Shown piece by piece: positions 1-46,531 of a stretch of DNA of 46,531 bases. The translations under genes were made by a program, and so were the position numbers. The notes under the pieces were generated by a model. It saw nothing but the letters and a program-made list of their open reading frames with translations, searched no databases and had not been told where the DNA came from. Position 1 is the stretch's first letter. The number at the start of each line of letters is the position of its first letter. Origin of the DNA: Streptomyces sp. WELS2 (GTDB lineage: Bacteria > Actinomycetota > Actinomycetes > Streptomycetales > Streptomycetaceae); assembly GCF_013870595.1 (NCBI RefSeq), contig NZ_JACBWZ010000002.1, positions 1 to 46,531 on the forward strand, in the 5' to 3' direction.

Positions 1-316
1 TCGCGAAGACCAGGCAGGCGACGAGGGCGAGGCCGAGCGCGGGCAGCAGCACCGGCTTGCGCCCGATCCGGTCGGAGGCGACCCCGGAGACCAGCAGGGA
101 GCCGAGCAGCCCCGCGATGTAACAGGCGAAGACCACGGTCAGCGTGCCCTTGCCGAACCCCATCCCACGCTGCCAGAGCACATACAGCGGGGTGGCCGCG
201 TTGGACAGCACGAACACCGCCGTCACGGGCCAGGCGGCGAGCCAGACCCACCGGACGGGCACCTCACCCCCGCCCGCCGCTTCCCGGGCACGCACACCGG
301 CGGTCGCCGTCGTCAT
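1..316 (-). CDS. MFS transporter, N-terminal part (cut by window edge)
   Basis: Translating the minus strand from the ATG at 316-314 gives about 105 residues before the window ends. After a hydrophilic leader of about 20 residues come two hydrophobic segments, then the MFS motif A loop between TM2 and TM3 (GVASDRIGRKPVLL, about residues 78-91). This marks a 12-14 TM proton-driven drug or metabolite exporter in the cytoplasmic membrane. The substrate cannot be told. It is divergent from the ArsR-type gene at 434, and the shared 117-bp intergenic space carries three palindromic operators, so it is very probably the regulator's target. The C-terminal part lies outside the window. Confidence 0.85.
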   Translation of the reverse strand, partial: MTTATAGVRAREAAGGGEVPVRWVWLAAWPVTAVFVLSNAATPLYVLWQRGMGFGKGTLTVVFACYIAGLLGSLLVSGVASDRIGRKPVLLPALGLALVACLVFA

Positions 317-340
317 GACACAGTCCTCCCCTGGACCTCG

Positions 341-406
341 GTACGAGTCGAGTCGTACTTGTACGAGCGGAGTCGAACTTAGCATGCAGTACGATCGGAG
401 TCGTAC
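341..406. promoter_or_regulatory. Three iterated 18-bp palindromic operators
   Basis: Three copies of the pattern GTACGA-N6-TCGTAC occur at 341-358, 361-378 and 389-406; the middle copy ends TCGAAC instead of TCGTAC. They fill the space between the divergent MFS gene and the ArsR-type gene. Dyad sites in such number between a regulator and an exporter are typical of local repression lifted by the exporter's substrate. That the adjacent ArsR-type protein binds here is inference. Confidence 0.8.
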
Positions 407-433
407 AGGAAGTCCGCGAGAGGGGAGCCGCAG

Positions 434-829
434 TTGACCGGGCAGAGAATCGAAGCGACTCGGCCGGCCGGGGGCGTCGAGCAGCGGCCGGAGCCTCCCG
501 GCCTCCCCGACCCGCTGCCCGAACCGGCCGCCGCCGACATCAGGCTGGAAACCGTGCTGGGCGCGCTCAGCGACCCGCTCAGACTGCGGATCGTCCGCAA
601 ACTCCTCCTGGAGTCCGAGGAGTTCGACCACACCTGCGGCTGGTTCGGCCTGGACCGCCCCAAGTCCTCGCTGACCCACCACTTCCGGGCCCTGCGCGAG
701 GCGGGCGTCACCCGGCAGCGCCAGTACGGCCTGGAGCGCCGCAGCCAGGTCCGGGTGGCCGACCTGAACGCCCGCTTCCCCGGCCTGCTGGACCTGGTGG
801 CCGCCTGGACCCCGCCGGACGGCGACTGA
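434..829 (+). CDS. ArsR-type winged-helix transcriptional regulator
   Basis: This 131-aa protein has a proline-rich N-terminal tail of about 35 residues followed by one winged helix-turn-helix: LGALSDPLRLRIVRKLL (helices 1-2) and a recognition helix around SSLTHHFRALREAGV (about residues 74-88). That is the standard ArsR/helix_turn_helix_5 layout. The first helix-turn-helix region contains a Cys (HTCGWF), but there is no clear CxC metal site, so a metal ligand is not supported. The start is TTG at 434 behind a GAGAGGGGAG ribosome site; no in-frame ATG exists near it. It probably represses itself and the divergent MFS exporter through the operators at 341-406. Confidence 0.82.
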   Translation: MTGQRIEATRPAGGVEQRPEPPGLPDPLPEPAAADIRLETVLGALSDPLRLRIVRKLLLESEEFDHTCGWFGLDRPKSSLTHHFRALREAGVTRQRQYGLERRSQVRVADLNARFPGLLDLVAAWTPPDGD

Positions 830-928
830 GGCGTCCCGGGATGCGGACCGTGCCCCGGTCCCCGACCATGGAAGTCGTCGCGAGGGGAGGGGCAGTCAGA
901 GCCGGGCCGACCTCCTGGGAGTGTGACG

Positions 929-2182
929 ATGACCGGTGACAGACCCTCCGCGGCGGCCTGGCGCAACCTGGTCATGGCCACCGTCGGCTTCACCCTCACC
1001 TTCTGGGCCTGGAACCTCGTCGCCCCGCTCGCCGCCGACTTCGACGAACGGCTGCACATGGGCGCCTCGGCCCAGTCCCTCCTGGTCGCGGTCCCGGTCC
1101 TGGTCGGCTCCCTCGGCCGGGTCCCGGCCGGCGCGCTCACCGACCGCTACGGCGCCCGCGTGATGTTCCCGCTGACCAGCGCCCTGACGATCATCCCGGT
1201 ACTGCTCCTGATCCCGGCCCGGTCGTCGTACGCCGCCCTGCTCCTGGTGGGGTTCGTCCTCGGCCTCGGCGGCACGACGTTCGCGATCGGCGTGCCGCTG
1301 GTCAACTCCTGGTTCCCGCCCGCCCACCGGGGCGCGGCCCTCGGCGTCTTCGGCATGGGCATGGGCGGCGTGGCGCTGTCCGGCTTCCTCACCCCGCGCA
1401 TGTACCACCGGGGCGAGCACCTGCCGTTCCTGGTCATGGCGGCCGCCCTGGCGGTGTACGCGGCCCTGGCCGCCTTCCTGATCAACGACCGCCCCGGCCG
1501 CCGGGTCCCCTCGACCCCGCTGGTCAGCCGCCTCACCCGGGCGGCCCGCCTCCGCGTCACCTGGGAACTGTCGGCGCTCTACGCGATCGGCTTCGGCGGC
1601 ATCGTCGCGTTCGGCGTCTACCTCCCCACCTACCTGCGCACCTGGTACGGCCTCAGCCCCACCGACGCCGGCACCCGGGCGGCCGGCTTCGCCCTGGTCA
1701 CGGTGGTCTTCCGCCCCTTCGGCGGCTGGCTCGCGGACCGCGTCCACCCGGCGGTCGTCACGGCCTGCGCACTGGGCCTGGTGGCGCTTCTGGCGATCAT
1801 CCAGTCCTTCGACCCGGTCCTGGTCCCCACCGCCACGGTCTGCCTGCTGCTGATGGCGGCGGGCCTCGGCACGGCCAGCGGCTCGGTCTTCGCCCTGGTC
1901 TCCCGGGTCACCCCCCAGTCCCAGGTGGGCAGCGTCACCGGCATCGTCGGCGCGACAGGCGGCCTGGGCGGCTTCGTCCCACCCCTGGTCATGGGCGCCG
2001 TCTACAGCGCCAAGTCCTCGTACTCCATCGGCTACATGCTCCTGTCCGACCTCGCCCTGGCAGGCTGCGTCTACGCCTACGGCCGCATGCGCACAGCGGG
2101 CCCGACCCCGGAGCCGGCCCCGGCCCACGCCCCCGAAGCCGACAGCCCGACGAAAAAACCCCGTCACCAGCGAATTCGCTGA
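929..2182 (+). CDS. NarK-like nitrate/nitrite-type MFS transporter
   Basis: About 417 aa and 12 predicted membrane segments. The first loop has the MFS motif A form GALTDRYGARVMF. The TM5 region shows the glycine-rich nitrate/nitrite porter signature (FVLGLGGTTFAIGVPLVNSWFPP, about residues 109-131), followed by RGAALGVFGMGMGG. This places it in the NNP/NarK-CynX group of MFS carriers, which move nitrate, nitrite or cyanate. The ATG at 929 lies 7 nt after GGGAG; an in-frame GTG at 923 is too close to that site. No nitrate reductase gene is visible nearby, so the substrate is tentative. The CDS end overlaps the terminator hairpin at 2158-2191. Confidence 0.8.
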   Translation: MTGDRPSAAAWRNLVMATVGFTLTFWAWNLVAPLAADFDERLHMGASAQSLLVAVPVLVGSLGRVPAGALTDRYGARVMFPLTSALTIIPVLLLIPARSSYAALLLVGFVLGLGGTTFAIGVPLVNSWFPPAHRGAALGVFGMGMGGVALSGFLTPRMYHRGEHLPFLVMAAALAVYAALAAFLINDRPGRRVPSTPLVSRLTRAARLRVTWELSALYAIGFGGIVAFGVYLPTYLRTWYGLSPTDAGTRAAGFALVTVVFRPFGGWLADRVHPAVVTACALGLVALLAIIQSFDPVLVPTATVCLLLMAAGLGTASGSVFALVSRVTPQSQVGSVTGIVGATGGLGGFVPPLVMGAVYSAKSSYSIGYMLLSDLALAGCVYAYGRMRTAGPTPEPAPAHAPEADSPTKKPRHQRIR

Positions 2183-2191
2183 TGGCGGGGT
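2158..2191. terminator. Bidirectional hairpin terminator after the NarK-like gene
   Basis: A 17-bp stem runs from ACCCCG at 2158 to CGGGGT at 2191, with one G-U pair and one C-A mismatch and no loop beyond the GAATTC centre. An A-run at 2153-2158 supplies a U-tract for minus-strand transcripts. Before the island inserted, this hairpin would have stood just downstream of the tRNA-Arg gene, so it is probably the tRNA's original terminator. Confidence 0.75.
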
Positions 2192-2211
2192 CTTCGGACA
2201 CTTCTCGCGAA

Positions 2212-2257
2212 GTGCCCCCGGCAGGATTCGAACCTGCGCACACGGCTCCGGAGGCCG
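2212..2257. repeat. attL: 46-bp duplicate of the tRNA-Arg 3' half
   Basis: Identical over all 46 bp to 45161-45206. It corresponds to the tRNA-Arg sequence from the anticodon arm to the 3' end, plus one base. The identity stops sharply on both sides (A versus G before it, GGC versus TTG after it). The 5' half of a tRNA is absent here, so this is an attachment-site remnant and not a second tRNA gene. Confidence 0.95.
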
Positions 2258-2317
2258 GGCAGTTCCCAGGCGTTTTCGCAGGTCAGCGCGATACCTGACA
2301 TGGCGTCAGCGGCGCGA

Positions 2318-2335
2318 TCCCGCGTATGTCCCGCG
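2318..2335 (+). repeat. Left arm-type repeat pair (TCCCGCG x2)
   Basis: TCCCGCG occurs at 2318-2324 and again at 2329-2335, an 11-bp helical period, 60 bp inside attL. The same pair in the same orientation, with one base changed in its second unit, stands at 44971-44988 near the other end. Paired short direct repeats flanking the core on both sides are what arm-binding sites of tyrosine integrases look like. The functional reading is inference. Confidence 0.55.
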
Positions 2336-2501
2336 ATTTGGAAATGTCCATTTATGGCCAGTTTGTATTAATTGTATGGGCTCGTGGCGCCTCGGGCCCA
2401 GGGGCGTGGCTGGGCGGAAATAATCTCGACCTCTTCCGATGTCGACCCTGGCCATGATGGGCAAAGAGGCGGTGCCGAATCTAAGCTCTGCAACACGCAC
2501 G

Positions 2502-2525
2502 GCGGCGTGACCGGGGTCACGCCGC
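2502..2525. repeat. Perfect 24-bp inverted repeat
   Basis: GCGGCGTGACC and its exact complement GGTCACGCCGC are separated by GG. No T-run follows on either strand, so a protein-binding site is as likely as a terminator. It lies in the gene-free left end of the island. Confidence 0.55.
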
Positions 2526-3334
2526 GTCGCGACGAGGCCAGGGCGGATGCGTAGGACCTCAGTGTTGCCGGTGACTCACCCGTTACGGCGCGCACGGCGT
2601 TCGTGAGCGGCGGCGCACTATCGACCTGCCCGCCACCGCTTCCACGGCGATGACCGCATCGGCCTTGAGGCCGTGGTCTTCGCCGCAGGCACTCAGGGCG
2701 CCTCGAAGGGGCTGCCGGCGCGTCGCCGGGCTATCGCCTGCCCGCGGGCAGGGCGTGGCCCTGGCGGCCAGCGAGGTGCTGCTCGGCCTCGGGGATGTTG
2801 TCGCCCGGGTCCAGCGCAATCGGTACTCGGCCTATCGGCGGCTGCGGCACTTCGCCTGCATGTGCCCGCCGTAGCCGACCAAGCTCCCCGCCTACCTCAA
2901 GACTCACCGCAGAAGCCCGACCTCATCACCGGTCTCACCCAGGATGTGACGGGGCTCGGTCACCATGGCGCGGGTGACCGGAGGTGCAGTTGTGTATGGA
3001 GCGAAACCTGGAGCGCGCCCAGGAACTCTTCCGCCCCAGCTGCGCCGCGCGTGGCGAGCCCGCGCATCGCAGGATGCGGGCGGGATGTGGAGTTGCTGGT
3101 CTGTGGCCGTGTGTTTGCCTTTCGGGGTGGCGGTCAGGCCATCGTGGCGGTGGATCAATAATTATCTACTGAATTGCGCGTTTGGCCAACCGCCGGCCTG
3201 CGGCTATATTACCGCCCCAGCTCCCAGGTATCATCGCCGCGGGAGCGGGCGGCCGGGATGGTGACGCAGGATCTGTCCAGCCATGCTGTGGTGGGGACGG
3301 CGCTCCATCTGGAGTCACTGGAGAATGCGCGGAT

Positions 3335-4414
3335 TCAACGCGTACTGGAATCCTTATGGCCGCGGTGGGTAAGTGTCCTTGACGGATTTGGGTGGGTTCG
3401 TTTCGTCCATGCATCGATTTCGGTAAAAGTTTTTGCGATGAATTCGGTGGGTGCTCCGGACGATCTGAGTGACGTGGCAGCTATCGCGGCCAGTTGTTGG
3501 TCTGTCATCGAGAGATGGGTACGGGCGATCTGGTATTCCGCGAGCACGTTGGTCTTCAGCAGCAGCGGGTCATCGGAGCCGAGCGAACATTGCACCCCGC
3601 TCTCCAGGAGGTGCAGCAGGGGATGTTCTTGAATGTGCTTGACGACTCCTAGAACGCGGTTGGACGTCAGGCATACGTCCAAGGTGATCTGTTCGTTGGC
3701 AAGCCGTTCCATGAGCGCCGGGTGTTCGACGGCGCGGACTCCGTGGGCAATCCGGTCAGGAAACAATACGTCGAGTGTGCCGCGGATGCTGGCTTCCCCC
3801 ATCAGTTCCCCCGCGTGCGGCGCGATGATTAAGCCCGCGTCCCGGGCGATTGCGAAGGCTTCACTGAACGCCTCCGGAGGAGTGGTGGCCTCGTCACCAG
3901 TGAGGCCGAAGGCCACGACGCCGCGGCCGGCGTAATCGGCAGCGAGTCTCGCGAGAACAGCGGCAGCCCGCGGATCGCGATTGCGGCTTGCGCTGAGCGT
4001 GAGTCCGAAACCGACGCCCAGGGGTCTGCCTGCCGCGGCTCCGGTGTCCACGACGAGGTCAAGCACGTCTTCGGCCGAGCCGAGCGCGGGGGCGTAGGTC
4101 GTCGGATTGAAATGCGGTTCGATCCAGACCGCTCCTGAGGCTGCCGCGTCCTCGATGACCTCTCGCACCAGGCGCCGCATGTCGCTTCGTGTTCGAATGA
4201 GCTTGACGACCTCTCGGTAGCAGCGCTGGAACTCGTCAAACGAGCGATAACAACCGACCTGCGGCGTCGGCTCCGCGTAGGCGGTGGCCAGATCCGCGAG
4301 GGTCCTGGGTCGCATGGCGCCCTCGAGGTGGAGATGAAGATCGGCTTTCGGCAGGTCCACGAGATCGCGGTCACTCGAGATGAGATCCCTCGGCGTTGAG
4401 GGTGAGTGGGGCAT
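3335..4414 (-). CDS. Adenosine deaminase-like nucleoside deaminase
   Basis: About 359 aa, the usual length for bacterial adenosine deaminases. Metal and substrate motifs are all present: KADLHLHLEG near residue 19, HAGE near 198 (catalytic Glu), RIAHG near 220 and SLGSDDP near 281. The family is a zinc TIM-barrel hydrolase that converts (deoxy)adenosine or relatives to the inosine form. Two start codons, ATG 4420 and ATG 4414, lie 6 nt apart; the second has better spacing from GAGG. It is the last gene of the operon, 32 bp after the UDP-sugar dehydrogenase. Its place in this operon suggests work on a pathway nucleoside or protection from one, but a housekeeping salvage role cannot be excluded. 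Confidence 0.88.
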   Translation of the reverse strand: MPHSPSTPRDLISSDRDLVDLPKADLHLHLEGAMRPRTLADLATAYAEPTPQVGCYRSFDEFQRCYREVVKLIRTRSDMRRLVREVIEDAAASGAVWIEPHFNPTTYAPALGSAEDVLDLVVDTGAAAGRPLGVGFGLTLSASRNRDPRAAAVLARLAADYAGRGVVAFGLTGDEATTPPEAFSEAFAIARDAGLIIAPHAGELMGEASIRGTLDVLFPDRIAHGVRAVEHPALMERLANEQITLDVCLTSNRVLGVVKHIQEHPLLHLLESGVQCSLGSDDPLLLKTNVLAEYQIARTHLSMTDQQLAAIAATSLRSSGAPTEFIAKTFTEIDAWTKRTHPNPSRTLTHRGHKDSSTR

Positions 4415-4446
4415 GGACATGTCCTCGGGATGAGATTAGGGCGGAA

Positions 4447-5733
4447 TCACAGACGTTCGACGTTCGTGCCGCTCAGGCGCGCTCGGCAGTCCAAGACATA
4501 CGATGCGTGGTCCTCGACGAGCCGGAGGTCGAATGCATCGTGGTCGGTGAGCAGGACGACTGCGTCGGATACCTCCACAGCGTCCGCTGTGAGCAGCGAA
4601 TGGTGCGCTCGCACACCGAGGTCGATCGGATCAGTGACGTGAGGGTCACAAATCTTGATTTGCGCTCCAAGTTCGACCAGGAGCCTCGCGATGGTAGTCG
4701 CCGGCGAGTTCCGGACGTCGCCGGTGTTGGGCTTGTAGGACACGCCGAGGAGGAGGATGCGTGAGCCGTTGACTGGCAGGCCGTGCCGGTTGAGGGCCTC
4801 AGTCAGGCGCCGCACGACATGGGCAGGCATCGCGGCGTTGACCTCGTCGGCCACCTCGACCAGGCGCAGTGCCCCGCCGGTCTGCCTCCGGACTCGCCAG
4901 GACAAGTAGGTGGGGTCGACCGGAAGGCAGTGCCCGCCGACGCCGGGGCCCGGTGAGAAGCGCATGAACCCGAATGGCTTGGTGGAGGCGGCATCGAGCG
5001 CGGCCCAGATATCGGTGCCGAGTTGTTGGGCGTGGACAGCGAGTTCGTTGACCAGGGCGATGTTGACCTGGCGGAAGGTGTTCTCCAGGAGTTTCGCCAG
5101 TTCGGCGTCGCGCACCGAGGCGACCTCGACGACAGTGTCGACGAGGCTCTGGTAGAAGTCACTCACGGCTTTCAGAGACGCATCGTCTATCCCGGAGACG
5201 ATCTTCGGCGTGTTCTGGAGGGTCCATATTCGGTTGCCGGGGTCGATCCGTTCGGGGCTGTAGCCGAGGTGGAAGTCCTCGCCCGCCCGGAGCCCGGAGG
5301 CGGCTTCCAGCACTGGCCCGAGGACGTCCTCAGTCGTTCCCGGGTATGTGGTGGATTCCAGGATGATGACGCAGCCCGGTTGAAGGTGCGGGGCGAGTGC
5401 CAGGCCGGCATGCTCGATCGCGGAAACATCTGGTGCGCCGTCGCGTAACGGGGTGGGTACCGCGATGACTGCGACCTCGAATCCGGCCAAGTCTTCTGGG
5501 CGCGTGGTTGGTAGGTAGAGCCCGTCCGTCAGAGCTGCCGCGATCTGTTCCGCAGGAACATCGGGGCTCAATGACTCCGCGGCCTGCAGTCGTTTCACGC
5601 GGTCTGCGTCGGTGTCGAATCCCACAACCCGGCAGCCGACTTGCGCTGCCCGGATGGCCAGCGGCAGGCCGACGTAGCCTTGGCCGACTATCACTGTGCG
5701 CAGCGGGGCGGAGGATGCGCCGGCCACGGTCAC
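4447..5733 (-). CDS. UDP-sugar (UDP-GlcNAc/ManNAc-type) 6-dehydrogenase
   Basis: 428 aa. The N-terminal Rossmann fold starts VIVGQGYVGLPLA (residues 14-26). The central helical part ends in the catalytic cysteine motif GPGVGGHCLPVDP (Cys near residue 268), and the C-terminal domain has GVSYKPNTGDVRNSPA. This is the nucleotide-sugar dehydrogenase family (UDPG_MGDP_dh; WecC/TviB/WbpA branch), which oxidises C6 of a UDP-hexose or UDP-N-acetylhexosamine to the uronate with 2 NAD+. The acetamido-sugar branch is favoured by eye; glucose is possible. Its GTG start overlaps the Nudix stop by 4 nt, so the two are translationally coupled. It probably supplies a uronic-acid unit to the operon product. 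Confidence 0.9.
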   Translation of the reverse strand: MTVAGASSAPLRTVIVGQGYVGLPLAIRAAQVGCRVVGFDTDADRVKRLQAAESLSPDVPAEQIAAALTDGLYLPTTRPEDLAGFEVAVIAVPTPLRDGAPDVSAIEHAGLALAPHLQPGCVIILESTTYPGTTEDVLGPVLEAASGLRAGEDFHLGYSPERIDPGNRIWTLQNTPKIVSGIDDASLKAVSDFYQSLVDTVVEVASVRDAELAKLLENTFRQVNIALVNELAVHAQQLGTDIWAALDAASTKPFGFMRFSPGPGVGGHCLPVDPTYLSWRVRRQTGGALRLVEVADEVNAAMPAHVVRRLTEALNRHGLPVNGSRILLLGVSYKPNTGDVRNSPATTIARLLVELGAQIKICDPHVTDPIDLGVRAHHSLLTADAVEVSDAVVLLTDHDAFDLRLVEDHASYVLDCRARLSGTNVERL

Positions 5734-6194
5734 TCGACCGGTCGGGGCAGGTCGGCGGCCAGCAGACGTTCGTGAAGCTCCCCCAGAGCTGTGCGGTTAC
5801 TGTCGAATCGCAGCAGCTCGCTGGCCGCCTTGAAGTCCAGCCACTGGACGGCGGTGTGCTCATCAGAGAGCTTGATCTCTACGCCGGTCAGGTCCGCAGC
5901 GAACGCGTACTCAGGCACAACATAGGTTCCCGCCGGCCAACTGTTGCGATCGGCGAAGAATCGTGCGGGGATGCTAGCGGTGGTCTGCAGGGGGTAGAGC
6001 GCGACTGTCCCGTCGAGGCCGAGCTCTTCACGTGCCTCGCGCGCGGCGGCCTGCTGCGGGCTCTCGCCTGACTCACCGCCGCCGGCGACTGCCTGCCAGG
6101 CATCCATATCCTGGCGGCGGAGTACGGCGAATTCAACCTGACCGCCGACCCGGCGGAACGGTACGACGAGGATCTGGAATGGTGCTCGGGACAC
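5730..6194 (-). CDS. Nudix hydrolase
   Basis: 154 aa from GTG 6194, which is preceded by GAGGAG; the open frame runs further upstream but without family similarity. The complete Nudix box G-x5-E-x7-REAREELGL lies near residues 43-65, in a standard single-domain fold (QILVVPFRRVGG strand, C-terminal ELHERLLAADLP helix). The family hydrolyses nucleoside diphosphates linked to another group, needing Mg2+. It starts 14 bp after the aminotransferase stop and overlaps the dehydrogenase start. In this setting it could release a sugar phosphate or nucleotide intermediate; the substrate is unknown. Confidence 0.88.
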   Translation of the reverse strand: MSRAPFQILVVPFRRVGGQVEFAVLRRQDMDAWQAVAGGGESGESPQQAAAREAREELGLDGTVALYPLQTTASIPARFFADRNSWPAGTYVVPEYAFAADLTGVEIKLSDEHTAVQWLDFKAASELLRFDSNRTALGELHERLLAADLPRPVE

Positions 6195-6208
6195 GTGGCT
6201 CTCCTCGG

Positions 6209-7474
6209 CTAGGAATCGGATGGAACACAAGTCGTGGCGCGCTGACGCTCCGCTTCGCGGAGTTGGCCCATGTTGTCGTGGATCTTCTCCACTGCACGTA
6301 CGACATCGGCGACTTCTGATGGGTCCTCGAGCAGCATCCCCGACCCGGCTGCTTGCCCGAACAGCACCAGCTTCTTGCAGGCAGCACGGGCCCGCGCACA
6401 CGACACGGTCCGTGAGCGCGCGTGGTCCTGGGATGCGGCGTCGGCGTAGACCGGCTCGTCAGGACAGGCGATGAGGTCGCGGAGAACGACAGGAATGCCT
6501 TCCGCTCTCAGCGCGGCACGGAAGGAGCTGATCGAGATGTTGCCGAATGCTTCGGGATCGAGGGTGAACGCGAGGGAGAACCGGCCGTGTCTGGTTACCC
6601 GTGGGTTGGGATCGGCGGGTACGGGCCGCAATCCTGGCACGCTGGACAGGGCGCTGGTCAGGAAGGCCGCGCCCTTCGTTTTCGCTGTGAGCTGGCGGTC
6701 CAGGCGTTCGAGCTGGACGCGCAGTATGGCGGACTGGAACTCGCTGAGTCGCAGATTCCAGCCGAGTTCGGAGTGGTGACCGGTGACGCCGAGGGAGCGG
6801 CCGTGATCCCGTAGCGATGCGATCCGTGCTGCCAGCTCACCATCATGTGTGACGACCGCTCCGCCCTCTCCAGCAGAGATGTTCTTCGTACTGGCGAAGC
6901 TGAACACGCCGACCCTGCCCAGCGATCCGGTGTGAGCGCCGCTCCAGGTGGCGCCGAGAGACTGGGCGCAGTCCTCAACGATCGGGAGGCCGTGATCGGC
7001 GCCGATGAGCCCGAGGCGGTCCATGTCGGCCGGGTGCCCGCCCAGGTGAACGGCGATGATCGCCCTCGTCTTTTCGCTGATCGCGACTTTCACGGACGAG
7101 GGGTCGATCGTGTGGGTGTCAGGGTCGATGTCCGCGAACACTGGCACTCCGCCGAGCATGGATACTGCGGTGGCCGTCGCCACATAGGTCATGGCGGGGA
7201 CGACGACCTCGTCACCGGCCTGGATCCCCAGGGCTCTCAGCGCGATCATCAGCCCAGCGGTGCCGTTCGCGACCACTGCCACGTGCGGTACGTCGAGGTA
7301 CTCGCCGAGCGCCCTCTCGAACGCCTCACCCTGTGATCCGCTGTGGATCCCGCCCCAGCGGCGGCTGGCGAGGACACCGGCAAGCGCGCCAAGCTCCGTC
7401 TGGTCGGACTGCGGCCAGGGCTGGAAGGGACGGGTACGTATGGGCGGCCCACCGTAGAGGGCGAGGGCGGTCAC
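6209..7474 (-). CDS. DegT/DnrJ/EryC1/StrS PLP aminotransferase
   Basis: 421 aa with the whole fold-type I SMAT family layout. ANGTAGLMIALRALGIQAGDEVVVPAMTYVATA is near residues 68-100, the cofactor-binding VEDCAQSLGA near 168, and the lysine that forms the PLP aldimine lies in STKNISAGEGG near residue 195. The family transaminates keto-sugars or keto-cyclitols, usually with Glu or Gln as donor; the closest-looking members are the cyclitol and aminosugar enzymes of antibiotic pathways. The GTG start overlaps the APH-like gene's stop by 4 nt with GAGGAGG upstream. The last 35 residues, after a basic RARAACKKLVLF helix, look pathway specific. Confidence 0.9.
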   Translation of the reverse strand: MTALALYGGPPIRTRPFQPWPQSDQTELGALAGVLASRRWGGIHSGSQGEAFERALGEYLDVPHVAVVANGTAGLMIALRALGIQAGDEVVVPAMTYVATATAVSMLGGVPVFADIDPDTHTIDPSSVKVAISEKTRAIIAVHLGGHPADMDRLGLIGADHGLPIVEDCAQSLGATWSGAHTGSLGRVGVFSFASTKNISAGEGGAVVTHDGELAARIASLRDHGRSLGVTGHHSELGWNLRLSEFQSAILRVQLERLDRQLTAKTKGAAFLTSALSSVPGLRPVPADPNPRVTRHGRFSLAFTLDPEAFGNISISSFRAALRAEGIPVVLRDLIACPDEPVYADAASQDHARSRTVSCARARAACKKLVLFGQAAGSGMLLEDPSEVADVVRAVEKIHDNMGQLREAERQRATTCVPSDS

Positions 7475-8433
7475 GGCTGAGCCTCCTCTGCGACCCCGCG
7501 CAGGAGGTCGCGGTGTTCGGTGATCCAGGTCAGCTGCTGGTGGCGGGCCCGCGCGAATGCCGGCATGCCGCGGATCTCGCCCTGGGGCGTGGTGAAGGTG
7601 CGCGTCTCCGCCGCCTGAACCGTGATGTACAGGTCGATCATGATCGCGCGGTCCGTTGCGGGGATCGGGGCGATGGTGTGGTACGCGTTCAGATACTCCC
7701 GGAACGTCGAGCCCAACAGATGCGAGGACATCTGTGGGCTGATGCAGGCCACGAAGGCCCGGACGATCTCATAGGGCCGCGGGAAGCGGGAGACCTGATC
7801 GAAGTCGATGAACAGGCGACGGTCAGGGCTGCGTGTGATGAGCAGGTTGTCGGGACGTGCGTCGCCGTGCACCCAGCTTCGGGGCACGGCAGCAAGCGAC
7901 TGTGCGTCGAGCCCGAACTCCGTGAGGATCTTCATCCGCCAGTCGATCGCTTGCCGGCTGGCCGCATCGTCCGTCTGCCGCCGGATCCGCTCCAGGTCTG
8001 CCGCAGGAGGATCGGGCAGTTGAAGGAAGTCCTCACAGCGGCCTTGCGGGCTGAAGCTTTCGAAGTGGTTGTGCAAGGCGGCGAGCGCGGAGGCAAAGAC
8101 AGTCGGCCCAGCCTGCTCCGCGTGATCAACGTACTCGGTCACCGTATACATGGCGTCATCGACCTGGGCGGTCCACTGACCGTCGTAGGTGAGTCGCAGG
8201 GGCGGCGCGAGGCCGGCCCGGGCCGCGTGCTGATGTGCCTGAGCCACGAGCTGAACCCGTGCCTTCTCGAACCGCCGGTTGCACCGTTTGACGACGACCA
8301 GCCCCTGGGCCGTGGGAACCACGGCGGACTGCCCGACGTGCCCACCGGGAAGCCGCCGGGCAGGTCCGCCCGCCTGTAATCCGTACTGGTGCAGGCACGC
8401 GGACAGCTCCGTCGCGCCCATGATCGTCGTCAC
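7471..8433 (-). CDS. APH-like small-molecule kinase
   Basis: About 320 aa. The kinase core shows VVVKRC (ATP-site Lys) near residue 42, the catalytic loop VHGDARPDN near 183-191, and the metal-binding FIDFDQVSRFPRPYEI near 206-221. This is the aminoglycoside/choline phosphotransferase family, which phosphorylates hydroxyls of antibiotics or metabolites. The start is set at GTG 8433 because it overlaps the carbamoyltransferase stop by 4 nt like its neighbours; ATG 8421 is the alternative. In an aminosugar-type pathway it may be a biosynthetic kinase or a self-resistance enzyme; the sequence does not decide. Confidence 0.85.
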   Translation of the reverse strand: MTTIMGATELSACLHQYGLQAGGPARRLPGGHVGQSAVVPTAQGLVVVKRCNRRFEKARVQLVAQAHQHAARAGLAPPLRLTYDGQWTAQVDDAMYTVTEYVDHAEQAGPTVFASALAALHNHFESFSPQGRCEDFLQLPDPPAADLERIRRQTDDAASRQAIDWRMKILTEFGLDAQSLAAVPRSWVHGDARPDNLLITRSPDRRLFIDFDQVSRFPRPYEIVRAFVACISPQMSSHLLGSTFREYLNAYHTIAPIPATDRAIMIDLYITVQAAETRTFTTPQGEIRGMPAFARARHQQLTWITEHRDLLRGVAEEAQP

Positions 8434-10124
8434 TTGGTCAGCACCCGATTCCCCATGACAAGCACGTCCAGCCCCGAAGAATAGAAGGTGCGGATCGCGT
8501 CCTCGGGGCTGCACACGATCGGTTCCTCTGCCAGGTTGAACGAGGTGTTCAGGACCGCGCCGACGCCGGTCCGGGCACGAAATTTCGTGATCAGCCGGTG
8601 GAAGAGCGGATTGGTGTCCACGGTCACGGTCTGCGGTCTGGCGGTGCCGTCGACGTGGACCGCGGCCGAGATGAGGTCTTGCGCCTCGTCCCGCACCGGC
8701 AGCGTGCGCTCCATGAAGTACACCGCCGGTTCCGGGCCGAAGTAGCTGGCGAAGTCCTCGGCGAGTACGGCCGGGGCGAAGGGGCGCCACGGCTCCCGGA
8801 ACTTCACCGCGTTGTTCACCTGGTCACGCATGCGCACGCTGCGAGGATCGGCGAGGATGGAGCGGTTCCCCAGCGCCCGCTGCCCGAGTTCCATGGCTCC
8901 CTGGAACCACCCGATGATCTTCCCTTCGGCCAGCGCGTGTGCGGCGGCATCCGCCGGATCGTCCACTGCGGGCGCGTGCAGCTTGCACAGGGACAGCGCC
9001 TCGTCGATCGCGCTCTGCTCGAAGGAGGGGCCGTAGTAGTTGTGCATCATGGCCGGACCGCGCTCGCCTGCAAGCAGGACGCAGTGCTCGTACAGGGCCG
9101 CGCCGATGGAGGTGCCGCTGTCGTCGGGGCAACTGGAGATGAAGACCTCGTCGAACGGCGTCGAGGACATGATCTTCCCATTGAAGACCGAGTTCATGAA
9201 CGTCCCTCCGCCCACGGCAACCCGCCGCTGCCCCGTCTTTTGGTGCAGGTCGGCGAGAAGGTACTGGAGGGCGTCCTCCAGCACATGCTGGACGGCCGCG
9301 GCAATGTCATGGTGCCGGGCGGTGATGGGTTCATCCGGCCGGCGCGGCGGCCCGAAGCGGTGGATGAACGCCTCGCTCACCGCACCGCGAGAGGGGCGAA
9401 GGTAATAGCCGAAGTAGTTGAGGTCGAGGCGGACCGTGCCGTCGTTGAAGTCGATGAGATCCCGGAGCAGCTTGTAGGCGCTGCTGCCGGGGTCTCCGTA
9501 AGCGGCCAGCCCCATGACCTTCCACTCGTCCCGGTCGATCCGAAAACCCAGATATTGCGTGACCGCGCCGTACAGCAGCCCTACCGAGTGGGGATAGGGA
9601 ATGGTGTCCATCGTGGTGAGGGAGTTGCGGTTCCCGACGGCGCGCAGCGCGGTGCAGTCCTCGCCTCGGCCATCGACGGTCAGGACTGCGGCCGACTCAA
9701 AGGGGGAGAGGAAGAAGGCGTTCGCCGCGTGCGCGTCATGGTGGTAGACGTAGTCGATGGTCAGCGGCTCACCGGCGGTCTGCAGGATCTGCGTGGCACA
9801 CCCTTGATACGGCGCGTCGAGGAGAGCGGCGAGGTTGTTCGGGATCGAGTAGAGCCCTTCGGGATGCCAGCGGGCGCGTCCGGCGTAGCGGCCGTCGGGC
9901 ACGCTCAAGTCGATCGCCGGGTTCGTGCTCACCGCGATCCGGTCCACGCCGTGTAGACCGTCGCGAACAGTGGACAGGCAGTACTCGATCGCGCGGGCGG
10001 GGAAGTCGCGCGCGTGCTTGCGCCGGGTGAAGCGTTCTTCCGCTGCTGCCGCGGCGACGTGTCCGTCCTCGATCAGCGCGGCCGAGGAGATGTGCAGATC
10101 GCTGGCGATTCCGAGAATGCGCAT
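8430..10124 (-). CDS. NodU/CmcH/TobZ-family O-carbamoyltransferase
   Basis: 564 aa, normal for the family. The N-terminal Kae1-like domain opens MRILGIASDLHISSAALI, then has the metal ligands HHDAHA near residue 123 and VDGRGEDCTA. GGGTFMNSVFNG is near residue 312, and the YrdC-like C-terminal part has GQRALGNRSILADPR, EPWRPFAPAVL and NTSFN. These enzymes use carbamoyl phosphate and ATP, through carbamoyl-AMP, to carbamoylate a hydroxyl, as in tobramycin, cephamycin or Nod factors. The ATG at 10124 follows GGAGGAGTGAGG; upstream in-frame sequence is not part of the gene. It lies 5 nt after the HprK-like gene. Confidence 0.92.
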   Translation of the reverse strand: MRILGIASDLHISSAALIEDGHVAAAAAEERFTRRKHARDFPARAIEYCLSTVRDGLHGVDRIAVSTNPAIDLSVPDGRYAGRARWHPEGLYSIPNNLAALLDAPYQGCATQILQTAGEPLTIDYVYHHDAHAANAFFLSPFESAAVLTVDGRGEDCTALRAVGNRNSLTTMDTIPYPHSVGLLYGAVTQYLGFRIDRDEWKVMGLAAYGDPGSSAYKLLRDLIDFNDGTVRLDLNYFGYYLRPSRGAVSEAFIHRFGPPRRPDEPITARHHDIAAAVQHVLEDALQYLLADLHQKTGQRRVAVGGGTFMNSVFNGKIMSSTPFDEVFISSCPDDSGTSIGAALYEHCVLLAGERGPAMMHNYYGPSFEQSAIDEALSLCKLHAPAVDDPADAAAHALAEGKIIGWFQGAMELGQRALGNRSILADPRSVRMRDQVNNAVKFREPWRPFAPAVLAEDFASYFGPEPAVYFMERTLPVRDEAQDLISAAVHVDGTARPQTVTVDTNPLFHRLITKFRARTGVGAVLNTSFNLAEEPIVCSPEDAIRTFYSSGLDVLVMGNRVLTK

Positions 10125-10129
10125 AGTCC

Positions 10130-11224
10130 TCACTCCTCCACCGACACACGGCACGCTAGGTCTTCGATCACCCGGCTCGTCAGCAGGCCCGCAGCTGGCG
10201 GCTGGATCAGCCGATACGCGGGAACCTGCGGAATGCGTAACCCGGCCCCGCTCGCCGGGCCGGCCAAGGAAGCCTGTTGAGGGAACACGTCGGCTGGACG
10301 GCGGAGCAGGTTGTGCGTCCACAGCGTCCGGCGCTCGTCCTCGTCGAGCTTCTCCAGACGCGGTGTGACCGCGTCTGGATCAACGTACGGTTCGATGGCC
10401 AGGCCGAGGCGGCATCGAGGCGTCACCGTGCTGTCTGCCGCGGCGGCCAACTCCTGCGGGCGTATCCCCAGACGCGTCTGCAGGTCATCGCGGTGGCCTT
10501 CGACGCCGCCGAATCGCTGCGACCACCGGCGTGTAAGAAAGGTCCGCAGTGGACCGTCGCGCAGAGCCAGCACGCTGCCCGCACGGATCCCGATCTGAAT
10601 GGGGAAGCCGAGAGCGTCTTCGGCGCCCGAGCCGGCGTCCTGGACGAGGGCGAACTTGTCGTTACCCACGAGTACCGCCCCGAGGCTGTCCAGGCAGTGC
10701 AGCAGCAGCGTCGTCTTGCCTGCATTCCGCCTCCCCACCAAAGCCACGCCCAGCCCGCGCAGGGTGAAACACGCCGCGTGGAAGAACGGGAAGCCGTCCC
10801 CAAGGAGTGCGCGGAGTACGAGAGCGCGCAGTATCCGAACCGCCACCTGCATGGGCTCGTCTCTGATGGCTGTCGCCAGGAGCAGGTGGACTGTCGAGTG
10901 CGTGTCATCCACGAAGCACACCGCGTCCGGCGAGCTGGGCAGAGTCGCTCGGCGCAAGGGCGGCGTGGGACGGGCGTCCTTGACTGAGCCGATCAGTTCT
11001 GGGTCCACGTCATGAATGACAAGCCGCACTCTGGCCGGGAAGTCCCCTTGTGCGAAGAAGCCCTCGGTGTACGACGCGACATAGTCGACGACCGGTGACG
11101 GCGCGATGATCTCAACCGACGCCAACGCGAGGCCGAAACGGTCGCGGCGAAGGGAAGGAGAGGGGCGGCGGCGTGCCCAGGTGCCCAGATCGTTGACCGA
11201 CAGGCTGTCCTGCACGGAGGTCAC
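10130..11224 (-). CDS. HprK-like P-loop kinase
   Basis: 364 aa from GTG 11224, overlapping the radical SAM stop by 4 nt. The middle of the protein has a Walker A motif of HPr-kinase type, GVALVGRRNAGKTTLLLHCL (about residues 158-177), followed by VGNDKFALV. The flanking regions are weakly conserved. Proteins of this type (HprK-related kinases without the HPr/PTS partner) often sit in actinobacterial biosynthetic operons, where they may phosphorylate a small molecule or a protein. No HPr or PTS gene is near, so catabolite control is unlikely. The substrate is unknown. Confidence 0.75.
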   Translation of the reverse strand: MTSVQDSLSVNDLGTWARRRPSPSLRRDRFGLALASVEIIAPSPVVDYVASYTEGFFAQGDFPARVRLVIHDVDPELIGSVKDARPTPPLRRATLPSSPDAVCFVDDTHSTVHLLLATAIRDEPMQVAVRILRALVLRALLGDGFPFFHAACFTLRGLGVALVGRRNAGKTTLLLHCLDSLGAVLVGNDKFALVQDAGSGAEDALGFPIQIGIRAGSVLALRDGPLRTFLTRRWSQRFGGVEGHRDDLQTRLGIRPQELAAAADSTVTPRCRLGLAIEPYVDPDAVTPRLEKLDEDERRTLWTHNLLRRPADVFPQQASLAGPASGAGLRIPQVPAYRLIQPPAAGLLTSRVIEDLACRVSVEE

Positions 11225-12510
11225 CTCTCGACCAGGTAGGCACCGCCGTTGACCAAGTCAGCCACCTGCCCCTCCAGGTGATCGATGCCGCTGACCGCAG
11301 CGACCTGCTTGGCTGCTGCCAGGAGCCGGTTCGACCGGTTCTTGAACGGGTCGCAGACCTTGGGGCAGATCACCGGGAGCTGGCCGCGCAGCCGTCGGCG
11401 CTGCTCACCTTCCCAGACCGCCGCGAAGGACCCCTCCAACGCGCTGCCGTAGCTGAAGCCGCCAGGCCGGGGGTGATAGTTGCACGGGTACAGACATCCG
11501 TCCGAGCCCACCGCGGCCATCAGATCGGTGATCGAGCACGTGGAACACGTCCGCGCCATCTCAGCGGTCTGGCCGATCTTGTGGATCTCCAGCAACCGGA
11601 AGCTATCGGCCGTGAGGTCACTGCGGATCTGCTCGATCAACACGGACGCATGGCGCGCCTGGTCGGGGGCCAGCGGACGTTCGCCGGAGTTGTCCTGCTT
11701 CAAGCGCAAGCTGTCAGCGCCGGCTTGACGGATCAGGCGGGCAGCCGTGTACACCTCGTGGTAGTTCTCGGGATACATGACGAAGGAAGTGTTGATCTCC
11801 ACGTCCGATCCGGTTTCGGCCCGGCGCTGCACGAGCCGCGTCAGGTTGGCCATCGCGCGCTCGAACATGGCCTTGCCGGCCTTACGGCCGCCGTACTTCA
11901 GGTCGGCGTAGGTCTCCGGGGTGCCCGCGTCGATGCTGATATGCACGTATCCCGCTGGGAGCAGAGCTTCTATGCAGGCGTCATCCATCAGCACGGCGTT
12001 GGTGAAGATGCCGTAGCGGATCCCGCGCTCGGCCAGCAGGGCGAACGCCGGGATCAGTGCCTTGCGGGCGACAAGCGGTTCGCCGATCAGTCCGGAGAAT
12101 GACACCGCCTCCACTGTGAAGACGCCGGAGCGGTCTTCGCCGCCCTGCCGGTAGGGTGCCTCCACCTCGTAGTCGGCGATGTCGCCAATCAGCTTGAGCA
12201 TGTTCTCCGGGCTCGTCAGATGGTCCGGGAGCCGGTCCGACGCATCCTTGGCCGCGTCGAGCATCACCAACTGCTCCCGCTGCTCGTCCCACAGCTCGAG
12301 GGGGACGTGGTCTCCGATGCACCAGGCGCAGCGCAGGTTGCATCCGCTCGACGGATGAATCAAGACCTCGTACGGGGGGACGACCGCGCCCTGGGACACG
12401 GCGGCGAACCGCGCCCAGTGCCGCCTGAGCACGTCGAGTTCATTGAAGCGGCCCGGCAGGTCGCTGCGGACGTAGGGGGCGAGCGGATTGGTCTCCACCA
12501 CATTGGTCAT
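11221..12510 (-). CDS. Radical SAM enzyme with SPASM-like C-terminal cysteines
   Basis: 429 aa from ATG 12510, behind GGGAG; the frame is open further upstream but runs into the operator palindromes. The SAM-cleaving [4Fe-4S] cluster is bound by CNLRCAWC (CX3CX2C) near residues 55-62, followed by GEPLVARK and the SIDAG strand. The C-terminal half holds CSTC, GCLYPC and CPKVC, which fit auxiliary cluster ligands of the SPASM/twitch type. Such enzymes do radical dehydrogenations, epimerisations or peptide crosslinks. No precursor peptide is visible, and the neighbours handle sugars, so a BtrN-like alcohol oxidation or an epimerisation is a reasonable guess. It is the first gene of the eight-gene operon. 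Confidence 0.88.
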   Translation of the reverse strand: MTNVVETNPLAPYVRSDLPGRFNELDVLRRHWARFAAVSQGAVVPPYEVLIHPSSGCNLRCAWCIGDHVPLELWDEQREQLVMLDAAKDASDRLPDHLTSPENMLKLIGDIADYEVEAPYRQGGEDRSGVFTVEAVSFSGLIGEPLVARKALIPAFALLAERGIRYGIFTNAVLMDDACIEALLPAGYVHISIDAGTPETYADLKYGGRKAGKAMFERAMANLTRLVQRRAETGSDVEINTSFVMYPENYHEVYTAARLIRQAGADSLRLKQDNSGERPLAPDQARHASVLIEQIRSDLTADSFRLLEIHKIGQTAEMARTCSTCSITDLMAAVGSDGCLYPCNYHPRPGGFSYGSALEGSFAAVWEGEQRRRLRGQLPVICPKVCDPFKNRSNRLLAAAKQVAAVSGIDHLEGQVADLVNGGAYLVER

Positions 12511-12536
12511 GCGAGAACTCCCAGGCGTTGCGGTAG

Positions 12537-12576
12537 TTGCCACGAATCCGTGGCAAGGTTGGCAATTCCATGACAA
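12537..12576. promoter_or_regulatory. Tandem palindromes upstream of the radical SAM operon
   Basis: A perfect palindrome TTGCCACG-AATC-CGTGGCAA fills 12537-12556. A related imperfect one, TTGGCA-N6-TGACAA, follows at 12559-12576. They sit 27-66 bp before the first start codon of the minus-strand operon and are the best candidates for its operators. The divergent XRE-type protein is the obvious binder, but this is inference. Confidence 0.6.
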
Positions 12577-13061
12577 TTCAACGGTTCGCTGTGCCGATTG
12601 CGGTCAGAGGGGGCGCGGGTGGTGAGGTGCGAGACGGACGGCTGTGAGTGATCGTATGATCCCTCTGCGTATCCGCGCGTGTTTTTCGTCCGGTGTGAAG
12701 TAGGTCACCGTGCTCCTTATGTCGCCTGCTGGTGGCGGGCGTTGCGCCTGACGCTGTGGGGCATGCCCTTGGCTCCTTCTGGTCGCGGAACAGCGGAGAA
12801 CGGACGGAGGGGCACCGGGCACAGCGGTGCCGACCGTCGGCCGCCAGTCCATCCCGCCTGCCGAGCGCAGACGGCTCGGTAGGACGGTGCTTGGTGCTGA
12901 CGAGGTGACATCATGCTGACCTTGAAGGTCCTCTTCGAGGGCTTTGACAGGTCATCAAGAGGACTCGAAAAGGGCTTCGTTGTTCCTTCGTGGATGATTT
13001 CGCGTCGCCGTTAGGACGTCGCGTGGCAGGCTCTGACCAGAGCGCCCTCTGGAGGAGACCC
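12577..13061. promoter_or_regulatory. Divergent intergenic region before the XRE-type gene
   Basis: About 485 bp without a supported gene. An inverted repeat, GTCCTCTT at 12928-12935 and AAGAGGAC at 12957-12964, brackets a TTGACA -35-like hexamer at 12944-12949; the matching -10 is poor. This is a plausible regulated promoter for the regulator at 13062. Short open frames in the rest show no family similarity. Confidence 0.4.
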
Positions 13062-14336
13062 ATGTCCCGCCCCCCAGGTAACACCAGGCTCAAGGCCGCA
13101 CGTCTGGCCGCCGGGTACAACTCCCAGCAAGCCTTGGCCGACGCCATCACCGAGACCGCACCAAAGCTCGGCATCAGAGGGCTGGCGGTTGGCGTGCGGC
13201 AGATCAGACGATGGGAGTCCGCCAGGCCGCCCTGGCCGCAGCCAGATGTGCACCGAGTGCTGACGCATCTGTTAGGGCAGAGCATGGAGGACCTCGGGTT
13301 CACCCCTCCATGGGCAAGCCCGCGCCCCCAGCCCGGCACACCCGTCGATAACACCCCGCGCACGCCCCTGTACGGCACACGATTGGCGACGGTCCCCGCC
13401 CAGAGCGCAGCCGCGACCCAACCCCCGTCAGTCGGACGGGACTTCGCGGCCGTCACGCGATCGCACCGGCATCTGTACTGGTCCGTCGCCCCCGCTGTGC
13501 TGCACCCAGCTGTCCTGGAGCATGCCCGTCTCGGCTGCACTCTTCTCCCGGAGACGGGCAGCCCAGCCCGCCAGGTCCTTGCGGGCGCACTGGCCGAGTC
13601 CTACCTTTTGGCCGGCCGCATTGAGTTCTTCGACCTGCGCCAGCCGGACCAGGCTTCGGAGACGCTCCTGCGGGCTCTGCAAGCAGCAGGCGAAGCAGAT
13701 GATCCGCTGCTGGGAGCAGCCGCCCTCGCGCATATGGCGTTCATCCCTGGGTGGGCGAGCGATCGGGAGACGGCAGTTGAGCGCATGCTGGCGGCCCGTA
13801 CGTATGCCCGTCGCGGGCGCGCGTCAGCGGAGTTCTGGGCGTGGCTCGATGCCGTCGAGGCGGAGTGCGAGACCCGCTGTGGGGATCCTCACGCCGCGCT
13901 GCGATTGATTCACCGCGCCGAGGACACGCTCGCCGTAGGCGCCGAACATGCCACCCCCGAGTGGCTGGACTGGTTCAGTCTCGTCCGCTTGTCCGCGTTC
14001 AAAGGGAACACGCAGCTGAAGGCCGGCCACCTGCCGCAAGCGCGCCAGACGCTCCGCGAGGTACTCGACGGCCTGCCGCCTGAGTCGAACAAGCAGCGCA
14101 CCGTCGTCCTCGGTGACCTGGCCGCGGTCGAAGCCGCCGACGGAAGACCGAAGGAGGCGTGCCGCTACGCCATCCAAGCCCTCGACCAGCTGGCCATCAC
14201 CTGGTATGCCACCGGAATGGACCGCGTCCGCGAGGTCCGCCGCACTCTCGCCCCCTGGCAGAACGAGCAGTGCGTACGGAACCTCGACGATCGTCTTTAC
14301 GACTGGGGCACGACGGTCAGTGCTCTGCAGCGTTGA
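13062..14336 (+). CDS. XRE-family regulator with helical-repeat C-terminal domain
   Basis: 424 aa from ATG 13062, which follows GGAGGAG; the frame is open from 12990 but without a ribosome site. The N-terminal 75 residues form a Cro/CI-type helix-turn-helix (LKAARLAAGYNSQQALADAI ... VGVRQIRRWESARPPWPQ). A proline-rich linker of about 60 residues follows, then a long Ala/Leu-rich helical part that looks like TPR repeats. Regulators with this build often control specialised metabolism in Streptomyces. It is divergent from the eight-gene operon and overlaps the convergent HAD gene by 20 bp. It is probably the pathway regulator; the ligand or partner is unknown. Confidence 0.82.
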   Translation: MSRPPGNTRLKAARLAAGYNSQQALADAITETAPKLGIRGLAVGVRQIRRWESARPPWPQPDVHRVLTHLLGQSMEDLGFTPPWASPRPQPGTPVDNTPRTPLYGTRLATVPAQSAAATQPPSVGRDFAAVTRSHRHLYWSVAPAVLHPAVLEHARLGCTLLPETGSPARQVLAGALAESYLLAGRIEFFDLRQPDQASETLLRALQAAGEADDPLLGAAALAHMAFIPGWASDRETAVERMLAARTYARRGRASAEFWAWLDAVEAECETRCGDPHAALRLIHRAEDTLAVGAEHATPEWLDWFSLVRLSAFKGNTQLKAGHLPQARQTLREVLDGLPPESNKQRTVVLGDLAAVEAADGRPKEACRYAIQALDQLAITWYATGMDRVREVRRTLAPWQNEQCVRNLDDRLYDWGTTVSALQR

Positions 14337-14976
14337 ACTTGGCGATTTTCTCTGGCAGTTCCGTGAGCGAGTCGATGCGCATCGTTGTGATCGCGTCCGC
14401 GTCGGGGTCATGTTGCTGGATCGTGCCCCAGGGGCCACGCCGGATCAGCGCGGTCAAAAGGCCCGCCTGTACGGCTGGGCGGATGTCGTTGTCGAGCCGG
14501 TCACCCACGTACAGAATCTCGCCCGGCTCGGCAGGCGTCGCGTCAATGACACACTCGAAGAACTTCACGTCCGGCTTCGAGAACCCCCAGTCGTCACTGG
14601 TGGCGATCATGTCGGAGGGGAGGTCCAGTCCCCGCAGCAGCCCGCCGGCCCGCACCGTCTGGTTCCCGGCGATGCCCACCCACAGCCCGGCCTCGCGCAG
14701 GGCAGCCAGCGTGGGCCGGACGTCCGGGTAAAGGTCCCCTTCACCGAACCACTCTGGCTGTCCCGCCGCGGCGCGCTTCTCGCGCTCCTCGGTCAGGTCG
14801 AACCCAGGCCGGAACTCCTGGAACGTCTCCCGATAGTCCCGCCCCTGCGCGATGACCGCACCGAACATGGCCGCGAAGGTGTGCCGTGGCACGCCCAGCC
14901 AGTCAGCCCATGTCCCGTACTCCCGGGTTTCGTCAACAAGACACTCGCCCACGTCGAATACCACCGCACGAATCAT
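14317..14976 (-). CDS. HAD-superfamily hydrolase
   Basis: 219 aa. HAD motif I is at the very start in the form VVFDVGECL, so the second catalytic Asp of the usual DxD pair is a Gly. Motif II is GNQT (Asn-Gln-Thr), motif III the Lys of FSKPDVKFF, and motif IV VGDRLDNDI. This resembles haloacid-dehalogenase/phosphatase-like enzymes of the CbbY/YjjG group. The missing second Asp argues against a plain phosphatase and leaves a dehalogenase-type or altered chemistry open. The ATG at 14976 was chosen because motif I begins five residues later; the ribosome site is weak. It may serve the neighbouring pathway or be an independent gene. Confidence 0.82.
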   Translation of the reverse strand: MIRAVVFDVGECLVDETREYGTWADWLGVPRHTFAAMFGAVIAQGRDYRETFQEFRPGFDLTEEREKRAAAGQPEWFGEGDLYPDVRPTLAALREAGLWVGIAGNQTVRAGGLLRGLDLPSDMIATSDDWGFSKPDVKFFECVIDATPAEPGEILYVGDRLDNDIRPAVQAGLLTALIRRGPWGTIQQHDPDADAITTMRIDSLTELPEKIAKFNAAEH

Positions 14977-15212
14977 GTTCCGCAGGTTAACCCGTGCGGC
15001 GGGGCGAGAAGACGGCCCTTTTGGACTGACCACGCAAGGGAGCACCCGAGCCGTCCCGGCCGCCGAGCACACACCTCCGCGAGCGAGCCCGCCCGCCGGG
15101 CCAGCAAGGTGCTGTAGGGCCCGCAGCAGCCGGTCACTACAGTGGGTGCGGTCCAGCGGCGGACGGCAGATGGTGACCGGCTATTCACGGTCGATTGCGG
15201 GAGGGGCAAAGA

Positions 15213-16271
15213 GTGGTCAAGGGTTCCGCGCTGCGCGGCTACCTGCTGGAAGAAGCACTGGCCTGGCTCCTGCGCTCCTCCGGTTACCGCCTGCTGGTAC
15301 ACGCCAGCCAGGATCCCGAGGAGCTGGTGACCGACGGGAACACGCTGCGCGTGCGAGGCAGGGGCGCGCTGCACCAGGTGGACGCGCTGGGCGAGTTCGC
15401 ATTCACCCCGGCGTTCTCGATGCCCGTGCGGCTGTTCCTGGAAGCCAAGTTCTACCAGGACCGCTGCGGGCTGGAGATCGTACGCAATGCCCATGGCGTA
15501 CTGCACGACGTGAACGAGAACTTCGTAATGCACGCCGGCAGGAGGCCGCGACGGCGCTATCAGTACGCCTATGCCCTCTTCTCGACGAGTGGCTTCACGG
15601 CGGACGCGCAGAAATACGCTCTCGCACACCAGATATCACTGGTGGATATGTCGGGTGCCTCGTTCGCCTGGCTGCTCGGGGCAATCGGCACTACCGCGTG
15701 GACGCTGGAGCAGGCGCAGAAGCATCTCGGGGCGTCGGGCACGTTTCCGGTGACCTGGGTGCGTACGGAGCTGCGTAAGGCACTGGGGACCTGGACGGCG
15801 TCTCCGGCGTTGCTGCCGGCAGCGGCTCCTGGCGAGGGCAAGTTCCGGGAGGTGGCTGCGGCGGCGATCGAGGATTTCGTCGCCGCGCTGCGGCAGAACA
15901 GTGAGGCCGAGCTGCTGCTGGGCTTTCCCTCGGCGCCGTTCATCCTGCCGCTGGCCGTCAGTGATCACCTGGCGTTCACAGCGTACGCGGATGCCCGGCC
16001 CGATCACGCGGTGCGTATCCGGCGCCGGGGCAGCGGGGGTTCGGCGGAGTGGACGCTGTCGCCGTTGGGTGAGGAAGGTGCCTACGAGCTGGCCTTCAAG
16101 CTGCCGGAGCATGTGGAGGAGTGGATCAGCGATATTGACGGGAAGGAGCGGCGGCGCACGCTGGAGGTGAAGGAGCAGTTCCTGTCCGTGATCACGATCT
16201 ATCGGATGAACGGCGGCGGGGTGCGGGCCTACCAGTTGCGCTATGAGGCGAGTTCCCTCTCACACGCCTGA
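15213..16271 (+). CDS. Mrr-like PD-(D/E)XK endonuclease
   Basis: 352 aa from GTG 15213, 7 nt after GGAGGGG (a TTG 18 nt upstream is the alternative). The first 160 residues follow the restriction-endonuclease-like plan: helix LRGYLLEEALAWLLRSSGY, then HQVDALGEF (Asp near residue 56), then LFLEAKFY (E-x-K near residues 77-79), then a helix and YALFSTSGFTADAQKYALAH...ISLVDMSG as in Mrr and related enzymes. The last 190 residues are unfamiliar and could recognise DNA or a partner. It is the only defence-block gene on the plus strand and converges on the RelE-UvrD gene with a terminator between them. It could be a solitary type IV-like nuclease or an accessory of that system. Confidence 0.75.
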   Translation: MVKGSALRGYLLEEALAWLLRSSGYRLLVHASQDPEELVTDGNTLRVRGRGALHQVDALGEFAFTPAFSMPVRLFLEAKFYQDRCGLEIVRNAHGVLHDVNENFVMHAGRRPRRRYQYAYALFSTSGFTADAQKYALAHQISLVDMSGASFAWLLGAIGTTAWTLEQAQKHLGASGTFPVTWVRTELRKALGTWTASPALLPAAAPGEGKFREVAAAAIEDFVAALRQNSEAELLLGFPSAPFILPLAVSDHLAFTAYADARPDHAVRIRRRGSGGSAEWTLSPLGEEGAYELAFKLPEHVEEWISDIDGKERRRTLEVKEQFLSVITIYRMNGGGVRAYQLRYEASSLSHA

Positions 16272-16290
16272 TCCCGCTTCGCAGGGCGAG

Positions 16291-16329
16291 GCGGTCGGCC
16301 TCCTCAAAAAGGGAGAGGAGGCCGGCCGC
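16291..16329. terminator. Hairpin terminator between convergent genes
   Basis: A 15-bp stem (GCGGTCGGCCTCCTC at 16291-16305 against 16315-16329, one G-U pair) encloses the 9-nt loop AAAAAGGGA. It lies in the 62-bp gap between the stops of the nuclease gene (+) and the UvrD-type gene (-), so it can serve both. Confidence 0.8.
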
Positions 16330-16333
16330 TCGG

Positions 16334-18655
16334 TCAGACGGGCAGGTAGGGGCTGGGTTTGCCGTGCCAGCTGATGGCCAGGGCGTCACGAGCCCGGGTG
16401 GTGGCGACGAACAGCAGGGAGCGGGCCTTGCGCTGCTCGCGCTCGTAGCGGGGCGGGTCTTCGGTGCGGTAGCGGTCGATGACATGGGTTCGGGGGATGA
16501 TGCCGTCGCTGGCGCCGACGATCGCTAGGCGCTGGTACTCCAGGCCCTTGAAGCGGTGCATGGTGCCGACGTGGACCTCCCCGTCTCCCTTGGGGCCCTC
16601 CTTGGTGAGCTCGGCACAGGTGATGCCGGCCTTGGTGATCAGGTAGTACATGGTCTGGCTGACCATGTCGCGGTCCGCGACGCACACGGCGATGTGGCCG
16701 CTGGGGTCGCGGGGGGAGCCGTGGTCGTCGGTGGACAGTTCCTGCCGCCAGGTGGTCAGAGTTTGCGCGAGGCCGGCGAGTTCGTCGTCCCAGGTGTCGT
16801 AGGAGGTGAAGACCGGGGCGGGGCCATGAAGGACCGAGCGGTATCCGGCAAGGTTGTCCGGGCCGTCGTCGAGGTCGTCGTAGGTGACCTTCTGACCTGG
16901 GTTGCGGGGCTCGACGACGCGGAGGGCCTCGGCGAGGATTTCCTTGGTGGTGCGGTAGCTGAGGGTCAGGCGTGAGGAGCGGCCCCGGATGTTGATGCCG
17001 AGAGCGCCGAGCGCGACTTGGTGGTCGTAGATCCGCTGGTGGGTGTCGCCGGCGATGAAGATGTCGTTGGGCAGGTCCGGGTCGGCCATGGCCCGCAGCA
17101 TCTTCCAGTGGGCCGGGCTGAGGTCCTGCGCTTCGTCGACGACGATGTGCCGGTAGCGGTAGCCGAGGTAGCGCATGCCGGAGCTGTTGTCGCGGTGGAT
17201 GAGATCTATGCCGCCGATCTCCTCCTTGTACTCGCGCCGGGCGCGGATCTTCGCAGCGCGTTCGATCTCGAAGCGGGCGGCGCGCTCGGACGCCTGCCCC
17301 CAGGTCTCCACACCGAGCTTGTCGAGGCGTGCGGTGAACTGTTCGATCAGCTTCCAGATGTGATTGCGCTCCGGCCGGGTCAGGGAACGGCCGCGGCCGG
17401 CGCGGCGGGCCTGGAAGTAGGCGGAGCGCGTGGGGATGGACTGGCCGAGGATGACCTGCTCCCACTCCTCGAGGAGGAACTCCGCCTCCCAGCGGTGATC
17501 GTCCAGTTCGGCCAGGAGCTGGCGCATCTCGTTCAGTGCCACATGGTTGTAGACGCGCTGCTTGGCGCGGCCGGGCGCGGTGTTCTCGCCCAGGACGCGG
17601 GCGGCGAGCTGGTCGATGTGGGCGATCTCGACGCGGGCGAGGAGCGTGGGGTCGACGAGGGATGCCAGGCGCAGTCGCAGGTCGGTGGTGAGGTTCTTGG
17701 TGAACGTGGTCAGCAGGATGGGCTTGTTGTTGCCGGGAGGCAGTTGCTCGGCGAGGTGCTTGACCCGGTGCAGGGCGACGATGGTCTTGCCGGTGCCGGG
17801 GCCGCCAGAGACGCGTGCGGGGCCGTTGTAGTGGCGGCGGACGATGCGTTCCTGAGTGGGGTGGAGGAACACTTTCCAGGCCCGGAAGTCGCCTTCGTCG
17901 ATGGCCGCTTGTACGGCGTCATCGACGGCGGTGACTTTGGTGCGGGTCAGCGCTGTGGCGAAGTCGCCGAGGTCGGGTTCGTGGCCGAGCTCGACGGGAC
18001 CGGTGATCTCCTTGCGGACTTCGTCGATGGTCATGCCGGCGGCGAGGCCGTAGAGGACGTCCTTGGACAGCAGTGGCGCGCCCTCGACGAGCTGGTCCAG
18101 CTCGGCGCTGTCGGTGACGGCGAGGGCCAGCTCGATCAGCTGCTCCGCGACGCCCAGCTTCCGCAGATCGTCAGCGCTGTAGGCGGCGAGCAGCGGCGGG
18201 GTCTGCACCGGTGGCGCCGGGGGCTGTGGCGCGGGGGCTGGTGCGGCGCTGGGTGCGGTGTCGTCCGGCTCGGCCGGGGTGAGGGTGATGCCGGCTCGGC
18301 GCAGGGCGCTGTCGCCGACGACGGCGAGGTCGACGAACTCGATCTCGCCGGTGATGCGGTTGACCGCGACCTGGAGTTCCTCGTAGACGTCCTTGCGGTG
18401 GCGGACGGCGATGACCAGCCAGCTCTCGGTGCCGTCCGGGTCGACTCCGGCCGGGGCGAGCAGGGCCCGGTAGGAGTCGTTGACGCGCGCGGACCAGATA
18501 CGCGAATCGCCCTTGAGCTTCTTGAGCCTGAGGCCCGGCTGGTTGGGGTTGTTCCGGAAGACGTGGCAGAAGTTGTAGAACTCGGCTTTGACCGAGCGGT
18601 CGAGCTTGTACAGCTCCTGTTCGGCCTTCCGGTACAGGCTGAGCCGGGCGGTCAT
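16334..18655 (-). CDS. RelE/ParE-fold domain fused to UvrD-type helicase
   Basis: 773 aa. Residues 1 to about 115 look like a RelE/ParE/HigB-type toxin fold (LSLYRKAEQELYKLD, LRLKKLKGDSRIWSARVND, YRALL and a final VRHRKDVYEEL strand). An Ala/Pro-rich linker spans about 130-165, followed by a short helical region. The rest is a superfamily 1 helicase: Walker A GGPGTGKT near 281, VVDEAQD near 505, GDTHQRIYDHQ, YRTTKEIL, GTMHRFKGLEYQ and LLFVATTRARDAL. It unwinds or translocates on DNA 3' to 5' by family precedent. The ATG overlaps the previous stop by 4 nt, so it is coupled to the big helicase. It occupies the last place in the DISARM-like operon. Confidence 0.87.
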   Translation of the reverse strand: MTARLSLYRKAEQELYKLDRSVKAEFYNFCHVFRNNPNQPGLRLKKLKGDSRIWSARVNDSYRALLAPAGVDPDGTESWLVIAVRHRKDVYEELQVAVNRITGEIEFVDLAVVGDSALRRAGITLTPAEPDDTAPSAAPAPAPQPPAPPVQTPPLLAAYSADDLRKLGVAEQLIELALAVTDSAELDQLVEGAPLLSKDVLYGLAAGMTIDEVRKEITGPVELGHEPDLGDFATALTRTKVTAVDDAVQAAIDEGDFRAWKVFLHPTQERIVRRHYNGPARVSGGPGTGKTIVALHRVKHLAEQLPPGNNKPILLTTFTKNLTTDLRLRLASLVDPTLLARVEIAHIDQLAARVLGENTAPGRAKQRVYNHVALNEMRQLLAELDDHRWEAEFLLEEWEQVILGQSIPTRSAYFQARRAGRGRSLTRPERNHIWKLIEQFTARLDKLGVETWGQASERAARFEIERAAKIRARREYKEEIGGIDLIHRDNSSGMRYLGYRYRHIVVDEAQDLSPAHWKMLRAMADPDLPNDIFIAGDTHQRIYDHQVALGALGINIRGRSSRLTLSYRTTKEILAEALRVVEPRNPGQKVTYDDLDDGPDNLAGYRSVLHGPAPVFTSYDTWDDELAGLAQTLTTWRQELSTDDHGSPRDPSGHIAVCVADRDMVSQTMYYLITKAGITCAELTKEGPKGDGEVHVGTMHRFKGLEYQRLAIVGASDGIIPRTHVIDRYRTEDPPRYEREQRKARSLLFVATTRARDALAISWHGKPSPYLPV

Positions 18656-21600
18656 CGGGTGGTGCCTTCCGTGTCGGGGAGCTGTTCGAGCAGAGTGTCG
18701 AGGTGGTCGAGCCATTCGGCGGCCGTGCGGACGGTCCAGCCGTCCTCGGCGTAGGCGGCGTCGCGACGCTGGGCCTCGGCGTCGTCGTCACCGTAGTGGT
18801 CCAGGACCACGGCGATCTTGAGGCCGGGCATCGGCCAGGCGAAGTCCACCTGCCAGCGGCTCGGGCCGAGCTCGAAGCCGAAGACGGGGGCCTGTTTGCC
18901 ATGGTTGGCCAGCGTCTCGGCAAGACGCAGGAGATCGGGAGCCTCGTCCGGCTCCTCCCGCAGGATCTCCAGGATGTCCTCATCCCAGGCCGCGTCCCGG
19001 ATGATCCGACGCAGGGCGGCTTCGGCCGCCGAGTCGGCGCTCGGCTCTGGGGCGGCGGGCCGCGCAGCCGGCTCGACTGCCGGTGCAGTCGCGGCGGTGA
19101 GCGAGTCGAGTTCGCCGAGGCCGCCGCAGACGGCGAGGACCTCGACCTCGAAGTCGGCGGCCCGGCTGGCGGCGAGTTGGACGCCGTCGCCGCCGGCGAG
19201 GGAAAGGAACTGGGTGATGTTGGTCCAGTACAGCCAGGACCGCCACCGGAGCTTGTGTTCCTCCGTGTCGAGAACGGCCTCGGTGTCGTCGAGGACGGTC
19301 AGGGCCGTCCACCGCAGGTTCTCGGGATCGGCCGCGTCCAGGGCGAAGACGATCGGCAGACCGTGTTCGTCGCGGGTGCGGAAGAGGTGGACCGGACCGA
19401 TGCCCGCCGCGTCGGGCACGGCCGGCTTGGGCCGGTGTTCGCTTGCCCCGAGGGAGGCGAGCTGGTCACGCAGTGCGGTGACGAGTTCGCCACGCTTGCC
19501 GGTCGCGGCCACGGCGGTCGTGTCGGGTACGGCGGTCAGACCGGTGACCAGGGCACGGGCGCGGCGGGCCCAGCGCTCGCTGTCCGGGTCGCGCAGGTAG
19601 GCGATGAGCGTGTCGATCGGGTTGGTGAAGACGGCTTCGCCGAAGTGGGCCCGGTTCCCGCCGTACTGCTCGTACGCCGCCTTCGCCTGCTCCTGGGCGG
19701 TGCCTCGGTACGGCGGCCAGACGGGCTTGGTGCGGGTGGGACGCTGCTCGAACAGATCGATGTCCGCCCAGGTGATCTGGAAGACGATCTTTCCGTCGGC
19801 GCGGAGCCTGGTGCGCCGTGCGGCGTCGTCGGCGATGCGGTTGTGCTCCCGGCTGGCGTGGAAACGGAAGCCTTCCAGGTAGACGTCCACGCTCTGCTGG
19901 GGGCCGCCGACCCGGGTGAAGGTGAAGTCCGTGCGGGTGCCTTCGCGTTGACGCTGGGCGGTCAGCCGCCAGTGCAGGACATCGCTGCCGTCGGTGAACC
20001 GCAGATGCCCACTGGCGTGGCCGTCCTCGTCCAGAGAGGCGTCGCCGGTGACCTTCACCCAGTCCCGCAGCGCGGCCAGGAAACGGGCCTCCAGGTCGGA
20101 TTCGACCTGGGCGTCCAGCCCGACCAGCCCGGTGTGTTCCACCTGGGTGGTCTGCCAGCCGTCCTCACCCTCGCCGGTGAACAGCAGCGATTCCAGCATG
20201 GTCAGCGTGGCCTGCCGCGAGACGACGTCCTGGAACTGTTCGGGGGTGTAGCGGTGCAGGCAGCGGTGGCAGGCCCGGCGCTGTTCTTCCGCGCACGGGC
20301 ACGCCTTGAGGCTCTCGTACGCCTGGGCGAGGGTGTCGCGGAAGGCGGCCGGGTCGGTGAGCCGGTCGAGGTAGCCGGTGCCTCCGGGCAGGGAGTCGAA
20401 CAGGACCAGGAACCAGCGGCGCTCCCCGCTGTCGTTGTCCGGCATCGACGCGACCGTGGTGTCCAGGTGCTGCGGGTCGCCACCGAAGTGCAGGTCGACA
20501 CCGAGCCGCAGGGCGGCGCGGAAGGAGTGCACCTTGGCGTCCACATCCGCGGTCGCAGCAGGGATCAGGATCCGCAGGGCCTCGGTCTGCAACTGGTGGG
20601 CCAGCAGCACCGGTTCCTGGGTGACGCTTTCCCTCTTCTTGCCGCGGCGCAGCGGGCACCAGGGCCGGTGGTGCTTGAGCTGGGGGGCGCGGGCCGCGGC
20701 GGAGTCCAGGGCATCGGTGTCATGGTCGAAGACCGGACGGCCGTCCGCGCTCGCGGCCCCGCAGGCGGTGCACACATGGAAGGGGTTCAGCCGGACCAGA
20801 TGGCCGGCGAAGTCATCACGCGCAGGGGCGTCGTAGCGGACCGGGCCGACGTTGATCCGGCGGATCACCGCGCTGCGGCAGTAGTCCACGCCGAAGGTTT
20901 CGCGGGCGTGCCTCCACGAAAGGCCCCGCTCGATCTTCTCGACCGGAATATCAACCGCGTCCACGACCGTGTAGGCGCGGCGGTCACGGTCGTCCTTGTC
21001 GTCCCGGATCCGGGCGTCCTCGCGCTTGTCGCGCGAGGTGACGGTGGCCGGCTCGACGACCTGGAACAGGCAGGAGCCGTCGTCGGCGATCTGGCTGGTC
21101 TTGCAGCGAGGGCACGCAGAGCGGTCCTCGGCGGCGTTCTCGGTACGTACGTAGCCGCAGCCCGGACACACCCGCCAGGTCCGCCACTCCTGACGCCCGC
21201 CCGTGGACAGCTCCAGGCCGGTGATCTCATGGCGGTAGCCGTTGACGTAGAAGGTGTTGCCCGGCGCCAGCTCCTGGATCGCCAAGCGACGCGGCCGCTC
21301 GTAGGAGAGGGTCTCGGAGGAGTACACCACCTTGCCGGTCTTCGGATCGATGCCGTCCTCGCCGTACAGGGTCGCCGACAGCGTCGTCGCCGAGTCGATC
21401 AGCGCGTAGTTCGGCAGCAATCCAAGATCGCACAGCGCGCTCTGCGCCGAGGTGTCGCCCAAGTGCAGCAGCTGCCGGCCCACACCGCGTCGTTCAGCGT
21501 CCAGCTCCGCCTTCTGCCGGGCCTGGTCAGGGTCGGAGTCGTGCAACTCGCCGTGGGCCTCGTCGATTTCACGCAGCCGCGCCCGCAGGGCGTCCTCTGC

Positions 21601-24600
21601 GCGCCGCCACTCGCGTTCGGCCTCCTCCACCGCGCTCCGCAGGCCATGGGTCGCGTACGCCGTCAGGTCTGCCTTGGCCTGGTCGCTGACGCCCGTGGGG
21701 AACAGCCGCAGAAACCCCTTGGCCAGCTCCTCGCCCTGCGCGATGGCCACCTCGACCAGATCGGCAAGGTACCCCGACGGCCCGAACAGACGGGGTGCTT
21801 TGTGCGGCAGCGCGCGCAGCACGATGCCGTCCGCTCGCACCAGGCGGCCGGCGGCGGCCAGATCGAGCAGGTGCGCCAGGTACTGCCGGCGCAGGATCTC
21901 GACGGCGGACAGATAGCAGCCGGGCGGCACGATGGTGCCGGCGATCAGGTCCTTGGGACGCTCCAGGAAGTACAGGTCACGTCGCCGCCGGTCCGGGATG
22001 GTCAGCAGGAAGGCATTGCCGGTACGGCGCCCGGCTCGCCCGACCTGCTGTGCGTAGGAGGCCGGGCGGCGCGGCAACGCGGCCAGTACGACGGCTGACA
22101 GGTCACCGATGTCGATACCCATCTCCAGCGTCGGCGTACAGGAGAGCACATTGGGGTCCTTGAAGCCCCCGCCGCGCTTGAACGCCTCCTCGACCTTCTC
22201 CCGCTGGTGGCGCGTGAGCATGCCGGTGTGCTCCGCTGTGACCACCTGATAGGTGCCCGCCTGGAGATACAGGCGCCGGTAGTAGTCGGTGGCGTAGTCA
22301 CGGTCGCGGTGGTGTATTCCCAGGCCCTCGGGCCGGTCGCCGGCGACCAGGCGGCCCTTGCGGCACCGGTAGGACGGGCAAGGCTGGTCATGCCACTGAT
22401 CCAGCAGCGACGGGTGCACGGTCTGCTCCCAGAAGCACACCGGGCACCGCACATACGAGATGCGGACCTGCTCGTCATCCAGCAGCTGCGCCTCGATATT
22501 GCCGGGCTTGAGCCCGTACACCCGCACCGAGGTATCATTCGGCGTACGGGCCGACAACAGCCCCATCGAGGCAAGCTCGGGCAGCAGACGGCTCCACAGC
22601 TCGGGCACCAGCTCACGGGGCAGCTCCAGACACCGCCCCGCCCACCGCTCGTACCAGGACAGCCGACCGGTCGCGAAGTCGAACTCACTGCCGCTCTTCG
22701 GCTGACCGAGAAGGAACACCGGAGCGGCGATCCCCTTCGGGAAGGCCCGCATGCCCGGCGCCCGCTTGCCCCAGATGAAGTACCGGCTGGTGCCGGCTTC
22801 GTCGATGTACTTGTCCAGCCACTGGTGGGCGACCGCACCACGGGTACGCAGCCGCTCCAGGAAGATGCGGACGAACGCCAGGTACCGGGCATCGTCCTGC
22901 GGCACCAGCGGCAGCCCGTCACGGACGCACTCCTCATGCACCTGCCGGGCCAAGGCGATCACGGCCGCCGGGTCATCGATGCGCACCTGCGCGGCGGCCG
23001 TCCGGGTCAGCTCAAGCGTACGGCCGTTGCGGGACCGGAACCCGAACTCCATCAGCGTCTCGAACGCCAGCCGCTGACCGATCAGCCGCCAGGTCTTCAG
23101 GTCACCGCCGCGGCCCTGCCCGGACAACAGCCGGTCCACTCCCTTAAACCCGTGCAGGTCCGGGGGCACCACCGCGGACAGGGTGTCCTTGTCCGTCGTG
23201 GCCTCGACAACGTTCGCGATCAGGTCGTTCAGCGCGGTCGGCTCAGCGTGCCGCAGATGATCCGCCAGCAGCGCGCGCAGCGAGAAGGTGTACGAACGGT
23301 TCGCGACGAACCCGGCCCGGTGCGCGGCATCCTGCACCGAGTCGTTGAACATCAGCGTCTTGTCCTCGCGAAGCTCCTTGTCCAGCTCCCCGCCGGTGAA
23401 CAGCTGGGTGATCGACGCCGCGGCCATCGCTGCGGCACCGGTACCCAGGTAGCGGATCGCGTTGCGCTCGCCGCAGGCCGGACACCAGTCTTCCTTGGCC
23501 GCCGTGTTCGCCGTCTCCCCGAAGTTCACCAGCACGAACGCCGAATCCCGGGCCGTCAGCCGCGGCTCCTTCGTCTCCCGGTCGTAGTCGTTCAGCGGAT
23601 CGGGCAGCCGCAGCCGCTTGCGGGTGCCGTCCAGCACCATCAGGATGCCGCCCGCCCCCTGCGAGGCGGCCGAGCCTTGCTTGCCGCTGGCCGCAGTGAG
23701 CAGCGCCGCGCCGGAACCCTCCCGGGCTTCACGATCAGTCGCGGCGATCAGGTTCCGTACCCGCGCCTTGTCCTGCCCCAGCGAGGCCCGCCGGATCTTG
23801 TGCGTATCGAACTGGACATCATGGTCGTCACTCTCGGGCGAGAACACCGCCCAGCCCGACCGCCCGCAGTCACGGCAATAGATCGCCGGCAGGAACAAGT
23901 TCGCGCTCTGACCCGAGGTCGCCGTCGTCACCGGAGCGGTACGGCCACCATCGGCCGCACTGGCGTCGGCCATGCCAGCCGCATCCCACCTGAACTGCGC
24001 CTTCGGCCACGGCAGCACCCCGCGCAGCAGCCGCGACACCGAACGCGCCCACTGGTGCACCTCCACATGCACAAACGGCCGCGGCGCCGCAGGCGAGGAC
24101 TCCGGGTCCCGGGCGTACGACAGCAGCGCGACAAACCGTGCCAGCGCCTCCGCCGCCTTCTCCGGCTGCCGGGCCACCGCCTCCGACCAGCCCGCCGCCC
24201 CGGCCCGCCACATCACATCCAGCACCTCGGCGCTGGTCTTCACCTCGCCACCCAGCGCCTGCATCACCGCGCGGGTGAACAGATGCCGCTTGAGATTCCC
24301 GCCGAGGACAAAGGGATCCAGATCACGGACGTCCGTTACCTTCTGGATCAGATCCAGCAGCGCCTCCTCACCGGAGGCCGGATCGGGCAGCGCCAGCAGC
24401 TCGTCCGGCGTCGGCATCGGCTGCATCATCACAGCGCCGAGCGGAAGGAACTCCTCCACCGACAGCCGGTTTTCCCCGACGATCGCCTCCGGCGTGAACT
24501 CCGTCCCGAAGACATGCGTGGCCACCTCCAGCAGACGTGCCACACCGTCCTCGTCCGTGCCCGACGCCAGCGTGGCCGAGGTCGCCACGGGACAGATCTT

Positions 24601-25380
24601 CCCCAGCGGCCGGCCTTCCTCGGACGCGCCCACGGCCGCCGCGAGCCGTCGCAGCAGCATCCCGACGTCCGTGCCCTGCGCGCCGTCGTAGGTGTGGAAC
24701 TCGTCCACGACGACGTAGCGGATGTCCGACCCCCGCCACAGCGGCGCGTCGTCGGCGCGCTGGAGGAGAAGGTCCAGCATCTTGTAGTTCGTTATCAAGA
24801 TGTCCGGCGGCGACAGCTGCATGTCCGAGCGCCGCGTCAGCACCTTCTCGTACCGCGTCGCGGCCCGCTCGCCGATGTACAACCCCGCCGACAGCTTCCC
24901 CAGTGCGGCATTCTCCGTGAGCAGCTCGTTGATGCGCTGCGCCTGGTCGGTGGCGAGGGCGTTCATCGGGTACAGGAACACCGCCTTGACCCCGCCCCTG
25001 CCTGCCTCGCGCTCCCGGCGACAGTGGTCCAGCACGGGGTAGAGGAACGACTCCGTCTTGCCGGAACCGGTACCCGTGGTGACCAGCGTTGGCTGAGGGG
25101 TGTGCCCGTGCGCGGAGCTCAGCCGCGCGAAGGCGACTGCCTGGTGTGCGTAGGGCCGGAACCCCTCCCGCTGCCACTCCAGGTGCTTACGCCATGTCTC
25201 GTCGGCGACGGTGAACGGCGTCCGGATCCGCAGATACGGGCCCCGGAACATCCCCGACGTCTCATCCCCGAGAAACCGGTGCAGCGCCTCCCGCGCCCCC
25301 TCATCGGTGAGCGCGTACGTGGTGGACAGGTACTGCAGCAGGCTCTCCTTGAGCCCCCGCGCCTGAAGCGTCGGCCTCAC
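18652..25380 (-). CDS. Giant DEAH helicase with DUF1998 and Vsr/DUF559-like tail (DrmA/DrmB-like)
   Basis: 2242 aa from GTG 25380, which overlaps the methylase stop by 4 nt. Superfamily 2 motifs: TTGTGSGKTESF near residue 103, VVVDEFHTYDG near 225 and TSATLASG near 265. Then a very long insert carries Cys pairs of zinc-ribbon type (CRDCGRSGW, CPACGERN). The second helicase half has TPTLEMGIDIGDL and QQVGRAGRR near 1080-1116. A DUF1998 region at about 1540-1710 has VCTACGAA, FDSLPGGTGYLDRL and CHRCLHRY. The end (about 2160-2235) contains GFELGPSRWQVDFAWPMPGL and KIAVVLD ... RRDAAYAEDGWTV, recalling Vsr/DUF559 nucleases. Functionally it combines what DISARM splits between DrmA (helicase) and DrmB (DUF1998). 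Role: DNA translocation in anti-phage restriction, by family precedent. Confidence 0.85.
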   Translation of the reverse strand: MRPTLQARGLKESLLQYLSTTYALTDEGAREALHRFLGDETSGMFRGPYLRIRTPFTVADETWRKHLEWQREGFRPYAHQAVAFARLSSAHGHTPQPTLVTTGTGSGKTESFLYPVLDHCRREREAGRGGVKAVFLYPMNALATDQAQRINELLTENAALGKLSAGLYIGERAATRYEKVLTRRSDMQLSPPDILITNYKMLDLLLQRADDAPLWRGSDIRYVVVDEFHTYDGAQGTDVGMLLRRLAAAVGASEEGRPLGKICPVATSATLASGTDEDGVARLLEVATHVFGTEFTPEAIVGENRLSVEEFLPLGAVMMQPMPTPDELLALPDPASGEEALLDLIQKVTDVRDLDPFVLGGNLKRHLFTRAVMQALGGEVKTSAEVLDVMWRAGAAGWSEAVARQPEKAAEALARFVALLSYARDPESSPAAPRPFVHVEVHQWARSVSRLLRGVLPWPKAQFRWDAAGMADASAADGGRTAPVTTATSGQSANLFLPAIYCRDCGRSGWAVFSPESDDHDVQFDTHKIRRASLGQDKARVRNLIAATDREAREGSGAALLTAASGKQGSAASQGAGGILMVLDGTRKRLRLPDPLNDYDRETKEPRLTARDSAFVLVNFGETANTAAKEDWCPACGERNAIRYLGTGAAAMAAASITQLFTGGELDKELREDKTLMFNDSVQDAAHRAGFVANRSYTFSLRALLADHLRHAEPTALNDLIANVVEATTDKDTLSAVVPPDLHGFKGVDRLLSGQGRGGDLKTWRLIGQRLAFETLMEFGFRSRNGRTLELTRTAAAQVRIDDPAAVIALARQVHEECVRDGLPLVPQDDARYLAFVRIFLERLRTRGAVAHQWLDKYIDEAGTSRYFIWGKRAPGMRAFPKGIAAPVFLLGQPKSGSEFDFATGRLSWYERWAGRCLELPRELVPELWSRLLPELASMGLLSARTPNDTSVRVYGLKPGNIEAQLLDDEQVRISYVRCPVCFWEQTVHPSLLDQWHDQPCPSYRCRKGRLVAGDRPEGLGIHHRDRDYATDYYRRLYLQAGTYQVVTAEHTGMLTRHQREKVEEAFKRGGGFKDPNVLSCTPTLEMGIDIGDLSAVVLAALPRRPASYAQQVGRAGRRTGNAFLLTIPDRRRRDLYFLERPKDLIAGTIVPPGCYLSAVEILRRQYLAHLLDLAAAGRLVRADGIVLRALPHKAPRLFGPSGYLADLVEVAIAQGEELAKGFLRLFPTGVSDQAKADLTAYATHGLRSAVEEAEREWRRAEDALRARLREIDEAHGELHDSDPDQARQKAELDAERRGVGRQLLHLGDTSAQSALCDLGLLPNYALIDSATTLSATLYGEDGIDPKTGKVVYSSETLSYERPRRLAIQELAPGNTFYVNGYRHEITGLELSTGGRQEWRTWRVCPGCGYVRTENAAEDRSACPRCKTSQIADDGSCLFQVVEPATVTSRDKREDARIRDDKDDRDRRAYTVVDAVDIPVEKIERGLSWRHARETFGVDYCRSAVIRRINVGPVRYDAPARDDFAGHLVRLNPFHVCTACGAASADGRPVFDHDTDALDSAAARAPQLKHHRPWCPLRRGKKRESVTQEPVLLAHQLQTEALRILIPAATADVDAKVHSFRAALRLGVDLHFGGDPQHLDTTVASMPDNDSGERRWFLVLFDSLPGGTGYLDRLTDPAAFRDTLAQAYESLKACPCAEEQRRACHRCLHRYTPEQFQDVVSRQATLTMLESLLFTGEGEDGWQTTQVEHTGLVGLDAQVESDLEARFLAALRDWVKVTGDASLDEDGHASGHLRFTDGSDVLHWRLTAQRQREGTRTDFTFTRVGGPQQSVDVYLEGFRFHASREHNRIADDAARRTRLRADGKIVFQITWADIDLFEQRPTRTKPVWPPYRGTAQEQAKAAYEQYGGNRAHFGEAVFTNPIDTLIAYLRDPDSERWARRARALVTGLTAVPDTTAVAATGKRGELVTALRDQLASLGASEHRPKPAVPDAAGIGPVHLFRTRDEHGLPIVFALDAADPENLRWTALTVLDDTEAVLDTEEHKLRWRSWLYWTNITQFLSLAGGDGVQLAASRAADFEVEVLAVCGGLGELDSLTAATAPAVEPAARPAAPEPSADSAAEAALRRIIRDAAWDEDILEILREEPDEAPDLLRLAETLANHGKQAPVFGFELGPSRWQVDFAWPMPGLKIAVVLDHYGDDDAEAQRRDAAYAEDGWTVRTAAEWLDHLDTLLEQLPDTEGTTR

Positions 25381-28300
25381 GGCTTCGGCACCTCCTGCTT
25401 CACCGGATCCCACTCACCGCGGGCGACGGCATCGTCGAGTCGCTTCTGGAAATAGGCATGCGCCTCGCGCATCTCTGTTTCCCGGTCCGCCTTATAGAAC
25501 GGGGCGGTATAACCATCAGGGACAGGCGTTTTGGGCATGGGGTTGTGCTCAGGATCCTGCTGGTACGCGGCGAAGGCCGGATCCTGCCTGTATGCCTCGA
25601 ACTGCGCCCAGCTTTCCTTCGTCTGCCGCTGACCGATCGTGCGTGCATTGCCCGCAATCTTCCAGCCCTCGGCGTCGAACCAGGTCACGGCCTCGTACTT
25701 CTGCAGCACGGGGAACCGACCCCGGTACGCGGCGATGAGCGCATCGGCGTCCATGCCGAGCCACACGGCAACCAGCGCGTCGATCTCCACCAGGGCGGAG
25801 CGCCGGGCCCGCTCGCTGCGGAGAGGGGTTTCGGGGCGCCAGTCCGGGGTGACGTCTTGGAGAGGCTGGAGGCCCGGCCAGTTGTACGCCCAGGTCTCTT
25901 GGTCAAGCCAAGCGGCGTCGTACAGCTCGGCCCAGAGGTCTGCATACGCGCGGGTAAGGCAGTTGAGACGGAGGGTACGGAGAAGGAGCGCTGGCGCGAG
26001 TGGATGGTGAGGCGCAGGCGCTGGAAGGCCGCTTGCCCGGCCGACATCGAGATGGCCTGTGCCTGTTACTCGCAGCAGGTAGTCGATGGGAAGGGCGGCC
26101 CACATGCCAGCCTGGAGAACGGTGCTGCGATTGTCCAGAATCCATGCGCTACGAACAACGTTTGTGTGCGCAGCGCCACGCGGGATAAGAGTTGCGTAGA
26201 GACTACGCTCGGTGTCCGGCGCAATCATCTCTCGCCAGGCCAGCCGATAGAACGTGGTGTAGCGCCGACGCGCTCGCTGCACCAGCATTGCTTCAACTCG
26301 GTCTGGAGTCACCTGCGCCTCGGGTGTGTTCTCTGCTCTGGCAATTTGAAGTCGAGCGCGGGCGACCGCCTTCTCGCTGCAGCGCAGGCGAGTTAGAACT
26401 CGGTAGTCCACCCAACGGTCCTGAGCGGCCAGATATGCCTGACCCCTACCCGCGGACCGAACATACTCCGTGTCAGGCACGAAGTCAGGGGAAAGAGTGA
26501 CGAGGTCGGTGCCATACGGTTCGTTCGTGTTGGCGTCATGACGCTTAAACACCGGGGTAGCGACACTCAGTTGGGTGCCTTTAAGAATGACGTGACGCCA
26601 GCGGTCCGGCTGGTACTCCTGGCCTGTGATGGGGTCGGGGCGGTTGTAGTCGATCAGGTTGTCCTTCTTGGCGCCGCTCTCGTCGTATCCCCTTGTGACC
26701 TGTGGCGATAGCACAGCCAGCCGCACCGGGTAGTCCGCCAGAGCCGCGATAGCGGACGCTTCCGCCGTGCTGACGGGGAACAGAAGACGGGCCTGCTCCA
26801 CCGGCTTGTCTGCTTCGTCCAACAGTCGCTGCCAGGTGGACAGCAGATCTGTGTTCACCCGGACAACACGAGCTCGATGCGGACGCTCGTCGTACGCTCC
26901 ACCGCGATACCGGATACCTGGGCCTTCTCCAGAACCGTCATGCTGAGAAGACAGGCGTAGCGCATCAGTCGAGACCAGCCAAGAAAGGTGGTCGAATTCA
27001 ATCTCTCTCGGATTTCCGTAGACGTGTACTCCGAAGTGGCTGGACTCGCCGACGGGCTTCTGGAAGAAGCGGTGGCCTGGATTGAAAAAATCCCCGTGGA
27101 TGCGCAGTCTCCTATATGCCGCCTCCCGGAGTTTGGCCTCCTTTTCGCCGGTGAAGTGCGTGTCTGGGTGCACCATGCCAGCGGTCCCGTCCGTTGAGGT
27201 GTGCGCCCACACCTGACACATGAACGCCCGGTACAAATCCGGTTGGGTTCCCGTCAAAAGTGGGTACATCTGTGGCGAGCCAAACACGGCGACTTGGGCC
27301 GTCGTGTTTGTAAGTTCGCCAACAATGTACTGGTGAGCGTCGGAAGACCCCAGAACTTTTCGGCGCCGACGGTCCTTTTCGGCGATGGACGCCTTTTCCT
27401 CCAGCTCAAACCATGGCTCGTGCTCCGCGAGCACAGCCGATTCGCTCCAGCGGGGGCGCACCCAAGGCGGATTCCCCACCTGGATATCGAATCCGCCGCC
27501 TCGTGCGAAGACCAAAGCGAACTCAAGCTCCCAGTGCAGGAAGCCCTGCTCCTTGGCGATGTCCCGTACCTCACGGAGCCACGGGAAGCGGTCCTCCGGG
27601 TTGCCGATGTCCATGCCCATGAAGTGCGGAAGCGTCTCCTCGAAGGTTTTGAGCGCATCGAGGCTTGTGAAGCTGTCGATGAGCGTGCCTTCGGGCACGT
27701 CGGCCGTGCCCAGCATCGCTTCCAGAAAATCGAGCCAGTCGTCGAGATCCTTGAGCGGTACGATCGTCCGCCGCTCGGATGCCTTGGGCTTCGGTGTCGT
27801 GGCCTTCTTCTCTGCTTTCGGCTTCAGCTCCTTGACCTCTACCACCGCATCATCGGTGGTCAATTCGAGGTCTTCGAAACTTGTTTGCTCATGGCCGAGC
27901 GAGAACAGAGCGGTCGCCTCGACGAAGCGCGGTACGGGCCTCGGAGCCGGAACCGTCGCTGGCTCTGAGGCAGCCGGAGTCAGCGGCTCCGGCTCCATTC
28001 CGCCACCGCTGAGAAGCGCAGCGAGGCTGTCCGTCCCGGCGACGACCGAGTGCGCTGCGTACTCACCGGCTGTTCCGTCCAGCAGCCCGGCTTTGTCGAC
28101 CGGCCAGAACCACAACGCACACCAGGCGTCCATGATCTTCTTCAAGCGCCAGTACGGAGTGTCCGCAGCGTTGAAGAGGTCTTCGAGGACCTGTTCCTTA
28201 CGGACGGCCTGGTCGGGACGGTGGAGGAATGCGTACTCGGGCTCAGCCGGGTCGGCACCCCACACGTCGATGCGCCGGGCGATCGCCTGCTCGGAGAGCT

Positions 28301-30866
28301 CCATCCGCTTGACGACCAGCGACCACAAGAACTCCGCCCGCCGCGCGGCGTCCCGGAGCCGCGTGAACTGCGACACCGGCTCCTTCTTCGATCTGCCGGA
28401 CTTGCTGCGCTTGGGGCGCTGGAGGATGCCCTTCTTCCAGGCGGCGAGCTGCTCGACGCCCTCCTTGGCGAGTTCCTTGGCGTCCTTGGATCCCGCGACC
28501 GCTGCCCATCCCGGGCTCGGCAGCAGGAACTGGTGCACCGCGTCCTCGGGCAGGGTCTGCGGCTCTCCCTCCTTGAGGAACGGCAGCGGCGTCGGGGCCA
28601 AGGCCCCCTTGGCCTTGAGCCATTCCTTCCCGGTGACGTCGTCGGCCGCGTAGACGGCCCGGCGGGCGCCGATGAGGGAGTTGCCTCGGCGCAGGTGCAG
28701 GCCGAACCACGGGGCCCGCATGCCCGGGTGCATGGTGTTGAGCCAGAGCGAGACCTCGGCCAGTTCGACGCCGGTGGCGTTGAGGTCGACGCCGTAGGCG
28801 TTGTGCAGGGCGATGTACGCCTTGACTTTCTGCTTCTCGGTGAGGGCGTCGGCGGTCGGGATGGTGGCGCCCAGTTCGTCCTGCCTGCGGCGCAGGTACT
28901 CCTCGGCGACCTGGTTGATCGCCTCGTTGAGGAAGGCACCGGAGCCGAGGGCCGGCTCGCAGATCTTGTACTTCAGCAGCTCGGATGCGCGGGTCCTGAC
29001 GACGTTGCCGTCGGCGTCGCGCTCCTGGTCGAGGCGGTGCTTGAGGGTGAGCTCGACCGTGACCTGGGTCAGTGACTCCGGGGTGTAGTACGAGGCGGAG
29101 GTTTCGCGGTCCCGGCCGGCGAGGCGGTAGACGAAGGAGCCCTTCGGGTACTTCTTGACGCCGCGCAGGCCCTTGCGGGCGTCGTCCTCGGTGTAGTGGA
29201 CGAGGGTCTTGTCGGGGTACTGGTCCTGCTTGTGCGCGGGGATGAGCCAGGAGCCCTTCTCCGGGTCGCCGCCCTTGGCGACCTCGCACAGCTCTTCCTC
29301 GGCGATGATGCCGGTGTAGGACATCAAGCCTTCGTAGACGGCGCCGAGCTGGTTGATGCCGAGGTTGCGGTAGGAGATGAAGCCGCCTCGCTCGCCGCGT
29401 TTGCCCTTCTTCATGGTGAGGAGGCGCAGCACCTCGTGCAGGGCGGCGTTGCGCAGGCGCAGGTCGAGCCAGCGCGGGTCGGTGTCCTCGTCGCAGCGGG
29501 GGTCGATGACGCCTCGGCCGATGAGGCGGACTGCGGTGGGTTCGAAGAGTTCGCTGCGCAGGGGTTCGAAGCGCAGGCCGCGGTCCTCGCTGCGGCGGGC
29601 GGCTTTCGCCTTGCGGGTTTCCTCGTCGTCGCCGGGCTGGTCGTCGGTTTCCTCGGTGCCGTAGGGGCGGTGGCCGAAGTTGACCTTGTTGAAGAGGACG
29701 TTCAGGGATTCGTAGAGGTGGAAGCCGTTGCGGGCTGCCTCCTCGATGAGTTCCTCGTCGCGTTCGACGAGCTCGCGCAGGCGGGCCATGGAGTAGCCGG
29801 CCTCGTAGCTGCCGTCGTCGGCGGGCAGGATGCCCAGTTCGGGGCGGGCTTCGGCGTAGAGGAGGAAGAGGATCCGGTAGAGGTAGCGCAGGGACTCCCG
29901 GGTGAGTTCCCGGGCGAAGGGGATCTTGGGGCTTTCGATGTCGGCCGGGGTGACGTTGTTCTTCGGGTCGGCCATCCGGGCCAGGACTTCGTTGGCGATG
30001 ATCTCGACCGAGCGCTGGAGGCCGTGGCGCAGTTCGCCGGAGACGCCGGCGGCGTTGGCGCTGGAGGACTTAAGCAGGGCGTCGATGGCCCGGCTCTGGT
30101 CGTTCTCGCCGGGCCGGAGCATCTCCAGGCTGAACAGGACGGCGATGGTGGCGAGTTCGCCTTGTTGGGTGCGGTCGTTGCGTTCCAGTGCCGCGTCGAT
30201 GTTGGCGGCAAGGTAGCGGCCCTCGTTCCAGGACTGGCGGTCGGCCAGGACGAGTACGCCGCCGCACAGCAGCAGGACGAAGCGGGGGTGGGGTCCGCCG
30301 GCCTCGCCGAGTTCGCTCTGGAAGAGCCAGGACGCCAGGGCCGTGCTGGTCTCGTAGGTCTCGCTCGCGCTGACCCGCAGGGGGTGTAGCAGCCGCCCCG
30401 GGCCGGTGGCGTCGAGGGCGGTGTCATTGTCGGCGGCCCAGCCGCAGTCCAGGGCGATGATGCCGTGGCCGTGGTAGGCCACGGTCAGGGTCTGATCGCG
30501 TCCGGCGCGGTGGACGGTGAGCTCGGAGGGCGTGGCCTCGAAGCCGAGGGCGTGCAGGACGGTCTGGTGCCACTCGGTGAGCCGTTTGCGCCACTCGGGG
30601 TTGTTGTGGGTGTTCAGCCGGGCGTCGTCTCCGGCGTCGCGCTCGGCCGCCTCGGCGAAGTAGCTCCGGACGTCCTCGGAGAGGTAGGTGCCGCGCAGGG
30701 AGCGGAGCAGCTCGCGCGGTGTCTTGCGCGGGTCGTTCTCGTCGCCCTCGCGCCGGGTCCAGCTACTGAACAGGCCCTTTTTGAGGTCGGTTGCGAGCTG
30801 TTCGGCGAAGTAGTGCGCGGAGAAGTACTCGCCGCGGTTGCTGAAGGAGTCGAACTCGGTGCTCAT
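25377..30866 (-). CDS. Very large N6-adenine DNA methylase (DrmMI/PglX/Eco57I-like)
   Basis: 1829 aa. An N-terminal region of about 600 residues has no clear catalytic motif. It is followed by SYYTPESLTQ, the SAM-binding motif I CEPALGSGAFLNEA (near 636) and YGVDLNATGVELAEVSLWLNTM. The catalytic NPPW motif appears only near residue 1132, leaving an insertion of nearly 500 residues between them. That insert includes a charged, low-complexity stretch near 980-1040. About 480 residues after NPPW probably recognise target DNA. The family methylates adenine N6 to mark self DNA. No PD-(D/E)XK motif is seen in it. The ATG overlaps the DrmD-like stop by 4 nt. It is larger than typical DrmMI or PglX proteins. 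Confidence 0.87.
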   Translation of the reverse strand: MSTEFDSFSNRGEYFSAHYFAEQLATDLKKGLFSSWTRREGDENDPRKTPRELLRSLRGTYLSEDVRSYFAEAAERDAGDDARLNTHNNPEWRKRLTEWHQTVLHALGFEATPSELTVHRAGRDQTLTVAYHGHGIIALDCGWAADNDTALDATGPGRLLHPLRVSASETYETSTALASWLFQSELGEAGGPHPRFVLLLCGGVLVLADRQSWNEGRYLAANIDAALERNDRTQQGELATIAVLFSLEMLRPGENDQSRAIDALLKSSSANAAGVSGELRHGLQRSVEIIANEVLARMADPKNNVTPADIESPKIPFARELTRESLRYLYRILFLLYAEARPELGILPADDGSYEAGYSMARLRELVERDEELIEEAARNGFHLYESLNVLFNKVNFGHRPYGTEETDDQPGDDEETRKAKAARRSEDRGLRFEPLRSELFEPTAVRLIGRGVIDPRCDEDTDPRWLDLRLRNAALHEVLRLLTMKKGKRGERGGFISYRNLGINQLGAVYEGLMSYTGIIAEEELCEVAKGGDPEKGSWLIPAHKQDQYPDKTLVHYTEDDARKGLRGVKKYPKGSFVYRLAGRDRETSASYYTPESLTQVTVELTLKHRLDQERDADGNVVRTRASELLKYKICEPALGSGAFLNEAINQVAEEYLRRRQDELGATIPTADALTEKQKVKAYIALHNAYGVDLNATGVELAEVSLWLNTMHPGMRAPWFGLHLRRGNSLIGARRAVYAADDVTGKEWLKAKGALAPTPLPFLKEGEPQTLPEDAVHQFLLPSPGWAAVAGSKDAKELAKEGVEQLAAWKKGILQRPKRSKSGRSKKEPVSQFTRLRDAARRAEFLWSLVVKRMELSEQAIARRIDVWGADPAEPEYAFLHRPDQAVRKEQVLEDLFNAADTPYWRLKKIMDAWCALWFWPVDKAGLLDGTAGEYAAHSVVAGTDSLAALLSGGGMEPEPLTPAASEPATVPAPRPVPRFVEATALFSLGHEQTSFEDLELTTDDAVVEVKELKPKAEKKATTPKPKASERRTIVPLKDLDDWLDFLEAMLGTADVPEGTLIDSFTSLDALKTFEETLPHFMGMDIGNPEDRFPWLREVRDIAKEQGFLHWELEFALVFARGGGFDIQVGNPPWVRPRWSESAVLAEHEPWFELEEKASIAEKDRRRRKVLGSSDAHQYIVGELTNTTAQVAVFGSPQMYPLLTGTQPDLYRAFMCQVWAHTSTDGTAGMVHPDTHFTGEKEAKLREAAYRRLRIHGDFFNPGHRFFQKPVGESSHFGVHVYGNPREIEFDHLSWLVSTDALRLSSQHDGSGEGPGIRYRGGAYDERPHRARVVRVNTDLLSTWQRLLDEADKPVEQARLLFPVSTAEASAIAALADYPVRLAVLSPQVTRGYDESGAKKDNLIDYNRPDPITGQEYQPDRWRHVILKGTQLSVATPVFKRHDANTNEPYGTDLVTLSPDFVPDTEYVRSAGRGQAYLAAQDRWVDYRVLTRLRCSEKAVARARLQIARAENTPEAQVTPDRVEAMLVQRARRRYTTFYRLAWREMIAPDTERSLYATLIPRGAAHTNVVRSAWILDNRSTVLQAGMWAALPIDYLLRVTGTGHLDVGRASGLPAPAPHHPLAPALLLRTLRLNCLTRAYADLWAELYDAAWLDQETWAYNWPGLQPLQDVTPDWRPETPLRSERARRSALVEIDALVAVWLGMDADALIAAYRGRFPVLQKYEAVTWFDAEGWKIAGNARTIGQRQTKESWAQFEAYRQDPAFAAYQQDPEHNPMPKTPVPDGYTAPFYKADRETEMREAHAYFQKRLDDAVARGEWDPVKQEVPKP

Positions 30867-33800
30867 CGGTCGGCGTCGCCTCCTTCAGTGGCGGTGAGGG
30901 GTTCGAGGACGGCGAGCAGGCGCAGCATCGGCTCGCCCGTGGTCTCCAGGGATTTGATCAGGCTCAGCCGCCTGCTGGCGCTCAGGTTCACGCCGCGCTT
31001 GCCGGTCCCGTTGATGGAATGCAGCGCTTCCTGCTGCCAGTGCACGACGCGCTTGCGGTACGGAGCCAAGGTGGCCTCGATCTCCTTGGCATACGCCTCC
31101 CGCAATTCCCGCAGATGCCGGTCGGCCCTGTCGATCGCGGCGGGCACCCGAGCGTTCAGCCCAGCGAGGTCACGGGGCGTGGCGCGGCCGGGCATCGTCG
31201 GACCGACCCCGTAGTCTTCCAAAACCTCTGGGGTCAGTGGCGTCACCTGAAGGTCCTCGGGGTCGCCGTGGACGGCCATCCACTCCACGATGGTGGGCCG
31301 GCCCAGCGCGTTGGAGCAGATTCCCTGAACGAGGAACGTCGGGGTACGCACCGAGGCGGCGAGCACCGGAGCCTGGTGACGGCCGATCTCCACGAGCACC
31401 TTGTCCGTCAGCCAGTCCAGGACCGGATGGACATCAGTGACGTAGGAGACGTTCGGCCACTGCGACTTCGAGGACTCCCGGGCCGCCTTGAGGCGCCGGT
31501 CCGCCAGGTCCTTGGAGAAGGTGATACGCATCCGCCCCGGCTCGGCCTTGCGCGGCAGGATCCGCTGCTCGTCAAGGTAGGACTTCGGCAGCGCCTTCAG
31601 CCGATACAACAGGTCACGCGGGGGTTCGAAGGCGATCGTGCCGTCGTCGTCGCGGCGCAGCGCGAGCTGGTCCTCGGGGTTGGGGCGGCAGATCTGACGC
31701 AGTGCCTCGTCGAAGTAGTCGGCGGTGGAGGAGAAGAGACGGGGGACGTTGGCCCGGCGGATCTCGGGGTGCTCCGGCACGGCGCCGACCTGGCCGAGCA
31801 GCCCGGCGAGGAACGCGGCGCCGCCCTGCTGGGACTGCTTGATGGACTCCTCGACGGTCCGGCCGGCGATCAGGTCCTGGGTGAGGCGGTTCTCCTCCTC
31901 CTTGGCCCGGTATAGACCGGTGACCGCTTCGGCCGACCCCTCGATCTTGTGCGCTTCCTCCTCACGCTTGAGGAGCTTCTCGCCCACCAAGCGGTCATCA
32001 AGGGTGCGCGGCTGCCCGGTCGTCTCGTCTGTCCGCCAGGGGATGTCGCTGGTGAGGATCAGGGCGCGGAACTGCGGCTGGTGCGTCTGGCCGTAGCGGT
32101 CGATGCGGCCGTTGCGCTGCTCGATCCGGATCAGGGACCACGGAAGATCGAAGTGGATCAGCCGGTGGCACTGCTGGTGGAGGTTGACACCTTCGGAGGC
32201 GACGTCGCCGGTGAAGAGGATGCGCACGGGGTCGTCCCGCAGCCCGAACTTCTCGACGATGGCTTGCTGCTCCTCGTCGCTGGTCGACTCGCCGTGCATG
32301 ACCTGCACCGCGCCGCCGAAGGCCAGCCACGGCTTCTTCTCATCCGGGCTGGCTCCTCCGCGGGGGAAGCCCAGTGCGGCCGGGACGGTCTGCGCGAGCC
32401 ACTTTAGGGTGGGGATGCGCTCGGAGAAGACCACCACCCGGGTCTCTGAGCCGGGGCCGACCCCCATCTTCCGCAGCTCGGCGACCAGTGCTGCCAGCTT
32501 CGCCGAGTCCTCGTCCTGGATCTTCTCGGCCAGGTCTCTGAGCTCCAGCAGGGCCGCCCGCTCTGCCTGCCGGACCGTTTCCCGCGCGGCAGGATCGACC
32601 TGGCGTGCCGTCTTCTGCCGGCTTTCTGCCACCTGTGCGGCAGGCGGTTCGTCCAGCGTCGCCAGGCGCGTCTTGACGGTCTCCAGCAAAGCCTTGTGCG
32701 AGGACAGGAACGACTTCAGCAACTGGTACGGCACCAGCTGGTGCCGGCTGACCGACGGCTGGTCCGGGTCGGCCGGGATCCAGCGTGTGGCCAGCTCCTG
32801 GAAGACGGCGAGTTCCTTCTCACCGGCCGGGACATGGATCGGCTGGGAGGGACCGCGGTCGGCCCAGGCACCCTTCAGCGAGTCACGGACCTCCGCCGAG
32901 GTCTTCGTACGCCGGATGTACAGGTGCTCGAGATCCTTCACCTCGTACTTGGACGGATTGGCGATGGCCGCCTCGTCCAGCATCCTGATCAGCTCGGCGA
33001 ACGAGGCGGCGTCCCCGTTGTGGGGAGTGGCCGACGCCAGGACGAGCGCGTCGGTCTTACGGGCCAGCAGACGGGCCAGAGCGTTGTTCTTGGTGCCCCG
33101 GTTGACGAGGTTGTGGGACTCGTCGATGACGACGGCATCCCAGTCGGTGTGCTCCAGGTGGTGCGCGTAGACGTCGCTTTTGAGCGTGTCCACGGAAATG
33201 ATGGCGCGCTTGAAATACGCGAAAGGATTGCGGCCGGCCGGGATGTCCTGCTGGATGCGCTGGATACCGGTGGAATCCAGGCGCACCAGCGGGATCGCGA
33301 ACCGGGTCCACAGCTCCCGCTGGAACTGCTCCAGCACATGCTGCGGGGTGACGACCAGGATGCGCTCGCCGCGCCCCCGCCGGATCAGCTCGGCCAGCAG
33401 CACGCCGATCTCCAGGGTCTTGCCCAGGCCCACCACGTCCGCGATCAGGATCCGTGGTTGCGGGTTCTTCATCGACAGCGCGAGCTCGGCCGGGCGCAGC
33501 TGGTGAACCTGCTGGTCCATGAGGAAGCCGTCGGCCAGGGCGAGGCCGTGCTCGGTCTGCGGCAGGTAGGTCTTGCGCATCACCGCTTCGAGGAACAGAC
33601 GGCCGCGCCGGTGGTTCGGTGAGTCGTCCGCGACGAGCTGCGTCTGCCGTGGGTCCAGTACCTGGATGTCGTCGAGCCGGCTGTAGAAGACGGCGTCCGT
33701 GCCGCGGACGAAGGGCGAGACGCCGGTGACCTCGACCATCCATCCGTCGTGCCGGGTGTCCTTGCAGTTGCGCACCAGCCACAGCTCGTCCCGCACCAGT

Positions 33801-33973
33801 ACCTGGGAACCCGGCGCGTAACCGGACGATGCGCGAGCCGGCCCCGTTGCCGGGGCATCGTCCGGCCTCCAGGCGTCCCACAGGGCATCGTCCTGGCCGC
33901 TTGCGGCCCCCGCCTCGACGCTCAACGACTGCTCCGATTCTTCCCTGCGGCGTGGCTGCCGCTCACACTCCAT
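30863..33973 (-). CDS. SNF2/RapA-type helicase (DISARM DrmD-like)
   Basis: 1036 aa. Superfamily 2, Swi2/Snf2 type: ADVVGLGKTLEIG near residue 180, VVIDESHNLVNRGTKNN near 283, LASATPHNG near 318. A coiled, charged region follows, then VVVFSERIPTLKWL, TGDVASEGVNLHQQCHRLIHFD and IRIEQRNGRIDRYGQ near 620. The C-terminal 350 residues match the long tail seen in RapA/DrmD-like proteins. DrmD defines class 1 DISARM, where it stands first, directly before the methylase, as here. No strong ribosome site precedes ATG 33973, and the first 40 residues are disordered, so the true start may lie slightly downstream. It begins 81 bp after the kinase gene. Confidence 0.85.
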   Translation of the reverse strand: MECERQPRRREESEQSLSVEAGAASGQDDALWDAWRPDDAPATGPARASSGYAPGSQVLVRDELWLVRNCKDTRHDGWMVEVTGVSPFVRGTDAVFYSRLDDIQVLDPRQTQLVADDSPNHRRGRLFLEAVMRKTYLPQTEHGLALADGFLMDQQVHQLRPAELALSMKNPQPRILIADVVGLGKTLEIGVLLAELIRRGRGERILVVTPQHVLEQFQRELWTRFAIPLVRLDSTGIQRIQQDIPAGRNPFAYFKRAIISVDTLKSDVYAHHLEHTDWDAVVIDESHNLVNRGTKNNALARLLARKTDALVLASATPHNGDAASFAELIRMLDEAAIANPSKYEVKDLEHLYIRRTKTSAEVRDSLKGAWADRGPSQPIHVPAGEKELAVFQELATRWIPADPDQPSVSRHQLVPYQLLKSFLSSHKALLETVKTRLATLDEPPAAQVAESRQKTARQVDPAARETVRQAERAALLELRDLAEKIQDEDSAKLAALVAELRKMGVGPGSETRVVVFSERIPTLKWLAQTVPAALGFPRGGASPDEKKPWLAFGGAVQVMHGESTSDEEQQAIVEKFGLRDDPVRILFTGDVASEGVNLHQQCHRLIHFDLPWSLIRIEQRNGRIDRYGQTHQPQFRALILTSDIPWRTDETTGQPRTLDDRLVGEKLLKREEEAHKIEGSAEAVTGLYRAKEEENRLTQDLIAGRTVEESIKQSQQGGAAFLAGLLGQVGAVPEHPEIRRANVPRLFSSTADYFDEALRQICRPNPEDQLALRRDDDGTIAFEPPRDLLYRLKALPKSYLDEQRILPRKAEPGRMRITFSKDLADRRLKAARESSKSQWPNVSYVTDVHPVLDWLTDKVLVEIGRHQAPVLAASVRTPTFLVQGICSNALGRPTIVEWMAVHGDPEDLQVTPLTPEVLEDYGVGPTMPGRATPRDLAGLNARVPAAIDRADRHLRELREAYAKEIEATLAPYRKRVVHWQQEALHSINGTGKRGVNLSASRRLSLIKSLETTGEPMLRLLAVLEPLTATEGGDADR

Positions 33974-34054
33974 GGGCCCGCGTCCGGCGTATCACGCCGC
34001 CCGGCCGTACCCATTCCGGCCAAGACTCTCATCCAGCACTGTCAGCGGAAGAGC

Positions 34055-35218
34055 TCAGAGAGCCGGACTTGTCGCGTACAGGGTGCGCAGCTCGTCCGCG
34101 ATCCGCTTCGACGCCGGTGCCCGGCCCTTCTTCGGACCCGCCTGGGACATGCCCTTCCGCCCCCCGGAGCCTGGACCGATCTCGGCCCTGGGCGCCTCCG
34201 GCTCGTCCGGCTCTGGCTCGGCTGCCGGCGGTACCCGTGCCGGCTGGTCGAGAGGGCTTGCCGGCTCCTCGTCCTTGACGAGGGCTGCTTGTTCCCGCAG
34301 CAGCTTCTCGAACGACGTCGTCAGCGGCTTCCTGGACGCGGATGGGGCTTCGCCGGCCGTGGTGTGTGCGATCAGCGCCAGCCGGGCGGTCGCCGGAGCG
34401 GTTCCGGAGTCGGCGAGGATCTTCGCGCATGCCTCCGAGACGGCCCCCAGAGTCGGCCGCTCCTCCGGGGTGTGGGCGAGCATGGACTCCAGCAGGGGCA
34501 CCAGCGCCGAGGGCACACCCGAGAGATCGGGAGCGATTTCGGGATTGGTGACCTGCGCCACGATCGCCTCCCACCGAGTGCCGTCGTACGGGTAGTGGCG
34601 AGCCGCCGCGTACAGCAGGACCGTGCCCAGCGCGTACACATCCGCCGCGGGTGTCACCTGCGGATGGCCACCGGCCTGCTCCGGCGGCATGCACCGCACC
34701 GTGCCAATGATCATGCCGCTGTGGGACAGGGACTCCTGCGAGGTGTCCATGAACGCGCCCAGCCCGAAGTCGATGATCATGGGACCGTCGCTGCCCATGA
34801 TGACGTTCTGCGGCTTCAGGTCGCGGTGGAGCAGTCCGGCGGCGTGGACGGCCGAGAGCCCCTCCGCGAGCAGCGCGCCGAGGCTCGCCACGAGCGGCAG
34901 CGGAAGCACACCGTCGCTGTCCACGCACGCCAGCAACGTCCGCCCGGCGACATACTCCATCGCCAGCCACGGCTGATCCGCGTAAGGGTCGGCGTCCAGG
35001 AAGCGGGCCACCCGGTTCGTGCCGATCACCGTGCGGGCGATCAGCGCTTCCTTCTCGAAGCGCGCCCGGGTCAGGGGGTCGAGCTTGTCGTTGCGGATCA
35101 CCTTGACTGCGACCGGATCGCCGGCGGGGGTGTAGGCGAGGTAGACCTCTCCCATCCCGCCTGAGCCGAGCTCCCGCGCCACCGTGTAACGGCCGATCCG
35201 CGTGGGCACCCCGCTCAT
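34055..35218 (-). CDS. Soluble Hanks-type Ser/Thr protein kinase
   Basis: 387 aa from ATG 35218, 8 nt after AAGGTGAG (GTG 35224 is an alternative). The kinase domain (about 10-265) is complete: GSGGMGEVY, AVKVI, HRDLKPQN, DFGLGAF and PPEQAGG with ADVYALG. The tail (about 300-387) is acidic and proline rich, then basic (RKGMSQAGPKKGRAPASKR). There is no membrane segment and no PASTA repeat, unlike housekeeping PknB-type receptors. It lies between the Wadjet genes and the DISARM-like genes on the same strand, 214 bp after jetD and 81 bp before the DrmD-like gene. Kinases do occur in defence loci (PglW of Pgl/BREX type 2), so a sensing or signalling role in the second operon is plausible but not shown. 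Confidence 0.87.
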   Translation of the reverse strand: MSGVPTRIGRYTVARELGSGGMGEVYLAYTPAGDPVAVKVIRNDKLDPLTRARFEKEALIARTVIGTNRVARFLDADPYADQPWLAMEYVAGRTLLACVDSDGVLPLPLVASLGALLAEGLSAVHAAGLLHRDLKPQNVIMGSDGPMIIDFGLGAFMDTSQESLSHSGMIIGTVRCMPPEQAGGHPQVTPAADVYALGTVLLYAAARHYPYDGTRWEAIVAQVTNPEIAPDLSGVPSALVPLLESMLAHTPEERPTLGAVSEACAKILADSGTAPATARLALIAHTTAGEAPSASRKPLTTSFEKLLREQAALVKDEEPASPLDQPARVPPAAEPEPDEPEAPRAEIGPGSGGRKGMSQAGPKKGRAPASKRIADELRTLYATSPAL

Positions 35219-35432
35219 CCGCACGACTCACCTTTCCGATGCGCCTCACTCGATCGGCGCTGCTGTCCGCACTACTGTAATTGGCCACGCCACCGGGCCG
35301 TGCGCCCATCGACTGATCAGGACAGCGGATGGCCCCGACGGCGGCCGGATCTCGCTCCCTGGCGCCGCCCCGCAGCCGATCGGGCTTCCGTCGTCCCAGA
35401 CGGCCGGCTGCTGAGCCGCCCGAGTCGCCTGC

Positions 35433-36671
35433 TCATTGCTTGGGCAAGAGCCGATCTCCTGCCAGGCGAGAGACCGGCTGGGAATTGTCTCGAAGATCGG
35501 CTAAGGCTTCCTGGAGCAGGCAGAATCGCACCCGTTCCTGCTCGAGTCGCACCCCTTGGCCGAAGTCACCTCCAGTGAGAATTCGGTAGACGTCGGATTC
35601 CTCATGCGTCAGTGCTTCGAGGGATTCAACGGTGGGGCCTGCCTCCTTGACCCATTGGTCTTTGTGGGTCATCAGAACGGAGCGGTTCATCAGTATTGAT
35701 TCTGTATGCGGGAATGCTCGGCGCAGCCGGTTGAGAATGGCGAAACCGTGGGTGTCCAGGTCGCCCCAGTAGATCAGTCGTACGTCGTGAAGCCAAGGGA
35801 GATGAGAAAGCTGGGTGACGGCATAGCCGCCACCGAGGATCACGATGCTGTCCGGCTGAGAGGGAAAGGCCAGATACGTGGTCTCATTCTCGACGACATA
35901 CACGGTGGTGACGCCTGGTGGCCGTGCAGTGAATTCTTCCGTGCGGACGGTGAGCTCCCGAAAACCGGCCAGTGTCTGCCCGCCGAGGATGCGGAACCTC
36001 AGGTAGGCGGGTTTTTGCAGGAATCCGAAGCGGGCGGCGAAGTTGGTACGGGGGGCTGCGTCGGTGATCCGGTCTGCGGGGAGGCAGTGTTCCAGCAGGG
36101 CGGTCAGCGTGGCGCGGTGGTGCTCGATGAATTTGGTGTCCACACCGGGCACGTCGATCTGCCGCACGTAGAGGGCTGGCCCGCGGTAGTCCGCGATCCA
36201 CCGGACGGTGGCTTCCAGTCGCGGCCAGACGTCGTGGAGCTTGACGACTTTCATGGGGTGGGCCGCCATCCAGGCCGCGAGCTGCGGCACGGTGGCCCGG
36301 GCGGATGCGAGCAGGGCCTGGTAGCGGTGGACGGTGTTGGTCACGCCCAGGAGTTTCCATAGGTCTTCGCGGTGGTCGACCCAGACCTGGTGGGGGATGT
36401 CGTTTCTGCCGACCAGTTGTCCTCCGACGCGTCGATGCTCCAAGCGTAGGGGGCTGCGTGCGGCGGTCGTGGCCCATGACTGGGCCCATTCCCGGACTGC
36501 TTCGTAGTGCCGGGTGATCTCGCCGGGTTTGGGGCCGCGCAGGGGGATACAGACGGGCTCCCAGTCGGTCTCTTCGGCCAGGTCGGTGAGGTAGATGCCG
36601 CTCTCCCAGCGTTTACGCAGGCGCGTGGTGACATCGTGCGGTGTCGTCCAGGCCGGGGTGGTGGCCGGCAT
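35433..36671 (-). CDS. jetD: Wadjet JetD, Toprim-type nuclease subunit
   Basis: 412 aa. The N-terminal half is the DUF3322-type module, and the C-terminal half the DUF2220 Toprim-like domain related to topoisomerase VI subunit A. The metal-binding residues are visible: the acidic VYVVENETTY near residue 255 and GDLDTHGFAIL near 300. In Wadjet, JetD cuts closed circular plasmid DNA after loop extrusion by JetABC. It starts 1 nt after jetC and ends the four-gene operon. The 3' third appears less GC-rich than jetC by eye. The assignment rests on both domain signs and gene order. Confidence 0.9.
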   Translation of the reverse strand: MPATTPAWTTPHDVTTRLRKRWESGIYLTDLAEETDWEPVCIPLRGPKPGEITRHYEAVREWAQSWATTAARSPLRLEHRRVGGQLVGRNDIPHQVWVDHREDLWKLLGVTNTVHRYQALLASARATVPQLAAWMAAHPMKVVKLHDVWPRLEATVRWIADYRGPALYVRQIDVPGVDTKFIEHHRATLTALLEHCLPADRITDAAPRTNFAARFGFLQKPAYLRFRILGGQTLAGFRELTVRTEEFTARPPGVTTVYVVENETTYLAFPSQPDSIVILGGGYAVTQLSHLPWLHDVRLIYWGDLDTHGFAILNRLRRAFPHTESILMNRSVLMTHKDQWVKEAGPTVESLEALTHEESDVYRILTGGDFGQGVRLEQERVRFCLLQEALADLRDNSQPVSRLAGDRLLPKQ

Positions 36672-36672
36672 G

Positions 36673-39600
36673 TCAGTTCCCCTCTGTGGCGCTGGGCTGC
36701 AGCGTGGCCAGGGTGTGGGCGAGGCGCTCCTGCTGGTACTGGGTGATGGTCAGGGTCCGCAGGCGTGAGTGGTGTCCGGTCGGGTTGTCGACGAAGCCGA
36801 CGGCGGAGACGTAGGGCTCGATGACGTGGATCTTCTGCAGCGGTGTGACGATGAGCAGCTGCAGGCCGAGGCGTTGGAAGAGGTCCAGGGCGAACCGGGC
36901 GGACTCTTCGGAGCCGCGTCCGAAGGCTTCGTCGATGACGACGAAGCGGAAGGTCCGGGGGCGGCTGGTGCCGGTGTCGAGTTTGAACTGGTAGGCGAGG
37001 GAGGCGGCCAGGATGGTGTAGGCGAGCTTCTCTTTCTGGCCGCCGGACTTGCCGCCGGAGTCGGAGTACACCTCGTACTCGCTGTCATCCTCGCGGTGCC
37101 GTTCGCTGGCGCTGAAGACGAACCAGTAGCGGACGTCCGTTACCCGCTTGGTCCATTCACGGTCGGCTTCGGTGTGGCCCTCGCGGCCTTTGAAGCGTTC
37201 GATGAGACGTCGGACCTGGTGGAATTTTTCCTCGGAGTACAGGTCGGAGTCGTCGTCGGACAGGACGTCGTCGGTGCAGGCGCGCAGTTCCGCCGTGAAT
37301 TCGCGGATCTCGGTGTTGGGGGTCCGCTCGGGCTTGAGCATGATGTAGCGGCCGGGGTTGTAGTCGATGTCGGCCAGGGATTCGTTGATGGTGGTGATAC
37401 GGTCGCCGATTTCCTCGGCCCAGATGTTCAGCTGGGCGTGGAATCCGGCGATTTCCCGGATGACATTTGTCTTCAGGTACTTCCGGAACTGCTCCTGGAA
37501 GCGGGGCAGGTCGTCGGCGACGAGTCGTGCGTGGAGCTCGCGGTACCCGCGGGCGGAGTTGACGGAGTTGTCGAGTTCGTTGGTCTCGGTCGGGTAGGTG
37601 CTGCGGAAGGAACCCATCTGGGAGGCGATCGACTGGCCGAGGCGGTTTTGCTCCTTGCCCCAGCGGCTCTTCATGGCGGTCAAGACCTCGCGGAGGCGCT
37701 CTTCGGCCCGTGTGCACTCATCCACAGTCCGGCACTGCAGGCGGGTCTCCGCCAGTCGCTGGTCGATGGCGGGGAAGTGGGCTTGGGCCTGCTTGGCAGC
37801 CGGTTCGGCAAGGAGAGCTCGGGCAGTGTCGTGGGTACGGACCGCGGCGTCCAGTTCGCCGGCGAGCCTGCCCAGAGCCTTGTCCGCTTCCGCACGCGCG
37901 TCTTCCTGCTTGCCGATGTCCTGGGCGATGGTCTCCAGCCGGCGGGCGATCTCCTCAAGGTCCTTCGAGGCGGCTGCCAGGCGCTGCTTCTCCTCGCTCA
38001 GTTCGGTGATGCGCCGGACGGCGGACTGCCAGTCGATCTCACTGTGGTCACGCATGGCCGCGAGCCGGTCCAGGACCTTGTCGAGGCTGATGCTGTCCTC
38101 GTGCGCGGCTTCCAGGCCGCGCTTCTTGTCGGCCATGTCGCGCTGTGCGGTGTGGATGCGGCCGGCCAGGTCGAGGAGTGCGTCGATCTTCTGCTGGTTC
38201 GTCCAGCCCAGCACGTAGGAGCTGCGGTCGTCGATGCGGGTGGTGTCGTTCTTCTCGTGGCGTCCGCGTGCGCCCTTGATCAGCCCTTGGCGGGTGATCG
38301 CGAGCTCAGCGCGTCGGAAGTCCTCCATCGTCTCCGCGCACACGTGGGGCGCGCGGCGCTCCAGCTCGCCGACGAGCCAGGGAGCGAACGGCGATTCCCG
38401 CCGCACCTCGAGTTTGGCGAACAGCACAGGCTCGGTGGAGTTTTGAGGGCGCCGTGGAGAGATCTTGTCGGGGACGCGGAAATAGACCAGCTTCGTCCCG
38501 AGATGGTGATCGTTGATCCATTCGGACACGCGGGCGTACTGGTCACCGGGCACCAGGAGGGACAGCGCAAAGCCGCGCAGCAGCCGCTCGGCGGCGCCGG
38601 CCCACGCTTGCTCGTCCTGTTGTACTTGGATGAGTTCGCCGGCGAACGGCAGCGTGCCCTCCTCGATGCCGAGCTCACGGCACAGACGCGTGCGCAGGTC
38701 CAGCTGCTTTCGGGGAATGTTGCTGCGTCGCGCCCGGAGACTGACCAGCTCGTCGTTGAGGTCCTGGGCCTGCTGGCGCAGGTGGTCGGAGTCGACCGCG
38801 AGCTTCTCCAGGGCCTGGCGGGTCTCACGCTTGGCCGTGGCGACGTCCTTCTGAGCGGTGGCGATCTCCTGGAGGCGGTCGGTGAACTGCTCGGCATCCT
38901 CAGCTGAGTCGAGGCCGGCCTGCCGGAGCAGAGTGGCGTGTTCCGTGGCCCGCTGCCGGCGCGCGGTCTGCAGGCGCGACAGCTCCTCGATCTGGCGTTC
39001 CAGTTCGCCGAGCCGCCCGCCGCCCAGTCCTTCCCGCTGCAGTTCCCACCGTCGCTGCTGAGCGCGCAGGTCCTCCAGCTGGTCACATGCCGCCTGACGC
39101 TGGCTGGTTTGGCGGGCCATCTCGTGCTCCAGCGCTGTGCGCTGGGTCTCACACAAGATGGAGGTGCGCTGAGCGAAGTAGTAGCGCAGGGCGGCCTGCT
39201 GGGCGTCGGCCTCCTCGATGCTGGCGCCCAGGCGCTCGTACTGGTCGCATTCCTCCAGCAGCGGGGTGAGGGCTTCGATCTGGGCGCGGGCCCGCTGGAC
39301 GGAGTCGTAGGTCGTGGTCAGGGCATCGAAGTGGGCGACGATGGTGTCGGTCATGGAAGCGGCGTCGAAGGGTTCGAGCATGTGGCTGCGGACGAAGTCG
39401 TCCAGGCTGCCGACGGACTTCATCGACACGGTCTGGTGGAAGAGCTCCAGGGCCTGCTCGGACTCGATGCCCATGCGGCGCCGGAAGTCCTTGCTGTAGG
39501 GCGGGAACGTGGTGTGCACGCGTACGCTGCTCGCGGCGAGCCGCTTCTTCAGTGACCTGACCTCGGTGCCGAAGTCCGCGAAGTCACCTGCGACGGACAG

Positions 39601-40086
39601 GGCACGGTCCGCGACGAGGAACAGCCGCTCGGGCTGGGTCGCGTTGGCATCCGCCAGCCAGAACACCTGCCCCAGGGTGATGCTCGCCTCCAGCTCCCGG
39701 TTGGCGAACACGCCCAGGATGACGCTGTAGTTGCCGGGCTTGCGCAGGGCGACCGGGCGGGTGGTGCCGGTGGTCTCGTTGCGTTCGGACTTGTAGTGGC
39801 CCAGCACATAGGAGCGCAGGTTGCGTTCTCGGCTCTCCGCGCCGGCGGCCCGGTTGTAGGCGATCCGGTGGGCGGGCATGAACAAGGTGGTGATGGCGTC
39901 GACCAGGGTGGACTTGCCCGAGCCGATGTCACCGGTCAGCAGGGCGTTGGTGCCGCCGGCGTCGAAGGACCACACGTGCTTGTCGAAGGTGCCCCAGTTG
40001 TAGACCTCCAGCCGTTCCAGCCGGAACCCGGCCCGGCTGAGATCCGGGCCGGAGGCGGTGCCGAGGGCGGGCTGGGTGGGGATCAC
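36673..40086 (-). CDS. jetC: Wadjet JetC, SMC/MukB-like ATPase
   Basis: 1137 aa from GTG 40086, which overlaps the jetB stop by 4 nt. Walker [18 protein letters not shown] is near residue 50, two long coiled-coil stretches (about 280-480 and 690-860) flank a hinge-like centre, and the head is completed by the signature [11 protein letters not shown] near 1008 and Walker [12 protein letters not shown] near 1046. This is the ATPase motor that, with kleisin JetA and the KITE-type JetB, extrudes loops on plasmid DNA. Length and motif order suit type I JetC better than SbcC or RecN. Confidence 0.92.
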
Positions 40087-40703
40087 TGCTGTCCTTCCTG
40101 GGGGGTGTGCGTGGCCGCGTACTGGGCCAGGTTCGCTTCGAAGTCGGCGAGCCACTGCCCGTCGACGAACGCCTTGATGATCCGCTGCACCTCGTACACG
40201 TGTTCCTGCCCGCGCGCACGGCGCAGGAACTGCAGCTCCACGACCTTGTTGATGTGGCCGTCGATCTGGTCGACCAGCCGCGCCTCGTTGCTGCCGGCCG
40301 GGAGGAACGTGCGGATCATCTCGACGATCTCGTCCCGTGTGATCATCAGCCGGGTCTCGCCCGAGCTCGCGTCGAACTCCGCGAGCCGCTTGCGCAGCAG
40401 TACGATCAGCAGGCTGACCGGATAGGACAGGGAGCGGCGGGGCATCAAGCGAGGTGGTGCCGAGCGCGGATCGCCGTCTTCTTCGTCGGGCTTGGACTGG
40501 AGGAAGGCATACCCCTCGGTTTCGTCGACCACCACGCGCAGGCCCATGACCTCGACGTAGTCCTGGAGGCGGGCGCGCAAGTGCAGCAGTGCCTCCCAGG
40601 CGCGCTCGTGCTGGTCGCGGAAGATTGGGCCCTTCAGCAGTTGGTTGACCGGGAGGGACAAGGTGTGCGCCTGCCGCTGGGCAGGCGTCGGCGGCGTGGT
40701 CAT
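40083..40703 (-). CDS. jetB: Wadjet JetB, DUF4194 (MukE/KITE-like) subunit
   Basis: 206 aa. The protein has a winged-helix, DUF4194-type build: [20 protein letters not shown] near the N-terminus, then [13 protein letters not shown], and [23 protein letters not shown] near 105-128. The acidic loop KPDEEDGD lies between. JetB bridges the kleisin JetA and the ATPase JetC. Both ends overlap neighbours by 4 nt (jetA stop/jetB ATG and jetB stop/jetC GTG), indicating tight translational coupling for a stoichiometric complex. Confidence 0.9.
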
Positions 40704-42181
40704 CGCCCCTCCTTCTGGTTTTGTGCCCAGGTGATGCCGGGGCTGGTGCGGGCAAAGATGGCCACGGGAACCGTCGCGAACTTCTGGATGCCGTCCTCGC
40801 CGGCCCACGAGATCTCTTCGCGGCGGCCGTCGTCGAACACCGTGGTGAAACCGTCGTCCGACAACGCGAAGTAGGCGACGAGTTCGGCAAGCCCCTGCTG
40901 CAGCGGATGATCGCGGACGATCTCGGACAAGGACACCTGCGCACGGGAGCCGAGTGCCTGGTGCACGGTGGCCGCGAGCCGGGCCGTATCCACATAGGTC
41001 GCTTCAAACAGCGCGTCGGCGGCGAACTCGTCATCGCCCGCCTGGATGCCGGTGCTGTCGATCGGCGCCCTGGTCACCGGCGTGTACAAGGGCCGCTCCA
41101 TCGGCAGCACGATGGCTGGTGCCGCGGCGTCCAGTTCCACGGCCAGATCCACATGGGTCACGTCACGCAACGCCAGGGCACGGGACTCGATACCCTGCAC
41201 CAACTCCATGACACGGCGGTCTTCCGAGCGCACACGGTCGTCGAGGAACCGGCGCAGCTGGTCCGACAGCCGCCGGACCGTGGCCTGTGTGCGCTCCGCC
41301 GCCTCCAGCCAGTCCCGGGGCATGCGCCGCATCCGAGGGTCGGGTTCGCCAATGGCGTCCATGGACTCGACCTCGGCCAGCAGTTTCTTGAGCTCCTCCT
41401 GCCTGCGGGGCGTCAGCAAGAAGTCGTAGAACGCCTGAAAGCTCCTGCCCTGGTCGGACTCGGCGATGCTCTCGCGGCTTCCCAGGACCTCGTCCAGCAG
41501 CCTGCCTTTCGAGCCATCCCATATGGCGATCTTTCGGCGCAGCTCCCGGTCCAGGTCCCGGAAATTCGCCTCGACCTCACGGAAATCGGCCAGCAGCCCA
41601 TGGGCCGTCGCCGTTACCTGCTGGTAGCGGTCCCGCAGCCCTGCGCTGCCGAGCACGTCCACCTCGCCGGCCTCGACGCGCGCGATCTCCTCATTGATCT
41701 CGTGGCGCCGCCGCATCAGCTCCGCCAGCCGTGCCTCGGGATCTGTCTCGGCTCCGAAGGTCATCTGCCGCAGCAAGTCGACGATGGTGTTCAGGCGCGA
41801 CTCGGTGCCGACGAACGAGCGCTCCTCCAGCGATCGCACCCAGGACAGGGCCTTCTCCACCGCGGCCGAGGCGTCGAAGTGTGGCTCGTCCGAATCGGGC
41901 GGGTAGTACTTGCGCAGCCAGCCGTTCTCCGGAGCCGACCACAGATCCAGATACGCCTTGGCTGACTGCGGAAACGTCCCCACGCCCAGCCGCTCGTTGA
42001 GCGCGTACAACTCATCGTCCAGCCGCTCGATCAGCTCAGAACCGGGTATCGACCGGACCCCTTGCTCAACAAAGACCTTGTTGAAGAAGCTCAGCATCAA
42101 CGCGGCGTTACCAGCGGTCAGCAGCCTCCAGGCCGCACTCTGCTTTCGCAAAGCGACCAGACGGTCATAATCCAAATCCAT
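40700..42181 (-). CDS. jetA: Wadjet JetA, DUF3375 kleisin-like subunit
   Basis: 493 aa. Its opening, [19 protein letters not shown], and the following [21 protein letters not shown] are characteristic of DUF3375. [17 protein letters not shown] and [19 protein letters not shown] come next, then long helices with [13 protein letters not shown]3375 proteins are the MukF-like kleisin of type I Wadjet, and it is first in the conventional jetA-B-C-D order here. The ATG at 42181 is preceded by GAGGGCAGGG. Upstream 135 bp are free of genes and should hold the operon promoter, though I cannot name -35/-10 boxes. Confidence 0.92.
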
Positions 42182-42317
42182 ACCCTGCCCTCAAGATCGC
42201 CACGGTACGACGCCGCGCCGGCCCACCGGCCAGCCCGTTCGGGTGCAGCCGCACAAGAACCGTACGGTCCACCACTGACAATGGGGTGGACGGCGGACAA
42301 GGCCGGCAGGGCAAGGC

Positions 42318-42697
42318 TCACCGGTGCGCGCACATGGCACACCAGCGCCCGACGGCGCACATAGTGCGCGCCTGACGTCGGTCCACGGGGCAGATCTTGA
42401 TGACAGTGACCCGGGCATCGCACAGCGCGGCAAGATCCTCTGGATCCGAGGTGAGGACGGTGACTGGTCCGGGTGCTGCGAGGGCAGTGGCACCGAGCAT
42501 GGCGTCGATGGCGTACTTGTGGCCATGCAGGCCCGCGTCGGCAAGCAGGACGGCGGCGTGACGGGCGATGGGCTCGGTGACGGCTTCGATGACAATGCGG
42601 GACAGAGTCCACTCCAGGGCCGGGCGGTTGATCCGGGGATGGACGACCTCGACGAGGGTGGCCGCACTGGTGATCACGCGGAGGTCGTCGCCCCGCG
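42318..42697 (-). pseudogene. PIN-domain (VapC-like) toxin remnant
   Basis: About 105 recognisable residues. RGDDLRVITSAATLVEVVHPRI is followed by IDAMLGATALAAPGPVTVLTSDPEDLAAL, the C-terminal two thirds of an actinobacterial PIN ribonuclease with its Glu and later Asp residues. The N-terminal strand with the first catalytic Asp cannot be found in any frame just upstream, and no start codon with a ribosome site suits the remainder. No antitoxin gene is seen. It is most likely a truncated, inactive toxin. Confidence 0.6.
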
Positions 42698-42717
42698 CTG
42701 GCCGACCAGGGAGGACT

Positions 42718-43290
42718 TCACCGGGCCCGGCAGCGGCAGCACCGGCGAGGTGGTGGCCACGCTCGTTGAGCCGGCCGGGAAAATGGGACGGACGATGTCG
42801 TGGCTGCGCTGCTGGCGCAGGCCCGGAGCGAAGGAGAGGGCGCGTGATCCCGATGCCGCCGCACCGTACGAAGGGTCCGGGCATACTCGGCGCCAACCCT
42901 GAGCAGCCCGTCGGGCCCTTCGGGCTCTGGCCCGACGGCATGGAGGACGAGGAGACCGACCTCGCTCGCCCTGCTACCGGTCTTCCATTGCCCCGGGATC
43001 GCCAGCCAGATGATCACTGACAGCCACTTATCCCTGGGCAGAGGCTCGCCGGCCAGGGCAGCGAGGTGGCGGTCGGGGTCGGTGCGCCGGTAGCCGTGGG
43101 CGACCTGGGCGTTGATGACCCAGGCGCGCTCACCGATGCCGCCGCCCAGCACGGCGTTACTGATCATCCGCCACCCCGGGCCAGCCGACCACAAAAGAAG
43201 GGGCAGCCGCTCGCCGTCCTCGCTGCGAGCCAAACGCTGCAGGCGCAGCAAGCCGGCGGTGGCCGGTGACGATGGCGTGGCGGCGATCAC
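42718..43290 (-). pseudogene. CbiZ-like N-terminal fragment in a chimeric open frame
   Basis: The frame from GTG 43290 (behind AAGGAG, 9 nt away) gives 190 aa. Residues 25-80 (EDGERLPLLLWSAGPGWRMI, SNAVLGGGIGERAWVINAQV, YRRTDPDRHLAAL) resemble the start of adenosylcobinamide amidohydrolase CbiZ, a cobamide salvage enzyme. After that, similarity stops and the sequence becomes unfamiliar, then basic and low in complexity where it runs into the PIN remnant. This looks like a gene truncated by recombination at the island end. A real but unknown small protein cannot be excluded. Confidence 0.45.
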
Positions 43291-43477
43291 CGGGCACAAG
43301 CTCCTTCGACACGGGGGCGGGCCGGCTGATCGTACGCGAAGCCTCCGAAGCGACGTCCGCGCATTCCCGGCACCGGCCACTTCCGTCGCAGACGCCTCTA
43401 CGGCCACCTGGGCTGCGATGACGCTGGAGATCCACTGTGTTCACCTGGTCAACGAGACCAGATAGGTGGTGGACGCC

Positions 43478-44860
43478 ATGAAAGCCATGGCGATCCCCGC
43501 GCGTCGCACCTTCGGGACGCGGCGTAGCGGAAGGGGGACGACTGCGGGGCGGCGTGCCTGCCGGCCCGGCGCAACCGAAGCAGCGGACGTCCGGGAGCTG
43601 GCCGGCGAACTCGGTACCGCTCTGCTGCAAGCGATGCAGGAAGGACCCGTCCGAGAGCAGACCCGCACCCGCCGGACGCACGGCGACCCTGCCTGCGGGG
43701 ATGGCGCACCCCTGACCTGGTACGCCTTCGCCCTCGAATACCTGCAGATGCGCTGGCCGCAGATCGCGGCCAAGAGCCGGAATGAGACCAACGACGCGCT
43801 CTGCATGATCACGCAGGCTATGCTCCGTGACGCCCGGGGCCGCCCAAGCGATCAACTACTGAGGGGCGCGCTGCGGGACTGGGCGTTCGTCGTGCCCCAG
43901 CCCGACCTGCGAGCGGCACCCGGCGAAGTCCGGCTGGCGCTGCGCTGGGTGGCCACTTCTTCGCGCCCGTTGACCGATCTTCTCGATCCGGCCGTGACAC
44001 GAGCCCTGCTGGTGGCCCTGTGCCTCAAACAGGATGGGACGACGGCAGCGGCCGAGACCCAGCGGCACAAGCACAAGATCCTTGTCAACGCTGTGCGGTA
44101 CGCCCTCGAGCAGAGAAAACTCCCCACGGACCCGCTTGCTCCGATCAACTGGCACGTGGCAGAGACCGTCCAGCAGATCGACCCCCGGGTGGTCGTCAAC
44201 CCCGCCCAGGCTCGTTCCCTGCTGTGCGCCGTGTCCTACGTGGGCGGCTACCGGCGCGCACGTGGACGGCGGCTTGTAGGACTGTTCGCCGGCATGTACT
44301 ACGCGGGGCTGCGCCCCGCCGAAGCGGTCGCCATCGCCTTGCCGGACTGCGTCCTGCCCGCCGAAGGCTGGGGCAGCGCCATCCTGCACCGCACCCTGCC
44401 CCAGGCGGGCACGAAGTGGACCGACACCGGAGAGCTCCATGATGAGCGCGGCCTGAAGAACCGCCCAGCCGGCGACACCCGGGTGGTGCCGCTGCCACCC
44501 CCGCTGGTGCAGCTCTGGCGGGAGAGCACCGACACCTTCGGCACCGCTGACGACGGTCGGCTGTTCTTCAACGAACGCGGAGGCATCGTCACCTCCGGCA
44601 CCTACGACCGGGTCTGGCACGAAGCCCGCACCCTCGCACTCCCAACCGACCTGGTGAACTCCCCGCTCGCCGCCCGCCCCTACGACCTACGGCACTCGGC
44701 GCTGTCCACCTGGCTCAACGCCGGCGTCGACCCCACCGAGGTCGCCGAACGGGCTGGCAACAGCGTCGAAGTGCTCCTCTCCCGCTACGCGAAATGCCTG
44801 TACGGGCGGCAGGCCCTCGCCAACCAGCGCATCGCGTTGCTGCTGAACGAGTACCGGTAA
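43478..44860 (+). CDS. Tyrosine-type site-specific integrase
   Basis: About 460 aa. A basic N-terminal tail and a helical core-binding region (LTWYAFALEYLQMRWPQIA) precede the catalytic domain: Arg in YAGLRPAEAVAI (residue 279), YDLRHS (Arg 405), and the nucleophile Tyr 437 in LLSRYAKCL. The histidine of the H-x-x-R box is Tyr, and the later His/Trp position reads AGNS. Stop and start nearly meet upstream (TAG GTG GTG); ATG 43478 has the best spacing from AGGTGG, GTG 43466 is possible. It points at the tRNA-Arg gene 300 bp away and is the evident recombinase for the 46-bp att sites. No excisionase is adjacent. Confidence 0.9.
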   Translation: MKAMAIPARRTFGTRRSGRGTTAGRRACRPGATEAADVRELAGELGTALLQAMQEGPVREQTRTRRTHGDPACGDGAPLTWYAFALEYLQMRWPQIAAKSRNETNDALCMITQAMLRDARGRPSDQLLRGALRDWAFVVPQPDLRAAPGEVRLALRWVATSSRPLTDLLDPAVTRALLVALCLKQDGTTAAAETQRHKHKILVNAVRYALEQRKLPTDPLAPINWHVAETVQQIDPRVVVNPAQARSLLCAVSYVGGYRRARGRRLVGLFAGMYYAGLRPAEAVAIALPDCVLPAEGWGSAILHRTLPQAGTKWTDTGELHDERGLKNRPAGDTRVVPLPPPLVQLWRESTDTFGTADDGRLFFNERGGIVTSGTYDRVWHEARTLALPTDLVNSPLAARPYDLRHSALSTWLNAGVDPTEVAERAGNSVEVLLSRYAKCLYGRQALANQRIALLLNEYR

Positions 44861-45116
44861 GACAAAGTTGAACGGCCTGTTTCACCGTGCGGCTTCCAGC
44901 TCTCCTCGCGGAGGAAAGTGCAGGTCAGAAGGGCGGTGGCCCCCTGCGGACCCGTCATGTGTGCCGTCTGTCCCGCGTATATCCCGTGAGGAGGGTTTCT
45001 GCGGGATCGGATAATTGGGATTTCGTCCGCTCGGCACGGCAAACCCGCAGGTCATGGGGGTGTCGCGGAGAACGGCCACCACCCAGCAGGCCGTGTGCGT
45101 TCTGACATGCACAAGA
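44861..45116. other. attP arm region downstream of the integrase, no gene
   Basis: 256 bp with no supported open frame. It contains the TCCCGCG/TCCCGTG pair at 44971-44988 and, just after it, an inverted ATCCCG (44981) to CGGGAT (around 45003) arrangement. The island's right terminator follows at 45117. Confidence 0.55.
44971..44988 (+). repeat. Right arm-type repeat pair (TCCCGCG, TCCCGTG)
   Basis: Two 7-bp units at 44971-44977 and 44982-44988 with an 11-bp period. Together they match the left-end pair at 2318-2335 in 16 of 18 positions and in the same orientation. In the excised circle the two pairs would flank the core site, as expected for integrase arm sites. Confidence 0.55.
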
Positions 45117-45152
45117 AAGGCCCTGAACTGCATTTCTGCAGTTCAGGGCCTT
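45117..45152. terminator. Perfect hairpin terminator after tRNA-Arg, carried by the island
   Basis: A perfect 16-bp stem (AAGGCCCTGAACTGCA and its complement) encloses the loop TTTC. Read on the minus strand it follows the tRNA 3' end by 9 bp. It lies inside the island, so the element replaces the tRNA's own terminator upon integration. It could also stop read-through from the integrase side. Confidence 0.8.
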
Positions 45153-45160
45153 GATTGCGG

Positions 45161-45206
45161 GTGCCCCCGGCAGGATTCGAACCTGCGCACACGGCTCCGG
45201 AGGCCG
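45161..45206. repeat. attR: 46-bp core repeat within tRNA-Arg
   Basis: Exact copy of 2212-2257. It spans from just past the tRNA 3' end through the T arm and variable region to the anticodon loop and the 5' side of the anticodon stem. Crossover somewhere in these 46 bp regenerates a full tRNA on the island's right side. Confidence 0.95.
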
Positions 45207-45233
45207 TTGCTCTATCCCCTGAGCTACGGGGGC
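45162..45233 (-). tRNA. tRNA-Arg (anticodon CCG)
   Basis: Folding the minus strand gives a complete cloverleaf: acceptor stem GCCCCCG/CGGGGGC, D arm with AGCTCAGGGGATAGAGC, anticodon stem ACGGC/GCCGT around the loop CTCCGGA (anticodon CCG, reading CGG codons), and T arm with GGTTCGAATCC. The discriminator base is A; CCA is not encoded. It is the target gene of the island and stays functional because the insert restores its 3' half. Confidence 0.96.
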
Positions 45234-45351
45234 GTGTCGGGCGCTGAGCTTCTCGCTCGCGGCGACGGGTAGAACACTAGCAGGTCCGCAGGGGTGATCA
45301 GCAATTCGGTTCCCCTGGCGGGGGCGAGCCGGTCGCCTGGAGGGGGTGGAA

Positions 45352-45966
45352 GTGGGGAAAACCCGGACGCGGTGGCCGGTCCCCACCTACTCTCGAGTTG
45401 TGCCAGGCGCTTCGGGCCGAGTGCTTGTTGTGGACGACAACAAGGTCATCCGGCAGCTGATCAGGGTCAACCTCGAGCTGGAAGGGCTAGAGGTCGTGAC
45501 CGCGGCCGATGGTGCCGAGTGTCTGGATGTGGTGCATGAGGTGCGGCCCGACGTCGTGACGCTCGACGTCGTCATGCCCCGGCTGGACGGGATCCGCACC
45601 GCCGCCCGGCTCCGCGCCGATCCCCGTACGCACCACCTGCCCGTCGCCATCGTCAGCGCCTGCACGCAGTACGAGGTCGAGGCCGGCCTCGACCTCGGCG
45701 TGGACGCCTTCCTCGCCAAGCCCTTCGAGCCCGCCGAACTGGTCCGGATCGTGAAGGACCTCATCGAGCGGAAGACGAGTCGCGCGGAGGCCGGGGGAGA
45801 GGGGCCCGGCGTGGACGCGCACGCGGGAGCGGAGCCGGGTGGTGCCGGTGGTGAAGGAGGGACCGCCGATCCGCGGGCGGCCGGGGAAGCCGCGGAGGAC
45901 GCAGAGGAGATCGACGGCCTCCCCGGACGCGACGGCCTTCCGAGTCATGACGGCATCCACCCCTAG
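45352..45966 (+). CDS. Single-domain response regulator (REC)
   Basis: About 204 aa. One receiver domain: VLVVDDNKVIRQL (acidic pair), phosphoacceptor Asp in VVTLDVVMPRLDG, Ser in VAIVSACTQYE, Lys in FLAKPFEPAEL. No DNA-binding output domain follows; the last 70 residues are Gly/Ala/Glu rich and probably disordered. It likely acts through protein contacts in a phosphorelay; no histidine kinase is in view. GTG 45352 sits 5 nt after GGAGGGGG; GTG 45400, just before the domain, is the alternative start. It belongs to the chromosome, outside the island. Confidence 0.85.
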   Translation: MGKTRTRWPVPTYSRVVPGASGRVLVVDDNKVIRQLIRVNLELEGLEVVTAADGAECLDVVHEVRPDVVTLDVVMPRLDGIRTAARLRADPRTHHLPVAIVSACTQYEVEAGLDLGVDAFLAKPFEPAELVRIVKDLIERKTSRAEAGGEGPGVDAHAGAEPGGAGGEGGTADPRAAGEAAEDAEEIDGLPGRDGLPSHDGIHP

Positions 45967-46070
45967 CCAGGGAAATCGAAGCCTGGTGGTCACCGGGTTT
46001 CGATGACCGCCGGCCATGGAAGGCATAACCGGTTCGCCCACCCACCCCCCTCCTCCCCTACGCTTGTCCC

Positions 46071-46531
46071 GTGACCCCCGCCGACCTGTCCCGCACCGTG
46101 GTGGACGCGGTGTGCCGTGCCGTCGGTGACGGGGAACTGAGCGTGGCCGTGCCCGAGCGGGTCGTGGTGACCGAGCCGGGCCCCGGCGGGTGCGGGGACT
46201 TCGCCACCGCCGTCGCGCTGCGGCTCGCGCACGCCGCCGGTCAGCCGCCGCGGCACGTCGCCGGGATCCTGCGGGAACGTCTCCTCGGGGCCGACGGCAT
46301 CGAGGACGTCGTCGTCACCGGGCCGGGGTTCCTCAACTTCCGGCTCGCCGGGCAGGTCGACCCCGTGGCCGCGCTGGTCGCCGAGATCCGGGGGAAGGGC
46401 GCCCGGTACGGGCACGGTGACGCCCTCGCCGGGCAGGTCGTCGCGCTCCGGGTGCCGTACGAGGTGCGGGCCGAGACCGTGGCCGACGCCGTCGTGCGCA
46501 TCGTGGGCACCCAGGGCGGCCGGGCCACCGT
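46071..46531 (+). CDS. ArgS-related protein of NrtL type, N-terminal part (cut by window edge)
   Basis: From GTG 46071 the frame stays open to the window end (153 codons). The sequence reads like the N-terminal additional domain of arginyl-tRNA synthetase: GDFATAVALRLAHAAGQPP, then VAGILRERLLGADGIEDVVV and TGPGFLNFRLA. Next comes a short degenerate stretch, and no HIGH catalytic motif is reached. In Streptomyces an ArgS-related anticodon-binding protein called NrtL occupies such a place, near lysA and the threonine genes; a true ArgS cannot be excluded from this fragment. The ribosome site is weak. Confidence 0.7.
   Translation, partial: MTPADLSRTVVDAVCRAVGDGELSVAVPERVVVTEPGPGGCGDFATAVALRLAHAAGQPPRHVAGILRERLLGADGIEDVVVTGPGFLNFRLAGQVDPVAALVAEIRGKGARYGHGDALAGQVVALRVPYEVRAETVADAVVRIVGTQGGRAT

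Follow-up and report, generated by a model that had tools for sequence, protein, structure and literature searches.

A Streptomyces ARMADA type II operon and the neighboring kinase that may gate ArmD

Does the long minus-strand operon of Streptomyces sp. WELS2 belong to DISARM, to another described defense system, or to a type of its own? Here we analyzed a window of 46,531 nucleotides (contig NZ_JACBWZ010000002.1), in which four minus-strand open reading frames (ORFs) make up the operon at 16334–33973. Its genes are given below under their ARMADA names, with the basis of each assignment.

30863–33973, minus strand: armA, a BrxHII/RapA-like SNF2 helicase of 1036 amino acids (profiles, motif alignment)
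25377–30866, minus strand: armB, a PglX-like adenine methyltransferase of 1829 amino acids (profiles, motif alignment)
18652–25413, minus strand: armC, a YprA-like helicase with DUF1998 (MZB), 2242–2253 amino acids (profiles, motif alignment)
19744–20118, minus strand, approximate boundaries: the Vsr-like nuclease segment of armC (15-row ArmC alignment)
16334–18715, minus strand: armD, a RelE-like domain and a UvrD helicase, 773–793 amino acids (profiles, structure model)

ArmC has 2253 residues if the first GTG is used and 2242 if translation starts at the GTG at 25380, and ArmD has 793 for the full ORF and 773 from the ATG at 18655. When these inner starts are used, 4-nt overlaps are present at all three junctions (30863–30866, 25377–25380, and 18652–18655), two of which are decided by the choice of start. 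With that dependence, reading of the ORFs confirmed the four genes, sizes, and junctions of the initial annotation, including the 1829-residue methylase at 25377–30866.

Judged from its sequence, the locus is almost certainly ARMADA type II, in which BrxHII-like, PglX-like, YprA-like, and RelE-GajB-like proteins are encoded in strict order (Bell et al. 2025, PMC12458937). The same order is found here, with a RelE part that is weak by profile. Order, domains, and catalytic motifs all agree with that description, and the core four genes have therefore already been described. The operon aligns gene by gene with that of E. coli ATCC 8739 at 29–36% identity. The Walker A and DESH motifs of ArmA align with E. 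coli ArmA, ArmB carries the SAM motif CEPALGSG at residue 636 and NPPW in the motif at 1127, and the Walker motifs and NPPW are kept in the window proteins when aligned with those of ATCC 8739. Genes, order, and catalytic motifs are identical in kind to those of ARMADA type II of E. coli NCTC 12900 and ATCC 8739. The published motif mutants, which established that the Walker motifs and NPPW are needed in E. coli, are those of NCTC 12900, and others found that defense in E. coli requires all four arm genes (Bell et al. 2025, PMC12458937).

The YprA protein of ARMADA type II contains DUF1998 and a C-terminal Vsr-type nuclease (PMC12458937). Pfam places DEAD, Helicase_C, and MZB (DUF1998) in a single ArmC chain, as had been noted for the 2242-residue form. 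The putative Vsr-like segment is recognized solely by alignment, with its E, D, and E/D-G...H residues aligned across 15 ArmC rows; a degenerate second segment lies near residue 2186 in the same alignment. These Vsr-like segments are a further likeness to ARMADA type II. ArmD matches UvrD and GajB-like profiles, and the matches of its RelE-like N-terminus are weak, both to Pfam ParE_like (E 0.006, under the Pfam cut-off) and to PDB 2khe, a "toxin-like protein" (E 0.013). The modeled N-terminus is predicted to run β-α-α-β-β-β. The 50 Foldseek matches listed for the ArmD model included UvrD-type helicases but offered no confirmation of a RelE fold. The proposal that a RelE-UvrD protein ends the operon holds, with UvrD established by profile and RelE suggested by these weak matches and the order of the model.

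The families and their order had been read as matching those of class 1 DISARM, and the window does contain DrmD-like and DrmMI-like proteins. ArmA matches the PADLOC model for DrmD at 261 bits, as well as SNF2, and ArmB matches DrmMI at 178 bits and a type IIG REase-MTase at 890 bits. However, a class 1 DISARM with fused DrmA/DrmB and a lost DrmC is scarcely credible: helicase and DUF1998 form one DruE-like chain (DruE3 305 bits versus DrmA 52 bits), whereas DISARM has separate DrmA and DrmB genes; the operon ends with RelE-UvrD; no PLD protein (DrmC) was found among the scanned window proteins, a subset of the window ORFs, in agreement with the initial annotation; and the identical order is in print as ARMADA II (PMC12458937). 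DISARM proper was rejected on the single chain and the missing PLD match. Hma was also rejected, as ArmA scores only 148 bits with HmaA, below DrmD. The idea of a distinct helicase-methylase-ATPase type survives in that the system is a relative of DISARM and not DISARM proper, and that it has a merged DrmA/DrmB-like protein besides the RelE-UvrD protein. Its novelty does not, since the literature largely describes the same architecture as ARMADA type II (PMC12458937); the PADLOC library used dates from 2023, and none of its matches listed bears the name ARMADA. Druantia type III shares DruE, whose models are the top PADLOC matches of ArmC, but here ArmC is accompanied by ArmA, ArmB, and ArmD, and DruH had no match among the scanned window proteins. 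The DruE-like best match also fits the published YprA relation.

The span given in the initial annotation leaves out the ORF at 34055–35224, the feature that truly differs. Three differences from the E. coli systems were identified: a kinase with a private tail upstream of armA, an ArmD insert with S512, and, within the branch that includes this locus, the RelE motif RxxVY instead of HDxA.

34055–35224, minus strand: a Hanks-type Ser/Thr kinase, the proposed fifth gene (profiles, neighborhood survey)
34058–34114, minus strand: the kinase C-terminal tail with an LRxxYA motif, residues 371–389 (alignment, structure model)
17162–17257, minus strand: the ArmD insert, residues 487–518, just before Walker B (ArmD alignment, model)

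The kinase is PknA/PknB-like, has 389 residues from a GTG start or 387 from the ATG at 35218, and lies directly upstream of armA across an 81-nt gap with no overlap, so that separate expression is possible. Among the best 80 of 563 ArmA relatives, 79 loci have a same-strand kinase directly upstream of armA, and in the remaining one the contig edge lies 294 nt upstream. Kinase-bearing rows make up 91 of the 92 in one ArmA clade. Outside this clade, neither ten further actinobacterial loci nor those of E. coli and Pseudanabaena have the kinase, and in an even draw of actinobacterial loci 9/14 were without it. Distances among the kinases track those among the ArmA proteins (Mantel r 0.895 over 92 loci; 0/2000 permutations), and 91/93 ARMADA kinases form one clade with support of 100/99. 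At kinase-free loci no common upstream gene was seen by eye among ORFs chosen by a crude GC3 rule. In one locus (L166), the opposite strand of the upstream region carries an ORF that weakly resembles a kinase (84 bits); it was not counted as the system's kinase.

Several rows need qualification. L162 was dropped as it has no ArmA, L031 and L125 have a short ArmA reading and were omitted from the tree, and L129, at a contig edge, was retained unlabeled. L035 was set aside over its kinase status; L225 was moved into the kinase group and L241 into the solo group once their surroundings were read. L158 had 436 nt of upstream sequence in the ArmA tree set, and the wider upstream region has no annotated kinase in an incomplete gene table. 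L159 shows no ArmA within the stretch read. Three pairs are likely duplicate genomes, being identical in the ArmA tree set (L030/L075, L148/L160, and L096/L173).

The word kinase was not found in the main text of Bell et al. 2025 (PMC12458937), and linkage of the kinase to this ARMADA branch is what appears new relative to the described core. We predict with good confidence that the kinase is a functional part of the branch, and its presence beside the closest relatives suggests that the branch is controlled by phosphorylation. E. coli ARMADA defends without a neighboring kinase, which speaks against a gating role. Like BREX type 2 (Pgl), the locus has a protein kinase adjoining a PglX-like methyltransferase. 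BREX type 2 was nevertheless rejected, as a large PglW is expected and the window kinase, at 389 residues, has a kinase domain only, without the nuclease and sensor domains of PglW; neither BrxC nor PglZ had a match among the scanned window proteins.

The conserved C-terminal tail is present in 91/93 ARMADA kinases and 0/15 controls, two of which are apparently one ORF; the tail as a general Streptomyces kinase trait was rejected on this count. In a single-chain model the tail is predicted as a helix with pLDDT of about 86 and could thus fold back on its own kinase. The top PADLOC matches of the kinase are PD-T4-6 models (187 bits), which fits an independent defense kinase. A separate abortive-infection kinase that merely travels with ARMADA is nonetheless improbable given the constant site upstream of armA in 79/80 of the loci surveyed, the matching kinase and ArmA distances, and a tail that none of the 15 controls has. 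The upstream position and the gap could also indicate control of operon expression or another purely regulatory role. CapK, which controls expression via the repressor CapS, is likewise encoded, together with CapS, upstream of immune operons (PMC13373217). CapK resembles anti-sigma factor kinases, a family other than that of the PknA/PknB-like window kinase, and a non-systematic look at the region identified no repressor partner. An expression role would also leave the changes in ArmD unexplained, and we consider it unlikely.

These changes in ArmD follow the tailed kinase. The insert is present in 43/43 tail-kinase rows and in four rows initially dropped, and absent from 2/2 rows with another kinase and 11/11 readable rows from loci without a seen kinase. 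Position 512 (codon 17180–17182 in the window) is S or T in 42/42 rows, and in the predicted model S512 lies in a low-confidence loop preceding the Walker B strand. The RelE motif RxxVY occurs in 37/43 tail-kinase ArmDs versus 0/35 others. ArmD of L164 is cut by the locus end, and L204, L209, L216, and L239, with a broken ArmD reading, are outside the 42; in a later reading their inserts proved to carry the Ser as well. L165, also dropped at first, proved to have no insert. Because kinase, tail, insert, and RelE change essentially share a single branch, they do not count as independent observations, and their correlation amounts to about one evolutionary event.

Taken as a whole, the locus is probably an ARMADA type II operon with a dedicated soluble kinase gating ArmD, carried on an integrative element. 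DNA sensing, methylation, and processing would fall to ArmA, ArmB, and ArmC, and ArmD would unite a RelE-like RNase domain with a UvrD helicase. The kinase may dock on an Arm protein via its LRxxYA helix and phosphorylate the ArmD loop at S512 beside Walker B. Phosphorylation would then decide between restraint and release of the ArmD helicase-RNase in infection, with a direction of control that we infer, and the window copy would act in anti-phage defense. S512 is a tentative candidate target, and a phospho-switched actinobacterial branch, in which a tail-docked kinase gates the RxxVY form of ArmD via the loop near Walker B, is similarly doubtful in this specific form. The kinase may instead act on one of the other three Arm proteins or on a host protein, or serve to sense infection, with the ArmD insert being structural, a serious possibility that falls short of probable. 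Clade-specific S/T columns are found in ArmA (356, 685, 894), ArmB (598, 1207), and ArmC (559, 1169, 1366, 1555; 10 rows only), as well as at 217 and 238 in ArmD. S512 as the sole branch-specific S/T was thus rejected, and it is not the sole candidate target. PglW of BREX type 2 also couples a kinase with a PglX methyltransferase (PMC12839542). Conversely, no branch-specific insert was found in ArmA, those of ArmC are small, and the branch-specific ArmB linkers near 935–1032 are poorly conserved (0.33–0.41); among the Arm proteins, ArmD alone has a well-conserved insert that contains a single invariant Ser/Thr.

ARMADA is newly described. A kinase retained next to an entire branch, with a tail of its own and a corresponding branch-specific loop in ArmD, would offer a direct handle on how the system could be switched, bearing on what protects the host from ARMADA proteins. 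A parallel is found in BREX type 2, whose PglW was described in Streptomyces coelicolor. If the kinase is a functional part, four-gene E. coli models miss a component in Streptomyces and its relatives.

The operon is proposed to be carried by an integrative element of ~43 kb at tRNA-Arg, a mobile-element setting at a tRNA gene that is shared with ARMADA type II.

2212–2257, no strand: a 46-bp direct repeat, the proposed far attachment site (repeat match)
45161–45206, no strand: the identical 46 bp inside tRNA-Arg (45160–45233), the proposed near attachment site (repeat match)
43466–44860, plus strand: an integrase-like gene adjoining the tRNA (Phage_integrase E 7e-5, under the Pfam cut-off)
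35433–42181, minus strand: Wadjet type I genes (JetD, JetC-like, JetB, JetA), outside the ARMADA operon (profiles)

Membership of the kinase in Wadjet was rejected because in another locus (L028) the kinase stands upstream of armA where no Wadjet gene matched.

The initial annotation proposed a DISARM-like set of four genes, possibly a distinct system. The four large, successive minus-strand genes are real and their coordinates were confirmed. Profile searches gave the assignments below, together with a kinase gene lying upstream on the same strand, its ORF separated from armA by 81 nt:

34055-35224, minus strand: Hanks-type Ser/Thr kinase (Pkinase, E 2e-35)
30863-33973, minus strand: armA, SNF2/DrmD-like helicase
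25377-30866, minus strand: armB, type IIG/DrmMI-like methyltransferase
18652-25413, minus strand: armC, DruE-like helicase with MZB (DUF1998)
16334-18715, minus strand: armD, UvrD/GajB-like helicase

Each of the three junctions between armA and armD is a 4-nt overlap, as had been noted, provided that the inner start codons are used. DISARM was ruled out because the helicase and DUF1998 parts form one chain, confirmed by profiles, because this chain matches DruE far better than DrmA (305 vs 52 bits), and because none of the window proteins scanned by profiles was a PLD protein, in keeping with the reported lack of a PLD nuclease. The view that this is not DISARM proper thus stood, but its novelty did not, since the core matches the published ARMADA type II. 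Because the E. coli ATCC 8739 operon aligns with the window proteins gene by gene (29-36% identity), with the Walker, SAM-binding and NPPW motifs conserved, the core is, on sequence comparison, an actinobacterial ARMADA type II. In E. coli, loss of any one of the four genes abolishes protection, and cells carrying ARMADA keep their viability after infection (Bell et al., bioRxiv 2025, PMC12458937).

The kinase model has a pLDDT of 84.6, and its first-ranked PDB match is the PknA kinase domain. Lys41, Glu59, the HRD motif and Asp152 are unchanged across 59 aligned members. An ArmA alignment run against genome contigs confirmed at least 563 relatives. Of the best 80, 79 have a kinase ORF on the same strand immediately upstream of armA, and at the remaining locus, L129, the contig starts 294 nt before armA. 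Six further kinase ORFs occur in these 80 loci. The word "kinase" appears nowhere in the main text of Bell et al. (PMC12458937), and we recognised no description of the link in the accessible portions of the literature on ARMADA/ArmD, DISARM, UvrD or YprA/DUF1998 defence. The nearest published analogues are PglW of BREX type 2 (PMC12839542) and the kinases of CoCoNuT operons (PMC11090510).

The best 80 relatives are uninformative on distant ones, which were therefore sampled separately. An even draw of the class gave an ArmB match in 14 of 148 genomes, the window's included. Among the 14 ArmA loci from this draw, which leave out L162 as ArmA is missing there, five have the kinase (the window, L160, L161, L164 and L173) and nine do not (L163 and L165-L172). 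From an ArmD search of the 100 nearest genomes, 31 places were read, eight of them with a strong ArmA match, and all eight carry a kinase. A phylum draw of 296 genomes added one new locus, L246, without a kinase. The kinase was not found at the ARMADA loci of Tsukamurella (L155) or Pseudanabaena (L157), and for E. coli ATCC 8739 the annotation places another DEAD/DEAH helicase upstream of armA. A tree of 105 ArmA rows, made by a quick method and containing several long branches, groups the kinase-bearing loci in one clade (SH-aLRT 95), where they account for 91 of the 92 rows, the only other row being L129. The simplest reading of these sequences is that the kinase was gained once and then strictly retained.

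Most of these kinases share a C-terminal tail. The motif [LIM][RA]xxY[AG] falls within the last 32 residues of 91 of 93 ARMADA kinases, and 85 satisfy the stricter [LIM]RxxYA. The motif is absent from 15 control kinases (nine own-genome, six neighbours), and the strict form is likewise missing elsewhere in the ARMADA kinases (0 of 1095 further 32-residue windows). In a kinase tree, the 91 tail kinases form a single clade (support 100/99). The tail-less kinases upstream of armA at L038 (17116-18279) and L039 (17400-18743) cluster with two own-genome controls; a different kinase therefore occupies the same place in this sub-branch. These two loci branch deep within the kinase-bearing ArmA clade, and their ArmDs lack the insert described below. 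Kinase and ArmA distances are correlated (Mantel r 0.895, 92 loci, 0/2000 permutations; r 0.911 after thinning to 46 loci). On plasmids, the top three of 553 kinase-matching records (59-69% identity) are the same three that match ArmD best.

ArmD carries an insert (residues 487-518 in the window protein) directly before Walker B in 42/42 readable ArmDs of tail-kinase systems, as well as in a second S. scabiei copy, where the kinase was checked, and in four initially dropped tail-kinase rows. It is absent from both ArmDs paired with the tail-less kinase and from all 11 readable ArmDs at loci without a seen kinase (L246 and L165 included; upstream of L158 and L159 only partly read). Of 23 solo RelE-UvrD proteins, with which L241 was grouped, 20 lack the insert, two have short inserts of another type and one is unreadable there. 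Such proteins, without strong ARMADA neighbours, are common in Streptomyces (L040-L058, L156, L241). The insert varies in length, but one position, S512 of the window protein, carries Ser in 41 of the 42 rows and Thr in the other; the model places it in a loop of low confidence that connects a long helix to the strand bearing Walker B. The RelE-like motif RxxVY, the usual form of active RelE, occurs in 37 of 43 tail-kinase ArmDs and in none of the other-kinase (0/2), kinase-free (0/11) or solo (0/22) proteins, which mostly have HDxA.

We propose that ArmA-C would sense, methylate and process DNA, their need being based on E. coli genetics by others (Bell et al., PMC12458937); ArmD couples a potentially harmful RelE-like domain to a helicase. 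The kinase would dock via its tail and phosphorylate the ArmD loop at S512, setting ArmD activity. Several points speak against this mechanism. Judged by the structure model, the tail could instead pack onto the kinase itself. The kinase, tail and ArmD changes arose on essentially one branch, and branch-specific S/T columns also occur in ArmA, ArmB, ArmC and elsewhere in ArmD, which would suit phosphorylation of another target. By analogy with CapK/CapS (PMC13373217), the kinase could instead act by transcriptional control. It could also be an independent defence kinase; its best PADLOC matches are the stand-alone PD-T4-6 models, which argues against gating of ArmD.

The kinase-ARMADA operon sits between two copies of a perfect 46-bp direct repeat, one at 2212-2257 and one forming the 3' part of tRNA-Arg(CCG) at 45160-45233. 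An integrase-like gene adjoins the tRNA at one end of this ~43 kb (2212-45206), which is probably an integrated mobile element carrying defence genes. Its other cargo comprises:

35433-42181, minus strand: Wadjet type I JetA, JetB, JetC-like and JetD, directly upstream of the kinase
15195-16271, opposite strand to armD and just downstream of it: Mrr_cat-like restriction endonuclease (E 1e-4, just above the cut-off)
3335-12576: biosynthesis-like genes (adenosine deaminase, UDP-sugar dehydrogenase, DegT-type aminotransferase, carbamoyltransferase, radical SAM protein), possibly a small cluster riding with the defence genes

In a related kinase-bearing sub-lineage (L186-L201), armB and armC lie 2.8-15.9 kb apart with variable cargo between them. 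ArmC is present in all 16 of these genomes, which were chosen for this gap. Among 73 gap ORFs, taken by a crude rule from 119 candidates, 12 match DUF5753/HTH regulators and 12 AbiEii-like ATPases; some GmrSD and caspase domains are also found, and other defence genes may use the gap as a place to nest. On the Tsukamurella plasmid (L155, 13697-19956), the annotation divides the ArmC homologue between two overlapping genes, which adjoin further DUF1998, helicase and UvrD genes.
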